Source: Sutcliffiella sp. FSL R7-0096 (GTDB lineage: Bacteria; Bacillota; Bacilli; Bacillales; Bacillaceae_I). Taken from it: DNA of 64,000 bases. Below are positions 1 through 64,000 of this stretch, piece by piece. The DNA is taken from contig NZ_CP152003.1 of assembly GCF_038595065.1 (NCBI RefSeq), positions 2,026,001 through 2,090,000 on the forward strand, in the 5' to 3' direction. A program made the translations under genes and the position numbers. How positions within the stretch are numbered: the stretch's first letter is position 1; each line of letters starts with the position of its first letter. The notes under the pieces were generated by a model. It was not told the origin of the DNA. It ran no database searches and was given only the letters and a program-made list of their open reading frames with translations.

Positions 1-1
1 A

Positions 2-1192
2 TCCAAAGGAATGGAAGTTGTATGCGGGGGGCATCCTGCAAGCATTTTTGACAAAAGGATAGATGTTGTGTTTAAAAACCCCGGCATTCCTTATAGTAAT
101 CCGTTAGTGGAACTTGCAATCCAAAAGGGCATATCCGTTTTAACAGAAGTGGAACTTGCTTATCAAATCAGTGAAGCTCCTTTTATTGGTATCACCGGTT
201 CCAATGGAAAAACGACAACCACTACGTTGATTGATGAAATGCTTGCTGCGGATCAAAAATTCCCTCTAATTGCAGGTAATATCGGAAAAGTATCCGTCGA
301 GGTAGCGCAGGAAGCATCAGGAAAAAATGTAATGGTTACGGAATTGTCCTCCTTTCAATTGATGGGAATTGACACTTTCCGTCCAAAGATATCCGTTCTG
401 TTGAACATTTTCGAAGCGCATCTGGATTATCACGGAACACTTGATGAGTATGCTAAAGCAAAAGCAAGGATCTTCAAGAATCAAACCAGTGATGATTTGG
501 CAGTGGTCAATGCAGATGATACGCAAGTGATGAGACTAGCTGAAGGGATCAAACCGTCACTTGTACCATTCTCTACTACGACTAAAGTGGATGGAGCGTA
601 TCTAGAAGATGGATACGTATGCTTTAAAGAGGAGAAAGTGATGGCTATTGAGGATATCGTGCTTCCGGGGAAGCATAATCTGGAAAATATCTTAGCCGCA
701 GTTGCTGCTGTGAAACTTATAGGTACCAGCGATAGTGCCATCCATAATGTGCTTTCCAACTTTTCAGGTGTAAAGCATCGACTACAGTTCATTGGGGAAA
801 TAGAGGGAAGGCGCTTCTATAATGATTCAAAAGCAACAAACATACTGGCAACACAAAAAGCACTTTCGGCCTTTGGCGAAAATGTCATCCTGCTTGCAGG
901 AGGACTTGATCGGGGAAATGATTTTGATGATCTCCTTCCATTCCTTGCAAATGTCAAAGTGCTTGTGACCTTTGGTGAAACTGCGGAGAAATTGAAGAGA
1001 ACAGCTACTTCAGCTGGAATAAAACAAATAAAACATGTCGATAATGTGGAAAAAGCCGTAACGGTTGCCTATGAGATGTCTGAAAGCGGAGATGTTATTC
1101 TATTGTCACCTGCTTGTGCAAGTTGGGATCAATATAAAACATTTGAGCAACGAGGAGACATTTTTATAGACGCCGTGCATAAGCTTAAATAA
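2..1192 (+). CDS. murD: UDP-N-acetylmuramoylalanine--D-glutamate ligase, 5' partial
   Basis: Cytoplasmic Mur ligase that adds D-glutamate to UDP-MurNAc-L-Ala using ATP. The frame is open to the window edge, so the N-terminus (about 55 residues compared with the usual 450) lies upstream; the ATG at 11 is internal. Visible: the ATP-binding P-loop [12 protein letters not shown] about 60 residues in, the central-domain stretch [15 protein letters not shown], and the C-terminal NDSKATN and LLAGGLDRG motifs typical of MurD. It is followed by a structured terminator and then spoVE, the same order as in B. subtilis. The identification is secure; only the true start is unseen. Confidence 0.96.
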
Positions 1193-1210
1193 GGGCTTGG
1201 CCACATGTTC

Positions 1211-1274
1211 AAGAGGCTTTGTTCTGATAGCTCCCCCCTATAAGGCGGGCTGCATACGGACAAGGCCTTTTTTT
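1211..1274 (+). terminator. Intrinsic terminator between murD and spoVE, with an inner hairpin
   Basis: The arms GGCTTTGTTC (1215-1224) and GGACAAGGCC (1258-1267) pair over 10 positions including G-U pairs, and seven T follow (1268-1274). An inner arm, roughly 1230-1238 with 1244-1251, can form inside the loop. An upstream segment at 1191-1202 can also pair imperfectly with the same 3' arm, so alternative folding is possible. Seen by hand pairing only. Confidence 0.7.
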
Positions 1275-1348
1275 GGCTAACATTTTGAGGATGTAGTTTA
1301 TACGTGCACATCTAACTGCCCTAATATTTGTAGTAGAGGTGTTTCACG

Positions 1349-2449
1349 TTGGCAAATAAGCGATCAACCCCGGACATAATATTAATCTTAACCACCTTGA
1401 CCCTGCTCGCGGTCGGACTTATCATGGTGTACAGTGCAAGTGCGGTATGGGCTGATTACAAGTTCCAGGACACTTTCTTCTTTGCCAAACGGCAGCTGCT
1501 CTTTGCCGGATTAGGTGTGGTGGCGATGTTCTTTATCATGAATGTGGACTATTGGACATGGAGAACTTGGGCAAAGCTCATTATACTTGTTTGCTTCTTC
1601 CTTCTAGTCGTTGTATTAATTCCAGGCATAGGGATGGAACGAAATGGTTCGCGAAGTTGGATCGGGGTGGGTGCCTTCTCCGTTCAACCATCGGAATTTA
1701 TGAAAATTGCGATGATCACCTTTCTTGCCAAATATCTAAGTGAAAATCAAAAGAAAATCACCTCCTTTAAAAAAGGATTGGTTCCAAGTCTTTCGCTTGT
1801 CTTTTTGGCTTTTGGGATGATCATGTTGCAGCCCGACCTAGGAACCGGAACTGTAATGGTGGGTACTTGTATTGTCATGATTTATGTTGCTGGTGCAAGA
1901 ATCAGTCATTTCGTGGGGCTTGGGCTTATTGGTGTGGCTGGATTCGTTGTTCTTGTGTTATCCGCTCCATATCGAATAAAACGGATCACCTCTTTTTTAA
2001 ATCCTTGGGAAGATCCTTTAGGAAGTGGGTTTCAGATCATTCAATCCTTGTATGCAATAGGCCCAGGGGGGCTCCTGGGACTTGGGCTTGGGCAAAGCAG
2101 ACAGAAGTTCTTCTACTTACCAGAACCCCAAACGGATTTCATTTTTGCCATCCTTGCAGAGGAACTGGGCTTTATCGGGGGATCATTTGTCGTTCTTCTT
2201 TTTGCCCTTCTGTTATGGCGAGGGATAAGGATTGCTTTGGGGGCGCCTGATCTGTATGGGAGCTTTTTGGCAGTTGGAATCATTGCGATGATCGCCATTC
2301 AGGTTATCATTAATGTAGGGGTGGTAACGGGACTTATGCCTGTTACCGGAATTACCCTTCCATTCCTCAGCTACGGTGGTTCATCCTTAACACTCATGTT
2401 ACTTGCAGTAGGCGTTCTTTTAAATATAAGTAGATACGCAAAATATTGA
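1349..2449 (+). CDS. spoVE: SEDS-family peptidoglycan polymerase/flippase-like protein SpoVE (FtsW/RodA family)
   Basis: Polytopic membrane protein of 366 aa, the usual SEDS length, needed in Bacillus for spore cortex peptidoglycan; the family holds glycosyltransferases that polymerise lipid II. About ten hydrophobic segments can be seen. Family hallmarks include NGSRSWIG with VQPSEFMK (about residues 100-115), QPDLGTG in the middle and the C-terminal GLMPVTGITLPFLSYGGSS. Start is TTG at 1349 after AGAGGTG. Position next to murD matches SpoVE in B. subtilis, but sequence alone does not fully separate it from an FtsW paralogue. It is bracketed by terminators, so it may be transcribed largely alone here. 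Confidence 0.9.
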   Translation: MANKRSTPDIILILTTLTLLAVGLIMVYSASAVWADYKFQDTFFFAKRQLLFAGLGVVAMFFIMNVDYWTWRTWAKLIILVCFFLLVVVLIPGIGMERNGSRSWIGVGAFSVQPSEFMKIAMITFLAKYLSENQKKITSFKKGLVPSLSLVFLAFGMIMLQPDLGTGTVMVGTCIVMIYVAGARISHFVGLGLIGVAGFVVLVLSAPYRIKRITSFLNPWEDPLGSGFQIIQSLYAIGPGGLLGLGLGQSRQKFFYLPEPQTDFIFAILAEELGFIGGSFVVLLFALLLWRGIRIALGAPDLYGSFLAVGIIAMIAIQVIINVGVVTGLMPVTGITLPFLSYGGSSLTLMLLAVGVLLNISRYAKY

Positions 2450-2453
2450 ATGT

Positions 2454-2481
2454 AGCCGATCCTTTGTGGGTCGGCTTTTCT
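2454..2481 (+). terminator. Intrinsic terminator after spoVE
   Basis: AGCCGA (2454-2459) pairs with TCGGCT (2471-2476), with additional inner C-G pairs, and is followed by TTTTC. It separates spoVE from murB, which are in one transcription unit (with murG between them) in B. subtilis. Confidence 0.7.
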
Positions 2482-2893
2482 ATTACAATACTGGACATTA
2501 TATGACAAAAAATAAAAATTTCATTACAATAACTAATATTCGTTGCACATCTTTAACAAGGGATATACTATTAAAGTATTGTGCGATAAATATTTGCGCA
2601 ATGTTATTTCATAACAGGGAGTTTCAGTTTAAGAAAATTTGCCATAATGACAAAAACAGGTTTAGGATATAGGTACAATCGGGTACATAAATATAGTCCT
2701 TTTTATACTAATTACATAATTGTCATGAAACAGATATCAAATAATTGAATCTTGTAGGCTGATGTACCGTTACTATTCAACATGCATACTATAGGTAGTA
2801 TCAGTTACGGACTCAATGAAACGATATCTTATTTTCCTACTTTTAAAGGTTATGAAAATTGCTATATGAACGTGGATTTAGGAGGATTTTATA
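2482..2893 (+). other. AT-rich intergenic region at the position expected for murG
   Basis: About 410 bp between spoVE and murB with no believable gene. The only open frame, 2466-2672, has no ribosome-binding site and low-complexity composition. In B. subtilis and many relatives murG lies here. I find no MurG motif or fragment in any frame, so this looks like a clean absence rather than a decayed copy. The 3' end holds a possible sporulation promoter and the murB ribosome-binding site. Confidence 0.7.
2765..2793 (+). promoter_or_regulatory. Possible SigK-type promoter upstream of murB
   Basis: TACC (2765-2768), then 15 nt, then GCATACTATA (2784-2793) fits the mother-cell SigK pattern (AC-containing -35, GCATAnnnTA -10). 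SigE would need CATACAnT, which has one mismatch here, and a -35 that I do not see. Pattern match only. Confidence 0.3.
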
Positions 2894-3802
2894 TTGGAAC
2901 AATTAGTAAAGGAATTAAAAGATAAGGAAGTAGGTAAAGTCCTTACGAAAGAACCATTGGCGAACCATACGACCATGAAAATCGGTGGGCCTGCCGATGT
3001 TTTGGTAGAACCGAAGAGCCTGGAAATGCTTCAAGAAACGATGAAAATCATCAATCGTCATAATGTGAAGTGGACAGCGATTGGACGCGGATCTAACCTA
3101 TTGGTTTCAGATCTAGGAATAGAAGGAGTCGTCATCAAGCTTGGAGCTGGTATGGATCATATGGAGTTGAAAGAGAACGAAGTCCATGTTGGCGGCGGCT
3201 ATTCCTTGATAAAGCTTGTGACCATCATCAGCAAAAAAGGACTTTCTAATCTTGAGTTTGCCGCAGGCATCCCTGGAACAGTCGGAGGGGCGGTCTATAT
3301 GAACGCAGGCGCCCATGGATCAGACATGTCCAAAGTACTGAAAAAAGCCCATATTCTGTTTGAGGATGGAAAGATGGAATGGCTCACTGCGGAACAATTA
3401 AAGTTTTCCTACCGTACCTCTCTGCTACAAAAAGAGAGACCAGGCATCTGTCTTGAAGCGGTGTTGAATGTAGGAGAGGGAAACAGGGAGGAGATTGTCG
3501 CCCTGCTCCAAAAGAATAAAGATTATCGCAGGGACACCCAACCTTTTAACTACCCTTGTGCGGGAAGCATTTTCAGAAATCCGCTTCCAAATTATGCAGG
3601 TCAGCTTATTGAAAAAGCGGGGCTAAAGGGCTATAAGATAGGGGGAGCGAAAGTCTCCGATATGCATGCCAATTTCATCGTCAATGATGGAGGGGCTAAA
3701 GCTCAAGATGTCTTGGACTTGATTGGATATATCAAGAAGACAATCCTTGAGGAAGACAATATTCAACTGGAAACCGAGGTTGAAATTATAGGAAGAAAAT
3801 AG
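2894..3802 (+). CDS. murB: UDP-N-acetylenolpyruvoylglucosamine reductase
   Basis: FAD-dependent cytoplasmic reductase that uses NADPH to convert UDP-GlcNAc-enolpyruvate into UDP-MurNAc, the second committed step of peptidoglycan synthesis. 302 aa, normal for the type IIa Bacillus enzyme. FAD-binding features are clear: [10 protein letters not shown] (about 64-73) and [19 protein letters not shown] (about 124-142). The catalytic serine region CAGSIFRNP and the C-terminal glutamate segment follow. Start is TTG at 2894 behind GGAGGATTTT. murB normally follows murG; here it follows a 440-bp gap with a terminator and so probably has its own promoter. Confidence 0.97.
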
Positions 3803-3833
3803 TAGATATTTTCCGTATTTTTCACCCCGCATA

Positions 3834-3842
3834 TGATATAAT
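3834..3842 (+). promoter_or_regulatory. Candidate extended -10 promoter before divIB
   Basis: TGA followed by TATAAT (3837-3842) gives an extended -10 element; no good -35 is seen at 16-18 bp. It lies in the 108-bp murB-divIB gap. Confidence 0.35.
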
Positions 3843-3910
3843 TATGCTAGAAAATCTATGCATAATAACAGCGATGCCTAATGGCGCGCGGTGGGGTGAA
3901 GAAGTTCTAA

Positions 3911-4702
3911 ATGGAAAAAGGGAAAGTATTGACGTTAGAAGATCGTGTACCTAAAATCAAACAGCAGAGAAAGCAAAAGGCAAACAGGAGATTGGTTATA
4001 TATCTGTCCTTATTTTTCATTTTATTGTTTTTGATTATTTACTCGCAATCTTCATTGAGTAAGGTCTCCGGGATCACAGTAGATGGGAATGTCCATGTGA
4101 CGGAAGATGAGATCATTAAATTAAGTGAGATTACGAAAGAGACAAGCATCTGGAGAGTGAATGAAGAGACCGTCGCTGAAATGATCCAGCAACATAAAGA
4201 AATTTCTGGAACTGTGGTTCAAAGGAAGTTTCCAAATAGTGTAGAAATCAGTATTGAAGAATATAAACGGATTGCATATATATATGAAAGCGGGAATTAT
4301 TATCCTGTCATGGAAAACGGTAAAATGCTTTCTGTTATGGACGATGAAGATGCTCTTCCTGATGATGCACCACTCATGATGAATTGGAAAAATGGAGAAA
4401 TGGTCGAGAACTTTATTGGAGAATTGATCAAACTACCGGAATCCATCATCTATTCCATCTCGGAGATACATCATACTCCGTCTGACATCGATCCTTATCA
4501 TATCACCATGTTTATGAATGATGGCTTTGAAGTAAGTGCAACCGTCAGAGACTTCTCGAGCAAGATGCTTGCCTACCCTTCTATCGTTGAACAATTGGAT
4601 CCATCTGTTAAGGGCGTCATCAACCTGGAGGTAGGAACTTTTTTCAAGCCATATGAAACAGCTGGAGAGGAAGAGGAAGAAACAGATGAAAGTGACAGGT
4701 AA
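3911..4702 (+). CDS. divIB: Cell division protein DivIB (FtsQ family)
   Basis: Bitopic membrane protein of the divisome that works with FtsL and DivIC in septal peptidoglycan synthesis. 263 aa: a short basic cytoplasmic tail rich in K/R/Q (residues 1-28), one membrane segment (about 29-46), then a POTRA domain starting near SGITVDGNVHVTEDEI and a beta domain. The C-terminus is strongly acidic, as in Bacillus DivIB. Start is ATG 3911 behind GGGGTGAAG. It overlaps the next gene by 17 bp. The position after murB matches B. subtilis. Confidence 0.93.
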   Translation: MEKGKVLTLEDRVPKIKQQRKQKANRRLVIYLSLFFILLFLIIYSQSSLSKVSGITVDGNVHVTEDEIIKLSEITKETSIWRVNEETVAEMIQQHKEISGTVVQRKFPNSVEISIEEYKRIAYIYESGNYYPVMENGKMLSVMDDEDALPDDAPLMMNWKNGEMVENFIGELIKLPESIIYSISEIHHTPSDIDPYHITMFMNDGFEVSATVRDFSSKMLAYPSIVEQLDPSVKGVINLEVGTFFKPYETAGEEEEETDESDR

Positions 4703-5372
4703 ACATGTTGTCTTATCTTTCGTATGTCTTGTCCTTGGATTTATCGTGTCTTATTCGTATCAACTTACACAAGAGGAAGAAGTCTTGGGCACAGACAGAC
4801 AATGGCAACGTGATCGAGCAATAAGGGAAGCCCTGATCAGAACGGAAGAGAGAAACTTGGAGTTGCAATTAGAGCTTCAAGAAAAACAAGAGGCAGTACA
4901 AACCATTGAAGAAGAGCTTGCCACTGGAGAACAGCTACTATTTAACCTAGTAGAGGACGTGGACAAGCTTAGAATGTACAATGGAAATGTCAAAGTCCAG
5001 GGAGAAGGGGTGGAGGTAACGTTGGCTGACGCCTCCTATGTCCCTTCCGAAGAGAATATAAATAATTATATTGTTCATGAAAGCCATGTATTCAAGGTGA
5101 TGAACGAAATGTTTATATCAGGCGCTGCTGCAATCGCCATCAACGGACAAAGGATTACGAAAGATTCTTATGTCATTTGTAATGGTCCTGTCATTACGAT
5201 AGATGGAAATCAATACCCTGCTCCTTTCGTCATTTCCGCTATTGGAGATTCTGACGTATTGATACCGGCACTTAATATACTTGGCGGTGTGAAGGACCAG
5301 TTGATTGCCGACAATATTACAGTGAAAATCCAGAAGAAGGATTTGGTAGTGCTTGACCCTGTTATTCGATAA
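4686..5372 (+). CDS. ylxW: DUF881 family membrane-anchored protein YlxW
   Basis: Conserved dcw-cluster protein of unknown function. 228 aa from ATG 4686, which has GAGGAAGA upstream; the in-frame ATG at 4653 lies deeper inside divIB and lacks a good site. Visible: an N-terminal membrane segment (about 6-24), a charged coiled-coil region (about 35-80, rich in E, Q, L), and the extracytoplasmic DUF881 domain. In B. subtilis it lies between divIB and a second DUF881 paralogue, as here. A role in division or envelope work is inferred only from context. Confidence 0.88.
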   Translation: MKVTGKHVVLSFVCLVLGFIVSYSYQLTQEEEVLGTDRQWQRDRAIREALIRTEERNLELQLELQEKQEAVQTIEEELATGEQLLFNLVEDVDKLRMYNGNVKVQGEGVEVTLADASYVPSEENINNYIVHESHVFKVMNEMFISGAAAIAINGQRITKDSYVICNGPVITIDGNQYPAPFVISAIGDSDVLIPALNILGGVKDQLIADNITVKIQKKDLVVLDPVIR

Positions 5373-5434
5373 TCTCTGTTGAAAGGACATCAGCAGTAGT
5401 GACTTTAAGGCATACTACTGATTAGTAAGGTTAG

Positions 5435-6160
5435 GTGTACAAGTTGGATAAACGTAAATTCAGTTTTACTATCATAACTGTTATTGTCGGATTGATGATC
5501 GCCATCCAGTTTCAAACGGTAAAGCAACCAATTATACGTGACACACGTGATACTTGGCAGCTTCGAAGTGATTTGAATCGCGAGCAGGAAATTCAGTCCC
5601 AGATAATCCAGGAAATCAGGAAATACGATAAAATGCTACAAGAGTATTCCAAAGAACGGGATGAATCCAAAGAAAACATCGTTCGGGAAACCTTGGAAGA
5701 ACTTAAAAGAGAAGCAGGGTTAACAGAAATGAGTGGACCGGGCATAAAGATGGCAGTCAAACCTTTGTTTGATGAAGATATAATTGGAAATGTACAGGAA
5801 AACATCTCAGCTGATCTTCTGAGGAGATTTGTAAATGAACTGAATTCCTATGGTGTAGAGGAAATAAGCATTGCAAATCAACGGGTTGTCAGCAATACGG
5901 TCATCCGTGAAATAAATGGCCGTACGAAAGTGAATAATGCTTGGATACCTAATGTAAATTTCGAAATCATCGTGATAACGAGCGATCCAACAAAACTTTA
6001 TAACAGATTGCAAGTATCAAGAGCAATGGATGAATTCGCAATAGAAAACCTGCTATTGGAAGTGTCCACGCCGATCAATCAAGTAACCGTCCCAGCTTAT
6101 GACGAGCAAATTCGTGTGAAGTTCATGGAACCGGTTAAAGCTGGGAAGGAGGGGGACTAA
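5435..6160 (+). CDS. ylxX: DUF881 family membrane-anchored protein YlxX
   Basis: Paralogue of the preceding gene: N-terminal membrane segment (about 11-27), a coiled-coil stretch (about 45-90), then DUF881 with SGPGIKMAVKPLFDE, SYGVEEISIANQRV and a C-terminal beta-rich part. Function unknown. The start is uncertain: GTG 5435 has only AAGG 4 nt upstream, whereas TTG 5444 has AGGTG at 6 nt and would shorten the protein by three residues. It is followed two bases later by sbp, which suggests coupled translation. Confidence 0.86.
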   Translation: MYKLDKRKFSFTIITVIVGLMIAIQFQTVKQPIIRDTRDTWQLRSDLNREQEIQSQIIQEIRKYDKMLQEYSKERDESKENIVRETLEELKREAGLTEMSGPGIKMAVKPLFDEDIIGNVQENISADLLRRFVNELNSYGVEEISIANQRVVSNTVIREINGRTKVNNAWIPNVNFEIIVITSDPTKLYNRLQVSRAMDEFAIENLLLEVSTPINQVTVPAYDEQIRVKFMEPVKAGKEGD

Positions 6161-6162
6161 CG

Positions 6163-6525
6163 ATGTGGCTTCCTCTCCTTGGGTTGATCATAGGAATTGT
6201 TTTGGGGCTCTATTCGGAAATCCGGGTGCCTGACGAATATTCCAATTATTTATCAATTGCAGTGCTGGCTGCACTGGATACATTGTTTGGTGGAATACGC
6301 GCCCATCTGCAAAACAATTATGATGATAAAGTATTTGTATCAGGGTTTTTCTTTAATATCCTCCTTGCTGCAAGTTTAGCTTTTCTAGGCGTACATCTTG
6401 GTGTAGACTTATATTTAGCTGCCGTTTTCGCCTTCGGTGTAAGGCTTTTCCAAAACATTGCAGTGATAAGAAGGATATTATTATCCAAATGGTCGCTTTC
6501 TAAAGAAAAAAACGAAAAAAAATGA
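6163..6525 (+). CDS. sbp: Small basic membrane protein Sbp (DUF1290)
   Basis: 120-aa hydrophobic protein with three or four membrane segments and a basic tail (KWSLSKEKNEKK). The length and position before ftsA match B. subtilis Sbp, whose function is not established. Conserved stretches include YLSIAVLAALDTLFGGIRA and FQNIAVIRRILL. ATG 6163 is preceded by AAGGAGGGGG. Confidence 0.9.
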   Translation: MWLPLLGLIIGIVLGLYSEIRVPDEYSNYLSIAVLAALDTLFGGIRAHLQNNYDDKVFVSGFFFNILLAASLAFLGVHLGVDLYLAAVFAFGVRLFQNIAVIRRILLSKWSLSKEKNEKK

Positions 6526-6534
6526 TTTTAAAAA

Positions 6535-6574
6535 AGGGAAAACATCATATTTGTGGAATACTTTCTAATATAAT
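6535..6574 (+). promoter_or_regulatory. Candidate SigH-type and SigA -10 elements upstream of ftsA
   Basis: AGGGAAAA (from 6535) followed by GGAAT (6555-6559) resembles a SigH promoter, and TATAAT at 6569-6574 could serve SigA, though its -35 is poor. In B. subtilis ftsAZ is known to have a SigH-dependent promoter that raises expression at sporulation. Match is approximate. Confidence 0.35.
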
Positions 6575-6639
6575 ATGTTTTTTCAGATGTTGTTCTTAAA
6601 TAATTGGTTGTTTTTAGGATTAGAAGGAGGTGCCATAGA

Positions 6640-7932
6640 ATGAACAGCAATGAAATATACGTCAGTTTGGACATCGGTACATCCAGTGTTAAAGTAATCA
6701 TTGGAGAAATGGTGAATGATACTTTAAATATAATTGGAGTCGGTAATGTAAAATCAACAGGATTAAGAAAAGGATCTATAGTAGACATAGATGAAACTGT
6801 TCATTCCATTAACAAGGCGATCGAACAAGCTGAGAGAATGGTAGGGATGCCAATTAATAGAGTGGTGGTTGGTGTCACCGGAAACCATGTACAACTTCAG
6901 GATTGCCATGGAGTGGTTGCCGTTTCAAGTGAAAACAGGGAAATAGGGGATGAAGACATAGCACGCGTCATTGATGCAGCACAGGTCTTTTCCATTCCTC
7001 CTGAAAGGGAAATCATCGACTGTATCCCCAAGCAGTTCATCGTTGACGGATTGGATGAAATTAATGATCCAAGAGGCATGCTTGGTGTTCGGCTTGAAAT
7101 GGAAGGTACCATTATTACAGGGTCAAAAACAGTCTTACATAACTTACTGCGTTGTGTAGAGAAAGCTGGATTGGAAATTACGGATATCTGCTTGCAGCCG
7201 CTTGCATCCGGATCAATCGCATTGTCAAAAGATGAGCGTAATCTAGGTGTGGCCCTAGTGGATATTGGTGGTGGGTCAACTACCATTGCCGTTTTTGAGG
7301 ATGGCTTCCTAAAAGCGACAAGTGTCCTGCCAGTCGGAGGAGAGTACATCACCAAAGACATTTCAATAGGGTTGCGCACATCCACGGAAGACGCAGAAAA
7401 TATTAAGCAAAAACATGGACATGCATTTTATGATCATGCATCTGATGAAGAGGTGTTCAGTGTACCTATCATTGGTAGCGATCAGCATCAACAGTTTAGC
7501 CAGCTTGAGATATCTGATATTATTGAAGCAAGAATGGAAGAGATATTCGATCTTGTGCAACATGAGATCAAGAGATTAGGTGTTCGCGAGATTCCAGGGG
7601 GGTTTGTATTAACCGGTGGAGTTGTATCCATGCCAGGCGTACTGGAATTGGCGCAATTGATACTTAACAACAATGTAAGAAAAGCTGTTCCGGACTATAT
7701 TGGCGTAAGGGAGCCTCAATATACAACAGGAGTAGGACTTATCCAATTTGCATATAAAAATGCAAAACTACAAGGTAGGAAAATTGAAACTACAACAGCA
7801 CCGAGTGAATACCCTGAAAAACAACGTAGTGGAAAACAAACTCAGCAAAAAGGAAAGCAAGCGAAGCCTGTAAACGAAGAAGAAAAAGTAGGAAACAAAG
7901 TAAAAAAATTCTTCGGACTATTCTTTGAATAA
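6640..7932 (+). CDS. ftsA: Cell division protein FtsA
   Basis: Actin-like ATPase that tethers FtsZ filaments to the membrane. 430 aa from ATG 6640, which has AAGGAGGTG 7 nt upstream; a longer frame from TTG 6604 would place that site inside the gene. Motifs: YVSLDIGTSSVKVIIGE (phosphate 1, near the N-terminus), VDIGGGSTTIAVF (phosphate 2), FVLTGGVVSMPG (adenosine loop) and a basic amphipathic C-terminus ending KKFFGLFFE, the likely membrane-targeting helix. It is followed by a repeat element before ftsZ, although the two are probably still co-transcribed. Confidence 0.98.
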   Translation: MNSNEIYVSLDIGTSSVKVIIGEMVNDTLNIIGVGNVKSTGLRKGSIVDIDETVHSINKAIEQAERMVGMPINRVVVGVTGNHVQLQDCHGVVAVSSENREIGDEDIARVIDAAQVFSIPPEREIIDCIPKQFIVDGLDEINDPRGMLGVRLEMEGTIITGSKTVLHNLLRCVEKAGLEITDICLQPLASGSIALSKDERNLGVALVDIGGGSTTIAVFEDGFLKATSVLPVGGEYITKDISIGLRTSTEDAENIKQKHGHAFYDHASDEEVFSVPIIGSDQHQQFSQLEISDIIEARMEEIFDLVQHEIKRLGVREIPGGFVLTGGVVSMPGVLELAQLILNNNVRKAVPDYIGVREPQYTTGVGLIQFAYKNAKLQGRKIETTTAPSEYPEKQRSGKQTQQKGKQAKPVNEEEKVGNKVKKFFGLFFE

Positions 7933-7950
7933 TACTGATTAATAGATAAC

Positions 7951-8088
7951 CTAGCTGTTGATTGTAGCAGAGGGCGAAGACTCTTGAGGGAGATAGCGCT
8001 AGATGGAGAACCCGCCGGCTTGCCGGGGAGGCTACACCAGCGCCCCTAGGAAAGCAAAGCCCAGTGCTGAAAACAACTGCGGTGTATA
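7951..8088 (+). repeat. Dispersed non-coding repeat, copy A, between ftsA and ftsZ
   Basis: About 138 bp starting CTAGCTGTTGATTG and ending near AAACAACTGCGGTG, so the ends are imperfect inverted repeats. It shares GCGAAGACT, GGGAGATAGCG and GCGCCCCTAGGAAAGC blocks with the copy at 9419-9556 and with fragments at 17401-17722. No coding potential. It separates two genes that lie almost adjacent in B. subtilis. Confidence 0.8.
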
Positions 8089-8140
8089 ACGATAATTGGC
8101 ATATGCTTGCAAGTACTTTCGAGAAATAGGAGGAACAGTC

Positions 8141-9316
8141 ATGTTAGATTTTGATAACAGTATCGATCAATTAGCTACCATTAAAGTAATCGGAGTAGGT
8201 GGAGGCGGAAACAACGCTGTAAACCGTATGATAGAACATGGTGTTCAAGGAGTGGAGTTTATTGCAGTCAACACGGATGCACAGGCTCTTAACCTATCAA
8301 AGGCAGAAGTGAAAATGCAAATCGGCGGCAAGTTGACTCGCGGACTTGGTGCAGGTGCAAACCCTGAAGTTGGTAAGAAAGCTGCCGAAGAAAGCAAAGA
8401 ACAGTTGGAAGAAGTACTTAAAGGCGCAGACATGGTTTTCGTAACAGCCGGCATGGGTGGAGGTACAGGTACAGGTGCTGCACCTGTTATCGCTCAGATT
8501 GCCCGCGATCTTGGAGCATTGACAGTGGGTGTAGTTACAAGACCCTTCACTTTCGAAGGTCGTAAGCGTGCAACTCAGGCTGCAGGCGGTATCGCTTCCA
8601 TGAAAGAAGCAGTAGACACATTAATCGTCATTCCAAATGATCGTCTTCTTGAAATCGTGGATAAAAACACACCGATGCTTGAAGCGTTCCGTGAAGCAGA
8701 TAACGTTCTGCGCCAAGGTGTACAAGGTATCTCTGACCTAATCGCAACTCCAGGATTAATCAACCTTGACTTTGCTGATGTGAAAACGATCATGTCCAAC
8801 AAAGGATCCGCTTTGATGGGTATCGGTGTTGCAACTGGTGAAAACCGTGCAGCGGAAGCAGCGAAAAAAGCAGTATCTTCCCCGCTACTTGAAACATCCA
8901 TCGATGGAGCTCAAGGTGTACTTATGAACATTACCGGTGGTACAAACCTTAGTCTTTATGAAGTTCAGGAGGCTGCAGATATCGTAGCATCCGCTTCCGA
9001 TCAAGAAGTAAACATGATTTTCGGTTCGGTTATTAACGAGAACCTTAAAGATGAAATCGTAGTTACGGTAATCGCTACTGGTTTCAGTGAAGCTGAAATC
9101 AACCACACAAAGCAAGGTGCACGTCCTGTTTTCGGCGCACAAAAAGCACCTTCACAAAAACCGCAACAACAGCAACGTGAAGTAAGACGTGAAGAGCCTG
9201 TTCACCAACACCAAGAACCGCAACAACAGGAACCACGCCGTCAACAACAGCCACAACAACAAGAAGAAACGTTGGATATCCCAACTTTCTTACGTAATAG
9301 AAACCGCCGTCGCTAA
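8141..9316 (+). CDS. ftsZ: Cell division protein FtsZ
   Basis: Tubulin-like GTPase that forms the Z-ring. 391 aa from ATG 8141 with AGGAGG upstream. Motifs: [15 protein letters not shown] (about 16-30), the GTP-binding tubulin signature [10 protein letters not shown] (about 106-115), NLDFADV (the T7 loop region) and the conserved C-terminal peptide [13 protein letters not shown] that binds FtsA/SepF/ZapA-type partners. The linker before it (about 340-375) is glutamine-rich, an expected variable feature. A strong terminator follows. Confidence 0.99.
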
Positions 9317-9341
9317 CTTCCATTAGCCCCCGGCTTCAATC

Positions 9342-9388
9342 AAAAGCACCAAACCATTGCAAGTGAAAAATGGTTTGGTGCTTTTTTG
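9342..9388 (+). terminator. Intrinsic terminator after ftsZ
   Basis: AAGCACCAAACCATT pairs with AATGGTTTGGTGCTT around an 11-nt loop, followed by a T run. A strong stem. Confidence 0.9.
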
Positions 9389-9418
9389 ATTGGCGCTGTT
9401 AAAGCTATTTTTTAGCAA

Positions 9419-9556
9419 CCTAGCTGTTGATTGGAGCAATAGGCTAAGACTCCTGAGGGAGATAGCGTTTAGGGGAGACCCGGAGGTGCAAGCCGAGGCT
9501 GCCCAAACGCCCCTAGGAAAGCGAAGTCTAGTGCGGAAATCAACAGCGGTGTTTAA
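9419..9556 (+). repeat. Dispersed non-coding repeat, copy B, downstream of ftsZ
   Basis: The best-preserved copy in this window: CTAGCTGTTGATTGG at the start and GGAAATCAACAGCGGTG at the end, giving imperfect terminal inverted repeats of about 12 bp. It has the same internal blocks and orientation as copy A. No open frame of note. Confidence 0.8.
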
Positions 9557-9605
9557 CAGAGCCTTTTGATTGATTTAAGAATTTATCATATTCTATTTCG
9601 AATGC

Positions 9606-9716
9606 CGAAATATCACAATAACCCGTTAAAATATCACAATACCCTTTGAAAAAGTCACAATAACTACAGAAAAAGTCACAATCAGCCTCCGAAAAGTCAC
9701 AATCCAAGTATTTAAG
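9606..9716 (+). repeat. Five-copy array of TCACAAT with an exact 21-bp period
   Basis: TCACAAT begins at 9613, 9634, 9655, 9676 and 9697, i.e. exactly every 21 bp, preceded in later units by AAAAG; the bases between are variable. It lies in the 580-bp ftsZ-spoIIGA gap (where B. subtilis has bpr). A minus-strand frame gives a degenerate heptad CDFxxxx, but with no convincing start signal it is not called as a gene. Confidence 0.85.
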
Positions 9717-9776
9717 CTTTATGAGGTAAATGGTAGTGCAAGAACTAAAATCCAATATTCCCCCTGTCCTGTTCTC

Positions 9777-9863
9777 TCCGACAAATAAGCAAAAAAATCT
9801 TCAAAAATTGTATTCTACTATCGGCAGGAACTGACAGACTTTCTACTAGCAGTGATTTATACT
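9777..9863 (+). promoter_or_regulatory. Probable spoIIG promoter with long spacer and a Spo0A-box-like site
   Basis: CTGACA (9831-9836) and TATACT (9858-9863) are 21 bp apart. The B. subtilis spoIIG promoter is known for an unusually long (22 bp) spacer and activation by Spo0A~P. TCCGACA at 9777-9783 is the reverse of a Spo0A box with one mismatch. The position directly before spoIIGA supports it. Confidence 0.5.
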
Positions 9864-9900
9864 AGTTTCAAATCTATAAGGTATAAATGAGGGACTTATT

Positions 9901-10830
9901 GTGACCGTATATTTAGATGCAATCTGGCTATTGAATTTCGGCTTTGATTTTCTGCTTTTAAAGATAACCGGTCTCATCCTGAAGCGACAGATTGTAACAT
10001 GGAGGCTATTACTCGGAGCATTCATCGGTTCATTAATTGTAGTTCTCATGTTCACCCCAGCGCAGGTTCTTGTTGCAAATCCTTTTGTGAAAATGCTCAT
10101 CTCCCTTACCATTATCCTTGCAGCTTTCGGCTTTCACAGATTAAGGACCTTTGTAGAAAACCTTACTGTTTTTTATGTAACCACCTTTGCAGTTGGAGGG
10201 GGCATGCTTGCTGTTCACTATGCATTACAAGTGGATCAGCGTTTTGCAAACGAAACCATCCAAAGCCTTACAAGTGGACTTGGAGATCCGGTTTCATGGG
10301 TTTTTGTCCTGGTTGGTTTCCCGGTTCTTTTGTACCTATCTAAGAAGCAATTTCATGCAGTGGAAACAAGAAAATTTAAATATGATCAATTGGCCACCAT
10401 TACCATTACAATCGAAAAGGATGTGATCTCATTATCGGGCTTACTGGATAGTGGGAACCAGCTTTTAGACCCCATTACCAAGACTCCTGTCATGATTGTG
10501 GAAGTGGCAGCTCTTCAAACCTTCATCCCAGACGAAATCATACAAGCTATGGACTCTATTGAACAAACACAAGGTTGGCCAACTTTTTCAGATGAAACCA
10601 GGTGGGTCGAGAGAATTAGAATCATTCCATACCGGGCAGTCGGAAAAGAAACAACTATAATGCTGGCAATTAAACCGGATAAGGCAGTCATTCACCATGA
10701 TAATATGCGCTATGAAACAAGTAAATTCCTATTGGGACTCACTAAAACACAGCTATCCTCAGAAGGAGACTACGTGTGTATTCTTCACCCTAAAATGTTA
10801 CAGGGAGAAGTGGTGGAACAGGTTTCATAA
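9901..10830 (+). CDS. spoIIGA: Pro-SigE processing protease SpoIIGA
   Basis: Membrane-embedded aspartic protease that cleaves pro-SigE in the mother cell after activation by SpoIIR from the forespore. 309 aa: about five hydrophobic segments in the N-terminal half (1-140) and a soluble C-terminal domain with the aspartic-protease motif SGLLDSGNQLLDP (about 179-191). GTG 9901 is preceded by GAGGGAC. The sigE gene follows after 215 bp, a spoIIG operon as in B. subtilis. Confidence 0.95.
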   Translation: MTVYLDAIWLLNFGFDFLLLKITGLILKRQIVTWRLLLGAFIGSLIVVLMFTPAQVLVANPFVKMLISLTIILAAFGFHRLRTFVENLTVFYVTTFAVGGGMLAVHYALQVDQRFANETIQSLTSGLGDPVSWVFVLVGFPVLLYLSKKQFHAVETRKFKYDQLATITITIEKDVISLSGLLDSGNQLLDPITKTPVMIVEVAALQTFIPDEIIQAMDSIEQTQGWPTFSDETRWVERIRIIPYRAVGKETTIMLAIKPDKAVIHHDNMRYETSKFLLGLTKTQLSSEGDYVCILHPKMLQGEVVEQVS

Positions 10831-10960
10831 AGAAAGGCTGTTTTCGTATTCTTTGTTGCTTTTTCGTATATTCAAATCATCCGTTATATTGCTTACTGTC
10901 GTGCTCTTTTCCTTGTTGTGCTAAGAATACTACTTGCAAAATCAAGAGTATGTAAGAAAC

Positions 10961-10984
10961 AAAAAGTCCAATAGCCGACTTTTT
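10961..10984 (+). terminator. Weak hairpin between spoIIGA and sigE
   Basis: AAAAAGTC (10961-10968) and GACTTTTT (10977-10984) form an 8-bp mostly A-U stem with an 8-nt loop. It might attenuate read-through into sigE, but the stem is weak and no T run follows it. Confidence 0.3.
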
Positions 10985-11045
10985 GCTTGTGAATAGCAAC
11001 AAACTTTGAGAAAAGAGCCTAAAGAAAATAAAAGGAGGAATTATT

Positions 11046-11765
11046 TTGGGGAAGCTAAAAATAAAAGTCACCTATTTATGGTACAAATTATTAATCAAGC
11101 TGGGATTAAAGACAGATGAAATTTATTATATAGGTGGGAGTGAAGCGCTGCCACCACCTTTGTCAAAGGAAGAGGAAGCACATTTGCTTATAAAGTTGCC
11201 AAATGGAGATCAAGCTGCAAGGTCCATCCTTATCGAAAGAAATCTCAGACTTGTCGTCTATATAGCAAGAAAGTTTGAGAATACCGGAATCAATATTGAG
11301 GATCTAATTAGTATAGGTACAATCGGACTTATTAAAGCTGTTAACACATTTAATCCAGAGAAAAAGATTAAATTGGCTACGTACGCCTCAAGATGTATTG
11401 AGAACGAGATTTTGATGTACTTAAGGAGAAACAATAAGGTTCGTTCGGAAGTCTCTTTTGACGAACCTTTGAATATTGACTGGGACGGCAACGAATTGCT
11501 GTTGTCAGATGTTCTTGGTACGGATGAGGATATCATTACAAAAGATTTGGAGGCAAACGTAGATCGAAAACTTCTGTTAAAAGCCCTTGAACAACTGAAT
11601 GACAGGGAGAAGCAGATTATGGAACTCCGTTTCGGCCTCATCGGTGGAGAAGAAAAAACGCAAAAGGATGTAGCGGATATGTTAGGTATATCGCAATCAT
11701 ACATATCCAGATTAGAAAAACGGATCATTAAAAGACTAAGAAAAGAATTCAATAAAATGGTATAA
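11046..11765 (+). CDS. sigE: RNA polymerase sigma-E factor (pro-sigma-E), mother cell early
   Basis: Sporulation sigma factor of the mother cell, made as an inactive precursor. 239 aa, identical in length to B. subtilis SigE and very similar throughout. The N-terminal pro-sequence (about residues 1-28, ending in the DEIYYIGG region) is present. Region 2 includes [16 protein letters not shown] and [14 protein letters not shown], and region 4 has the helix-turn-helix [25 protein letters not shown] 11046 is preceded by AAAGGAGG. Confidence 0.98.
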
Positions 11766-11838
11766 AAATTTTTAGAGCAATTTTTTCAGTAATGATAAGG
11801 ATTGAGAATATTTGTCAGAATAGATAGATTTCTGGATA

Positions 11839-11868
11839 TGCATATTTTTCCCTCCTGAGGAGATACTT
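11839..11868 (+). promoter_or_regulatory. SigF-type promoter for sigG
   Basis: TGCATA (11839-11844), 14 nt, then GGAGATACTT (11859-11868), which fits the forespore SigF -10 consensus GGnnAnAnTT at every fixed position. sigG is known to be transcribed by SigF in B. subtilis. Confidence 0.7.
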
Positions 11869-11883
11869 AACTCTGAACAGCAA

Positions 11884-11899
11884 CTCCTGTTAGGAGGGG
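11884..11899 (+). promoter_or_regulatory. Hairpin that covers the sigG ribosome-binding site
   Basis: CTCCT (11884-11888), loop GTT, AGGAG (11892-11896); the 3' arm is the Shine-Dalgarno sequence AGGAGGGG, 5 nt before the ATG. A small leader hairpin over the ribosome-binding site is also described for B. subtilis sigG, where it lowers translation. Confidence 0.55.
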
Positions 11900-11904
11900 A
11901 AAGA

Positions 11905-12684
11905 ATGACACGTAATAAGGTTGAAATTTGCGGAGTGGACACTTCAAAACTTCCTGTTCTTAAAAATGAAGAAATGCGGAAGTTATTTCGTGAAATGCAA
12001 AGTGGTGAACTCTCCGCTCGAGAAAAGCTTGTGAATGGGAATTTGAGGCTTGTATTAAGTGTTATTCAACGGTTTAATAACCGTGGAGAATTTGTTGATG
12101 ACTTATTTCAAGTAGGATGTATTGGATTGATGAAATCCATTGATAACTTTGATTTAGGTCAAAATGTAAAGTTTTCTACATATGCAGTGCCGATGATCAT
12201 CGGGGAAATCAGACGTTATTTACGTGACAATAACCCGATAAGAGTATCGAGGTCGTTGCGTGATATTGCCTACAAAGCGCTGCAAGTGAGAGAAAGATTG
12301 ATGAGTGAAACATCCAGGGAGCCGACAGCCGAAGAAATTTCAAAAGTGTTGGAAGTGCCACATGAAGAAATCGTTTTCGCGCTTGACGCCATTCAGGATC
12401 CTGTCTCACTTTTTGAACCGATCTATAACGATGGTGGAGATCCCATCTATGTATTGGATCAAATCAGTGATGAGAAGAATAAAGATATCCAGTGGATAGA
12501 AGAAATCGCTTTAAAAGAAGGAATGAGGCGATTGAATGACAGGGAAAAGCTCATTTTGAGAAAGCGGTTCTTTCAAGGAAAAACACAGATGGAAGTTGCT
12601 GATGAAATCGGAATTTCGCAAGCTCAAGTATCTCGCCTTGAAAAGGCGGCAATCAAGCAGATGAATAAAAATATCCAAAGCTAA
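11905..12684 (+). CDS. sigG: RNA polymerase sigma-G factor, forespore late
   Basis: Late forespore sigma factor controlling germination and spore-protection genes. 259 aa, close to B. subtilis SigG over the whole length. The N-terminal VEICGVDTSKLPVLKNEEM segment, which carries the SpoIIAB/CsfB interaction surface, is present. Region 2 contains VLSVIQRFNNRGEFVDDLFQ, region 3 ISRSLRD-like VSRSLRDIAYKALQ, and region 4 the helix-turn-helix TQMEVADEIGISQAQVSR. It has its own SigF-type promoter and a terminator. B. subtilis has ylmA after it; that gene is not here. Confidence 0.98.
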   Translation: MTRNKVEICGVDTSKLPVLKNEEMRKLFREMQSGELSAREKLVNGNLRLVLSVIQRFNNRGEFVDDLFQVGCIGLMKSIDNFDLGQNVKFSTYAVPMIIGEIRRYLRDNNPIRVSRSLRDIAYKALQVRERLMSETSREPTAEEISKVLEVPHEEIVFALDAIQDPVSLFEPIYNDGGDPIYVLDQISDEKNKDIQWIEEIALKEGMRRLNDREKLILRKRFFQGKTQMEVADEIGISQAQVSRLEKAAIKQMNKNIQS

Positions 12685-12704
12685 ACCAGGATAATATAAA
12701 GAAA

Positions 12705-12744
12705 AGAACCAGTATCCAAAATGGGAAACTGGTTCTTTTTTTGG
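12705..12744 (+). terminator. Intrinsic terminator after sigG
   Basis: AGAACCAGT (12705-12713) pairs with ACTGGTTCT (12728-12736), followed by a long T run. Confidence 0.9.
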
Positions 12745-12778
12745 GACGAGTAATAACTATTTAGTTGATAAAGATACC

Positions 12779-12860
12779 TTGTTGATTGTAGTGGAAGGCG
12801 AGCAGACATTACCAGACACTAGCAGGCAAGCGAAGCGTCTGGAACGAAAATCAACAATTG
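12779..12860 (+). repeat. Dispersed non-coding repeat, degenerate copy C
   Basis: Starts TTGTTGATTGTAG and ends AAAATCAACAA, keeping the inverted ends of the family; the middle is shortened and diverged, with only AAGCGAAGCGTCTGGAACG-like pieces left. It lies between the sigG terminator and ylmC. Confidence 0.65.
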
Positions 12861-12918
12861 AAAGTAACCTACAGATTAATGAAACTATTTTATTTTCCCT
12901 TCATGAAGAAGCAGTCAA

Positions 12919-12942
12919 CTATCATATAGTTTAATATGATAG
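12919..12942 (+). promoter_or_regulatory. Perfect 9-bp inverted repeat before ylmC
   Basis: CTATCATAT (12919-12927) and ATATGATAG (12934-12942) are exact reverse complements around a 6-nt loop, directly upstream of the ylmC ribosome-binding site. It could be a protein operator or a leader hairpin; the sequence does not decide. Confidence 0.5.
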
Positions 12943-12961
12943 ATAAAATGGGGGAATGGCA

Positions 12962-13222
12962 ATGGTGAAAATATCCGATTTCCAGATGAAAGATGTTGTC
13001 AGTGTGTCAGATGGGAAGAAGCTTGGAAATATTGGTGATATCGACATTAACTTAACCAATGGCAAAATCGAGGCCATTATCATTACAGGCGGGGGAAAAA
13101 TGCTTGGTTTTTTTGGAAAGGATGAGGAAGTAGTCATTCCATGGCGTAATATTGTTAAAATTGGTGCAGATGTGATACTTGTTCGTTATCAAACGAAGGT
13201 GGAAACCGCCTACGAGGAATAA
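12962..13222 (+). CDS. ylmC: PRC-barrel domain protein YlmC/YmxH family (sporulation)
   Basis: Small PRC-barrel protein of 86 aa; the YlmC/YmxH family is linked to sporulation but has no known biochemical role. The sequence is one barrel: KISDFQMKDVVSVSDGKKLGNIGDIDIN at the start, the GKIEAIIITGG turn, then the IPWRNIVKIGADVILV end. Start choice: ATG 12962 lies 8 nt from GGGGG; ATG 12956 is too close to it and GTG 12965 is also possible. Confidence 0.87.
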   Translation: MVKISDFQMKDVVSVSDGKKLGNIGDIDINLTNGKIEAIIITGGGKMLGFFGKDEEVVIPWRNIVKIGADVILVRYQTKVETAYEE

Positions 13223-13277
13223 AACGCGAAAAAAGCTGTCGAATCATACAATATAATTCAATGTTAGTAGAAAAATG

Positions 13278-13286
13278 TGGTACAAT
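13278..13286 (+). promoter_or_regulatory. Candidate extended -10 promoter for the ylmD gene group
   Basis: TGG followed by TACAAT (13281-13286) is an extended -10 element 42 bp before the ylmD start; the -35 is weak. It could drive ylmD-ylmE-sepF-ylmG. Confidence 0.4.
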
Positions 13287-13327
13287 ATGAAGGAATATCA
13301 GCGTAACCAATAAAGAAGGTGTCGACT

Positions 13328-14158
13328 ATGACAGAGCCATTTGTTCTGGAAAATGAACAAACATTGTCCCTCCATACATGGAAGAAGCATAAACCTAACT
13401 TGGTTGTCGGCTTTACCACCAAAAACGGAGGAGTCAGTGAAGGACATTTTAATACACTGAATATGGGTTTGCATGTAAAAGATTCTCAAGATGCAGTATG
13501 TCAGAACAAAGAGACTGTAGCTGAATTACTGAATATGCCCACCGAAAATTGGGTGGGCTGTGACCAAACCCATGAAGATAATATTGTAAAAGTAGATGAG
13601 TCATATAAAGGCAAAGGGGTATATTCATATGATACCGCATTGCCAGGAACGGATGGCATCTACACAGACAGAGCGGACATATTGCTTACTCTTTGCTTTG
13701 CTGATTGTGTACCATTGTATTTTTTTGCTCCTGATCATGCCATCGTAGGAATTGCACACGCAGGTTGGAAAGGTACAGTGAAAAATATTGCAGGGAAGAT
13801 GATCAAGTCCTTGATACTGGAAGGGATAAATGACGATTCTATATTTGTGGCAATTGGGCCTTCCATTTCTGCAGAAGCCTATGTGGTGGATCACTTTGTT
13901 GTAAATAAGGTGAAAAATGCACTTCCAACTATCGATCCGGACAACTTCATGAAGGAAGTGTCCGAGGGGCAGTTTGAATTAGATTTAAAAAGAGTAAATT
14001 ATGAACTTCTCTTGCAGGCAGGGGTCAAAGACGAAAACATACTTTGCAGTTCTTTTTGTACAAGCAGGGAGGATTCTTTATTCTTTTCCCATCGACGTGA
14101 TAAAGGCAATACTGGAAGAATGATGAGCTTCATCGGCTTGAAAGGGGCGAATGGATAA
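13328..14158 (+). CDS. ylmD: YlmD/YfiH (DUF152, multicopper-polyphenol-oxidase-like) protein
   Basis: Member of the YfiH/LACC1 family, whose bacterial members have been shown to act as purine nucleoside enzymes with a metal-binding Cys/His site. 276 aa from ATG 13328, with AAGAAGGTG at 6 nt; GTG 13319 overlaps that site. Metal-site motifs are present: DQTHEDNI (about 75-82), LLTLCFADCVPLYFF (about 118-132), IAHAGWKGT (about 142-150) and ENILCSSFCTSREDSLFFSHRRD near the end. It overlaps ylmE by one base, indicating translational coupling. Confidence 0.92.
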   Translation: MTEPFVLENEQTLSLHTWKKHKPNLVVGFTTKNGGVSEGHFNTLNMGLHVKDSQDAVCQNKETVAELLNMPTENWVGCDQTHEDNIVKVDESYKGKGVYSYDTALPGTDGIYTDRADILLTLCFADCVPLYFFAPDHAIVGIAHAGWKGTVKNIAGKMIKSLILEGINDDSIFVAIGPSISAEAYVVDHFVVNKVKNALPTIDPDNFMKEVSEGQFELDLKRVNYELLLQAGVKDENILCSSFCTSREDSLFFSHRRDKGNTGRMMSFIGLKGANG

Positions 14159-14847
14159 TGAGCATTCTGGATTCGGTTGAAAATAATCTGGAAAAGATTC
14201 AAAAAAACATTCGTGATGTCTGTGAAAATGTCGGTCGTTCCCCTGAGGAAATAAATATCATTGCAGTTACTAAGTACGTATCAGTTGACAGGGCGAAAGA
14301 AGCTGTAGAGTCCGGGGTCCATCACCTTGGTGAAAATAGGGACGATGGATTACGGGAGAAATGGAATGTGCTTTCCAATAAAGCAACCTGGCATTTTATC
14401 GGGACATTGCAATCCAAAAAAGTAAAGAAAATTATTGATAAAGTGGATTATATCCATTCCTTAGATCGCGAATCACTCGCGGAAGAGATACATAAACGTA
14501 CAGAAAAACCCGTAAAATGTTTTATGCAAGTGAATGTTTCAGCGGAGGACTCCAAGCATGGATTGCCCAAGGAAGAAGCCTTAGGATTTGTCGAAAAACT
14601 AGGGAATTATCCTAATATCCACGTGGTTGGATTAATGACGATGGCCCCTTACACCGACGATGAAGCAGAGATAAGAAATTGCTTTCGTGAGTTAAAAGCA
14701 CTGCAAGTTCAAGTCCAAGAACTGAATCTTCCATATGCACCATGTCAAGAATTGTCCATGGGAATGTCCAACGACTATAGAATAGCGATTGAAGAAGGTG
14801 CCACCTTTATCCGAATTGGAAGTGCGCTTGTTGGAAACGAACAATAA
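14158..14847 (+). CDS. ylmE: Pyridoxal phosphate homeostasis protein (YggS/YlmE family)
   Basis: PLP-binding protein with an alanine-racemase-like TIM barrel but no racemase activity; the family helps keep PLP levels in balance. 229 aa, normal. Motifs: IAVTKYVSVDRAKEAVESG with the PLP lysine (about residue 38), HHLGENRDDGLREKW, HFIGTLQSKKVK, and the signature LSMGMSNDYRIAIEEGATFIRIGSALVG. It sits between ylmD and sepF, a conserved grouping next to division genes. Confidence 0.95.
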   Translation: MSILDSVENNLEKIQKNIRDVCENVGRSPEEINIIAVTKYVSVDRAKEAVESGVHHLGENRDDGLREKWNVLSNKATWHFIGTLQSKKVKKIIDKVDYIHSLDRESLAEEIHKRTEKPVKCFMQVNVSAEDSKHGLPKEEALGFVEKLGNYPNIHVVGLMTMAPYTDDEAEIRNCFRELKALQVQVQELNLPYAPCQELSMGMSNDYRIAIEEGATFIRIGSALVGNEQ

Positions 14848-14863
14848 AGTGGAGGTGTAAAGA

Positions 14864-15325
14864 ATGACAATCAAATCTAAATTCAAAAGTTTTTTTGCTT
14901 TGGATGATGAGGAATATGAATACAAAGAAACTGATGCCTATGAGGAAGAAGAGGTAATGGAAGAGCCAAGAAGGACTAGATCCGGAACAACCCAACCAAC
15001 AAAACAAAATGTTGTAAGCTTGCAAAGTGTTCAAAAAACTTCCAAAGTGGTTCTATATGAGCCAAGATCTTACTCGGAAGCGCAGGATGTTGCCGATCAT
15101 CTGAAAAACCGCAGGGCAATCATCGTCAATCTTCAAAGGATTGATATGGATCAGGCAAAAAGAATCGTGGACTTCCTGAGTGGCACCGTTTATGCCATAG
15201 GTGGGGATATCCAACGAATCGGGCAGAATATTTTCCTATGCACTCCCGATAATGTGGATGTATCAGGATCTATTTCTGAGATTATGCAGCAAGAGCAAGA
15301 AAACTTTAGTGATAAGAGGTGGTAA
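14864..15325 (+). CDS. sepF: Cell division protein SepF
   Basis: Membrane-associated FtsZ-binding protein that bundles filaments and overlaps in role with FtsA. 153 aa. An N-terminal amphipathic helix (about 1-12, [10 protein letters not shown]), an acidic, tyrosine-rich linker, and the C-terminal DUF552 domain (about 60-140) with [31 protein letters not shown] and [26 protein letters not shown] 14864 follows GGAGGTG. Neighbours ylmE and ylmG are the usual ones. Confidence 0.96.
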
Positions 15326-15331
15326 GCTTAA

Positions 15332-15601
15332 ATGTATATGTTTTTCAATTTACTTAATCAGTTAGTTTTTATGTATACAATCGCGTTAATAATCTATATC
15401 TTCATGTCCTGGTTCCCGGGTGCCAGAGAATCTTCATTTGGTAGAATTTTAGGGCGGATTTGTGAACCATACCTAGACATGTTCCGTAGAATCATTCCCC
15501 CGCTAGGGATGATTGACATTTCCCCAATCGTAGCCATCTTTGTATTGCGCTATGCAGTATACGGTCTTCAGGCACTGTTTGGAATGCTAGGACTATACTA
15601 A
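15332..15601 (+). CDS. ylmG: YggT family membrane protein YlmG
   Basis: 89-aa integral membrane protein with two hydrophobic segments (about 5-25 and 60-85). The YggT-family loop between them contains IFMSWFPGARESSFGRILGRICEPYLDMFRRIIPP. The family is associated with septum or nucleoid placement in bacteria and plastids; the molecular role is unknown. It starts 7 nt after sepF and is followed by a hairpin. Confidence 0.92.
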   Translation: MYMFFNLLNQLVFMYTIALIIYIFMSWFPGARESSFGRILGRICEPYLDMFRRIIPPLGMIDISPIVAIFVLRYAVYGLQALFGMLGLY

Positions 15602-15610
15602 CCATAAATG

Positions 15611-15650
15611 TAGGGAATCTCGTGTAGGCGGATTCCCTATTTAACTTTTG
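15611..15650 (+). terminator. Hairpin with T-rich tail between ylmG and ylmH
   Basis: TAGGGAATC (15611-15619) and GATTCCCTA (15631-15639) are perfectly complementary over 9 bp, followed by TTTAACTTTT. It probably gives partial termination before ylmH. Confidence 0.65.
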
Positions 15651-15668
15651 TATGAGTAGAGTGATATT

Positions 15669-16442
15669 ATGAGTATTTATCAACACTTTCGACAAGAAGA
15701 ACATGATTTTATCGATCAGGTATTGGAATGGAAAGACACAGTGATGGAGCAGTATGCCCCTAAGCTCACTGACTTTCTTGATCCGCGCGAACAAGATATT
15801 GTGAAGAGTGTCGTTGGAAACAATGATGAAGTGAAGCTTGCATTTCACGGTGGAGCAGAAGGTGCTGAACGAAAACGTGCTTTACTATATCCACCTTACA
15901 TTCAACCAACTATCGACGATTTCCAATTAAAACCGTTTAAACTCTCCTACCCCGATAAATTTGTACAGATTGAACACAGACAGGTACTTGGTTCATTAAT
16001 GGGCATAGGATTGAAAAGAAGCAAGTTTGGAGATATATACTTTCATGATAAACATGTACAGTTGGTTCTCGGTTCGGAAGTAAGTTCATTTGTCGAACTT
16101 CAATTGCAAGAAGTGGGAAGAGTGAAGGTAACTCTTTCTGAAATGCCACTTAACGATTTATACGCGGCAGAAACCAGCTGGGAGGAAAAGTCAACTACAG
16201 CAGCATCCCTCAGACTCGATGTCATGATAGCTTCCATTTATAATCTGTCCAGACAAAAAGCCCAATTACTTATTGACGGAAAGAAAGTCAAAGTCAATTG
16301 GAAGCTTGTTGAGCAGACAGCCTTCGAATGCCAGGAAGGGGATATCCTTTCCGTAAGGGGATTTGGAAGAAGTAAGCTCCTTACTCTTGATGGGAAAACC
16401 AAAAAAGATAAATGGAGAATTATTGTAGGAAAACAAAAATAA
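15669..16442 (+). CDS. ylmH: S4-domain RNA-binding protein YlmH (RqcP-like family)
   Basis: 257-aa protein: a large N-terminal YlmH domain (about 1-175, including FHGGAEGAERKRALLYPPY and KRSKFGDIYFH) followed by a C-terminal S4 RNA-binding domain (about 180-250, with RLDVMIASIYNLSRQKAQLLIDGKKVKVN). B. subtilis YlmH is reported to bind ribosome/tRNA complexes and to be able to act in ribosome-associated quality control like RqcP; the RqcH homologue is also encoded in this window. Confidence 0.92.
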   Translation: MSIYQHFRQEEHDFIDQVLEWKDTVMEQYAPKLTDFLDPREQDIVKSVVGNNDEVKLAFHGGAEGAERKRALLYPPYIQPTIDDFQLKPFKLSYPDKFVQIEHRQVLGSLMGIGLKRSKFGDIYFHDKHVQLVLGSEVSSFVELQLQEVGRVKVTLSEMPLNDLYAAETSWEEKSTTAASLRLDVMIASIYNLSRQKAQLLIDGKKVKVNWKLVEQTAFECQEGDILSVRGFGRSKLLTLDGKTKKDKWRIIVGKQK

Positions 16443-16521
16443 TTTATTGCTAGGCAGGAAAACGAGGTTGCCTGTCGAATAATGTTAAGTACTAGTCGAG
16501 ATTTTAATGGAGGTGGCATCA

Positions 16522-17022
16522 ATGCCCTTAACACCGCTTGATATTCACAATAAAGAATTTAATAAGGCTTTTCGTGGTTACGATGAAGATGAAGTAAATG
16601 AGTTTCTAGATCAGGTAATCAAGGATTATGAAATGATTTTACGTGAAAAGAAAGAACATGAGGAAAAGGTGAAAGAATTACATGACCGTCTATCTCATTT
16701 CACAACCATTGAGGAAACATTGAATAAATCTATCTTGGTGGCACAGGAATCTGCAGAAGATGTCAGAAGAAATGCTCAAAAGGAAGCAAAGCTGATCATT
16801 AAAGAGGCGGAAAAGAACGCAGATCGCATCATTAATGAATCTCTCTTAAAGTCAAGAAAGCTGCAAGTAGAAATCGATGAACTGAAAAAACAATCAAAGA
16901 TTTTTCGTAACCGTTTCAAGATGCTAGTTGAAGCACAATTGGAATTGATTGATAATGACGATTGGGAACATTTGATGGAATACGAGGAAAAAGATAAAGA
17001 ATTAGAAGAAAGTGGAGTATAA
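16522..17022 (+). CDS. divIVA: Cell pole and septum-site protein DivIVA
   Basis: Coiled-coil protein that recognises negative membrane curvature, recruits MinJ and, in sporulation, RacA. 166 aa from ATG 16522, behind GGAGGTGG; the ATG at 16507 overlaps that site. The N-terminal membrane-binding part [30 protein letters not shown] (about 3-32) is classic. Two coiled-coil segments follow (about 35-75 and 80-140) and the tail is acidic. The T-box for ileS starts right downstream. Confidence 0.96.
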
Positions 17023-17026
17023 CCTT

Positions 17027-17056
17027 GACGATATAAGGTTATATTCAGTATAATAA
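17027..17056 (+). promoter_or_regulatory. SigA promoter of the ileS T-box leader
   Basis: TTGACG (17027-17032), 18 bp, TATAAT (17051-17056). A near-consensus vegetative promoter just after divIVA. Confidence 0.75.
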
Positions 17057-17109
17057 CGAAACAAATCAAAGTTTTTTCATATGATAGTTTAAATGAACTT
17101 ATTTACATT

Positions 17110-17380
17110 ATACAGAATAGAAAGCGTTGATAGGGACAGTAGTTCCTCTTATCACTTATTGGAGCGAGTCGGGGACGGTGGAAGCCCGGTATAAGAAGAG
17201 GAATGAATATCACCCTAGAGCACCGGACTGAAGGCTTGATAGCTTGTAAGTTCAGTCGTCACATTCACGTTACGAATGCTAAAGTGGATCGGATACTGCC
17301 TCAAACAGTCTGGTCAATTTAGGGTGGTACCACGGGAGATCCTCTCGTCCCTTTTTTGGGACGAGGGGATTTTTTTATTT
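17110..17380 (+). ncRNA. T-box riboswitch (isoleucine) controlling ileS
   Basis: Leader RNA that senses uncharged tRNA-Ile. Stem I has the GATAGGGACAGTAG start; the specifier region GAATATCACC offers the Ile codon ATC at 17209-17211. The T-box sequence AGGGTGGTACCACGG is at 17321-17335, with TGGT (17325-17328) able to pair with the ACCA end of the tRNA. The terminator pairs 17339-17351 with 17358-17370 and is followed by a T run. The specifier codon agrees with the ileS gene downstream. Confidence 0.95.
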
Positions 17381-17400
17381 ATCTTATGGTAAAGAGTTTC

Positions 17401-17490
17401 ATAGCTGTTGATTGGATTACAGGACGAATACTCCTCAAGGAGATAGCGCTTAGCGAAAGACCCCGCAAGTGAAGCGTGGCCACTGAAAAA
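17401..17490 (+). repeat. Dispersed non-coding repeat, truncated copy D
   Basis: ATAGCTGTTGATTGG start, ACTCCTCAAGGAGATAGCGC and ACCCCGCAAG blocks, but the 3' inverted end is missing. It starts 20 bp after the T-box terminator. Confidence 0.7.
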
Positions 17491-17520
17491 CATAATAACT
17501 TATCGTCCTAATAATTTCTA

Positions 17521-17612
17521 GCTGTTGATTGGAACAAAAGGCGAAGACTCCTGCGGAGGCTCAAGGTCGCCCCGCGGAAAGCGCAGCCTTTTGTGGAAAT
17601 CAACAGCGGTAT
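17521..17612 (+). repeat. Dispersed non-coding repeat, short copy E
   Basis: GCTGTTGATTGGAAC start and GGAAATCAACAGCGG end, so both inverted ends are intact, with a deletion in the middle (about 92 bp in total). The inner GCGAAGACTCCTGCGG and CCCCGCGGAAAGCGCAG pieces can pair, so its RNA would fold into a long hairpin. Confidence 0.75.
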
Positions 17613-17640
17613 TAGTCAGATAGAATAATGTACTTTTTCA

Positions 17641-17722
17641 GTGGTCTAGGCGAAGCCGAGGAGACCCCGCAAGCGCCCCTAGGAAAGCGCAGCCCAGTGC
17701 GGAAATTAACAGCGCTGTTTAT
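17641..17722 (+). repeat. Dispersed non-coding repeat, 5'-truncated copy F
   Basis: Lacks the left end; keeps GCGAAGCC, GAGACCCCGCAAGCGCCC, CTAGGAAAGCGCAGCCCAGTG and the right end GGAAATTAACAGCGCTG. It ends about 60 bp before the ileS start. Confidence 0.7.
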
Positions 17723-17782
17723 CAGATCCATTATTTTATGAAAAAACAACAAATTAAAAATGTGAAAGTTGGAGGAAATACC

Positions 17783-20551
17783 ATGGAATACAAAGATACG
17801 TTATTAATGCCAAAAACCGAATTCCCAATGCGCGGAAACCTGCCGAACCGCGAGCCACAGCTACAACAAAAATGGGATGAAATGGACATCTATAAAAAGG
17901 TACAAGAACGCACAAAGGACCGTCCGATGTACGTATTGCACGATGGACCTCCATATGCAAATGGTGACATCCATATGGGTCACGCGCTAAACAAGGTCTT
18001 AAAGGACTTTATCGTTCGCTATAAGTCCATGAGCGGATACCATGCTCCATATGTGCCGGGTTGGGATACTCATGGTTTGCCAATTGAAACAGCTTTAACT
18101 AAAAACAAAAAAGTGAAACGCAAGGAAATGTCTGTTGCAGATTTCCGTAAATTGTGTGAAGAATATGCCTATGACCAAGTAGACCGTCAGCGTGAGCAAT
18201 TTATGCGACTCGGGGTACGTGGCGACTGGTTCAACCCATATATCACATTAAAGCCAGAATATGAAGCACAGCAAATCAAGGTGTTCGGTGAAATGGCGAA
18301 AAATGGTCTGATCTATAAAGGGTTGAAGCCTGTTTACTGGTCCCCGTCCAGTGAATCCGCACTTGCAGAAGCGGAAATTGAATACCAGGATAAACGTTCT
18401 CCTTCCATCTATGTAGCCTTTAATGTTCAAGATGGAAAGGGTGTGCTGGATGGTTCTGAACGGTTCATCATCTGGACAACTACTCCATGGACGATCCCGG
18501 CTAACCTTGGAATTGCCGTAAATGCCGATCTTGATTACAGTGTGGTGGAAGTGAACGGTGAAAAATTCATCATTGCTGCAGAGCTTCTTGAAACGGTATC
18601 CAGCACGCTTGAGTGGGAAGATGCCAAAGTGGTAAAAGCATTTAAAGGTGCAGAGCTTGAACATATTGTTGCAAAGCATCCACTATACGATCGTACATCC
18701 TTAGTAATGTTAGGTGACCATGTAACAACAGACGCGGGAACTGGCTGTGTACACACGGCACCTGGTCACGGGGAAGACGACTTTATCATCGGGAAGAAAT
18801 ATGGTTTGGATGTGCTGTGCCCGGTTGATGCAAAAGGAAACATGACAGAAGAAGCACCTGGCTTTGAAGGGCTATTCTATGACGAGGCGAACAAGCCGAT
18901 CACAGAAAAACTTCAAGAAGCAGGAGCACTTCTGAAATTGAACTTTATCACTCACTCCTACCCGCATGACTGGCGTACAAAAAAGCCGACCATTTTCCGT
19001 GCAACGGCACAATGGTTTGCATCAATCGATAAAATCAGAGATCAATTGCTTGAAGCGGTTGCAGAAACTAAATGGGTACCAGCATGGGGCGAAACGCGCC
19101 TGTATAACATGGTACGTGACCGTGGCGACTGGTGTATCTCCCGTCAGCGTGCGTGGGGTGTTCCGATTCCGGTATTCTACGCAGAAAACGGGCAGGAAAT
19201 CATCACGGATGAGACAATCGATCATGTATCTGCACTGTTCAGGGAGCATGGCTCAAACATTTGGTTCGAAAAAGAAGCAATAGACCTGCTACCGGAAGGC
19301 TTTAAGCATGAAGCAAGTCCGAATGGTACATTCTTCAAAGAAATGGACATCATGGATGTATGGTTCGATTCCGGATCTTCCCATCAATCCGTTCTAGAAG
19401 AAAGAGATGACCTGCAACGTCCGGCAGACCTATATCTTGAAGGTTCTGACCAATACCGCGGATGGTTTAACTCTTCCTTGACAACAAGTGTAGCAGTAAC
19501 AGGAAAAGCTCCTTACAAAGGGATTCTAAGCCACGGATTCGCACTGGATGGGGATGGACGCAAGATGAGTAAGTCCCTTGGTAACGTAGTTCTTCCATCC
19601 AAGGTAATGAATCAGCTTGGAGCAGACATTCTTCGTCTATGGGTGGCATCTGTTGATTATCAATCAGATGTTCGTGTTTCTGATAACATCTTGAAGCAGG
19701 TAGCTGAAGTGTACCGTAAAATCCGTAACACATTCCGTTTTCTTCTAGGAAACCTTGCTGATTTCGATCCGACAGTCCACGCTGTGGAGATGAAAGATTT
19801 ACGTGAAGTGGACCGTTATATGATGGTGAAGCTTAACAACATGATCACAAAGGTTAAGAAATCCTATGAAGACTATGAATTTGCCGGTATCTACCATGCG
19901 GTTCATAACTTCTGTACGATTGAACTAAGTTCTTTCTATCTTGATTTTGCAAAGGATATCCTTTACATCGAAGCGAAGGATCAGCATGACCGCCGTGCAA
20001 TCCAGACAGTCCTTTACGAGACATTACTTGCTCTTACAAAGCTTGTGACACCTATCCTTCCTCATACAGCTGATGAAGTGTGGTCTCACATCGAGTTTGT
20101 AAAAGAGGAAAGCGTGCAGCTGGTGGATATGCCGGATGTATTGCCTGTTGAAAATGCAGATGCAATTGAAGAGAAATGGGATAAATTCATGTCATTACGC
20201 GACGATGTGCTGAAGGCGCTGGAAGTTGCCCGTAACGAAAAGGTTATCGGTAAATCTCTTGCAGCGAAAATTACATTGTACCCTAATGCTGAAACAAAGA
20301 CATTGCTTGATTCCATCGAGGAAAATGTTCAACAGTTGTTCATCGTTTCCGGTTTGGAAGTGGCCGGAGTGAAGGAAGATGCTCCTGAGAATGCTCAAGT
20401 ATTTGAAGGCGTCGCAATTTCCGTAAATCCAGCCGATGGAGAAACATGTGACCGCTGCTGGGTTGTAACACCAACAGTTGGCCAAGATGCCGACCATCCG
20501 ACACTATGTGTTCGTTGTGCTTCCGTTGTAAAAGAGAACTACACTGCTTAA
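17783..20551 (+). CDS. ileS: Isoleucyl-tRNA synthetase
   Basis: Class I aminoacyl-tRNA synthetase charging tRNA-Ile, with editing of valine. 922 aa from ATG 17783, behind TTGGAGG; the frame from 17738 begins in repeat-derived sequence. Motifs: HMGH (64-67) in the [16 protein letters not shown] context, [13 protein letters not shown] of the editing domain, [22 protein letters not shown] (594-598), and a C-terminal zinc site CDRCW with CVRC. Control is by the T-box upstream, though about 400 bp of repeat-filled leader lies between its terminator and this start. Confidence 0.99.
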
Positions 20552-20557
20552 AAGAAA

Positions 20558-20588
20558 ACCGCTGACCTTTGTCGGCGGTTTTTTTTTG
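20558..20588 (+). terminator. Intrinsic terminator after ileS
   Basis: ACCGCTGAC (20558-20566) pairs with GTCGGCGGT (20571-20579) with one G-U pair, then nine T. Confidence 0.9.
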
Positions 20589-20690
20589 AAGAAAGTATAA
20601 TACCCTGTTGATTTCCGGAGCGTTGGAGTTGGATGAGCGATTCGTGAGTATAAAGCAATTCTATTTATCCTTTTTTGGAGGTGTGGTTTC

Positions 20691-21274
20691 GTATGGAACC
20701 ACTAGCACTACAAAAAAGAGCAGTTCAGTCGTCATAGAGGGTGTATGGAACCACCAGGAACACAAAAAATAGAAGTTCAGTCGCCATAGAGGGTGTATGG
20801 AACCACCAGAAACACAAAAAATAGAAGTTCAGTCGTCATAGAGGGTGTATGGAACCACCAGGAACACAAAAAATAGAAGTTCAGTCGCCATAGAGGGTGT
20901 ATGGAACCACCAGAAACACAAAAAAGAAAAGTTCAGTCGTCATAGAGGGTGTATGGAACCACCAGGAACACAAAAAATAGAAGTTCAGTCGCCATAGAGG
21001 GTGTATGGAACCACCAGAAACACAAAAAAGAAAAGTTCAGTCGTCATAGAGGGTGTATGGAACCACCAGGAACACAAAAAATAGAAGCTCAGTCGTCAAA
21101 GAGGGTGTATGGAACCACCAGAAACACAAAAAAGAGCAGTTCAGTCGTCATAGAGGGGGGATGGAACCACCAGGAACACAAAAAAGAGCAGTTCAGTCGC
21201 CATAGAGGGTGTATGGAACCACCAGAAATACAAAAAATAGAAGTTCAGTCGTCATAGAGGATGTATGGAACCAC
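20691..21274 (+). repeat. 52-bp tandem repeat (minisatellite), 11 full units
   Basis: The block GTATGGAACCACCAG starts at 20691 and recurs every 52 bp through 21211 (the 21159 unit reads GGATGG), with a partial twelfth unit at 21263. Each unit continues AACACAAAAAA, AGTTCAGTCG and CATAGAGGGT. Units alternate between CAGGAACAC and CAGAAACAC from the second to the eleventh, so the array grew as 104-bp dimers. 52 is not a multiple of 3, and frames through it switch peptide each unit, so it is not treated as coding. It fills the ileS-lspA gap where B. subtilis has ylyA. A fragment CTGTTGATTTCCGGAGCG near 20604 looks like an inverted end of the dispersed repeat. Confidence 0.95.
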
Positions 21275-21390
21275 TCTTATCAACTTTAATTAAGAAATTA
21301 TCCATCTTTATAAGGAATGAGCGGTTTGCCCAGTTTTTTAGTATAGAAACTAATCTGTCAATACTTCAGCTTTATTTACAACCCTCTATT

Positions 21391-21399
21391 TGCTATAAT
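21391..21399 (+). promoter_or_regulatory. Candidate extended -10 promoter for lspA
   Basis: TGC followed by TATAAT (21394-21399) just after the minisatellite and 39 bp before lspA; TTTACA at 21375 is too close (13 bp) to be a normal -35. Confidence 0.45.
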
Positions 21400-21437
21400 T
21401 CAAAAGTACATATAAAAAGCTGGGGGTACTTGTCAAG

Positions 21438-21905
21438 ATGTATTATCTTATTGCACTTGGAATTATCATTCTCGACCAACTAACAAAATGGTTGGTTGTA
21501 AGATACATGGAGCTTGGAGAAAGCATTCCGATTATACATAACTTTTTGTACTTATCCTCCCACCGCAATCGTGGAGCTGCCTGGGGGATATTAGAAGGCC
21601 AGATGTACTTTTTTTATATTATTACAGTAGGTGTTGTAATCGGACTTGTTGTGTACTTGCAAAAGTTGCCTAAAGATCAGCCTTGGATGAAGCTTGCATT
21701 GAGTTTGATGCTAGGAGGGGCGATCGGTAACTTCATTGATCGAGTGTTACACCAGGAAGTGATTGACTTCATCAACACATTCATTTTTACCTATGATTTT
21801 CCAATATTCAATGTGGCGGATTCTGCATTAGTGATAGGTGTTGGAATCATATTAGTCTTAACGATACTTGAAGGCAAGAAAGAGAAGGAGTTAACAAAAA
21901 AATGA
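21438..21905 (+). CDS. lspA: Lipoprotein signal peptidase II
   Basis: Membrane aspartic protease that cuts the signal peptide of prolipoproteins after lipidation. 155 aa with four membrane segments. Conserved boxes: DQLTKWLV near the N-terminus, [33 protein letters not shown] carrying the first catalytic Asp region, and [11 protein letters not shown] with the second catalytic Asp. It overlaps the next gene by 4 bp. Confidence 0.97.
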
Positions 21906-22816
21906 CAGAAACCATGACGATCCAGATCGATGAATCACAGAAGAATGACCGTATCGACAAGGTGCTATCCACTCAGAATGAGGAATGGTCACGCTCGCAG
22001 GTCCAGCAATGGATCAAAGACGGACAAGTGCTTGTAAACGGAGAAAAAACTAAACCTAACTATAAGTGTAGTGTAGGTGATGACATAACCGTTACCATAC
22101 CCGAACCGGAGGCATTGGATGTTGTGCCAGAAGAGATGGACCTTGATATTTACTATGAAGATGCGGATGTCATTGTGGTAAATAAACCGCGAGGCATGGT
22201 GGTCCATCCTGCAGCAGGGCATGCGACCGGAACACTTGTTAATGGTTTAATGGCTCATTGTAAAGACCTTTCAGGTATCAATGGTGTCTTAAGACCTGGC
22301 ATAGTACATCGAATTGATAAAGACACTTCCGGGCTTTTGATGATCGCAAAAAACGATTTTGCACATGAAAAACTTGTCAACCAGCTCGTGGAAAAGACTG
22401 TAACACGGAAGTATCAAGCAATTGTACACGGTGTTATTTCCCATGATGTAGGGACTGTCGATGCTCCGATCGGCCGGGATAAAAAAGATCGCCAGGCGAT
22501 GACGGTGACAGATGAAAACAGCAGAAACGCCGTCACTCACTTCCGAGTGATTGAACGATATAAAGACTTTACGCATATTGAGTGCCAGCTTGAAACCGGG
22601 CGCACCCACCAAATCCGTGTCCATATGAAGTATATTGGGTACCCCTTGGCGGGTGACCCGAAATATGGTCCGAAAAAATCACTGGATATTGAAGGACAGG
22701 CTCTTCACGCGGGAATCCTAGGTTTTATACATCCTCGTACGGAAGAATACATGGAATTCGAGGCACCCAATCCGCCAGAATTCGAGCGCGTTTTAAAACA
22801 TTTAAAAAATCATTGA
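21902..22816 (+). CDS. ylyB: RluD-family 23S rRNA pseudouridine synthase YlyB
   Basis: Pseudouridine synthase acting on large-subunit rRNA. 304 aa: an N-terminal S4 domain (about 12-70; [31 protein letters not shown]) and the RluA-type catalytic domain with [16 protein letters not shown] (catalytic Asp near residue 140), followed by [27 protein letters not shown]. Translationally coupled to lspA. Its stop codon lies within the -35 of the pyr promoter. Confidence 0.95.
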
Positions 22817-22841
22817 CATCTTAAAGTTATTTTGAGATAAT
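22813..22841 (+). promoter_or_regulatory. SigA promoter of the pyr operon
   Basis: TTGACA (22813-22818), 17 bp, GATAAT (22836-22841). The -35 includes the TGA stop of ylyB. It drives the attenuated pyrR leader. Confidence 0.85.
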
Positions 22842-22860
22842 CATTACAGTTGAATAAGAC

Positions 22861-22986
22861 CTTTAAACGACAGTCCCGTGAGGCTGAGAAGGTAACGGCA
22901 TATGCGAATGGAGAAGCTATATTTATAGCCACCCCTCTATTTTCATGTACAAAAACCTCTCATCATTCGGTGAGAGGTTTTTTGTT
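22861..22986 (+). promoter_or_regulatory. PyrR-dependent attenuator 1 (pyrR leader)
   Basis: The PyrR-binding anti-antiterminator loop CAGTCCCGTGAGGCTGAGAA (22871-22890) sits in a stem with CCTTT-type and AAGG arms. The terminator AAACCTCTCA (22953-22962) / TGAGAGGTTT (22971-22980) with a T run follows. PyrR with UMP favours the terminator in this family. Confidence 0.9.
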
Positions 22987-23001
22987 TCTCGTTATAGGTA
23001 A

Positions 23002-23565
<564 letters not shown>

Positions 23566-23570
23566 ATAAG

Positions 23571-23693
23571 CCCTTTTAAATGCAGTCCCGTGAGGCTGGC
23601 AAAGGGGTAAATTGGTTTTAGAATTCGCTGCTGGCGGATTTTCTAGGGACCTCTCTACCTCTTTGCGCCATCAGGCTGCCAAAGAGTTTTTTT
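23571..23693 (+). promoter_or_regulatory. PyrR-dependent attenuator 2 (pyrR-pyrP)
   Basis: The conserved PyrR loop GCAGTCCCGTGAGGCTGGCA is flanked by CCCTTTT and AAAGGGG arms (23571-23607). The terminator CTCTTTG (23659-23665) / CAAAGAG (23680-23686) with seven T is next; the antiterminator can form from the sequence in between. Confidence 0.9.
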
Positions 23694-23718
23694 ATGGGAA
23701 AATACGGGAGGTAAACTG

Positions 23719-25038
23719 ATGAGAGAGAAACCAGTTTTAGACATACATGAAGTACCGAGCAAATCAAAATGGCTGATTTTCAGTATACAACATTTATTCG
23801 CCATGTTTGGCGCTACGATATTAGTACCTGCACTTGTAGGGTTGAATCCAGCAGTCGCATTAATTGCAAGTGGCCTTGGAACGCTTGCTTACATCTTCAT
23901 CACAAAAGGTCAGATACCAGCATATCTCGGTTCATCCTTTGCCTTCATCGTGCCGATCATAGCGGCCTCAGAACTTGCAGGTCCCGGCGGAGCGATGGTA
24001 GGGGGGTTCCTTGCAGGGTTGGTTTATGGAATTGTGGCTCTATTGATCAAGCAGCTTGGCCATCAATGGATCTTAACCATTTTGCCTCCGGTTGTAGTAG
24101 GGCCGGTCATTATAGTTATAGGACTCGGTTTAGCCGGAGTTGCAGTCGATATGGCGATGTATGAAAACCCCGGCGCACCAGAAGCTGAACTGATTTATAG
24201 TGTGAAACATCTTACGGTAGCCTTGACAACACTTGGCATTACCATTGTTAGTGCGATTTTCCTTAGAGGAATCTTCGGGATTATCCCGATACTGATTGGT
24301 ATTGTTGGTGGATATATTACAGCATATTTTGCAGGATTGATTGACTTGACACCAGTGAGTGTAGCAAAGTGGATCGAAGCACCGAACTTTATCGTACCGT
24401 TTGTTGATTATTCCCCAATGGTGACAGTGTCCATCATCGGTATCATGGTTCCGATAGCAATTGTAACCATCGCAGAACATATTGGAGATCAAATGGTAAT
24501 CAGTAAAATTGTCGGTAAGAACTTTATTAAAAAACCAGGACTACACCGCTCCATCTTAGGGGATGGTGTGGCAACGATGATCGCCTCCTTAATTGGTGGC
24601 CCACCTAACACAACTTATGGTGAAAACATCGGGGTCCTGGCCATAACGAGAGTATTCAGTGTCTTTGTTGTCGGAGGGGCGGCAGTTCTTGCCATCATGT
24701 TCGGATTTATCGGTAAAATATCAGCCTTGATCGGCACCATTCCAAGCGCGGTAATGGGCGGAGTATCCATCCTCTTGTTTGGAATAATTGCTTCAAGCGG
24801 TCTAAGAACATTAATTGACAATAAAGTAGATTTCAGTGTTAAACGAAATCTGATCATCGCTTCTGTAATCATGGTAATAGGTGTTGGAGGAGCTTTCATT
24901 AAAGTGTGGGATCTGCAGATTGCAGGAATGGCACTGGCAACGATCATCGGAATTTTCCTTAACCTTTTCTTACCGGGCAGAGAATCCGCAGCATCAGAAC
25001 ATGATGTGATGGACGAAGAACAAAATACAGTAGCTTAA
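23719..25038 (+). CDS. pyrP: Uracil permease
   Basis: Proton-coupled uracil transporter of the nucleobase-ascorbate (NCS2) family. 439 aa with about 14 hydrophobic segments. Family features: QHLFAMFGATILVPALVGLNP near the N-terminus, GSSFAFIVPI, the AEHIGDQMVISKIVG segment (the conserved E/Q of NCS2 helix 8), and LIGGPPNTTYGENIGVLAITRV with the helix 10 signature. ATG 23719 follows GGGAGGT. It has attenuators on both sides. Confidence 0.97.
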   Translation: MREKPVLDIHEVPSKSKWLIFSIQHLFAMFGATILVPALVGLNPAVALIASGLGTLAYIFITKGQIPAYLGSSFAFIVPIIAASELAGPGGAMVGGFLAGLVYGIVALLIKQLGHQWILTILPPVVVGPVIIVIGLGLAGVAVDMAMYENPGAPEAELIYSVKHLTVALTTLGITIVSAIFLRGIFGIIPILIGIVGGYITAYFAGLIDLTPVSVAKWIEAPNFIVPFVDYSPMVTVSIIGIMVPIAIVTIAEHIGDQMVISKIVGKNFIKKPGLHRSILGDGVATMIASLIGGPPNTTYGENIGVLAITRVFSVFVVGGAAVLAIMFGFIGKISALIGTIPSAVMGGVSILLFGIIASSGLRTLIDNKVDFSVKRNLIIASVIMVIGVGGAFIKVWDLQIAGMALATIIGIFLNLFLPGRESAASEHDVMDEEQNTVA

Positions 25039-25039
25039 C

Positions 25040-25180
25040 CTTTTAAAACAAGTCCAGAGAGGCTGAGAAGGGTGCAAGGCAAAAACTCATCAAACAAGGA
25101 AGATTCTGCAAAAGTATCCTCTTGTTTACCTGAGTATGAGCAAAACACCCTTCCGGCAAAATGGATAGGGTGTTTTTTTA
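25040..25180 (+). promoter_or_regulatory. PyrR-dependent attenuator 3 (pyrP-pyrB)
   Basis: PyrR loop CAAGTCCAGAGAGGCTGAGA between CCTTTT and AAGG arms at about 25040-25070. The terminator AAAACACCCT (25142-25151) / AGGGTGTTTT (25167-25176) with a T run ends 20 bp before the pyrB start. Confidence 0.88.
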
Positions 25181-25199
25181 TGAAACGGGAGGGATGAAA

Positions 25200-26126
25200 A
25201 TGAGACACTTACGAATGATGAGTGACTTGGCAAACGAGGAGATTATGGCACTGATTGAAGAAGCAATAGAATTTCAACAAGGAAAACAATGGACACCAGG
25301 AAAACAGACATTCGTTGCCAACCTCTTCTACGAATCAAGTACAAGAACAAAATGCAGCTTTGAAGTGGCAGAAAGAAAGCTTGGTATTCAAGTGCTGCCA
25401 TTTGAAGTCAGTACATCAAGCGTCAACAAAGGTGAAAGCTTGTACGATACAGCTAAAACACTAGAGTCCCTAGGCGTAAGTGCACTTGTCATTCGCCACC
25501 CAGAAGAAGAATATTTCAACCAGTTACATACTATCGGGGCAGCGATCATCAACGGAGGCGATGGTTGTGGGAATCATCCAACCCAGTCGTTATTGGACCT
25601 GATGACAATTTTCCAGGAGTTTGAGCACTTCGAGAACTTAAAGATAACCATTATTGGCGATATCCGCCATAGCCGGGTGGCAAGATCCAACGCAGAAGTA
25701 CTGGAGCGACTGGGTGCAAAGGTAAGATTTGTCGCACCTGATGAATGGAAGGATAACAGTTATCCAAAAGAGGCTTACATCACTATGGAAGATGCGATAC
25801 AAACAAGTGATGTAGTGATGCTTTTGAGAATACAGCATGAAAGGCATCACAGCGGTAAAGCAGGATTGGATGATTACCACGAGCAATACGGTATGACGAT
25901 CCAACGTGAAAAAGAAATGAAGCCGAACAGTATCATCATGCACCCGGCACCAATCAACCGTGGGGTGGAAATTGCTTCAGAACTTGTGGAATGCGAGCGC
26001 TCAAGGATTTTCAAGCAGATGGAAAACGGCTTATACATGAGAATGGCTGTACTGAAAAAAGCACTAACAAACAATGAAGGAGGAAAAGAGCATGACAACA
26101 TTATTAAAGAATGGGAAATGGCTTAA
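25200..26126 (+). CDS. pyrB: Aspartate carbamoyltransferase catalytic subunit
   Basis: Condenses carbamoyl phosphate with aspartate, the first committed pyrimidine step. 308 aa from ATG 25200, 6 nt after GGGAGGG; the ATGs at 25161 and 25194 are too early. Motifs: STRTK (47-51, in [12 protein letters not shown]. subtilis has EPSTRTRFSFE), [49 protein letters not shown] and [11 protein letters not shown]. No regulatory-subunit gene is nearby, as expected in Bacillus. It overlaps pyrC by 35 bp. Confidence 0.97.
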
Positions 26127-27381
26127 TTCTGAAGGTGAAATGGAAAAGGTGGATATCCTGATCAAGGATAAAACCATTAAAAGCATCGCCTCCAACATTG
26201 AAGATAACGGCAATGAAGAAGTGATCGATCTTGAAGGCAATCTTTTATCCGCAGGGTTCATCGATGTCCATGTACACCTAAGGGAACCTGGCGGGGAAAA
26301 GAAAGAAACGATTGAAACTGGAACGATGGCAGCTGCTAAAGGTGGGTTCACCACCATCTGCGCGATGCCTAATACAAGACCTACACCTGATACGAAAGAA
26401 CAGCTAGATTGGTTGAATAATAGAATCGAAGAAACTGCGAGTGTTCGCGTACTTCCATATGCTTGCATCACTACAAGACAGCTTGGACAGGAACTTACCA
26501 ATTTTGTCGAGTTAAAAGAAGCTGGTGCTTTCGCTTTTACTGACGATGGGGTTGGCGTCCAGGATGCCTCCAAAATGCTTGAAGCAATGAAACAAGCGGC
26601 TGCGCTTGATATGGCGATTGTTGCTCACTGTGAAGAAAATACACTGATAAACAAAGGAGCTGTCCATGAAGGGACATTTTCCAAGGAACATGGGTTGAAT
26701 GGGATTCCATCTGTATGTGAATCCGTTCATATCGCACGTGACATTTTGCTTGCGGAGGCTACGGGCTGCCACTATCATGTCTGCCATATCAGTACAAAAG
26801 AATCTGTCAGAGTGGTAAGAGACGCAAAGCGAGCTGGCATTAAAGTGACAGCCGAAGTAAGCCCACATCATCTGCTACTTTGTGAAGATGATATCCCGGG
26901 ACTTGATCCGAATTTCAAAATGAACCCGCCATTAAGAGGAAAAGCGGACAAAGAAGCACTAATCGAGGGCTTGCTAGACGGAACCATTGATTTCATCGCA
27001 ACAGATCATGCTCCCCATACAGCAGAGGAAAAAGCGGAAGGCATGGAAAAAGCACCATTTGGAATAGTAGGCCTGGAAACTGCCTTTCCATTACTCTATA
27101 CAAACTTTGTGGAAACTAAGAAATTTACATTAAAGCAATTAGTGGATTGGCTGACTGTTAAGCCTGCAGAAGTGTTCAAACTGCAAAGTGGAAAACTAGA
27201 AATAGGAGCTACTGCCGACCTTACAATTATTGATTTGAATAGCTTATCAACGATTAATCCGGAAACCTTCCTCTCAAAAGGGAAAAACACACCTTTCACA
27301 GGTTGGGAATGCAAAGGGTGGCCAGTAATGACAATAGTAGAAGGAAAACTAGTTTGGCAGAAAGGTAGTGTTCAAGTATGA
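26092..27381 (+). CDS. pyrC: Dihydroorotase
   Basis: Type I zinc dihydroorotase that closes carbamoyl aspartate to dihydroorotate. 429 aa from ATG 26092 behind AAGGAGG. Metal ligands are visible in [11 protein letters not shown] (His60 and His62), the AHCEEN and [10 protein letters not shown]-like CHISTKE segments, and [15 protein letters not shown] near residue 304. Usual Bacillus length. It overlaps pyrAA by 4 bp. Confidence 0.98.
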
Positions 27382-28475
27382 ATCGACAACTAATTTTAGA
27401 AGACGGCACTTTCTTTGTAGGAAAGGCGTTTGGCAGCTTAAAGGACTCTATTGGCGAAGTGGTTTTTAATACAGGGATGACAGGTTATCAAGAAATCTTA
27501 TCTGATCCATCCTACTGCGGTCAGCTTGTGACCCTCACATATCCGCTTGTGGGGAATTACGGAGTGAACAGAGATGACTTTGAATCCATTCATCCTGCCA
27601 TAAACGGTTTTATTGTAAAAGAAGTAAGTGATTATCCTTCCAATTTTCGTAACCAATGGACACTGGATGAGTTTTTCAAAGCGAAAGACATTCCGGGAAT
27701 TGCAGGTATCGACACTAGAAAATTGACAAGAATCATTCGTCAGCATGGAACGCTTAAAGGTGCTTTATGTGGGCTTGATGTAGATCGTGAAGAAGTGATT
27801 CAACAATTGAAAACCACGACGCTTGCAACCAACCAGGTACATCAAGTGTCCACCAAGACGGCATATCCTAGTCCAGGTCGCGGTTACCGAGTGGTGCTGG
27901 TGGATTTCGGGATGAAGCATGGTATTTTAAGAGAGTTGAACAAACGCGGATGTGACGTGGTAGTGGTTCCATACAACATCACTGCAGAAGAAATCATGCA
28001 ACTTAGCCCAGATGGTGTGATGCTGTCCAATGGACCTGGAGATCCAAAAGACGTTCCGGAAGCCATCACCATGATTCAAGGACTACTTGGAAAAGTTCCG
28101 GTATTTGGCATTTGCCTCGGACATCAGCTTTTTGCCCTTGCATGTGGAGCTGACACAGAAAAAATGAAATTCGGCCATAGAGGTTCCAATCACCCAGTAA
28201 AAGATTTGAAAACTGGAAAAGTGGCCTTAACCTCCCAGAACCATGGCTACACCGTCACGGAAGAATCATTAGGGAATACAAGACTGGAAGTAACGCATAT
28301 CGCATTGAACGACGGCACGGTAGAAGGTGTAAAACATAAAGATTACCCGGTATTCACGGTTCAATACCACCCGGAAGCAAGTCCAGGACCAGAAGATGCG
28401 AACTATTTATTCGATCAATTCATGGAACTTATCAAGGAAGCAAAAAAGGAGGAGCTTGTATGCCAAAACGTCTAG
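27378..28475 (+). CDS. pyrAA: Carbamoyl-phosphate synthase, small (glutaminase) subunit, pyrimidine-specific
   Basis: Releases ammonia from glutamine for the large subunit. 365 aa: the N-terminal CPSase small-chain domain ([21 protein letters not shown]) and the C-terminal class I glutamine amidotransferase domain with the nucleophile in [14 protein letters not shown] (Cys246) and the His/Glu pair in [12 protein letters not shown]. Overlaps pyrAB by 16 bp. Because it lies in the pyr operon it is the pyrimidine isoenzyme rather than the arginine one. Confidence 0.97.
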
Positions 28476-31400
28476 ACATCCAATCCATCTTAGTAATCGG
28501 GTCCGGTCCAATTGTGATCGGCCAGGCAGCAGAATTTGATTATGCAGGTACGCAAGCGTGTATTGCCCTTCGCGAAGAAGGGTATCGCGTCATCCTAGTG
28601 AACTCCAATCCTGCTACCATCATGACAGATCAGGAAATGGCGGACAAAGTATACATGGAGCCATTAACGGTGGAATTTGTGAGCAGAATCATCCGCAAGG
28701 AACGACCAGATGCCATCCTTCCAACCCTTGGCGGACAGACAGGGCTGAACCTTGCTGTGGAACTGGCAGAAGCAGGCGTTCTAGAAGAATGTAATGTACA
28801 GATTCTTGGCACAAAGCTATCTGCCATCCAAAAAGCGGAGGACCGCGACCTGTTCCGTACCTTGATGAATGAGTTGGGAGAGCCTGTCCCACAAAGTGAA
28901 ATCATCACAAACCTTGAAGAAGCATATGAATTTGTAGGGCAAGTAGGATACCCGGTCATCGTAAGACCTGCTTATACGCTTGGCGGTACAGGTGGAGGAA
29001 TTTGCTCCAACGAAGAAGAATTAATTGAAATCGTAACAAGCGGTTTGAAAAATAGCCCGGTAACTCAATGTCTTCTAGAAAAAAGCATCGCAGGATTCAA
29101 AGAAATTGAATACGAAGTGATGCGAGACAGCAATGATAACGCAATTGTCGTATGTAACATGGAAAACATCGACCCGGTGGGAGTACATACAGGAGACTCC
29201 ATCGTAGTGGCTCCAAGTCAAACGCTTAGTGACAGGGAATACCAGTTATTGCGTAATGTATCCCTGAAAATCATCCGTGCCTTGGAAATCGAGGGCGGAT
29301 GTAACGTACAGCTTGCACTTGATCCACACAGTTTCAACTACTACATTATTGAAGTTAACCCGAGGGTAAGCCGTTCTTCTGCACTTGCTTCCAAGGCAAC
29401 AGGTTATCCGATCGCGAAGCTTGCAGCGAAAATCGCGGTAGGCTTGACGCTGGATGAAATGATGAACCCTGTTACAGGAAAAACATATGCATGTTTTGAG
29501 CCGGCACTTGATTATATCGTAACAAAAATTCCTAGGTTCCCATTTGATAAGTTCGAATCTGCAAATCGTCGACTTGGAACACAAATGAAAGCAACCGGGG
29601 AAGTAATGGCAATCGGAAGAACGTTTGAGGAATCACTTCTAAAAGCGGTCCGTTCCTTGGAATCCAATATTTCCTATCTCGAGCTTGAAGGAAGCGAAGG
29701 TTTATCAGATGAACTAGTGGAAAAACGTATCAGAAAAGCTGGAGATGAGAGGTTGTTCTATATCGCTGAAGCGATGAGAAGGGGCGTCACCATTCAGACT
29801 ATCCATGACTGGTGCGAGATCGATCTGTTTTTCCTGCAAAAACTCCATAAAATCTTGACGATGGAAGAGTTCGTTACAAGCAACAATGGCTGCCTTTCCA
29901 CGCTGTTAGAAGCAAAAGAAATGGGCTTCAGCGACGAGACGATCGCCAAACTATGGTCGACAACCGAGAGAGGCATCTATGAACTTCGCCTTCAAGAAAA
30001 CATCGCCCCTGTCTATAAGATGGTGGATACTTGCGCAGCTGAGTTCGAATCCAGCACCCCTTACTACTATGGAACGTATGAAGAGGAGAACGAATCGGAA
30101 GTTACAGAAAAAGAAAGCATCGTCGTGTTGGGTTCTGGTCCGATCCGAATCGGACAAGGCGTTGAGTTCGACTATGCGACGGTACATTCTGTCTGGGCAA
30201 TAAAGGAAGCGGGTTATGAAGCAATCATCATCAATAATAACCCAGAAACAGTATCAACGGATTTCAGTATTTCTGACAAGCTTTATTTTGAGCCGCTGAC
30301 AATCGAGGACGTCATGAATATCATCAATCTGGAAAAGCCAAAAGGAGTCGTCGTGCAATTTGGTGGCCAAACGGCAATCAACCTTGCAGCGGAATTAGAA
30401 GCCAGAGGAGTTAAAATTCTAGGTACTTCATTAGAAGACTTAGATCGAGCGGAAAACCGTGATAAATTCGAACAGACATTGAACATCCTTGAAATTCCAC
30501 AGCCTAAAGGGAAAACAGCCATCTCTATCCCTGAGGCAATCGAAATTGCCGAAGGAATTGGCTACCCGGTGCTTGTACGTCCATCCTATGTCCTAGGCGG
30601 GCGTGCGATGGAAATCGTCTATAAGTCTGAAGAACTTTTACACTACATGAAAAATGCAGTGAAAATCAACCCTGAACATCCTGTACTGATTGATAAATAC
30701 ATGACAGGTAAAGAAATCGAAGTAGATGCGATCTCAGATGGAAAAGATGTATTCATACCAGGCATCATGGAGCATATCGAACGTGCTGGGGTACACTCTG
30801 GTGACTCGATCGCGGTTTATCCACCACAAACGCTGAGTGCGACAATCAAAGAGCAAATCATCGACTACACTACAAGGTTGGCACAAGGCTTGAACATTAT
30901 TGGACTACTCAACATTCAATTTGTCATCTATAAAGAGGAAGTCTATGTAATCGAAGTAAACCCGAGATCAAGCCGTACCGTACCATTCTTAAGCAAAATA
31001 ACCCATGTGCCGATGGCCAAGGTAGCAACCAAGATCATCTTGGGAGAAAGTCTTGCAGCCCAGGGCTACGGTTCCGGACTTCAACCAGAAACAAAAGGAG
31101 TTTTCGTGAAAGTGCCAGTGTTCTCTTTTGCAAAACTACGTAACGTCGACATCACGCTTGGCCCAGAGATGAAATCTACCGGGGAAGTTATGGGGAAAGA
31201 CATTACCCTTGAAAAAGCATTATATAAAGGCCTGGTTGCTTCTGGGATTTCTATAAAAACTTACGGCTCTGTGTTGTTCACCATTGCCGACAAGGACAAG
31301 GAAGAAGCACTTCAACTGGCGAAAAGGTTCCACCGTATCGGTTATAAACTTTTGGCAACAGCAGGAACTGCCGAGTTCTTCGGAGAGTCGGACATCCCGG

Positions 31401-31674
31401 TAACGGTTGTAAATAAAATTGGTGGAGAATCACCGAACCTGATTGATGTCATTAGAAAAGGGCAAGCACAATTTGTTATCAACACGCTGACTAAAGGCAA
31501 ACAGCCTGCACGTGATGGATTCAGAATCCGACGCGAATCAGTGGAAAATGGGATCCCTTGCCTGACTTCACTTGATACAGCAAAAGCGATCCTGAGAGTA
31601 CTAGAATCGATGACATTCTCCATCGAATCGATTGAAACCTTGGAAAGCAAAGAAAAAGAGGCGGTGTACAGTTA

Positions 31675-31675
<1 letters not shown>
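28460..31675 (+). CDS. pyrAB: Carbamoyl-phosphate synthase, large subunit, pyrimidine-specific
   Basis: Makes carbamoyl phosphate from bicarbonate, ammonia and two ATP. 1071 aa with the internal duplication of the family: two ATP-grasp halves, marked by [26 protein letters not shown]-type sequence at the start and [22 protein letters not shown] near residue 555, and [13 protein letters not shown] (first) / [14 protein letters not shown] (second). The C-terminal MGS-like allosteric domain (from about 930) is present. ATG 28460 follows AAGGAGGAG. Confidence 0.98.
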
Positions 31676-34070
<2,395 letters not shown>

Positions 34071-34074
<4 letters not shown>

Positions 34075-34715
34075 ACGATATTATGAACAGAACAGTGGCG
34101 GAAGACTTACTGGAAATCAAGGCGGTATTTTTCCAACCAAATGAACCTTTTACATGGTCCTCAGGAATTAAATCACCTATTTATTGTGACAACCGTTTGA
34201 CCATTTCTTATCCACGTGTGCGTAAAAATATTGCGGAATCCTTGTCTAGACTGATTGCTTCAAAGTTTTCTGATGTGCAGGTGGTAGCTGGAACAGCCAC
34301 TGCCGGGATACCTCATGCTGCATTGGTCAGTAATGAGCTGAACTTGCCAATGTGCTATGTTCGCAGCAAGGCGAAAGCGCATGGTAAAGGAAATCAAATT
34401 GAAGGACATGTGGAAGCCGGGCAGAAAGTAGTGGTAGTGGAAGATCTTATCTCTACAGGCGGCAGTGCAATCACGGCAGTCCAGGCACTGAGGGAAGCAG
34501 GCTGTGAAGTGCTTGGTGTGGTAGCCATTTTTACATATGGATTGGAAGTGGCCAATGACAACTTGGCCAATTATGATATTCAAGCACATGCACTATGTGA
34601 TTATCAGACCTTGATGGATGTGGCAATTGAGAAGGACTACATTCTAGAAGGAGATCGCAAGAAGCTTTCAAAGTGGGTGGAGAACCCTACAAGTGAGACT
34701 TGGATGGAGTTTTAG
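34071..34715 (+). CDS. pyrE: Orotate phosphoribosyltransferase
   Basis: Makes OMP from orotate and PRPP. 214 aa from ATG 34071, overlapping pyrF by 4 bp (ATGA). The PRPP loop [20 protein letters not shown] spans about 120-139; the [16 protein letters not shown] substrate segment (27-42) and the catalytic loop [14 protein letters not shown] (99-112) are present. Last gene of the operon; no clear terminator is seen right after it. In B. subtilis the cys operon follows; here a repeat region does. Confidence 0.97.
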
Positions 34716-34857
34716 GTTGAATGAGATTTGGAACGTTTCCCCTCTGGGCCGGGTGGTCTGGGGGGGATATTTTGGTTGCTTGGTAATTTGGAGGGAGGTG
34801 CTGAAGTGAAGGGATCATTAATTGCCGAATTTTAAATTATGTTGTTGAAGAGCGAGG

Positions 34858-35431
34858 TGGTAGAAGAGGTGAGTGAAGTGGTAGAAGTATGTTTTGAAGT
34901 TGTAGAAGTGGAGCCGGAAAAGGTAGAAGGCCGCCATTAAGGTGTAGAAGATGGAGATTAAGTTGTAGAACAGTTAGTTTGCCTGGGCGTTCGGAAACAT
35001 GGAATCTCTCCATTTTGATTAACTGTTGATGTAGAACTAAGATCTAAATTACCCAATTTTAAAATTAGATAACTGGTGAGCCAGGTGGTAGAACATGCGA
35101 GTGAAGTGGTAGAAGTATGTTTTGAAGTTGTAGAAGGGAGGTCGGAAAAGGTAGAAGGCCGCCATTAAGGTGTAGAAGATGGAGCTTAAGTTGTAGAACG
35201 GTTAGTTTGCCTCGGCGTTCGGGTACATGGACCCACTCCAGTTTAATTTGTTACGATGTAGGTCTAAGATCCTAAATTACCCAATTTTAAAATTAGGTAA
35301 CTGAAGAGCCAGGTGGTAGAACATGCGAGTGAAGTGGTAGAAGTACGTAGTGAAGTGGTAGAAGTGGAGCCGGAAAAGGTAGAACGCCGGCATTAAGGTG
35401 TAGAAGATGGAGATTAAGTTGTAGAACGGAT
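34858..35431 (+). repeat. Triplicated 228-bp repeat, each carrying six GTAGAA motifs every 21 bp
   Basis: GTAGAA begins at 34860, 34881, 34902, 34923, 34944, 34965; again at 35088, 35109, 35130, 35151, 35172, 35193; and again at 35316, 35337, 35358, 35379, 35400, 35421. Spacing within a block is exactly 21 bp and blocks are offset by 228 bp. Between blocks lies an AT-rich near-palindrome (35049-35072 and 35277-35300, with arms like TTACCCAATTTT). On the minus strand some frames give FYxFxxx heptads, but plus-strand frames hold stops and no start signals exist. This fills most of the 889-bp pyrE-NERD gap. Confidence 0.92.
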
Positions 35432-35604
35432 AGCTGGACTGTGCGAAAGGAAATATAAAAATCATTATTTTCAATCAATCCCTTCCTCCAAAAGCAACCT
35501 TTTATCTTTATCGACCCCATCAAAATCCAATTTCATTAATCATGCAGGATTTATGGAGAAAAATGTCGTAATATGCAAGTGAGAAAAAAGAAAGGTGTGA
35601 TAGT

Positions 35605-36630
35605 TTGGAAAAACAAGAGCAATATCGTTCATTATTGCAGCGTAAGCTTCATGCGTTGCATACAAGGCTTTCTCCCATGCATGAAAAGTATGTCCAAGTA
35701 GAGAGTGAGTTGGGGAAAAAGCGTTCTGGCGATTATGGTGAGTCTTCCATAGGATATTATTTATCGCATATTAATAGGAGTAATAGATGTCAAATGATAA
35801 GGGGTGCAAGATTGCTTCTAGGCCATTACTATTTTCAGATGGATATGCTTCTCCTTTTTCCTTCATTTTTTATTCTTCTAGAAACCAAGCACTTAACAGG
35901 TACACTACATTTTGATCCAGACTACCAACAGCTGATTCAGATCAAAAAAGAGGAAAATAAAGAAATATCCAGGCAAGATCCTATCTTGCAAGTGAAAATG
36001 CAATATAACCGATTCAAAAGTTGGTTATCACAACACAATGTGGAAGGTTATCCGGGTTATTATTTTGTTGTCATCACCAATCAGAATGCGATAGTTAAAG
36101 CTATCTCTAATCCTTCATTGATTCAAGAGTATGTCATCAGAAACCCAGCATTAACGTTTAAATTAGAAAATGTTATAGCTAAGCATCAGCCAATCATTTC
36201 GGGCAGTCACTCCTCTCATGAAATCTTCACGTTAATCATCAACAATCACTCTCCCAAAAATGAAGATATTCTTAAAGAATACCATATTAATTCAATGGAA
36301 ATTAACACAGGAGTAGCGTGTCCCGTGTGTGAAAAACTAGCTATGGAAAGGGAATTAAGAGGATGGAAGTGTCCATTTTGTAGACACTTTTCAAAAGATG
36401 CCCATATTCAGGCTTTGGTTGACTATTTCTTGTTAATAGATACCTATATTACAATAAGAGAAGTTTGTAGGTTTTTACGTATTGACAATGTAAGGACTGC
36501 TAGAAGAATCATAAAGAACTTATCCCTCGAAAAAACCGGCTCAACAAGCAATACAAAATATTGTTTAAAAAGTCTCTGGAAACAACAAAACGCACCCCAT
36601 AATGAAAATGGGGTGCGGATACTTCCTTAG
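35605..36630 (+). CDS. NERD (nuclease-related) domain protein with C-terminal zinc ribbon
   Basis: 341-aa accessory protein. The N-terminal half carries a NERD-type core: a GxxGE-like SGDYGESSIG (about 41-50), QMD (78-80) and ETK (93-95), matching the Asp/Glu-x-Lys arrangement of restriction-like nucleases. The C-terminal part has four zinc-ribbon cysteines (239, 242, 256, 259, as CPVC and CPFC) and then a basic, possibly helix-turn-helix segment (about 280-315). TTG 35605 lies about 7 nt after AAAGGTG. Nuclease activity is not proven for most NERD proteins; DNA or RNA processing is an inference. Its 3' end carries a terminator for the opposite strand. Confidence 0.75.
   Translation: MEKQEQYRSLLQRKLHALHTRLSPMHEKYVQVESELGKKRSGDYGESSIGYYLSHINRSNRCQMIRGARLLLGHYYFQMDMLLLFPSFFILLETKHLTGTLHFDPDYQQLIQIKKEENKEISRQDPILQVKMQYNRFKSWLSQHNVEGYPGYYFVVITNQNAIVKAISNPSLIQEYVIRNPALTFKLENVIAKHQPIISGSHSSHEIFTLIINNHSPKNEDILKEYHINSMEINTGVACPVCEKLAMERELRGWKCPFCRHFSKDAHIQALVDYFLLIDTYITIREVCRFLRIDNVRTARRIIKNLSLEKTGSTSNTKYCLKSLWKQQNAPHNENGVRILP
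36591..36617 (-). terminator. Terminator of the minus-strand lipoprotein gene, embedded in the NERD gene
   Basis: CGCACCCCAT (36591-36600) and ATGGGGTGCG (36608-36617) form a perfect 10-bp stem. Read on the minus strand the stem is followed by TTTTGTTGTTT, so it serves the leftward gene; on the plus strand there is no T run. It lies within the last codons of the NERD gene. Confidence 0.8.
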
Positions 36631-37385
36631 ATTAATTTTTCGATTTCGCTGTCCTTCTTAAGGTCTTCCACTAGAGTTTGAAGTTTCTTTTGGACTTCTT
36701 CTTGTTCTAGTTGACCACGGATTTGGTCTTCTACTTCAGCGAACTCAGGGAATTGGTTTTCTGGAGCTTCTTCTCCTTCAGGAGCTTCCGCTTGCTGTGC
36801 TTCACTTTGTTGTTTCGCTTGGTCGTAGTATTCTTTTACTTGTTCGTCCGACACTTTTGTGTCAGGGAATTCTTTTTCCATATACTTTTGAAGGGCCAAC
36901 TCTTCAGCGATCTGTGCTTTCAACGTATCCATTGTAAGAGGGCTTGCTTCTAGTGCTTCTTCGAATTTTTCTTCGCTTTCGTAACCTGCTTTAATATCAT
37001 TGATATAGTCTTCGATTTCTTTTTCGCTTGCTTCGTAGCCTTTATCTGCTACTTCTTGAGAAAGAATCTCTTGATCGATCAATGTGTTCAGTGTTTGATC
37101 CTTCATTGCCTCAGCGTCTCCGCCTTGACCGAATTGCATCATCATCATCTGAGTTTGTTGAAGCATGTTGTTGTATTCTTGTCCTTTGATTTCTTGACCA
37201 TTGACTTTAGCGACAACTTTCTCGGGATCTACTTCTTCCACTTCAGGAGTTTGTTGTTCCTGGCCTTGTTGCGCCTCTTTGTTTCCATTGCCTTCGTTAG
37301 CAGCATTATTTCCATTAGAACCACATGCAGCTAAAAGAACAGCTGTTAACATCGCTACTAGAAAAATCGTCAATTTCTTTTTCAT
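36627..37385 (-). CDS. SurA N-terminal-type chaperone lipoprotein (no PPIase domain seen)
   Basis: 252-aa predicted lipoprotein from the ATG at 37385 (GGAGGTTACAAC upstream; the longer frame adds 17 non-coding residues). Signal peptide KKKLTIFLVAMLTAVLLAAC with lipobox LAAC, lipidated Cys21; then an acidic Q/E linker. A SurA_N-like helical domain follows (about 50-185), beginning VVAKVNGQEIKGQEYNNML and including NTLIDQEILSQEVADKGYEASEKEIEDYI-type helices. The C-terminus ends in helices rich in E, Q and K. The parvulin domain found in PrsA is missing, so a foldase role is uncertain; chaperoning of exported proteins is the likely theme. Divergent from the sigma factor. Confidence 0.8.
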   Translation of the reverse strand: MKKKLTIFLVAMLTAVLLAACGSNGNNAANEGNGNKEAQQGQEQQTPEVEEVDPEKVVAKVNGQEIKGQEYNNMLQQTQMMMMQFGQGGDAEAMKDQTLNTLIDQEILSQEVADKGYEASEKEIEDYINDIKAGYESEEKFEEALEASPLTMDTLKAQIAEELALQKYMEKEFPDTKVSDEQVKEYYDQAKQQSEAQQAEAPEGEEAPENQFPEFAEVEDQIRGQLEQEEVQKKLQTLVEDLKKDSEIEKLI

Positions 37386-37505
37386 GTTGTAACCTCCATT
37401 TGAAAAACATTTAAAACTATTTTTCCATTTAAACATGCTTTTTATAAGGAAGCAAATGATTACCCTTTTATTTGTTAAAATAAACCTAAAAATATGAAAA
37501 TTTGA

Positions 37506-37531
37506 TGTAACTTTATATCTTCTTATTCGTC
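37506..37531 (+). promoter_or_regulatory. ECF-type promoter of the sigma factor gene (probable autoregulation)
   Basis: TGTAAC (37506-37511), 16 bp, CGTC (37528-37531). This is the -35/-10 pattern of Bacillus ECF sigma promoters (SigX-like TGTAAC with CGAC or CGTC) and lies 31 bp before the ECF gene, so self-activation is likely. Confidence 0.65.
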
Positions 37532-37561
37532 TTTAGAACACATGAAAAAGGAGGGGACGGG

Positions 37562-38092
37562 ATGGACGAGGAATTTGCCAAACAAAAAATTCAAGAGTGG
37601 TACGATATACATAGCGATGAAATTTATCGTTTTATAGTAATGCTTACAGGGGACCAGGAAGTAGCCAAGGATCTCATGCATGATACCTTTTTGAAATCTT
37701 ATTTCAGTTTGCAACAGTATCAAGGGAAAGCAAGTGTGAAAAATTGGTTATATCGGATCGCCAGAAGTGTAACGATAGATTATCAGAGAAGAGCTAGGCC
37801 GGTTGCTTTCTTTCTAAGGGAGTGGAATCTTTTATCCGTAGACAATGGGAATTGTCCGCAAAAGATAGTGGAACTGGGGGAAACGGAAGTGCATTTATAT
37901 GCTGCGCTGAGTAAACTGAAACATTCCTATAAAGAGGTAATTGTGCTCCGGAAACTAAAAGAAATGTCCATTCATGAAACCGCAGAAGTCCTCGATTGGT
38001 CAGAGGCAAAAGTGAAAACAACCCTTTTTCGAGCTCAACTGGCGTTAAAAAAACAGTTGGAAAAGGAGGGGTATGTACATGAAAATATCTAA
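37562..38092 (+). CDS. ECF-type RNA polymerase sigma factor (SigX-like)
   Basis: 176-aa sigma-70 of the ECF group. Region 2 (about 15-85) contains DEIYRFIVMLTGDQEVAKDLMHDTFLKSY and the -10 reading part ASVKNWLYRIARSVTIDYQRR; region 4 (about 112-168) contains LKHSYKEVIVLRKLKEMSIHETAEVLDWSEAKVKTTLFRA. ATG 37562 follows GGAGGGGACGGG. It overlaps the next gene by 14 bp and is thus coupled to a membrane regulator. Its own promoter matches the ECF consensus. The target genes are unknown; envelope stress is inferred from the family. Confidence 0.9.
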   Translation: MDEEFAKQKIQEWYDIHSDEIYRFIVMLTGDQEVAKDLMHDTFLKSYFSLQQYQGKASVKNWLYRIARSVTIDYQRRARPVAFFLREWNLLSVDNGNCPQKIVELGETEVHLYAALSKLKHSYKEVIVLRKLKEMSIHETAEVLDWSEAKVKTTLFRAQLALKKQLEKEGYVHENI

Positions 38093-38711
38093 TGATCAGA
38101 ATGAATGGCAGCGTATTTCCAAAAGCTTTCAATCAATCTGTTTGGAACCGAACGAAAGACAGGAAGTCCTTCATTCGTTGCAGGAAAATATGTCAAAAAA
38201 GAAGAAATCTATGCAATTCAACTTCCATCTTGCCCCCATTCTTTCTATAACGCTATTAATATTTGCACTTGGTGTTGGAGGATACTATCTGGTTAATGGG
38301 AACTCAAAGGTGGACCAATATACAAGCGGTGCAGCAAATCCCACTCCTAGAGTTCCTGTTTTAAGTGAAATGGGTTTAAGGCTTAGCCAGGATCAAATGA
38401 ACACATGGTTAATCCTAAATGAAAATGGAGAGGTAGTAGGAAAGCTAGCATTTTGTGAGGAACAATGTGATAAAGAGATCGACCGGATGAAGGTCATGGA
38501 AGAAAGGGACCTGAAAGGTTTAACTTATCCCACAACATTATATCGGGAACATGTGAAGTCAATGAATATTTTTCAAACTCAGCATTTCATTATGAGCAGG
38601 GAGGATGGAGAGCCTTTTGCCTATTTGCAAATTAACGTTCCTGATGTAGATCATGAGTTGGAACAAGGGGCAACAGTGATTCTTGAAAGCTTTCAAAAAA
38701 ATTTAAGATAA
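38079..38711 (+). CDS. Probable membrane anti-sigma factor for the adjacent ECF sigma
   Basis: 210 aa from ATG 38079 (AAGGAGG at 9 nt; ATG 38073 is only 3 nt away). A short cytoplasmic domain (1-50), one membrane segment (about 51-72) and an extracytoplasmic domain (73-210). No HxxxCxxC zinc anti-sigma motif is seen in the cytoplasmic part. Outside there is a CX3C pair (Cys126, Cys130) that might form a disulfide. The role is inferred from the overlap with the sigma gene and from topology; RsiX-type proteins are arranged the same way. I do not recognise the extracellular domain. Confidence 0.7.
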   Translation: MKISNDQNEWQRISKSFQSICLEPNERQEVLHSLQENMSKKKKSMQFNFHLAPILSITLLIFALGVGGYYLVNGNSKVDQYTSGAANPTPRVPVLSEMGLRLSQDQMNTWLILNENGEVVGKLAFCEEQCDKEIDRMKVMEERDLKGLTYPTTLYREHVKSMNIFQTQHFIMSREDGEPFAYLQINVPDVDHELEQGATVILESFQKNLR

Positions 38712-38718
38712 TACAACT

Positions 38719-38748
38719 AGCACCTGCTCTCTCACAAGAGCAGGTGCT
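38719..38748. terminator. Bidirectional terminator between the anti-sigma gene and rqcH
   Basis: AGCACCTGCTC (38719-38729) and GAGCAGGTGCT (38738-38748) are perfectly complementary over 11 bp. It lies between converging genes, with short T-rich flanks on both sides. Confidence 0.85.
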
Positions 38749-38755
38749 TCTCTCA

Positions 38756-40459
38756 TTACTTCTTCAGTCCAATGATCATTTCTTCGTCCGGTGTCACGTA
38801 CACGGTCTGTTGCTGTTCATAGATCACAAATCCAGGTTTAGATCCGGAAGGTTTCTTGACATGCCTCACTTTGGTGAAATCGACCGGAACAGAGCTTGAA
38901 TGTCGGGCTTTACTGAAGTAGGCCGCGATGGTGGCAGCCTCTTTAATGGTCTCCTCTGTCGGCTCGGAATTTCTGATGACCACATGGGAGCCAGGTATGT
39001 CTTTAGTATGTAGCCATACATCGTCTCGACGGGCAATCCTATTGGTAAGGTGGTCGTTTTGTTTATTGTTCTTGCCTACTAGAATCTCTGTCCCATCAGT
39101 AGCAATATAACTCTCAAGAACAGGTTTTTGTGGCTTAAGTTTTTTTCGTTTTTGCTTCATGCGCAGGTAGCCTTCTTCCATCAGCTCTTCACGGATTTCC
39201 TGAATATCCTTAGGAGAGGCCGTTTCCACCTGTTGGTTCAGCATTTCAAAGTATTCGATTTCCGCTTTCGCTTTTTCAATCTGCTCTTCCACGATAGCTA
39301 ATGAATTCTTTGCTTTTTGGTACTTGTTAAAGTATCGTTGTGCGTTGCTGGAAGGCGATCGTTGCGGATCCAGTGCAATGGTGATGGTGCCGCCTTCCTC
39401 ATCATAATAGTTCACAACCGTTACCTCGGTATCTCCGCGCGAGATTTGATAAAGGTTGGCAGTCAGCAGCTCCCCGTATAATTGAAATTTCTCTGCGTCC
39501 CGTGCATCCACTAAGGTCTGTTCAAGCTTTACAATTTTCTTTTCATTTTTCTGGATTTCGTTTGTGATAAAACGTTCGAGGTCGTTTGCTTGCTGCTTTA
39601 CGCGATCCCTTGATGCTTTTCCGAAGTAGAATCGGTCAAGTGTTTCGCTAAGTGAAGCAAAGTTTTTACTTTCCCCTTTAAGGTGTTCAAGGTCAAGTAA
39701 ATAGAAAACTTCTTTATTGTCTGATGTAATGATCTGCGGCGAGAGATCACCTTTTTTGATTTTATCCACCAAGGCAATGAAGCTTTTAGGAAGGGTGTCC
39801 CTATTTGCCAGTCCAGCCAAATGAACAGCTTCCTTGGCGAATAAAGGGGAGACCCCGGCAAAAGTGTTAACAAGCTGCTTGTCGAGCTTTCCCCCGATAA
39901 AGTCCAGTTTTCTCTTTACCGTTTCTTCTGTTGCTTCTAGAGGATTGATTTTATCCTGAGCAGGTGGAAGGACATAAGTTTGGCCTGGTGTCAGGCTTCG
40001 ATGCCTGTTCTGGGCCATCGGGACATGCTTGATGCTGTCCAGGATCATCTGCTTTTCTTTATCGATGAAAATGATATTGGAGTGGCGCCCCATGATTTCC
40101 ACTATTAGCTGCTTGTAGGAAACATCCCCGATTTCGTTTCTTGCTTTAACATCGAATATTATGATGCGGTCCATGCCTACTTGGTGGATATCCGTAATGA
40201 TACTGCCTTCCAAATGCTTTCGCAGGAGCATGCAAAACATTGGCGGCTCCGATGGGTTCTCGTAGGATTCCTCTGTCAAGTGCAACCTTGCATAGCTTGG
40301 ATGGGCACTGATGAGCAGTTTGTGATTTGTCCTGCCAGAACGTATGGTAAGCACTAGCTCATTTTTATAAGGCTGGTAGATTTTTGTGATCCTTCCGCTT
40401 TCAAGCTTTTCCTTCAGCTCGTTTGTCATGGCGTATGTAAAAATTCCATCAAAACTCAT
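38756..40459 (-). CDS. rqcH: Ribosome quality control protein RqcH (NEMF/NFACT family, formerly YloA/FbpA)
   Basis: Binds stalled 50S subunits carrying peptidyl-tRNA and recruits tRNA-Ala to add C-terminal alanine tails that target the chain for degradation. 567 aa, the family length: an NFACT-N domain (1-170, [19 protein letters not shown] start), helix-hairpin-helix, a long coiled coil (about 290-430) and the NFACT-R domain with [18 protein letters not shown] (about 485-502). It is the only large minus-strand gene here. The RQC-linked S4 protein YlmH is also in the window. Confidence 0.95.
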
Positions 40460-40618
40460 ATATGTAAACTTCCCTTCTTGTCAAAAAACTTATAAGGTCT
40501 CTTTTCCTCATTATATCTTAACAATCTTGCGAACGCCCAAAAAGTATATCATTTTTTTGGACGAGTCCGAATATGCTGTGGTAGATAGATTTTGTGCAAA
40601 GGTTGTGAGGTGGGACAG

Positions 40619-43306
40619 ATGAAATGGCATGAAATGAGAGCAGGAGAAGTGGAAGAGCAGATCAACTCAGATTTGGAAGCAGGGCTTAGTGAAAAAGAAG
40701 CGAAAAATCGTCTGTTGCAATTTGGGACGAACGAACTTCAAGAGGCGGAGAGGCCGAACGCCTTTTTATTGTTTTTAGAACAATTCAAGGATTTCATGGT
40801 GGTTGTATTACTTGCGGCAACGTTGATTTCTGGGCTCCTTGGTGAATATATCGATGCTGTTGCCATTATAGCCATTGTTGTGATCAATGCATTTCTTGGA
40901 TTTTTCCAAGAGAGAAAAGCGGAAAAGTCGTTGCAAGCACTGAAAGAACTATCAGCTCCCCAAGTGACAGTTCTCAGGGAGAAGGAATGGCGGAAAGTGG
41001 CATCAAAGGAAGTGGTAGTAGGTGACATCATCAAGTTTGGCAGTGGTGACAGGATCGGTGCAGATCTTCGAATTGTACAGGCCAGTTCCCTTGAAATTGA
41101 AGAGTCCGCTTTAACAGGGGAATCAGTTCCTTCTGTAAAAAGTGATAAACCTGTACACGGGTCGGATGTGGCAATCGGGGACCAGGAAAATATGGCCTTT
41201 ATGGGGACACTCGTCACGCGTGGTACCGGAGTGGGTGTAGTGGTTGCAACGGGCATGAACACCGCCATGGGGCAAATTGCCGATCTATTGCAATCTGCCG
41301 AGACGACGATCACTCCTTTGCAGAGAAAGTTGGAGCAACTTGGAAAGATACTGATCACGGTAGCCTTGATCCTGACCCTTTTAGTGGTAGTTGTAGGGGT
41401 TCTTCAAGGCCATAGTTTATATGACATGTTCCTTGCTGGTGTTTCTCTGGCAGTTGCAGCCATCCCGGAAGGTCTGCCGGCGATAGTGACCGTTGCATTG
41501 TCCCTTGGTGTCCAGCGAATGATCAAACAAAAATCCATTGTCCGAAAGCTTCCGGCAGTGGAGACCCTTGGCTGTGCATCTGTCATCTGCTCGGATAAAA
41601 CAGGAACGCTCACTCAGAACAAAATGACGGTGACCCATGTTTGGTCTGGGGGAGCAACCTGGAGTGTGACAGGCAACGGGTATGAACCGAAAGGGGAGTT
41701 TCATACAGAAGGACCTGAGAGTGCCAATAAGAATAAATCACTACAACAGCTTTTAACATTTGGGCTGTTATGTAATCATGCCAACATTATTAAGAAGAAT
41801 AAGCACTATATTCTAGATGGAGACCCTACTGAAGGGGCGCTTGCGGTTGCCGCCATGAAGGCGGGTTACACTCGTGAAAGCCTTTTGAGTGAATTTCAAC
41901 TAGTAAAAGAATATCCGTTTGACTCAGAACGGAAGATGATGAGCATCGTGGTGAAAGATAAGCAGGGAAAATTGTTTGTCATCACAAAAGGTGCTCCTGA
42001 TGTAATAACAAATGTGAGTGAATCCCTTTTATGGGACGGAAAAAAGGAGCTTTTCTCAAGTAAGTATGAAAACATCGTCAAAGATACGGTTCATACCCTG
42101 GCTTCACAAGCATTACGTAATATTGCCGTTGCATTTAAGCCGATTTCGAATTTCCATGAAAGTATGCTTGAAAAAGAGATAGAAAAGGACCTGGTGTTTA
42201 TAGGTATCCAAGGGATGATTGACCCACCTCGCCCAGAAGTGAAACAGGCTGTAAGGGAATGTAAAGAGGCTGGGATCAGGACGGTCATGATCACAGGAGA
42301 CCATATTGTGACGGCAAAAGCGATTGCATCCGAAATCGGCATCCTACCGATGGGTGGTAAGGTGTTGGAAGGAAAAACGCTCCAAACGATGACACAGGAA
42401 CAGCTAGAGGAAATGGTGGACGATGTCTACGTATTCGCCAGAGTATCGCCCCAGCATAAACTATCCATTGTAAAGGCTCTCCAGAAGAAGGGTCATATTG
42501 TGGCAATGACGGGAGATGGGGTTAACGACGCTCCGGCAATAAAAGCATCAGATATTGGGATTGCAATGGGTATCACCGGAACGGATGTGGCCAAAGAAGC
42601 CTCTTCTTTAGTTTTGCTAGACGACAATTTCGCCACTATCAAGTCAGCCATCAAGGAAGGGCGTAACATCTATGAGAATATCAGGAAGTTCATTCGCTAC
42701 CTGTTGGCTTCAAATGTTGGGGAGATCTTGGTGATGCTATTTGCGATGCTTTTGGCCCTGCCTCTGCCTCTTGTACCTATTCAGATATTATGGGTAAACC
42801 TTGTTACAGATGGTCTTCCAGCCATGGCGCTTGGACTTGATCAGGCGGAGGGCGATGTAATGAAGCGAAAGCCTAGACATCCGCGGGAAGGGGTTTTTGC
42901 AAGAGGGCTATGGTGGAAAATTGTATCACGTGGGTTTTTAATCGGACTAGCCACTTTGATTGCTTTCATCATTGTTTATAAGCAACATCCGGACAACTTG
43001 GTATATGCACAGACAGTTGCTTTTGCTACGCTAGTCATGGCGCAACTCATCCATGTATTCGATTGCAGAAGTGAAAGATCCATATTCCATCGCAACCCGT
43101 TCCAGAACATGTACCTTGTTGGTGCGGTCATCTCGAGTATCATCTTGATGCTGATCGTCATCTATTATCCACCGTTGCAGGGTATTTTCCATACCGTGGC
43201 ACTTGATCCGAAAGAATGGCTGTTGATTCTCGGAATGGCTTCCCTTCCAACATTTTTATTGGTGGGCACCCTTTTCACAGGAAAAGCAAAAAAGAATATG
43301 GTATAA
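40619..43306 (+). CDS. yloB: Calcium-transporting P-type ATPase YloB
   Basis: P2A-type Ca2+ pump, 895 aa, about ten membrane segments. Motifs: ALTGESVPSVK of the actuator domain (TGES), PEGLPAIVTVALSLG in M4, the phosphorylation site CSDKTGTLTQNKMT (Asp326), KGAPD in the nucleotide domain, MTGDGVNDAPAIKASDIGIAMG, and a cation-transporting C-terminal domain. ATG 40619 follows GAGGTGGG; the earlier ATG at 40592 has no site. In B. subtilis the homologue is linked to calcium handling during spore formation and germination. Divergent from rqcH. Confidence 0.95.
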   Translation: MKWHEMRAGEVEEQINSDLEAGLSEKEAKNRLLQFGTNELQEAERPNAFLLFLEQFKDFMVVVLLAATLISGLLGEYIDAVAIIAIVVINAFLGFFQERKAEKSLQALKELSAPQVTVLREKEWRKVASKEVVVGDIIKFGSGDRIGADLRIVQASSLEIEESALTGESVPSVKSDKPVHGSDVAIGDQENMAFMGTLVTRGTGVGVVVATGMNTAMGQIADLLQSAETTITPLQRKLEQLGKILITVALILTLLVVVVGVLQGHSLYDMFLAGVSLAVAAIPEGLPAIVTVALSLGVQRMIKQKSIVRKLPAVETLGCASVICSDKTGTLTQNKMTVTHVWSGGATWSVTGNGYEPKGEFHTEGPESANKNKSLQQLLTFGLLCNHANIIKKNKHYILDGDPTEGALAVAAMKAGYTRESLLSEFQLVKEYPFDSERKMMSIVVKDKQGKLFVITKGAPDVITNVSESLLWDGKKELFSSKYENIVKDTVHTLASQALRNIAVAFKPISNFHESMLEKEIEKDLVFIGIQGMIDPPRPEVKQAVRECKEAGIRTVMITGDHIVTAKAIASEIGILPMGGKVLEGKTLQTMTQEQLEEMVDDVYVFARVSPQHKLSIVKALQKKGHIVAMTGDGVNDAPAIKASDIGIAMGITGTDVAKEASSLVLLDDNFATIKSAIKEGRNIYENIRKFIRYLLASNVGEILVMLFAMLLALPLPLVPIQILWVNLVTDGLPAMALGLDQAEGDVMKRKPRHPREGVFARGLWWKIVSRGFLIGLATLIAFIIVYKQHPDNLVYAQTVAFATLVMAQLIHVFDCRSERSIFHRNPFQNMYLVGAVISSIILMLIVIYYPPLQGIFHTVALDPKEWLLILGMASLPTFLLVGTLFTGKAKKNMV

Positions 43307-43311
43307 TATAA

Positions 43312-43352
43312 GAAAGGTAGTAGAGAGGTTTTCTCTATTGCCTTTTCTTCTT
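43312..43352 (+). terminator. Intrinsic terminator after yloB
   Basis: A long stem pairs about 43312-43326 with 43332-43346 (core AGAGA/TCTCT and GAAAGG/CCTTTTC with G-U pairs), followed by a T-rich tail. Confidence 0.7.
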
Positions 43353-43500
43353 TTGCTGCATAGGTTAAATTTATGTAAAAATAGCTTTTAAATTAGAGGA
43401 AACAATGCTAATATAGTGGTTGCTTAGCATCAATAATAGCCAATACCAGCGCAATTTTCAGAGAACAGCTCTGCTATACTTCAGAACGGAAGTGAGTATA

Positions 43501-44376
43501 ATGGTCAAAAGTATGACAGGCTTTGGTCGGGCGGAAGCGAATCAGGGGACTTATAAGATTCTTATCGAAATGAAATCTGTCAACCACCGCTTTTGTGAGA
43601 TCAATATAAGAATGCCTAAGCAGTTTCTAGTATTGGAAGAGAAGTTAAAAAAAGCAGTTGGCTCATATTTGCATAGAGGAAGAGTCGAAATTTTCATTAC
43701 TATTGAAGGGCAAAACATCCATGAACATTCACTGGATGTAGATTGGAAATTGCTCTCTGCATACATAGATGCATTACATAAAGTAAAGGATAGACACCAG
43801 ATTTCAGGTTCCATTGAAATTAATGATATACTAAAACTAGAGAATGTCTTTACCATTAAAGAGGCTCCGACAGGTATGGAAGAGATAGAAATGTCCCTGC
43901 TTGAACAAGTGCAATTGGCGACCGAACAATTGGTTTCCATGCGGACCCTTGAAGGGGAACAGTTGAAAGAGGACATTTTCATTCATCTTACATATATCGA
44001 AAATATGGCCAAAGAGCTTCAACAATTTGCTCCTTTGGTGGTGGAAGCATACCGTAAACGACTCGAGAAGAAAATGAAGGAGTTTCTCGGTTCTGAGATA
44101 GATGAACAACGGATCATGGCAGAGGCCGCTATTTTTGCAGATAGAGCGGACATTAATGAAGAACTGAAGAGGATACATAGCCACCTTGGTCAATTCACAC
44201 AGTCCCTTCATTCGACAGATCCGGTGGGGCGGAAGCTCGATTTCCTTGTCCAGGAATTGAACAGGGAAGTGAATACCATCGGTTCCAAGGCTAATGACGC
44301 AAAGATTGCAAATTTGGTAGTCGAAATGAAAGCTTGCCTGGAGAAAATTAAAGAACAGGTGCAAAACATTGAGTAA
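43501..44376 (+). CDS. yloC: YicC family endoribonuclease-like protein YloC
   Basis: 291 aa from ATG 43501 (GGAAGTGAG upstream). YicC N-terminal domain starting [11 protein letters not shown], with [14 protein letters not shown], and the C-terminal DUF1732 domain (about 205-290) with ISSELKR-like [16 protein letters not shown] and [22 protein letters not shown]. YicC-family proteins have been reported as RNases or RNA-decay adaptors in E. coli and B. subtilis. Followed by remA and gmk, the standard order. Confidence 0.93.
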
Positions 44377-44435
44377 TCTTTGATTACCAAGCAAAAAACA
44401 CGGTTAGAATAGAGTTTGTAACTAGAGGTGGAAAC

Positions 44436-44699
44436 ATGAGTATAAAGTTGATAAATATTGGCTTTGGAAACATCGTATCAGCAAACCGAATCATATCTAT
44501 TGTTAGTCCTGAATCTGCGCCGATCAAACGGATCATCCAAGATGCAAGAGATCAGGGAATGCTAATAGATGCAACCTATGGAAGGCGAACAAGAGCAGTA
44601 CTAATAATGGATAGTGATCATGTTATCTTATCGGCGGTGCAGCCTGAAACTGTTGCACAACGTTTGGTAAATAAAGATGATATGTCTGATGAAGGGTAG
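44436..44699 (+). CDS. remA: Extracellular matrix regulatory protein RemA (DUF370)
   Basis: 87-aa DNA-binding protein that activates biofilm matrix and osmoprotection genes in B. subtilis by forming large rings on DNA repeats. The sequence matches RemA across its length: [31 protein letters not shown], then [36 protein letters not shown] 44436 follows AGAGGTGG. It lies 15 bp before gmk. Confidence 0.96.
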
Positions 44700-45329
<630 letters not shown>

Positions 45330-45330
45330 T

Positions 45331-45564
45331 ATGCTATACCCATCCATTGATTCTTTGATGCAAAAGTTAGATTCAAAATATACACTTGTAACCGTTTCTG
45401 CACGACGTGCTCGTGAACTTCAGCAAGTGAACGACCAAATGATCGAAAAAACAGTTTCCCATAAATTTGTTGGGAAAGCCCTTGAAGAGATTGACGCGGG
45501 TCTACTATCTGCCAAGACCATTAAAACTGCAGAAAGAAGCGAAGGCATTCTTAATCACAAGTAA
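45331..45564 (+). CDS. rpoZ: DNA-directed RNA polymerase omega subunit
   Basis: 77-aa omega subunit, which stabilises the beta' subunit. [30 protein letters not shown] is the family's N-terminal signature; [15 protein letters not shown] follows. ATG 45331 follows GGAGG and lies two bases after gmk. A strong terminator ends the unit. Confidence 0.95.
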
Positions 45565-45566
45565 AG

Positions 45567-45600
45567 ATAACAACCTAGAAATAGGTTGTTATTTTTTTAG
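45567..45600 (+). terminator. Intrinsic terminator after rpoZ
   Basis: ATAACAACCT (45567-45576) pairs with AGGTTGTTAT (45583-45592), then a T run. Confidence 0.9.
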
Positions 45601-45663
45601 TGAAAAGCAGTGCAGTAGTATCCAATAATTATCGAAAAAGAGCGTTTTAAAAGTAATTTCTGT

Positions 45664-45803
45664 TCTCCTCAGTAGATTGTAGTGCAAGGTGTGAGACTCC
45701 TGGGGGAGGGAAGCGGTAGCTTGAGAGCCCTGAAGCGTTGTGAGGAGGCTCAAGCAACGCCCTCTGGATGAGCGAACATCTGGAACGGAAAGCTACTGGG
45801 AGT
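45664..45803 (+). repeat. Dispersed non-coding repeat, diverged copy G, between rpoZ and coaBC
   Basis: About 140 bp with CTCAGTAGATTG at the left and AAGCTACTGGGAG at the right as imperfect inverted ends. GAGACTCCTGGGGGAGG, GGAGGCTCAAG and CGCCCTCTGGATGAGCG blocks resemble the other copies, but the ends differ (AGTAG instead of GTTGATT), so it may be a subfamily. Confidence 0.6.
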
Positions 45804-45851
45804 TGTATATAATACCCATTATCATGTAAAAACAGGACGGGGGTCAGTGGA

Positions 45852-47060
45852 ATGCTAAAGAACAAGAAAATCCTTTTGTGTGTTACTGGAGGAATTGCCG
45901 TTTATAAGGCAGTGGCACTTACAAGCAAGCTAGTGCAGCAAGGTGCCGAAGTGAAGGTCATCATGAGTCGGTCCGCCTGCAAATTTGTTACACCATTGTC
46001 TTTTCAAGCTTTATCTAGAAACGATGTATTCACAGATACATTTGAAGAAAAGAATCCTGCCGTCATCTCCCACATCGATCTAGCTGACTGGGCGGATGTT
46101 GTCCTGGTTGCACCCGCAACGGCAAACGTGATTGGCAAGCTAGCAAACGGATTGGCAGATGATATGATTACGACAACTCTTCTTGCCAGCACTGCTCCAG
46201 TATGGATTGCTCCTGCGATGAATGTACATATGTATGACCATCCAGCCGTAAAGGAGAATATGAATCGCCTTGCTTCTTTTGGTTATCGATTCATTGAACC
46301 TGGTGAGGGATTTTTGGCATGTGGCTATGTAGGAAAAGGGAGATTGGAAGAGCCGGAAACCATTGTAGAGGGACTCATCCGCTTTTTTCAAAAGAATGAA
46401 GAGAGGCCACTTGCGGGGAAACGTGTACTTGTTACAGCAGGTCCGACGGTTGAGAAAGTGGACCCTGTGCGTTTTTTCACCAACCGCTCCACAGGAAAAA
46501 TGGGGTATGCCATTGCAGAAGTGGCTGCGAGTCTCGGGGCTCACGTTATATTGGTGTCAGGGCCAACCCAGCTGCCTGACCCACAAAATGTAAAAACTGT
46601 CAGGGTGGAATCCGCCCAGGAAATGTATAATGAGGTGATGGATTATTATGAAAAAGTTGATGTTGTCATAAAATCTGCAGCCGTGGCCGATTATCGGCCT
46701 AAATATGTGTCAGATATCAAAATGAAAAAACAGGATGGGGATAGTGTACTTCAACTTGAGAGGACCCAAGATATCCTTAAGACACTCGGTGAAAGAAAAA
46801 CCCATCAAGTGCTTGTTGGATTTGCTGCCGAAACGAATAATGTAGAAGAATATGCTAAGGGAAAACTTATGAAGAAGAACCTGGATTATGTGGTCGCAAA
46901 CAACGTAACGGTCTCAGGTGCGGGATTTGGAACGGAGACAAACCTCGTAACCGTCTACAAAAAAGACGGCACAAACATATCCTTACCGATGATGTCCAAG
47001 CGGGATGTTGCATTTGCGTTGTTGGAGGAAGTCGCAACTACTCTTGAGGAAAAGCGATGA
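45852..47060 (+). CDS. coaBC: Bifunctional phosphopantothenoylcysteine decarboxylase / phosphopantothenate-cysteine ligase
   Basis: Two steps of coenzyme A synthesis. 402 aa: the N-terminal CoaC flavoprotein domain (1-185; VTGGIAVYKAV, catalytic His in VISHIDLADWAD near residue 75, PAMNVHMYDHP, and the active Cys in ACGYVGKGRL) and the C-terminal CoaB domain (from about 190; VLVTAGPTVEKVDPVRFFTNRSTGKMG, then KSAAVADYRP). Overlaps priA by 4 bp. Confidence 0.97.
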   Translation: MLKNKKILLCVTGGIAVYKAVALTSKLVQQGAEVKVIMSRSACKFVTPLSFQALSRNDVFTDTFEEKNPAVISHIDLADWADVVLVAPATANVIGKLANGLADDMITTTLLASTAPVWIAPAMNVHMYDHPAVKENMNRLASFGYRFIEPGEGFLACGYVGKGRLEEPETIVEGLIRFFQKNEERPLAGKRVLVTAGPTVEKVDPVRFFTNRSTGKMGYAIAEVAASLGAHVILVSGPTQLPDPQNVKTVRVESAQEMYNEVMDYYEKVDVVIKSAAVADYRPKYVSDIKMKKQDGDSVLQLERTQDILKTLGERKTHQVLVGFAAETNNVEEYAKGKLMKKNLDYVVANNVTVSGAGFGTETNLVTVYKKDGTNISLPMMSKRDVAFALLEEVATTLEEKR

Positions 47061-49468
47061 CCAATTATGCAAGTGTAATTGTTGATGTTCCCGCCAAACA
47101 GACGGATAGAGCCTTCGACTATGAGATACCAGCTAAATGGAATGGTTTCATTCAACCGGGAATGAGGGTCAATGTCCCCTTTGGCCCAAGGCAAATACAA
47201 GGATTTGTGGTGGAAGTGAAAGACAGTACAACGGTGCCGAAAACACGCCCCATCACTTCCTTGATTGATATCCAGCCTATTCTTACAAAGGAACTGATGC
47301 ATCTGGCAACTTGGCTCAGTGATCATACACTTTGCTTTACCATCTCCGCTTATCAGGCTATGCTACCTGCCGCCTTGAAAGCAAAGTATGAAAAGTGGCT
47401 CATTGCCAGGGACATTGATCGGGTGCCTGAAGAACTTCAATTATTCTTTCTAAACACTTCCCGTGTTAAATTTGAAGATTTGGCAGGTACAAACCATTTC
47501 AATACAATCAAGCATTTGATTCAAGAAGATATTCTTGAAGTTTATTATGAAGTGAAAGATAAACTTGCCAAAAAAACGAGAAAAGTGGTTGAATTACAAA
47601 CTGCATATGATGGTTTAATGGATGCAAAAGGGAAGCTATCCCCCCGAGCAGCGGCACAGCATAAACTTCTTGATTATTTTATCGAAACAAAACAAGAGAT
47701 GATTGATAAAAAAACACTATTGGAAGAGCTGCAGATAGGCACAAGTGCGATCGGAGCATTAGTCAAATTAGGAATTCTAAAAGAAAAAGATGAAGAGATA
47801 TATAGGGACCCCTACCAAAACAGAAAATTTGAACAATCCCAACCTCTACCATTAACGCAACAACAACAAGAGGCCATTACTCCGATCCTGGATTCGATTG
47901 AACAAAAAAGGCATGAAGCATTTGTTATGTTTGGTGTGACTGGAAGTGGGAAAACGGAGGTTTATATGCAGGCAGTGGATACGGTCCTGCAGCAAGGAAA
48001 GGAAGCGATCGTGCTTGTTCCTGAAATTGCCCTTACACCACAGATGGTTAACCGATTCAAGTCCAGGTTCGGCTCTGAGGTTGCAGTTATGCATAGCGGA
48101 CTTGGTATGGGAGAGAAATATGACGAATGGCGAAAAATTCATCGAAAAGAAGTAAGAGTGGTGGTTGGTGCCAGATCCGCTATTTTTGCACCATTCGAGA
48201 ATGTTGGGATAATCATCATCGATGAGGAACACGAAACAAGCTATAAACAAGAGGATACCCCGCGTTATCATGCCCGTGACATTGCATTGCAAAGGGGCAA
48301 ATATCATGAGTGCCCAGTTGTCCTTGGCAGTGCCACCCCCACACTGGAAACCTTCGCACGTGCATCCAAAGGGGTGTACAAGCTTCTAACGATGGATAAA
48401 AGAATGAGTGAACAAGGAATGCCGGAAGTGGAAATTGTCGACATGAGAGAAGAGTTGCGGGAAGGGAACCGATCCATGTTCTCTAGGAGTCTAATGGAGA
48501 AGCTACAATCAAGGCTTGAACGTGGCGAGCAATCCGTTTTATTTTTGAATAAAAGGGGTTATTCATCTTTTGTAATGTGTCGAGACTGTGGATATGTAGT
48601 GGAATGCCCCCATTGTGATATTTCCCTGACCTATCATCGTAGTAGCAATCAATTGAAATGCCATTATTGCGGGTATGAGGAACCTGTCAGGTCCACCTGT
48701 CCATCATGTGAAAGTGAACACTTCCGTTTCTTTGGAACAGGGACTCAGAAGGTAGAGGAAGAGTTGACGAAGCTCCTTCCAGAAGCAAGAGTCATTCGGA
48801 TGGATGTGGATACCACAAGTAAAAAAGGATCGCATGAAAGGCTTTTACAGCAGTTTGGCGACAGGAAAGCCGATATCCTGCTTGGTACCCAGATGATTGC
48901 AAAAGGCTTAGACTTCCCCTTTGTAACACTTGTTGGGGTGTTGACAGCGGATACGATGCTCAATATTCCGGATTTTCGTTCCTCGGAAAAAACATTCCAG
49001 CTTCTTACACAAGTGAGTGGGCGTGCCGGCAGACACGTACTGGCCGGCGAAGTGGTAGTCCAGACGTATAGCCCGGAACATTACAGTGTGGAGCTGGCAG
49101 GAACGCATAATTACTTGGATTTCTATCAAAAAGAAATGCAAGTAAGAAAGCTGCACCAGTATCCGCCTTTTTACTATTTGGCCCTTGTAACCGTGACACA
49201 TCAAGAATTGACAAAGGTTGTAACGGTCACAGAAAAGATTACCCATTTTTTAAACATGCAATTATCGAAAGAGGCTGTTATACTTGGACCGGTTGCTTCT
49301 CCGATTGCGAGAATCAAGGATCGTTATAGATATCAGTGCATTATTAAATATAAAAAGGAACCAAATTTACATGATGCATTAAAAAGAGTGGTGGACAAGT
49401 ATCAAGCCCAAATGGATCAGGAAAAACTTGCCATCCATATTGATTTGAATCCCTATATGCTCATGTAA
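47057..49468 (+). CDS. priA: Primosomal replication protein N' (PriA helicase)
   Basis: Restarts stalled replication forks. 803 aa: 3'-end-binding domain at the N-terminus, a winged helix, then the superfamily 2 helicase with Walker A GVTGSGKTEVY (about 294-304), IIIDEEHETSYKQED, and QVSGRAGRHVL (motif VI). Between the helicase lobes is the zinc region with cysteine pairs CRDCG, CPHC, CHYC and CPSC. Usual neighbours: coaBC and def. Confidence 0.97.
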   Translation: MTNYASVIVDVPAKQTDRAFDYEIPAKWNGFIQPGMRVNVPFGPRQIQGFVVEVKDSTTVPKTRPITSLIDIQPILTKELMHLATWLSDHTLCFTISAYQAMLPAALKAKYEKWLIARDIDRVPEELQLFFLNTSRVKFEDLAGTNHFNTIKHLIQEDILEVYYEVKDKLAKKTRKVVELQTAYDGLMDAKGKLSPRAAAQHKLLDYFIETKQEMIDKKTLLEELQIGTSAIGALVKLGILKEKDEEIYRDPYQNRKFEQSQPLPLTQQQQEAITPILDSIEQKRHEAFVMFGVTGSGKTEVYMQAVDTVLQQGKEAIVLVPEIALTPQMVNRFKSRFGSEVAVMHSGLGMGEKYDEWRKIHRKEVRVVVGARSAIFAPFENVGIIIIDEEHETSYKQEDTPRYHARDIALQRGKYHECPVVLGSATPTLETFARASKGVYKLLTMDKRMSEQGMPEVEIVDMREELREGNRSMFSRSLMEKLQSRLERGEQSVLFLNKRGYSSFVMCRDCGYVVECPHCDISLTYHRSSNQLKCHYCGYEEPVRSTCPSCESEHFRFFGTGTQKVEEELTKLLPEARVIRMDVDTTSKKGSHERLLQQFGDRKADILLGTQMIAKGLDFPFVTLVGVLTADTMLNIPDFRSSEKTFQLLTQVSGRAGRHVLAGEVVVQTYSPEHYSVELAGTHNYLDFYQKEMQVRKLHQYPPFYYLALVTVTHQELTKVVTVTEKITHFLNMQLSKEAVILGPVASPIARIKDRYRYQCIIKYKKEPNLHDALKRVVDKYQAQMDQEKLAIHIDLNPYMLM

Positions 49469-49486
49469 TAGATGGAGGTAACAAGA

Positions 49487-49966
49487 TTGACTATTTTAGC
49501 TATTGTTAAATACCCTGCACCTGTATTGGAGCAGAACTGTGAAGCGGTAACCGTCTTTGATAAAAGGTTAGTTCGACTATTAACCAATATGTATGATACG
49601 ATGCTTCAGGCGGACGGGGTAGGTCTTGCAGCTCCCCAGATCGGGATAGCCAAAAGAATTGCCATTGTGGATATAGATGATCAACATGGGAAGATCGAGC
49701 TGATTAATCCGAAAATAATAGAAGAAGAGGGGGAACAGCTAGGTCTTGAGGGCTGTTTGAGCTTCCCGGATCTTTATGGGGAAGTGAAGCGTTCCAATTA
49801 TATAAAGGTACGTGCCCAAAACCGAAAAGGTAAGTGGTACGAACTGGAGGCGCGAGGCTTTCTTGCAAGGGCGATCCAACATGAAATTGACCATTTAAAC
49901 GGTGTATTGTTCACCTCTAAAGTATTGAGATATTTTAAAGAAGACGAGTTGGAAGTAGAAGGGTGA
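49487..49966 (+). CDS. def: Peptide deformylase
   Basis: Removes the formyl group from nascent proteins. 159 aa from TTG 49487, 7 nt after GGAGG; ATG 49472 precedes that site. All three metal motifs are present: GVGLAAPQIG (motif 1), EGCLSFP (motif 2, Cys ligand) and HEIDHLNG (motif 3, two His and Glu). It lies 5 bp before fmt, the usual pairing. Confidence 0.97.
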   Translation: MTILAIVKYPAPVLEQNCEAVTVFDKRLVRLLTNMYDTMLQADGVGLAAPQIGIAKRIAIVDIDDQHGKIELINPKIIEEEGEQLGLEGCLSFPDLYGEVKRSNYIKVRAQNRKGKWYELEARGFLARAIQHEIDHLNGVLFTSKVLRYFKEDELEVEG

Positions 49967-49971
49967 TATAG

Positions 49972-50916
49972 ATGAAAAAAATCGTATTTATGGGAACGCC
50001 AGATTTTGCTGTCCCTGTCCTGCAACAAATCATTCAAGATGGCTATGAAGTGATTGCGGTGGTCACCCAGCCTGACCGCCCAAAGGGTAGAAAAAAAGTA
50101 TTAACGCCACCACCTGTGAAAGTGGAAGCGGAGAAACACCGGATCCCTGTTTATCAGCCGGAGAAAATTAAAGAACCTGCAGAATATGAGAAAATCACTT
50201 CATTGAAGCCTGATTTGATTGTGACGGCAGCTTTTGGGCAGATTTTACCTAAACCGTTGCTGGATGCTCCTGCATATGGCTGTATCAATGTGCATGCATC
50301 CCTACTTCCGAAACTTCGGGGAGGCGCGCCAATCCACTATTCCATCATTCAGGGACATGAGAAGACAGGTGTCACAATCATGTATATGGTAGAAAAGCTG
50401 GATGCTGGGGATATGCTGACACAAGTGGAAGTGAAAATTGAAGAGGATGATCACGTCGGGACCTTGCACGATAAATTGAGTGTTGCTGGTTCAAAGCTTC
50501 TTTCTGATACGCTCCCGCAATTATTTGATGATAAACTGGAGGCAGTGGTACAGAAACATGAAGAAGCCACTTTTGCTTCCAATATCAAACGAGAGCAGGA
50601 AAAGATCGATTGGACGAAAGATGGCGAGGAAATTTATAATCATATTCGCGGTTTGCATCCTTGGCCTGTTGCCTATACAACCATGGAAGGCCAGGTCATG
50701 AAAGTCTGGTGGGGTATGAAAGTAGAAGCGGCCAAAGAAGCAGCAGCTGGAACCATCATTGCCATTGAAGAAGATGGATTTATTGTAAAAACAGGCAATA
50801 CTACAGGTATAAAAATTACAGATTTGCAGCTTGCTGGTAAAAAGCGAATGACCGGAGTGCAATATTTAAACGGCGCAGGAGCTTCTTTATCTGAAGGCAC
50901 AAAGCTAGGAGACTAA
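49972..50916 (+). CDS. fmt: Methionyl-tRNA formyltransferase
   Basis: Formylates initiator Met-tRNA. 314 aa: the N-terminal Rossmann formyltransferase domain with [16 protein letters not shown] at the start, the catalytic [21 protein letters not shown] segment (Asn, His; about 103-123) with GVTIM and DAGDML, and the C-terminal tRNA-binding domain (from about 205). Confidence 0.97.
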
Positions 50917-50917
50917 A

Positions 50918-52255
50918 ATGAAAAATGTAAGAGAACTTGCTTTGGAAGCATTGTTGAATGTGGAAAAAAAGCAAGCCTACAGTAACTTATTATTGAACAA
51001 CTATCTTGATTCAGGGAAGCTGTCCAAAAAAGATGCAGGATTATTCACAGAGATAGTCTACGGTACCATTCAGCGGTCCATCACTATTGATTACTACCTG
51101 ATGCCATATATCGAAAAACAGAAGAAGTTACAGGACTGGGTGAAAGTGCTGTTAAAAATGACCTTATATCAAATGCTATACTTGGATAAAGTACCAGCCC
51201 GCGCAGCCATATATGAAGCAGTGGAAATTGCTAAAAAAAGAGGACACAAAGGCGTGGCCTCTGTTGTAAACGGTGTGCTTAGGTCAATTCAGCGTAATGG
51301 AGTGCCAGATCTTGAGACCATGGAGGACGATATAGACCGAATCTCTATTGCAACCAGCCATCCAAAATGGTTGGTGGAAAAGTGGGTGGAGCAATACGGC
51401 GTCCATGATACCGAAAGAATGTGTGAGATGAACCTTGTACCTCCACACCAATCCGCCCGGGCGAATACTGCAAAAGCGAAAGTCGAAGAAGTATTGCAAA
51501 TGTTGACCGATCAAGGGTTCAGTGTGGAAAAAGGGGAACTGGCAGAGGAGAGCATTGTTTCACTAAAAGGAAATATGGCATACTCCAATGCATATAAAAA
51601 TGGTTATATGACCATTCAGGATGAGAGTTCCATGCTTGTTGCAAAAGCACTGGGTGTTGAGATGGACGACAAGGTCTATGATTGTTGTGCAGCCCCAGGA
51701 GGGAAGACCACACATATTGCCGAACTGTTAAAGGGGACCGGTATCGTAATATCCACCGATCTTCATGATCATAAGGTGAAATTGATCAAAGAGCAGGCAG
51801 ATCGCCTTCATCTATCCAATATAGAAGCACAGGCGCTTGACAGCCGGAAAGCAAAAGAAATATTTAGAGAAGAGCAATTCGATAAGGTGCTTGTGGATGC
51901 CCCATGCTCAGGTTTCGGGGTCATTCGCAGGAAACCAGATCTTAAATATACGAAAACGATGGAGGACATCAAGCAATTAGCTTCCATTCAATTGGCTATA
52001 CTAAAGGAAGTGGCACCTCTTGTAAAAAAAGGTGGAACTTTGGTATATAGTACATGTACAATTGATAAAGAAGAAAATGCTGATGTTGTTCAAGCATTTC
52101 TAGAAGAAAACAAGGAATTTGAAATAGATTTCAACATAAAAGATTTATTGCCAGAAAAGCTGAACAGCTATGTTAACGAAGGTATGCTCCAGTTATTGCC
52201 TCACTATTTTGGTACGGATGGATTTTTTATTGTTAGATTTAAAAGGCAGGTGTAA
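50918..52255 (+). CDS. rsmB: 16S rRNA (cytosine-967-C5)-methyltransferase RsmB
   Basis: AdoMet-dependent 16S rRNA methyltransferase. 445 aa: the N-terminal NusB-like RNA-binding domain (about 1-140) and the C-terminal methyltransferase domain with CCAAPGGKTTHIAELL, VDAPCSGFGVIRRKPD (motif IV, catalytic-site PC) and VYSTCTIDKEENADVV (motif VI, second Cys). Starts 1 bp after fmt; rlmN follows after 3 bp. Confidence 0.96.
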   Translation: MKNVRELALEALLNVEKKQAYSNLLLNNYLDSGKLSKKDAGLFTEIVYGTIQRSITIDYYLMPYIEKQKKLQDWVKVLLKMTLYQMLYLDKVPARAAIYEAVEIAKKRGHKGVASVVNGVLRSIQRNGVPDLETMEDDIDRISIATSHPKWLVEKWVEQYGVHDTERMCEMNLVPPHQSARANTAKAKVEEVLQMLTDQGFSVEKGELAEESIVSLKGNMAYSNAYKNGYMTIQDESSMLVAKALGVEMDDKVYDCCAAPGGKTTHIAELLKGTGIVISTDLHDHKVKLIKEQADRLHLSNIEAQALDSRKAKEIFREEQFDKVLVDAPCSGFGVIRRKPDLKYTKTMEDIKQLASIQLAILKEVAPLVKKGGTLVYSTCTIDKEENADVVQAFLEENKEFEIDFNIKDLLPEKLNSYVNEGMLQLLPHYFGTDGFFIVRFKRQV

Positions 52256-52258
52256 AAG

Positions 52259-53350
52259 ATGGAACATAAAACAAAAGAACAGAACAAGCAAGAGGAAGCA
52301 ACACGTAAACCGTCCATCTATTCTCTACAATTGCACGAATTGGAAGAATGGTTAGTAAGTATCGGAGAGAAAAAATTCAGAACAACACAGATTTTTGAGT
52401 GGTTATACCAAAAACGTGTTACTTCGTTTGAGGAGATGTCCAATCTTTCCAAGGGACTAAGGGAAAAGCTTGAAGAGACATATGCGCTCACAACGTTGAA
52501 AACAATTGTACAGCAAACCTCATCTGACGGAACGATGAAATTTCTATTTGAATTGCATGATGGTTACTCCATTGAAACGGTTCTTATGAAACATGAATAT
52601 GGTAATTCCGTCTGCGTGACAACACAAGTAGGCTGCCGAATAGGATGTACGTTCTGTGCCTCCACTCTTGGTGGGTTAAAACGTAACCTCGAAGCAGGTG
52701 AGATTGTTGCGCAAGTTGTGAAAGTTCAACAAGCCCTTGATGAAATGGATGAACGGGTGAGCCATGTCGTTATCATGGGAATCGGTGAACCTTTCGATAA
52801 CTTTGAGGAAATGATGGATTTCTTGAAAATCATCAATCATGACAAAGCACTTAACATCGGTGCCCGTCATATTACAGTTTCAACAAGTGGGATCATCCCG
52901 AAGATCTATAAGTTTGCGGATGAAAACATGCAAATCAACTTTGCGGTATCCCTTCATGCACCAAATACGGAGATACGTTCAAGGTTGATGCCGATCAACA
53001 GAGCTTACAAACTGCCTGAACTGATGGAGTCCATACGTTATTACATCAAAAAGACAGGCCGACGTGTAAGCTTTGAATATGGTCTATTCGGGGGGGTAAA
53101 TGACCAAGTAGAGCATGCAGAGGAATTAGCTCAACTCCTAAAAGGGATGAAATGTCATGTAAACTTGATTCCAGTTAACTATGTTCCAGAACGGGATTAT
53201 GTAAGAACGCCAAAAGAACAAATCAATTTGTTTGAAAAAACCTTGAAAAATCTAGGGGTTAACGTAACAGTCCGTCGTGAGCAAGGCCACGACATTGATG
53301 CTGCATGCGGTCAGCTGCGTGCAAAGGAGCGGAAAGAAGAGACGAGGTGA
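52259..53350 (+). CDS. rlmN: Dual-specificity 23S rRNA/tRNA (adenine-C2)-methyltransferase RlmN
   Basis: Radical-SAM methyltransferase for A2503 of 23S rRNA and A37 of some tRNAs. 363 aa. The iron-sulfur ligands are in [13 protein letters not shown] (CX3CX2C, about 120-132); the methyl-carrier Cys is in the C-terminal [11 protein letters not shown]. An [12 protein letters not shown]-like [16 protein letters not shown] is near residue 295. ATG 52259; the N-terminal 20 residues are polar and variable. Confidence 0.97.
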
Positions 53351-53359
53351 CAATTGTTA

Positions 53360-54109
53360 ATGGTCTTTTTAACAGATAGAGGGAGAGTTCGTTCACATAA
53401 TGAAGACAATGGGGGAATTTTTGTTAATAAAGACGGCACAATGCTAGCAGTTGTTTGTGACGGCATGGGGGGCCATCAGGCAGGTGAAGTGGCAAGTGAA
53501 AGAGCTGTAAGCCACATCAAGGAAATGTGGGAGGAGACGATCAACATCTCTTCCCCTGAACCTGCCGAAATCTGGTTGAAGACGTTCATTCTCCAAACCA
53601 ATCAATCGCTTTTTGAACATGCTAATTCTCATGAAGAATGTCATGGTATGGGAACCACGATTGTAGCTGCTATTTTGGGGGATTCTTTTGTGACCCTTGC
53701 ACATGTGGGGGATAGCAGAATCTATCTAATTTCAGAAGAGGGTGCCAAGCAATTAACAGAAGATCATACATTTGTTAATGAACTTGTGAAAACTGGGCAG
53801 ATATCAAAAGAAGATGCAGAGCATCATCCTAGAAAAAATGTTATACTACAAGCTTTAGGGACAGAGAAAACAGTAAAGATTGATATAAAAACCATTACAT
53901 ATGATGACCCTGGATATGTTCTCCTTTGTTCAGATGGCTTGACTGATAAAGTCAATGACCGGGAGATAGTCGAGGTGTTGAACAATGGAAGCCAGGCTTT
54001 ATCTGCCAAGGCGGAGGAATTGATTAGACGCGCCAACCATTACGGTGGGGAAGATAATATCACGGTAGCCATTTTGGAATTATCTGTCTCCGAAGCTGGG
54101 AGTGGGTGA
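53360..54109 (+). CDS. prpC: PP2C-type protein phosphatase PrpC
   Basis: Metal-dependent Ser/Thr phosphatase that opposes PrkC. 249 aa from ATG 53360 (GAGGTGA at 9 nt; TTG 53354 is 3 nt away). PP2C motifs: TDRGRVRSHNEDN, VCDGMGGHQAGEVAS, GTTIVAAIL, LAHVGDSRIYL, LTEDHTFVNELVK and LLCSDGLTDKV, with DNITVAILE near the end carrying the metal-binding Asp residues. It directly precedes prkC with 5 bp between. Confidence 0.96.
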   Translation: MVFLTDRGRVRSHNEDNGGIFVNKDGTMLAVVCDGMGGHQAGEVASERAVSHIKEMWEETINISSPEPAEIWLKTFILQTNQSLFEHANSHEECHGMGTTIVAAILGDSFVTLAHVGDSRIYLISEEGAKQLTEDHTFVNELVKTGQISKEDAEHHPRKNVILQALGTEKTVKIDIKTITYDDPGYVLLCSDGLTDKVNDREIVEVLNNGSQALSAKAEELIRRANHYGGEDNITVAILELSVSEAGSG

Positions 54110-54114
54110 TATAG

Positions 54115-56094
54115 GTGTTAATAGGCAAAAGATTAAATGATCGCTATAAAATTTTGGAAGTCATCGGTGGCGGAGGAATGGCGAATGTTTACCTTGCCCA
54201 CGACATGATTTTGGACAGAGATGTTGCGGTCAAAGTATTACGATTAGATTTTGCAAACGATGAAGAATTTATTCGCCGCTTCAGAAGGGAAGCACAATCG
54301 GCAACAAGCCTGGACCACCCGAATATTGTCAGCATCTATGACATCGGGGAAGAAGACGACATCTACTACATCGTGATGGAACACGTCAAGGGAAAAACCC
54401 TAAAGCAATACATTCAACAATATGCTCCTGTGGAACAATATAATGCGGTAGAGATTATGAATCAGCTGACATCTGCCATTTCCCATGCCCATGAAAATGG
54501 TATTATCCATAGAGACATAAAGCCTCAAAATATTTTAATCGATGATTATGGGACCGTGAAAGTGACAGATTTCGGTATTGCAATGGCCCTTAGCTCTACT
54601 ACCATCACACAAACGAATTCACTTTTAGGCTCTGTTCACTATTTGTCACCTGAACAGGCAAGAGGGAGTTTGGCCACAAAGAAATCGGATGTATATGCAC
54701 TTGGAATCGTCCTGTTCGAATTATTGACCGGTCGACTTCCGTTCAGTGGCGAATCTGCCGTTTCCATCGCGTTAAAGCACCTTCAATCGGAAACACCATC
54801 TCCGAAAAGATGGAATCCGACTTTACCACAAAGTATGGAAAATATGGTATTGAAGGCCATGGCGAAGGATCCGCTTCATCGCTTTGCATCTGTAGATGAG
54901 ATGCAATCGGACCTCATGACGGCACTTGATCCAAGTCGCATGAATGAGCCTAAATTCATCATTCCGGATGATGATGATGATGAAGCAACAAAGGCAATTC
55001 CGATTATAAAAGGGAGTCTTGGAAACCTTACGAATGAAGAGGAAACAAGAATCCGACCACCAGAGGAAAAGCCAGTCAAAGAGGAAAAAGGATCACCGCC
55101 TCCGAAGCAGAAGAAAAAGAAGAGGAAAAAATGGGTAATCGCCCTTTTGGTTATTCTATTTCTCTTGATAGGTGGAGCGGTCGCGGCATTTACCGTCCTT
55201 CCATCCATGCTATTACCGAAAGACGTTACGGTTCCGGATCTGACCGATTATGAATATGACGATGCTGTCAAAGAGCTTATCGATCTTGGTTTTGTTCTAG
55301 AGGAACCAAAAGAGGAACCAAGCGATGAGATCGAAAAAGGAAAAGTCACCAGAACGTTCCCTAAAGCAGGGGATGTGGTGAAGGAAGGCAAAGCAATTAC
55401 CATCTTCAGGAGTCTTGGAAAAGAAGAAGTGGAGATGGAAGACTACACCGGCCTTTCTGTGGAAGAAGCGAGTCAAAGGATAAATGATAAGGACTTTAAG
55501 AGAGTTAACGTGGAGGAAGTCCACTCTGATGATGTTCCAGAGGGCAGGGTAATACGTCAGGAGCCTGAAGAGGGTACGATGGTCATTCCGGAAGAGACAG
55601 AAGTTAAACTTGTTGTTTCCATGGGATCAAGCCCTATCACTTTGGATAACTATCAAGGATCTTCCATCGATTTTGCTCAAAGACACCTTGCAGGGTTAGG
55701 TTTGGTTCCTGATATTTCCAATGAATATAATGATTCCGTTTCAGAAGGAAATATCATCAAGCAGGACCCTCCTCCGGAATCCCAAGTCCGAAGAGGGGAT
55801 ACAATAAAGCTTATTGTTTCAGACGGACCACAGCCAGAGGATAAAACAGTGGATATTCCATTGGAAGTGAAGTATGAACCCGAAGAAGAAGGGGCGGAAC
55901 AAACGGTTGAAGTTTATGTGGAGGATCTGAATACCACCATGGATGGTGAACCCAAAGAAACCTTCATCATCACGGAAGACATTATTGCTGGGTTTACTGT
56001 CACAGTCGCTTATAAGCAACAAGCTAAATATAAAATTGTAGTCGACGGGGAAGAAATCGAAAATGTTACCATCGATTATGACGATATAGAGTAA
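54115..56094 (+). CDS. prkC: Serine/threonine protein kinase PrkC with PASTA domains
   Basis: Membrane kinase sensing muropeptides; involved in germination and stationary phase in B. subtilis. 659 aa: the kinase domain (about 10-270) with the GGGGMANVY glycine loop, VAVKVLR lysine, IIHRDIKPQNILID catalytic loop and TDFGIA; a basic, lysine-rich juxtamembrane part; a membrane segment (about 340-362); three PASTA repeats (about 363-430, 431-500, 501-575); and a C-terminal beta-rich domain. GTG 54115. Paired with prpC and followed by rsgA, as in B. subtilis. Confidence 0.97.
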   Translation: MLIGKRLNDRYKILEVIGGGGMANVYLAHDMILDRDVAVKVLRLDFANDEEFIRRFRREAQSATSLDHPNIVSIYDIGEEDDIYYIVMEHVKGKTLKQYIQQYAPVEQYNAVEIMNQLTSAISHAHENGIIHRDIKPQNILIDDYGTVKVTDFGIAMALSSTTITQTNSLLGSVHYLSPEQARGSLATKKSDVYALGIVLFELLTGRLPFSGESAVSIALKHLQSETPSPKRWNPTLPQSMENMVLKAMAKDPLHRFASVDEMQSDLMTALDPSRMNEPKFIIPDDDDDEATKAIPIIKGSLGNLTNEEETRIRPPEEKPVKEEKGSPPPKQKKKKRKKWVIALLVILFLLIGGAVAAFTVLPSMLLPKDVTVPDLTDYEYDDAVKELIDLGFVLEEPKEEPSDEIEKGKVTRTFPKAGDVVKEGKAITIFRSLGKEEVEMEDYTGLSVEEASQRINDKDFKRVNVEEVHSDDVPEGRVIRQEPEEGTMVIPEETEVKLVVSMGSSPITLDNYQGSSIDFAQRHLAGLGLVPDISNEYNDSVSEGNIIKQDPPPESQVRRGDTIKLIVSDGPQPEDKTVDIPLEVKYEPEEEGAEQTVEVYVEDLNTTMDGEPKETFIITEDIIAGFTVTVAYKQQAKYKIVVDGEEIENVTIDYDDIE

Positions 56095-56113
56095 TCAACT
56101 AAGGAGTGAGTGT

Positions 56114-56992
56114 ATGCCAGAAGGCAAGATTGTCAAAGCATTGAGCGGTTTTTATTATGTTTTGACTACAGATGGCGATATAACCCAATGTAGAGGAAGA
56201 GGGGTTTTTCGAAAAAATAAGATTACCCCTCTTGTTGGGGACTCCGTTGTATTTCAAGCGGAAAACGACCAAGAAGGCTACATTATGGACGTATTGCCTC
56301 GCAAGAATGAGCTTGTAAGACCTCCGATAGCGAATATTGATCAGGCGATTCTTGTTTTTTCAGCGTTAGAGCCTGAATTTAGTACGGTTCTTTTGGATAG
56401 ATTCCTTGTGCTGATTGAATCTAAAGGTGTCAGTCCTTTGATTTGTATTTCCAAGATGGACCTTTTGGATGAAGATGCCAACCTGATGGGATATGCCGCA
56501 TATTACCGATCCATTGGTTACGAGGTGCTGCTGACTTCCACGAAGGAACCGGAGCAGTTGAAGGAGATACTGCCATACTTGAAAGAGAAGACATCGGTGA
56601 TAGCTGGTCAATCCGGTGTTGGTAAATCATCTTTACTTAACGTGTTACGCCCAGAGCTGGAATTGAAAACAGACAATATATCATCCCATTTAGGTAGGGG
56701 TAAGCATACGACAAGACATGTCGAGCTAATGGAAATCAACCATGGCTTTGTTGCGGATACTCCTGGCTTCAGTTCATTGGAATTCTTGGAGATGGAAGCC
56801 GAAGATGTGAAGGATTGTTTTCCTGAGTTCGTAGAAATAAGCCATAATTGCAAATTTCGAGGTTGTACTCACTTGAAAGAACCAAAATGCGCGGTTAAAG
56901 CAGCTGTTGAAAACGAAGACATTGCTTCCTACCGTTATAAACATTACGTTTCTTTCGTAGAAGAAATAAAAGATAGAAAGCCGAGGTACTAA
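56114..56992 (+). CDS. rsgA: Ribosome small-subunit maturation GTPase RsgA (CpgA)
   Basis: Circularly permuted GTPase acting in 30S assembly; in B. subtilis it is a target of PrkC. 292 aa: an N-terminal OB fold (about 1-65), then the permuted GTPase with G4-like SKMDLLD before the P-loop AGQSGVGKSSLLN (about 168-180), then DTPGFSS, and the zinc site HNCKFRGCTHLKEPKCAV (about 244-261). Confidence 0.97.
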   Translation: MPEGKIVKALSGFYYVLTTDGDITQCRGRGVFRKNKITPLVGDSVVFQAENDQEGYIMDVLPRKNELVRPPIANIDQAILVFSALEPEFSTVLLDRFLVLIESKGVSPLICISKMDLLDEDANLMGYAAYYRSIGYEVLLTSTKEPEQLKEILPYLKEKTSVIAGQSGVGKSSLLNVLRPELELKTDNISSHLGRGKHTTRHVELMEINHGFVADTPGFSSLEFLEMEAEDVKDCFPEFVEISHNCKFRGCTHLKEPKCAVKAAVENEDIASYRYKHYVSFVEEIKDRKPRY

Positions 56993-56995
56993 AAT

Positions 56996-57649
56996 ATGAT
57001 AAAAATCGCCCCTTCCATTCTGAGTGCTGATTTTGCCCACTTAGGAAAAGACATCCTTGATGTGGACCAAGGAGGAGCAGACTATATTCATATTGATGTG
57101 ATGGATGGGCATTTTGTGCCCAATATCACCATTGGTCCATTAATTGTGGAAGCCGTACGCCCAATTACAAAGCTTCCATTGGACGTGCACTTGATGATTG
57201 AGAATCCTGATGCGTATATCGTTGATTTTGCCAAAGCTGGAGCGGACATCATTTCTGTACACGTGGAGGCATGCCGCCATCTACACCGAACCATCCAGCA
57301 TATTAAAGCTCAAGGCGTGAAAGCTGGCGTGGTCATCAACCCAGCTACACCAGTAGAAAGCATCATCCCCATTTTGAATAATGTGGATTTAGTGCTTTTG
57401 ATGACAGTCAACCCCGGGTTTGGTGGTCAGGCTTTCATCCATGATGTACTTCCGAAAATCAAACAGGTTGCTTCCTTAGTGAGGGAAAGAGGATTATCCA
57501 TCGACATCGAAGTGGATGGAGGCGTCAATCCGGAAACAGCTAAATTATGTGTAGAAGCCGGTGCTAATGTTCTAGTTGCAGGTTCAGCCATTTACAATAA
57601 AGAAGATCGCAAGCAGGCAATCTCCTCCATCAGAAGCAATTTGTCATAA
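56996..57649 (+). CDS. rpe: Ribulose-phosphate 3-epimerase
   Basis: Pentose-phosphate pathway TIM-barrel epimerase. 217 aa. [14 protein letters not shown] at the start, [17 protein letters not shown] with the metal and catalytic Asp/His residues, [22 protein letters not shown] and the second catalytic Asp in [14 protein letters not shown] 56996, 3 bp after rsgA. Confidence 0.98.
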
Positions 57650-57703
57650 TTTCTTTATTAGTGATGCAAGCTAATGGTAAATGTGATGGGAGGACTTTGT
57701 GAT

Positions 57704-57883
57704 ATGAATATTTCGAAGGATGACCAGGCAATTCTTGAACAGGCATTGCATTCCGCATTGGCCAATAGCACGGATTATAATGAAATTGATATGTATGAAA
57801 AGCTGCTTAAGAAATTTTCAGCAGTGGAAAATAAAAGCTTGGACGGATTCCGTTATGACTATGACGACTCATCCAGCCTGTAA
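57704..57883 (+). CDS. Small acidic protein of unknown function
   Basis: 59 aa from ATG 57704, with GGGAGGA about 10 nt upstream, ending at a terminator 1 bp later. It has a predicted helical central part (DDQAILEQALHSALANSTDYNEIDM-like) and an acidic, tyrosine-rich tail (RYDYDDSSSL). No membrane segment, signal or cysteine. I do not recognise a family. It lies between rpe and thiN, which are adjacent in B. subtilis, so it is an addition there. The ribosome-binding site, terminator and codon pattern support a real gene. Confidence 0.65.
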   Translation: MNISKDDQAILEQALHSALANSTDYNEIDMYEKLLKKFSAVENKSLDGFRYDYDDSSSL

Positions 57884-57911
57884 AAAAGTCTTCGTCATGA
57901 AGGCTTTTTTA
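57882..57911 (+). terminator. Intrinsic terminator after the small unknown gene
   Basis: AAAAAGTCTTC and GAAGGCTTTTT pair (57883-57893 with 57899-57909) around a 5-nt loop, with one G-U pair, ending in a T run. Confidence 0.8.
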
Positions 57912-57949
57912 CGTTAAGCTGTTATAAAGAAGAAAAGGGAGAGAAGAAG

Positions 57950-58606
57950 TTGATTATACATATTGTTGCAGGAGGACCGAGAGACCGGATTCCGGATCTG
58001 CACCATTTACATACAGAAAATGTGATATGGGTGGGGGTGGATAGAGGAGTCGCCTACCTGTTAGAGCAGAATATCCAACCAGCAAAAGCTTTCGGAGACT
58101 TCGACTCGATTACTAGCCGAGAGCTACATGACATCAAAGAAAAGCTGCCACACGCAGAAGTTTATCCAAGCGAAAAAGATGAAACCGATACTGAAATTGC
58201 AGTCAATTGGGCGCTTGAACATGATCCAGAGCTCATCCGGATTTTTGGAGGAACAGGTGGCAGGTTAGATCATTTTCTAGGGAACCTTCAACTATTGTTA
58301 AAAGGGATCGAGAGACATACATTGATAGAAATACATGATATTCAAAATCAACTATATGCCCTTAAAGAAGGTACCTACTGTATAACGAAAGATAATTCAT
58401 TACCATTCGTTTCTTTCATGCCGATCACCCCTCATATTAAAGGCATCACGTTAAAGGGATTCAAATATCCTTTAGAAAAAAAGCATATTCGCTTTGGAGA
58501 CACACTATGTATTAGTAATGAACTTGAAGTGGAAAGTGGTACTTTTTCATTTGATGAAGGCATATTAATGGTGATAAGGAGCCGTGATTATCATTCATTA
58601 TCTTAA
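57950..58606 (+). CDS. thiN: Thiamine pyrophosphokinase
   Basis: Transfers pyrophosphate from ATP to thiamine to make TPP. 218 aa: the N-terminal catalytic domain with GVDRGVAYLLEQNIQPAKAFGDFDSI and EKDETDTEIAVNWAL, IFGGTGGRLDHFLGNL, and a C-terminal thiamine-binding beta domain (from about 135). TTG 57950 follows AGGGAGAG. Confidence 0.94.
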   Translation: MIIHIVAGGPRDRIPDLHHLHTENVIWVGVDRGVAYLLEQNIQPAKAFGDFDSITSRELHDIKEKLPHAEVYPSEKDETDTEIAVNWALEHDPELIRIFGGTGGRLDHFLGNLQLLLKGIERHTLIEIHDIQNQLYALKEGTYCITKDNSLPFVSFMPITPHIKGITLKGFKYPLEKKHIRFGDTLCISNELEVESGTFSFDEGILMVIRSRDYHSLS

Positions 58607-58677
58607 GACGGTCCCAGCGATCCGCTAATTTGCAACTTGATAAAATAAAAAGGTAAAAGTTCGGAGGAGGGAATGTA

Positions 58678-58758
58678 ATGAAATTTTATACAATCAAGCT
58701 ACCTAGATTCTTGGGGGGAATAATCCGGGCTATGCTTGGGTCGTTTAAGAAGGAGTAA
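58678..58758 (+). CDS. spoVM: Stage V sporulation protein M (SpoVM)
   Basis: 26-aa amphipathic peptide that binds convex forespore membrane and anchors the SpoIVA coat platform. The sequence MKFYTIKLPRFLGG... differs from B. subtilis SpoVM at only a few conservative positions (for example Lys to Arg near residue 10 and Arg/Asp to Lys/Glu at the tail). Pro9, important for curvature sensing, is kept. ATG 58678 follows GGAGGAGGG. A terminator follows at once. Confidence 0.97.
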   Translation: MKFYTIKLPRFLGGIIRAMLGSFKKE

Positions 58759-58759
58759 G

Positions 58760-58783
58760 GCACCTCGAAAGGGTGCTTTTTTT
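58760..58783 (+). terminator. Intrinsic terminator after spoVM
   Basis: GCACC (58760-58764) pairs with GGTGC (58772-58776) with flanking pairs, then seven T. Confidence 0.8.
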
Positions 58784-58830
58784 ATAAATGCAACTATGAA
58801 ATGTATCCCCTAGAGGCTTTGAGTAAGGTG

Positions 58831-58963
58831 AATGTCCGAACCGAATTTCCAAGCGTCCGAACGGCATACTATTCTTGTCCAAACATTCAAGTCTAATGTC
58901 CGACCACCCCTTAAAAATAGGAATCTAATTTCCGAACCCACAAGAACCATGTCTGAACCGTTT
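58831..58963 (+). repeat. Array of TCCGAAC-like motifs at about 21-bp spacing
   Basis: TCCGAAC at 58835 and 58856, TCCAAAC at 58878, TCCGACC at 58899, TCCGAAC at 58931 and TCTGAAC at 58952; intervals 21, 22, 21, 32 and 21 bp. It lies in the 359-bp gap between the converging genes spoVM and rpmB. Less regular than the two other 21-bp arrays. No gene is visible in it. Confidence 0.7.
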
Positions 58964-59071
58964 AAATATGCTCAAAAAACAAGTATTTCTTGAACAAATC
59001 TTTATATATTCCAGTAAAGATTGTACGATAAGATTATTATGTAAACCAAACCACGATCCAAACAAAAGTAA

Positions 59072-59102
59072 AAAGAGACAGGGCAAACCTCCCTGTCTCT
59101 TT
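59072..59102 (-). terminator. Intrinsic terminator of rpmB
   Basis: AAAGAGACAGGG (59072-59083) and CCCTGTCTCTTT (59091-59102) form a 12-bp perfect stem, 15 bp after the rpmB stop. On the minus strand it is followed by TTTTACTTTTG. Confidence 0.9.
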
Positions 59103-59117
59103 CGTATGTGCGCTAGA

Positions 59118-59306
59118 TTAAACGCGCTCCACTTTACCTGATTTTAAAGCTCTTGCAGAAACGTATACACGCTTTGGCTTACCATCTACTAAGATGCGAA
59201 CTTTTTGAAGGTTTGCACCCCAAGTACGACGAGTAGAGTTCATTGCGTGTGAACGTGCGTTTCCAGAACCAGTCTTTTTGCCTGTGATTACACATTTACG
59301 TGCCAT
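59118..59306 (-). CDS. rpmB: 50S ribosomal protein L28
   Basis: 62-aa ribosomal protein. Start at the ATG ending at 59306 (GGAGGGAATTGAAC upstream); a TTG two codons earlier is less likely. [22 protein letters not shown] at the N-terminus carries one Cys only, so this is the zinc-free form. [33 protein letters not shown] completes the family pattern. Divergent from yloU, as in B. subtilis. Confidence 0.97.
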
Positions 59307-59356
59307 GTTCAATTCCCTCCTAACTACAAAGAAACATCATTCAATATTTTCATTAG

Positions 59357-59380
59357 TAATAAGAAAGTACCTTCTTATTA
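59357..59380. promoter_or_regulatory. Perfect 9-bp inverted repeat in the rpmB-yloU gap
   Basis: TAATAAGAA (59357-59365) and TTCTTATTA (59372-59380) are exact reverse complements around a 6-nt loop, about 50 bp upstream of rpmB. The rest of the 364-bp gap is AT-rich, with a promoter-like site near 59536 and nothing else I can name. Confidence 0.4.
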
Positions 59381-59535
59381 TTGCGAGAAAAACCCTACAT
59401 AAGGTCTACGTCTGAAGAAGTACCCTTCTGCACCGTTTTTCTTTACCAAAATAATCTCTTGAAAATACTTATATAATTTAACATACTACCCTCCACTTTG
59501 CAATAGTTCTAAGGAAAGCTTTCAAGAAAAAAACC

Positions 59536-59567
59536 TTGACATACATGTTTTTAGCATTCAGTATAAT
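59536..59567 (+). promoter_or_regulatory. Promoter-like elements upstream of yloU
   Basis: TTGACA (59536-59541) and TATAAT (59562-59567) are both consensus but 20 bp apart, longer than the usual 16-18. Either the hexamers are used with the long spacer or a different partner is used. Confidence 0.35.
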
Positions 59568-59670
59568 AATAGTATTGTTACAATAGTATCCGCCTGCTTT
59601 TAAAATGAATGAATTTATAGTAAAATAGCGAGTAGACTAGGTGATAAATCCAATCGAAGGGGGAACCTTT

Positions 59671-60033
59671 ATGTCCATTGAACTAAAAACATCTTATGGT
59701 CAAATAGATATTTCTAACGATGTAGTTGCTACCATCGCTGGTGGAGCTGCAATAGATTGTTATGGAATTGTAGGTATGGCTTCTAAAAGCCAATTGAAAG
59801 ATGGGTTATCCGAGATACTTAGAAAAGAGAATTTCACAAAAGGCGTCATCGTGCGCCAAGAAGAAGATCAGCTACATATTGATATGTACATCATCGTAAG
59901 CTATGGAACAAAGATTTCCGAAGTGGCTCATAATGTACAAACGAAAGTAAAATATACCCTGAATCAAATGCTCGGTCTTTCCGTTGATTCATTAAATATT
60001 TTTGTACAGGGAGTTCGAGTTACGAACCCGTAA
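59671..60033 (+). CDS. yloU: Asp23/Gls24 family envelope stress protein YloU
   Basis: 120-aa DUF322 protein; function unknown in Bacillus. From ATG 59671 behind AAGGGGG. Nearly the same sequence as B. subtilis YloU: SIELKTSYGQIDISNDVVATIAGGAAIDCYGIVGMASK, then DMYIIVSYGTKISEVAHNVQ and LNIFVQGVRVTNP. Followed after 16 bp by yloV; the pair is conserved. Confidence 0.94.
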   Translation: MSIELKTSYGQIDISNDVVATIAGGAAIDCYGIVGMASKSQLKDGLSEILRKENFTKGVIVRQEEDQLHIDMYIIVSYGTKISEVAHNVQTKVKYTLNQMLGLSVDSLNIFVQGVRVTNP

Positions 60034-60049
60034 TAAGGAGGAAATATTA

Positions 60050-61726
60050 GTGTCAGTAAAAGTTCTAAATGGGAAACGTTTTGCACAAATGGTCATCCAA
60101 GGTGCAAATCATTTATCAAACAACGCCAAAACAGTGGATGCGTTGAACGTTTTTCCGGTTCCGGATGGAGATACGGGAACAAATATGAATCTTTCCATTA
60201 CTTCAGGAGCTAAAGAGGTAAAAGCCAATGTTTCTGAGCATATCGGAAAGGTTGGTTCTGCTCTGGCTAAAGGCCTACTTATGGGGGCAAGAGGTAACTC
60301 AGGGGTTATTCTTTCTCAATTATTCCGTGGATTCTCAAAGCATATCGAAGCAAAAGAAACCATTACAAGTAAAGACTTTGCACAAGCATTGGAAGCAGGT
60401 GTCCAGACAGCATATAAGGCTGTCATGAAGCCTGTGGAAGGAACGATTTTGACGGTGGCAAAAGATGCAGCCAAAAAAGCGGTCGCTGTCGCAAAAAATG
60501 AAGAAGACATCATTGTATTGATGGAAGAAACGTTAAAAGAAGCGAATGCTTCCCTTAAACGCACACCGGACCTTCTTCCTGTTCTGAAAGAAGTAGGAGT
60601 AGTGGATAGTGGTGGACAAGGACTGGTTTATGTCTATGAGGGATTCTTGGCAGAGCTGAAAGGCCAAAGAATAGAGGATATCGTACCAACTACGACCATG
60701 AACGAGCTTGTTAATGCAGAACACCATAAGAGTGTCCATTCCGCCATCAATACGGAAGATATCGAATTCGGCTATTGTACAGAGTTCATGGTCAAGTTTG
60801 AAGAGGACAAAGTGAGGGATAATCCTTTCACAGAGGAGAACTTCCGTAACGACTTATCTCAATATGGGGATTCCCTTTTAGTTATAGCCGATGAAGAAAT
60901 AGTTAAAGTACACATTCATGCTGAACAACCTGGTGATGTTTTGACTTATGGTCAAAAATACGGAAGCCTGATCAACATGAAGATTGAAAATATGAGAGAG
61001 CAGCATAGCAACCTACTTTTTGAAGAGGACGCTTATCCTGCCCCAAAACCAGAAGTAAACAAAAAGCGTGAGAAATTTGGAATCATCACTGTTGCAATGG
61101 GTGAAGGTATTGCCGAGCTATTCAAGAGCATCGGTGCGAAGGCTGTCATTGAAGGCGGCCAGACGATGAACCCGAGCACAGAGGATATCCTAAAAGCAAT
61201 CGATGAAGTGAATGCTGATAACGTGATCATCCTACCAAATAACAGCAACATCATCATGGCTGCAAAACAGGCTGCAGAAGTTGCTGAGCAAAATGTGGCA
61301 GTTGTGGAAAGCAAAACAGTTCCACAAGGGATGGCGGCTATTCTAGCATTCAATCCTACGGGAGATCTTGCTGACAATGAAGCAACAATGAAGGAAGCTT
61401 TGGGTTCAGTTAAAACTGGTCAAATCACCTTTGCTGTCAGAGATACGAACATTGATGGCGTGGAAATCCAAAAAGATGACTTCATGGGAATTGCGGACGG
61501 CAAAATTGTCCTGACGAATAAGGACAAAAAAGCGGCAGCAAAAGAACTTCTTTCTACCATGATGGATGATGATGCAGAAATCCTCACTGTTATCTACGGG
61601 GAAGATGTGTCTGAAGAAGATGTGGAAGAGCTTGTGAGCGAGCTTGAAGAAACTTATCCAGATGCCGAAGTGGAAGTTCATAATGGCAAACAACCACTAT
61701 ATTCCTTTATCTTTTCGATAGAGTAG
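60050..61726 (+). CDS. yloV: Fatty acid kinase catalytic subunit (FakA/YloV, DhaL domain)
   Basis: ATP-binding kinase that phosphorylates FakB-bound fatty acids, as shown for the Staphylococcus FakA family. 558 aa from GTG 60050 behind AAGGAGG; the longer frame from 60002 is within yloU. The N-terminal DhaL domain has NVFPVPDGDTGTNMNLS (about 30-46) with metal-binding Asp residues, and MGARGNSGVILSQLFRG. The middle and C-terminal domains (DUF1949/DAK1_2-like; CTEFMVKFEED, HIHAEQPGD) follow. The fakB partners are not in the window. Confidence 0.92.
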   Translation: MSVKVLNGKRFAQMVIQGANHLSNNAKTVDALNVFPVPDGDTGTNMNLSITSGAKEVKANVSEHIGKVGSALAKGLLMGARGNSGVILSQLFRGFSKHIEAKETITSKDFAQALEAGVQTAYKAVMKPVEGTILTVAKDAAKKAVAVAKNEEDIIVLMEETLKEANASLKRTPDLLPVLKEVGVVDSGGQGLVYVYEGFLAELKGQRIEDIVPTTTMNELVNAEHHKSVHSAINTEDIEFGYCTEFMVKFEEDKVRDNPFTEENFRNDLSQYGDSLLVIADEEIVKVHIHAEQPGDVLTYGQKYGSLINMKIENMREQHSNLLFEEDAYPAPKPEVNKKREKFGIITVAMGEGIAELFKSIGAKAVIEGGQTMNPSTEDILKAIDEVNADNVIILPNNSNIIMAAKQAAEVAEQNVAVVESKTVPQGMAAILAFNPTGDLADNEATMKEALGSVKTGQITFAVRDTNIDGVEIQKDDFMGIADGKIVLTNKDKKAAAKELLSTMMDDDAEILTVIYGEDVSEEDVEELVSELEETYPDAEVEVHNGKQPLYSFIFSIE

Positions 61727-61745
61727 GCTACTATAATATTTGAAA

Positions 61746-61780
61746 ACAAAAGAAGGGGTAATACCCTTCTTTTGTATGTG
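61746..61780 (+). terminator. Intrinsic terminator after yloV
   Basis: ACAAAAGAAGGG (61746-61757) and CCCTTCTTTTGT (61764-61775) are perfectly complementary around a 6-nt loop; the stem ends T-rich. Confidence 0.85.
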
Positions 61781-61838
61781 ATAAAAGAAATATGAGTAAT
61801 TAACGACGATAGAATTCAACAAAGGGGAGTGGGCAGAC

Positions 61839-62501
61839 ATGAAATATAGAAGTGTGTTTGATATAATTGGCCCAATCATGATAGGACCTTCAAGTTCCCA
61901 TACGGCAGGAGCCGCGCGTATAGGACGAGTTGCGAGAAGTCTGTTTGGAAGACAGCCTAAATGGGCAAACATCTCGTTTTACGGATCATTTGCAAAAACG
62001 TATAAAGGTCACGGTACAGATGTAGCGATTGTAGGTGGCTTACTAGACTTTGATACGTATGATGAGAGAATCAAGACTTCTCTTCAGCTAGCAGATTCTC
62101 TGGGGGTCAGCATTTCATTTCATGAAGAAGATGCTATAACCGATCATCCCAATACTGCCAAAGTCGTAATTGGTGATGAAGACGGAGAATTGGAGCTGGT
62201 AGGGATATCGATTGGTGGAGGAAAGATAGAGATAACCGAGTTGAACGGTTTTGCTTTAAAGCTATCTGGAAATCATCCGGCCATACTGGTGGTACATGAC
62301 GACCGCTATGGTGCCATTGCGGGAGTGGCAAATGTGTTAGCGAAATTTGCCATCAATATTGGCCATATGGAGGTTTCACGTAAGGAAAAAGGCAAAAAAG
62401 CCTTGATGACGATTGAAGTGGACCAGAATATTGATGATAAGGTAATCCAAGAATTATCTGCATTGCCTAATATCACACAAGTTACAAAAATTGTAGACTA
62501 G
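61839..62501 (+). CDS. sdaAB: L-serine dehydratase, beta chain
   Basis: Subunit of the iron-sulfur L-serine deaminase (serine to pyruvate and ammonia). 220 aa: the N-terminal SDH_beta domain with FDIIGPIMIGPSSSHTAGAARIGR and FYGSFAKTYKGHGTD, and a C-terminal ACT domain (about 145-220). ATG 61839 follows AAAGGGGAG. Its own terminator upstream separates it from yloV; sdaAA follows after 58 bp. Confidence 0.96.
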   Translation: MKYRSVFDIIGPIMIGPSSSHTAGAARIGRVARSLFGRQPKWANISFYGSFAKTYKGHGTDVAIVGGLLDFDTYDERIKTSLQLADSLGVSISFHEEDAITDHPNTAKVVIGDEDGELELVGISIGGGKIEITELNGFALKLSGNHPAILVVHDDRYGAIAGVANVLAKFAINIGHMEVSRKEKGKKALMTIEVDQNIDDKVIQELSALPNITQVTKIVD

Positions 62502-62559
62502 TTTTCGGAATAATAATGATAGCGCTTTCATTAGGGTGTAGCTCATAGGAGGGAAAACA

Positions 62560-63447
62560 ATGTTTCGTAATGTGGCAGAACTTATTGAAATTGCGGAGAG
62601 TACGAATAAGAAGATTTCCGAGATTATGATAGAACAGGAAATGGAGTTTACAGGCAAGAGCAGGGAAGCTATTTTTGCCCAGATGGATAAGAACCTGGAG
62701 ATCATGGAGCAAGCTGTGGAAAGAGGCCTTGAAGGAGTAAAATCCGTATCAGGTTTAACTGGTGGGGATGCGGTGCTCCTTCAGAAGTATATCGAAAAAG
62801 GTAACTTTCTTACAGGGAAGAACATTCTGGATGCTGTCAGCAAAGCGGTTGCCACTAATGAAGTGAATGCAGCCATGGGGACGATCTGTGCCACTCCGAC
62901 TGCCGGTTCTGCAGGAGTCGTTCCGGGGACACTGTTTGCTGTAAAGAATGTACTTAACCCTACAAGGGAAGAGATGATCAATTTTCTTTTCACATCAGGA
63001 GCTTTCGGGTTCGTTGTCGCAAATAATGCGTCCATCTCCGGAGCGGCAGGAGGTTGTCAGGCTGAGGTAGGTTCCGCTTCTGGAATGGCAGCAGCGGCAA
63101 TAGTTGAAATGGCAGGTGGTACACCTGATCAATGTGCACAGGCAATGGCCATCACCCTCAAAAACATGTTAGGATTAGTGTGTGACCCTGTGGCAGGTCT
63201 TGTGGAAGTTCCGTGTGTGAAACGTAACGCCATGGGAGCGGCAAATGCAATGGTTGCAGCAGATATGGCACTAGCCGGAATTACAAGCACGATTCCTTGT
63301 GATGAAGTAATTGACGCTATGTACAAGATCGGCCAGACTATGCCTACTGCACTAAAAGAAACTGCACAAGGAGGGTTGGCGGCAACACCAACTGGACGTG
63401 AGTTAGAAGCGAAAATATTTGGTGTTCCCTTACAAAAAGGTGACTAA
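62560..63447 (+). CDS. sdaAA: L-serine dehydratase, alpha chain
   Basis: Catalytic [4Fe-4S] subunit. 295 aa. Cysteine positions that hold the cluster appear in GAAGGCQAEVGSASGMAAA and LVCDPVAGLVEVPCVKRNAMGAANA; ATPTAGSAGVVPG and GALAT-like GGLAATPTGREL are also family motifs. ATG 62560 follows AGGAGGG. Overlaps recG by 8 bp. Confidence 0.97.
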   Translation: MFRNVAELIEIAESTNKKISEIMIEQEMEFTGKSREAIFAQMDKNLEIMEQAVERGLEGVKSVSGLTGGDAVLLQKYIEKGNFLTGKNILDAVSKAVATNEVNAAMGTICATPTAGSAGVVPGTLFAVKNVLNPTREEMINFLFTSGAFGFVVANNASISGAAGGCQAEVGSASGMAAAAIVEMAGGTPDQCAQAMAITLKNMLGLVCDPVAGLVEVPCVKRNAMGAANAMVAADMALAGITSTIPCDEVIDAMYKIGQTMPTALKETAQGGLAATPTGRELEAKIFGVPLQKGD

Positions 63448-64000
63448 TTTATCCGATATTACTGTAACAACCTTAAAAGGTATTGGGGAAGAAACCGCAA
63501 ATTCCCTGCATGCAATGGGGATATTTTCTGTGGAAGACCTGCTTATGCACTTTCCATACCGATATGAAGATTACCGCTTGAGAGACATATCAGAAGTCAA
63601 ACATGAAGAAAAGATAACAGTAGAAGGGAAGGTTCATGGCGAGCCTTCTCTTATGTATTTTGGAAAAAAGAAATCAAGGCTTACTTTCCGTTTTTTTGTG
63701 GGCCGATTTCTAGTCAAGGCTGTCTGCTTCAATCGTCCCTATTATAAAAATAAACTTTCCATCAATGACACAATCACTATAACGGGAAAATGGGATCAAC
63801 ATCGTCAAACCATCACTGTGATGGAGATCCATTTCGGACCTTTTTTGAAAGAAAGTGAAGTGGAGCCTGTCTATTCGGTAAAGGGCAATATCACGGTCAA
63901 GCAAATGCGCAAATTTATCGCAAATGCACTTAATGCCTATGGTGACCAGCTTGATAGTTCCCTTCCGCATTCCTTGCTTCAAAAATATAAGCTTCCCTCG
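63440..64000 (+). CDS. recG: ATP-dependent DNA helicase RecG, 3' partial
   Basis: Branch-migration helicase for recombination and fork repair. 187 residues seen; the frame runs off the window. Only the N-terminal wedge (OB-fold) domain is visible: LKGIGEETANSLHAMGIFSVEDLLMHFPYRYEDYRLRDI, KITVEGKVHGEPSL, RLTFRF and AVCFNRPYYKNKLSINDTITITGKWDQHRQTITV. GTG 63440 overlaps the sdaAA end and has only AAAAAGG touching it, so the start is uncertain. Position after sdaAA is the conserved one. Confidence 0.93.
   Translation, partial: MTNLSDITVTTLKGIGEETANSLHAMGIFSVEDLLMHFPYRYEDYRLRDISEVKHEEKITVEGKVHGEPSLMYFGKKKSRLTFRFFVGRFLVKAVCFNRPYYKNKLSINDTITITGKWDQHRQTITVMEIHFGPFLKESEVEPVYSVKGNITVKQMRKFIANALNAYGDQLDSSLPHSLLQKYKLPS

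Follow-up and report, generated by a model that had tools for sequence, protein, structure and literature searches.

The window analysed here, a stretch of 64,000 nucleotides from the genome of Sutcliffiella sp. FSL R7-0096, contains three arrays of short direct repeats in intergenic DNA, which the initial annotation described as repeating at 21 bp with unrelated cores. All three are real. The first (9613..9717, + strand) consists of five 21-bp units of the form TCACAAT-AAC-nnnn-GAAAAAG, in which every step is 21 bp (cores at 9613, 9634, 9655, 9676, and 9697). It is intergenic, located between the open reading frames 8096-9316 (+) and 9901-10830 (+), and no terminator-like hairpin was called there. 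Among 16 genomes of the genus, its orthologue is present in G013 and decaying in G004; in the other 13, the 420 bp ahead of the gene showed no array. The second stretch is a 228-bp tandem duplication (2.6 copies) of a complete GTAGAA element with six cores at 21 bp, giving three blocks on the + strand: 34860..34985 (core positions 34860-34965), 35088..35213 (35088-35193, the tandem duplicate of the first at a period of 228), and 35316..35441 (35316-35421), with a single stray core outside them at 35031. This multi-copy arrangement is seen at the locus in relatives too. A terminator-like hairpin (34738-34767) precedes the first block, while near-palindromes, checked for letters and place, precede the second (TACCCAATTTTAAAATTAGATA, 35050..35071, part of the GTAGAA element) and the third (TTACCCAATTTTAAAATTAGGTAA, 35277..35300). 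A similar palindrome stands ahead of the orthologous arrays in G001, G004, G007, G008, G009, G013, and G014, as well as ahead of some GTAGAA copies elsewhere in the same genome. The third array (58835..58972, + strand), with TCCGAAC and near-matches at 58835, 58856, 58878, 58899, 58931, and 58952, is a decayed copy of the TCC[G/A]AA family flanked by converging terminator-like hairpins (58757-58779 on the + strand, 59103-59071 on the - strand). It is not strictly 21-periodic, as its steps are 21, 22, 21, 32, and 21; these correspond to the second half of a 10-core plan that is preserved in the fuller orthologues of relatives (consensus steps 21 five times, then 22, 21, 32, 21). An Rfam search over the window returned T-box and PyrR only and left the arrays unmatched.

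The proposed class of phased intergenic elements turned out to be wider than first noted, with about 60 arrays in the genome belonging to at least four core families (TCACAAT, GTAGAA, TCC[G/A]AA, and TGCCAAA). The cores are also less unrelated than described, as the main ones share the form NNN[C/G]AA together with a flanking A/T patch, the TCCAAA variant standing apart. Each unit holds a conserved word of 6-9 bp, a 6-7 bp word being followed by 14-15 less conserved bases to complete the 21-bp step, and the median difference between the first two spacers of an array is 5 to 9 positions in this genome. Steps of 21 bp account for 35/35 core-to-core intervals in the TCACAAT family, 70/80 in GTAGAA, 27/34 in TGCCAAA, and 132/200 in TCCGAA, where 12 further steps are 22 bp, 21 are 31/32 bp, and 10 are 10/11 bp. 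For the TCCGAA steps outside 20-22 bp, 48 of 54 deviate from a multiple of 10.5 by no more than 1 bp (22% expected), although the 31/32-bp intervals among them recur at the same place in related copies and are not independent. Steps of 42, 52/53, and 63/64 bp in this family mostly jump over a decayed core. The autocorrelation of the arrays has peaks at 10/11, 21, 31/32, and 42 bp and troughs at 16, 25-26, and 37 bp, and the arrays have the geometry of iterons, i.e., direct repeats on one helix face about two turns apart. In CRISPR arrays the repeats exceed 20 bp and the spacers are about as long, a layout that is absent here. Copies of an array, and species too, have unit order and spacing pattern in common. 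Arrays with fewer than two steps of 21 bp were left out of the autocorrelation, palindrome, flank, and placement analyses (GTAGAA 3429780; TGCCAAA 3380275, 3380907, and 4836569; TCCGAA 3005547, 3705160, and 4601882; likewise the window's decayed TCCGAA array, genome position 2084835), and similar array rows were dropped from the reading-frame and RNA-folding tests.

A scan for triple in-register 6-mers (lags 9 to 60) covered 464 kb of this genome, made up of the window and 20 pieces of 20 kb taken at regular intervals. At lag 21 it returned 14 loci, three of them within one open frame of CAACAG repeats and the other 11 being arrays, and at lag 42 it returned 13. The remaining lags were multiples of 3 (those listed being enclosed by open stretches of 167 aa or more) plus lag 52, found at four non-coding loci. 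Below 61 bp, only 21 (with 42) and 52 thus had several non-coding arrays in the 464 kb, and 21 is not the sole non-coding period; the 52-bp arrays form a second, separate set that looks unrelated to the 21-bp one. A stricter five-row test gave 14 places at lag 21 (three of them CAACAG), and at the other lags between 13 and 32 only multiples of 3 and one match at lag 26, half of 52. When the spacing was left free (12-17 nt), all 26 TCACAAT triples in the whole genome lay at exactly 21+21, and the reversed-pattern control gave no match. The 21-bp arrays are not due to chance, as had been thought likely from the window, and the intergenic 21-bp excess extends genome-wide beyond the three arrays, in the company of the 52-bp period.

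Three explanations had been offered for the common period, one being decayed heptapeptide-coding modules (7 codons = 21 bp). Besides 21 being a multiple of 3, this reading could draw on four of the 11 lag-21 array loci, which are enclosed in stop-to-stop stretches of 104-147 aa, and on frame +2 of TCACAAT, the sole frame with a deficit of its own (2 stops vs. 5.7, sd 1.1, in column shuffles). In every family, however, each of the six frames contains stops, so that no frame is open across units, and their low number in TCCGAA applies to all six frames alike and singles out none. Steps of 22, 31, and 32 bp, which recur in intact copies, break the frame, and the conserved positions show no obvious codon pattern. 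Coding heptads were discarded on account of the stops and the frame-breaking steps, and we regard them as exceedingly improbable.

Arrays acting as transcribed RNA, with repeats that attract an RNA-binding protein or influence termination or decay, would suit their location mostly past gene 3′ ends and resemble the TAACTGA arrays of other phyla, for which the cited text proposes post-transcriptional action (PMC4679880). Two of the three window arrays, however, lie beyond a terminator-like hairpin, array strand is mixed relative to flanking genes, and phasing at 10.5 bp would be meaningless in single-stranded RNA. In addition, RNA folding against shuffles showed no structure on either strand in any of the four families (mean z between -0.73 and +0.70), for which reason a structured RNA was dropped. 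An RNA-level role as a whole appears improbable.

Predicted curvature was compared with that of column-permuted, equally 21-periodic controls using a wedge model, the input being the longest 21-bp run in 9, 16, 24, and 8 arrays. The curvature predicted for the four families of this genome was reached by fractions of 0.013, 0.020, 0.003, and 0.030 of the controls, and is thus above 97% of them. In G008, of the same genus, 0.07 of the controls reach the predicted curvature of the arrays, and the excess is weak outside the genus (0.39 in G164, 0.18 in G016, and 0.15 in G145, with 1-2 arrays each); core chains for these other genomes were present in 9 of 20 fetched loci. Curved tracts phased at 10.5 bp, beyond what period and composition give, are therefore predicted in this genome and partly elsewhere.

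Arrays were also found in relatives, in line with the conservation expected of such a class. Orthologous loci were located via flanking genes and not via cores. Divergence was 0.051 in cores vs. 0.199 in spacers for GTAGAA, 0.083 vs. 0.156 for TCACAAT, and 0.101 (core positions 0-5) vs. 0.191-0.214 for TCCGAA. Whole cores thus evolve at one half to one quarter of the spacer rate, the difference being about twofold for two families out of three; the four most fixed TCCGAA positions, CC.AA, reach 0.026 (8-fold), but were chosen after the profile had been seen. If three chance matches outside the array are included, the count for the spoVM gap is only 0.186 vs. 0.244. The comparison covered 7 spoVM, 7 GTAGAA, and 3 TCACAAT species. 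Sites without an array were excluded from it, as were the decayed spoVM copy of the window and the copies that are deleted in G014 or reduced to a remnant in G003. The GTAGAA set also omits G000, G002, and G003, the latter two for drifted cores, and including these two would lower GTAGAA core conservation. Cores do drift: the first position of TCCGAA is A instead of T in many species, and GTAGAA has become NNAGAA in G002 and G003. Arrays are gained and lost between species as well, the TCACAAT window locus being present in 3/16 genomes.

Another possibility is neutral tandem duplication with concerted evolution, in which exchange of units keeps the cores alike and curvature is a by-product. 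It agrees with orthologues differing in unit number by multiples of 21, with what looks like the loss of DNA between similar units in G014, with the merely twofold whole-core conservation of two families, and with the presence of 52-bp arrays as another long period. It accounts less well for spacers that stay unit-specific between species while the cores are more fixed still, for one period common to several core families, for predicted curvature above equally periodic controls, and for new cores one turn off (10/11 bp), which are not 21-bp unit duplications. Unit exchange may be a partial source of core identity, but as the full explanation we consider it hardly probable.

Among 50 gaps with arrays, 14 are convergent, 34 co-directional, and 2 divergent, vs. 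24 divergent gaps among 131 array-free ones (p 0.016). The smallest distance from an array to a start codon is about 40 bp and most are at least 70 bp, based on our own ORF calls. The flanks are strand-asymmetric, being G/T-rich before the array and A/C-rich after it, while array-free gaps are near neutral; in samples from other genera the skew is mixed. A long inverted repeat was rejected as its source, since only 3 of 59 arrays had a left-right match with z > 3 (none in 56), and homologous flanks between copies were rejected too (pairs had a mean z of 0.07-0.90, and 0 to 11% of them exceeded 3). The Chi-like motif AGCGG occurs in the flanks of the 59 arrays 11 (+) and 8 (-) times on the left and 2 (+) and 7 (-) times on the right. 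The asymmetry could be the mutational footprint of recurrent single-stranded DNA, as a replication, repair, or recombination process generating arrays in 21-nt steps might leave. This second of the suggested explanations did not hold up and seems very improbable, as steps of one and three turns exist too, and unit order and spacing are common to copies and species instead of being made anew.

Across the order, TGTCCGAA-type matches (overlapping triples with mismatches, some near-identical tandem repeats such as that of G314 included) were counted in 52 of 397 genomes and 27 of 135 genera, with at least 5 matches in 30 genomes and a control maximum of 3; spacer diversity was assessed for part of the 52 genomes. 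A contig scan yielded at least 116 stretches, 9 of which had a mean spacer difference of at least 6 at the first match, among them a TTGTCCGAA type in Halobacillus locisalis. In 100-kb samples, a less strict test found 18 matches at lag 21, spread over 5 of 8 genomes, and 10 at the other lags, although a single 104-bp tandem region in G017 accounts for 8 of the 18 and another, in G015, may be coding; no lag-21 match was found by this test in G005, G021, and 13 kb of G035. Among viral sequences the three patterns had 13, 44, and 13 loci, of which 64/70 are within open stretches of 80 aa or longer; at six loci the first two spacers differ by no fewer than 5 positions. A phage origin was dropped given these open stretches and a median difference of 0 between the first two spacers; a cut-off of 7 differences is too coarse here, with 69/70 viral loci but also 25 to 82% of own-genome pairs (by family) below it. 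A plasmid origin was likewise dropped for two array-bearing queries: GTAGAA had no match and TCCGAA four marginal ones (E 0.04-0.5) covering 5-8% of the query.

These observations bear on selfish dispersed repeats (REPIN- or MITE-like), whose cores would bind a trans-acting transposase or mobiliser with no host use. Dispersed paralogous copies with a common unit order, patchy orthologous sites including a seemingly clean empty one in G001 (spoVM locus), the patchy distribution over genera of the order, and a placement where insertions are tolerated all speak for them. Yet nearly all arrays lack a left-right inverted repeat and flanks are not clearly homologous between copies, cores are conserved at orthologous sites, four core families have the same period, plasmid signs are few for the two array queries, and viral spacers do not show the diversity seen here. 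We consider this explanation rather unlikely.

No description of such arrays came up in the literature covered. In their abstracts, REP and BIME elements bind proteins and have hypothesised roles in supercoiling and termination (PMC2817692, PMC3733652); like them, the arrays are dispersed, short, extragenic, and present in many intergenic copies with regularly spaced units. REPs are 20-40 bp palindromes, alternating in orientation in BIMEs, whereas the arrays are non-palindromic 6-9 bp direct repeats two turns apart, with several words per genome; no imperfect-palindrome hairpin is predicted for their units, and only some GTAGAA copies have a separate palindrome ahead. The TAACTGA heptamers of Beggiatoaceae, cyanobacteria, and Bacteroidetes (MacGregor 2015, PMC4679880) are similar as many short intergenic sets of a directly repeated 7-bp word without known binder, but the cited text describes one word, split at most by 1-2 related 7-bp words, mostly just before start codons. 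In the arrays, each 21 bp contains the word once, the spacers vary, a genome has several words, and the position is mostly past 3′ ends; neither successive 7-bp words without free spacers nor a site a few bases upstream of start codons was seen. BldC operators, as far as the cited text goes, have a variable number of direct repeats bound cooperatively head-to-tail with DNA bending (PMC5859096); the variable number is shared, binding and bending are only proposed for the arrays, and the 9-bp BldC subunit site at promoters differs from a 21-bp step with divergent gaps under-represented. Intrinsic curvature fixes supercoil position in curvature-pinned plectonemes, reported in the cited part upstream of promoters (PMC6301789), whereas in the arrays the predicted curvature accompanies a conserved word and is found mostly in intergenic DNA past 3′ ends.

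Plasmid iterons and ParR/parC centromere arrays are direct repeats spaced about two turns that are bound cooperatively and wrapped into a superhelix; they occupy one replication or partition locus, while the present arrays lie at dozens of chromosomal sites. Spacing in multiples of 10.5 bp, slowly evolving cores, predicted curvature, and the lack of RNA folding and in-frame coding favour a DNA-level element, so that a DNA-binding array phased on two turns fits best among the three suggestions. On balance, and with slightly better than even confidence, we read the arrays as intergenic protein-binding elements on DNA whose curvature is modelled and whose binder is putative, a direct-repeat counterpart of REP/BIME. 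In each, a short recognition word would be repeated about 3 to 12 times on one helix face, normally two turns (21 bp) and sometimes one (10/11) or three (31/32) apart. Spacers would be freer to change provided that A/T- and G/C-rich patches keep the helical phase, and the whole 60 to 220 bp would thereby be intrinsically curved, as computed by the model. One protein, or a paralogue per core family, may bind the words cooperatively along the curved side, so that the DNA between transcription units would be wrapped or bent in a nucleoprotein patch, most likely a supercoil anchor or block, or an insulator of neighbours, as proposed for REP/BIME.

More speculatively, Bacillales might possess an undescribed family of nucleoprotein anchor sites, i.e., phased, curved direct-repeat arrays whose word coevolves with a DNA-binding protein specific to it. 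A genome would have several such pairs of word and protein, each favouring a chromosome region (GTAGAA towards the terminus, TCC[G/A]AA towards the origin), and the 52-bp (five-turn) arrays would be a second class. The arrays would serve to insulate topologically or to mark chromosome domains, and each would be surrounded by a local, strand-asymmetric footprint of mutation; this wider picture is tentative and we would not expect it to hold in full. The 52-bp arrays count against the reading as curved protein-binding elements in that 21 bp is not the only long period of intergenic repeats.

That a genome has dozens of sites, whose words persist from species to species although the DNA between them changes, suggests a protein and a function for which no description came up, and the spore-forming bacteria of this group may carry, in many intergenic regions, a little-known class of putative protein sites on curved DNA with a small word every 21 bp. 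If the arrays bind protein in this way, they would allow topological or insulating points to be read off Bacillales chromosomes, and would be a natural case of several recognition words in one fixed geometry, with recognition separable from helical phasing. They may also explain some short repetitive ORFs annotated in such gaps. With regard to replication, TGCCAAA arrays oppose the fork in 11 of 12 cases in this genome; among the arrays listed for G010, many TGCCAAA arrays near the origin run with the fork, opposite to what is seen here.

The initial annotation had described three arrays with unrelated cores that share a 21-bp period, and their positions were confirmed (TCACAAT at 9613–9717, GTAGAA in three blocks at 34860–35441, and TCCGAAC, a decayed copy of the TCCGAA family, at 58835–58972), but a strict period did not hold in all of them: the TCACAAT array is strictly 21-periodic, the GTAGAA array is 21-periodic inside each of its three duplicated blocks, and the third array proceeds by steps of 21, 22, 21, 32, and 21. 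The DNA read comprised about 15% of one genome plus samples from eight others, and the lag scan covered the window together with 20 further stretches of 20 kb, spaced regularly along the same chromosome (464 kb in total). The proposed class of 21-bp phased intergenic elements gained support beyond the three window arrays, with in-register 6-mer triples found at 14 loci at lag 21 (11 arrays and three loci in one CAACAG-repeat open frame) and at 13 loci at lag 42. The remaining lags between 9 and 60 with matches were 52 and multiples of three, the latter lying, where listed, within open stretches that were 167–531 aa long. Lag 52 also has four non-coding loci, each in a different stretch, so non-coding DNA in these 464 kb has two such periods, 21 and 52, rather than 21 alone. 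A stricter five-row test (lags 13–32) returned lag 21 in 14 places, three of them CAACAG, and otherwise only multiples of three and one place at lag 26.

In the whole genome (4,908,118 bp), TCACAAT triples searched with the spacing left free gave 26 matches, 21 + 21 in every one, followed by 52 for GTAGAA triples at 21, 103 for TCCGAA triples and 27 for TGCCAAA triples (≤ 2 mismatches for the last two), while the reversed-pattern control gave 0 matches for each of the four core searches. The TGCCAAA family came from the lag scan and was absent from the initial annotation. As matches are overlapping triples, the number of arrays in the genome is lower, at ~60. The unit consensus is TCACAATAACnnnnGAAAAAG for the TCACAAT family, GTAGAAG, a variable part and AAA for GTAGAA, TCC[G/A]AAG with a T-rich stretch, a variable part and TTG for TCCGAA, and TGCC[A/G]AAA, a variable part and GAGTTC[G/A] for TGCCAAA.

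Cores were chained over 64 islands of this genome (729,259 bases), whose loci had mostly been fetched by fixed 21-bp-step patterns, the exceptions being TCACAAT and the lag-scan sample. TCACAAT formed 9 arrays with steps of 21 in 35/35, and the 17 GTAGAA and 11 TGCCAAA chains, which include chance or coding chains removed later, had them in 70/80 and 27/34, respectively. The 30 TCCGAA chains contained 200 steps, of which 132 were at 21, 12 at 22, 21 at 31/32, and 10 at 10/11. Among the TCCGAA steps outside 20–22, 48/54 were ≤ 1 bp from a multiple of 10.5 (22% expected for arbitrary lengths), with the reservation that steps are partly non-independent, since related copies have the 31/32 step in a shared position, and that those of 42, 52/53, and 63/64 mostly represent a skipped decayed core. 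Several chains carry additional cores one turn away, and the autocorrelation within arrays peaks near 10.5, 21, 31.5, and 42. An ordered plan is common to the TCCGAA copies (about 21 × 4–6, 22/21, 32, 21) and is also present in three compared genomes (G008, G009, G013); most copies have AAATG or GAATG at the start and an A/T-rich tail at the end. GTAGAA copies at some loci have an A/T palindrome in front.

Orthologous gaps were located via flanking genes in 16 genomes of the genus, so that the sample was selected independently of the cores. Arrays of the proposed class also occur in relatives, with orthologous arrays or remnants at all three window gaps: in 3/16 genomes at the TCACAAT gap, in 10/10 genomes with a matching flanking gene at the GTAGAA gap (cores drifted in G002 and G003), and in 10/16 at the gap between what we take, from protein sequence and gene order, to be spoVM and rpmB. 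Orthologues differ in unit number by whole 21-bp units. Pairwise divergence was 0.051 in the core vs. 0.199 in the spacer for GTAGAA (7 species) and 0.083 vs. 0.156 for TCACAAT (3 species). For TCCGAA (7 species) it was 0.101 over the whole core (positions 0–5), 0.050 at positions 1–5 and 0.026 at the four most fixed positions (CC.AA), compared with 0.191 at all other unit positions and 0.214 at positions 7–17; the first core position (T or A) alone reached 0.36. A cruder first count at the spoVM-rpmB gap had given 0.186 for the core vs. 0.244 for the spacer. At this gap (stretches L316–L331), the cores are mostly ACCGAA in G004, G007, G009, G012, and G013, with TCCGAA in unit 1; the T to A replacement in most units is a near-concerted change of one base.

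Neighbouring genes were taken from our own simple ORF calls, in which small, probably spurious ORFs lie over many arrays. The 50 clean cases comprised 14 convergent, 34 co-directional, and 2 divergent pairs, divergent gaps being rarer than among array-free gaps ≥ 250 bp (2/50 vs. 24/131, Fisher p = 0.016). In the window, the GTAGAA blocks are located behind a terminator-like hairpin and the TCCGAA array is flanked by two converging ones; no such hairpin was called at the TCACAAT array. With base 1 taken to lie close to the origin, the median array position as a fraction of the ori-ter distance was 0.64 for GTAGAA and 0.20 for TCCGAA (p = 0.002), a bias of the former to the terminus half and of the latter to the origin half. 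G001 and G014 have a similar GTAGAA trend, at loci partly orthologous to those of this genome. TGCCAAA arrays are opposed to the replication fork in 11/12 cases here; their listing in G010 looks different. In all four families the flanks (about 150 bp per side, 59 arrays of this genome) are G/T-rich before the array and A/C-rich after it, with GC skew > 0 on the left in 49/59 and < 0 on the right in 51/59. Across gene arrangements the skew ranged from +0.18 to +0.46 on the left and from −0.27 to −0.44 on the right, array-free gaps being close to neutral (−0.06 to +0.11). This symmetric skew would fit deamination of 3′-ended single strands or convergent transcription.

Decayed heptapeptide-coding modules, one of the origins initially suggested, were not supported, as every family has stops in each of its six frames. 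TCACAAT frame +2 contains 2 stops vs. 5.7 (sd 1.1) in column shuffles; TCCGAA stops are below their shuffles to a like degree in all six frames, which singles out none of them. RNA structure was rejected, with predicted folding at shuffle level on either strand, and so was a viral origin: 64/70 viral matches lie within open stretches and are mostly near-identical repeats (median difference between the first two spacers 0, vs. 5–9 in this genome). A plasmid search with two queries gave no convincing match. Curvature was predicted with a dinucleotide wedge model and was ~3× the median of array-free intergenic DNA. Because periodicity itself raises the curvature of any 21-periodic DNA, permutation of the 21 columns (300 controls) was used as a fair control, and for the four families of this genome, fractions of 0.013, 0.020, 0.003, and 0.030 of the controls reached the predicted curvature of the real arrays (combined p = 2.5e−5); the predicted excess is weak in other genera.

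Taken together, the fixed helical geometry, the presence of several words, the conservation of the cores, and the predicted curvature suggest that these intergenic arrays are bent DNA to which protein binds cooperatively along one face. By behaviour, the nearest analogues include iteron and centromere arrays as well as REP/BIME elements (PMC2817692, PMC3733652) and BldC operators (PMC5859096). By analogy with curvature-pinned plectonemes (PMC6301789), pinning of supercoils suggests itself as a possible physical role. The arrays lack defining features of REPs, TAACTGA repeats (PMC4679880), and CRISPR, and are therefore not classed with them. The listed titles and abstract openings of openly available papers contained no account of such arrays, which does not establish their absence in print.

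TCACAAT arrays were present in 10/16 genomes of the genus and in 0/45 searched outside it, TGCCAAA arrays in 13/16 and 0/9, and GTAGAA arrays in 10/16 and in G025 (41 genomes searched). Triples of TGTCCGAA (≤ 3 mismatches) occurred in 52/397 genomes and 27/135 genera of the order, with at least 5 matches in thirty genomes and a control maximum of 3 per genome. Among the matches listed, 21-bp TCCGAA arrays had diverse spacers in Halobacillus locisalis and more uniform ones in Bacillus litorisediminis, Bacillaceae Marseille-Q3522, one Lysinibacillus, and one Sporolactobacillus. Samples of other genera contained 21-bp arrays with different words, e.g., ATTTGGACAG (G040) and a TACAC word (G016). 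The matches listed also included TCCGAA 21-bp arrays with diverse spacers on two contigs (L115, L147) of the Verrucomicrobia MAG AM4_bin-735, which may share the geometry without being related.

The four non-coding 52-bp tandem arrays of the lag scan (window 20691–21274; fetched stretches L031 7814–8349, L043 12589–12884, and L049 from 6945) have a period of about five helical turns and may represent a second class of intergenic arrays. Two have related units and two unrelated ones (the best identity over all rotations was 0.60 in one pair and 0.37–0.48 in the others), and the units of L031, L043, and L049 hold short inverted repeats (GACAATCT..AGATTGTC, GAGGTC..GACCTC). In two stretches orthologous to window 9317–9900 (L294 of G007, L298 of G001), repeated GTCCTCAT..ATGAAG words replace the TCACAAT array and resemble the L043 and L049 units. 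A tandem unit of ~104 bp, about twice 52, containing 21-bp-phased words was observed in a genome of the same family (G017, L350 10153–11257). Further features in the window were a T-box leader (17118–17355) and a PyrR binding site (22856–22987).
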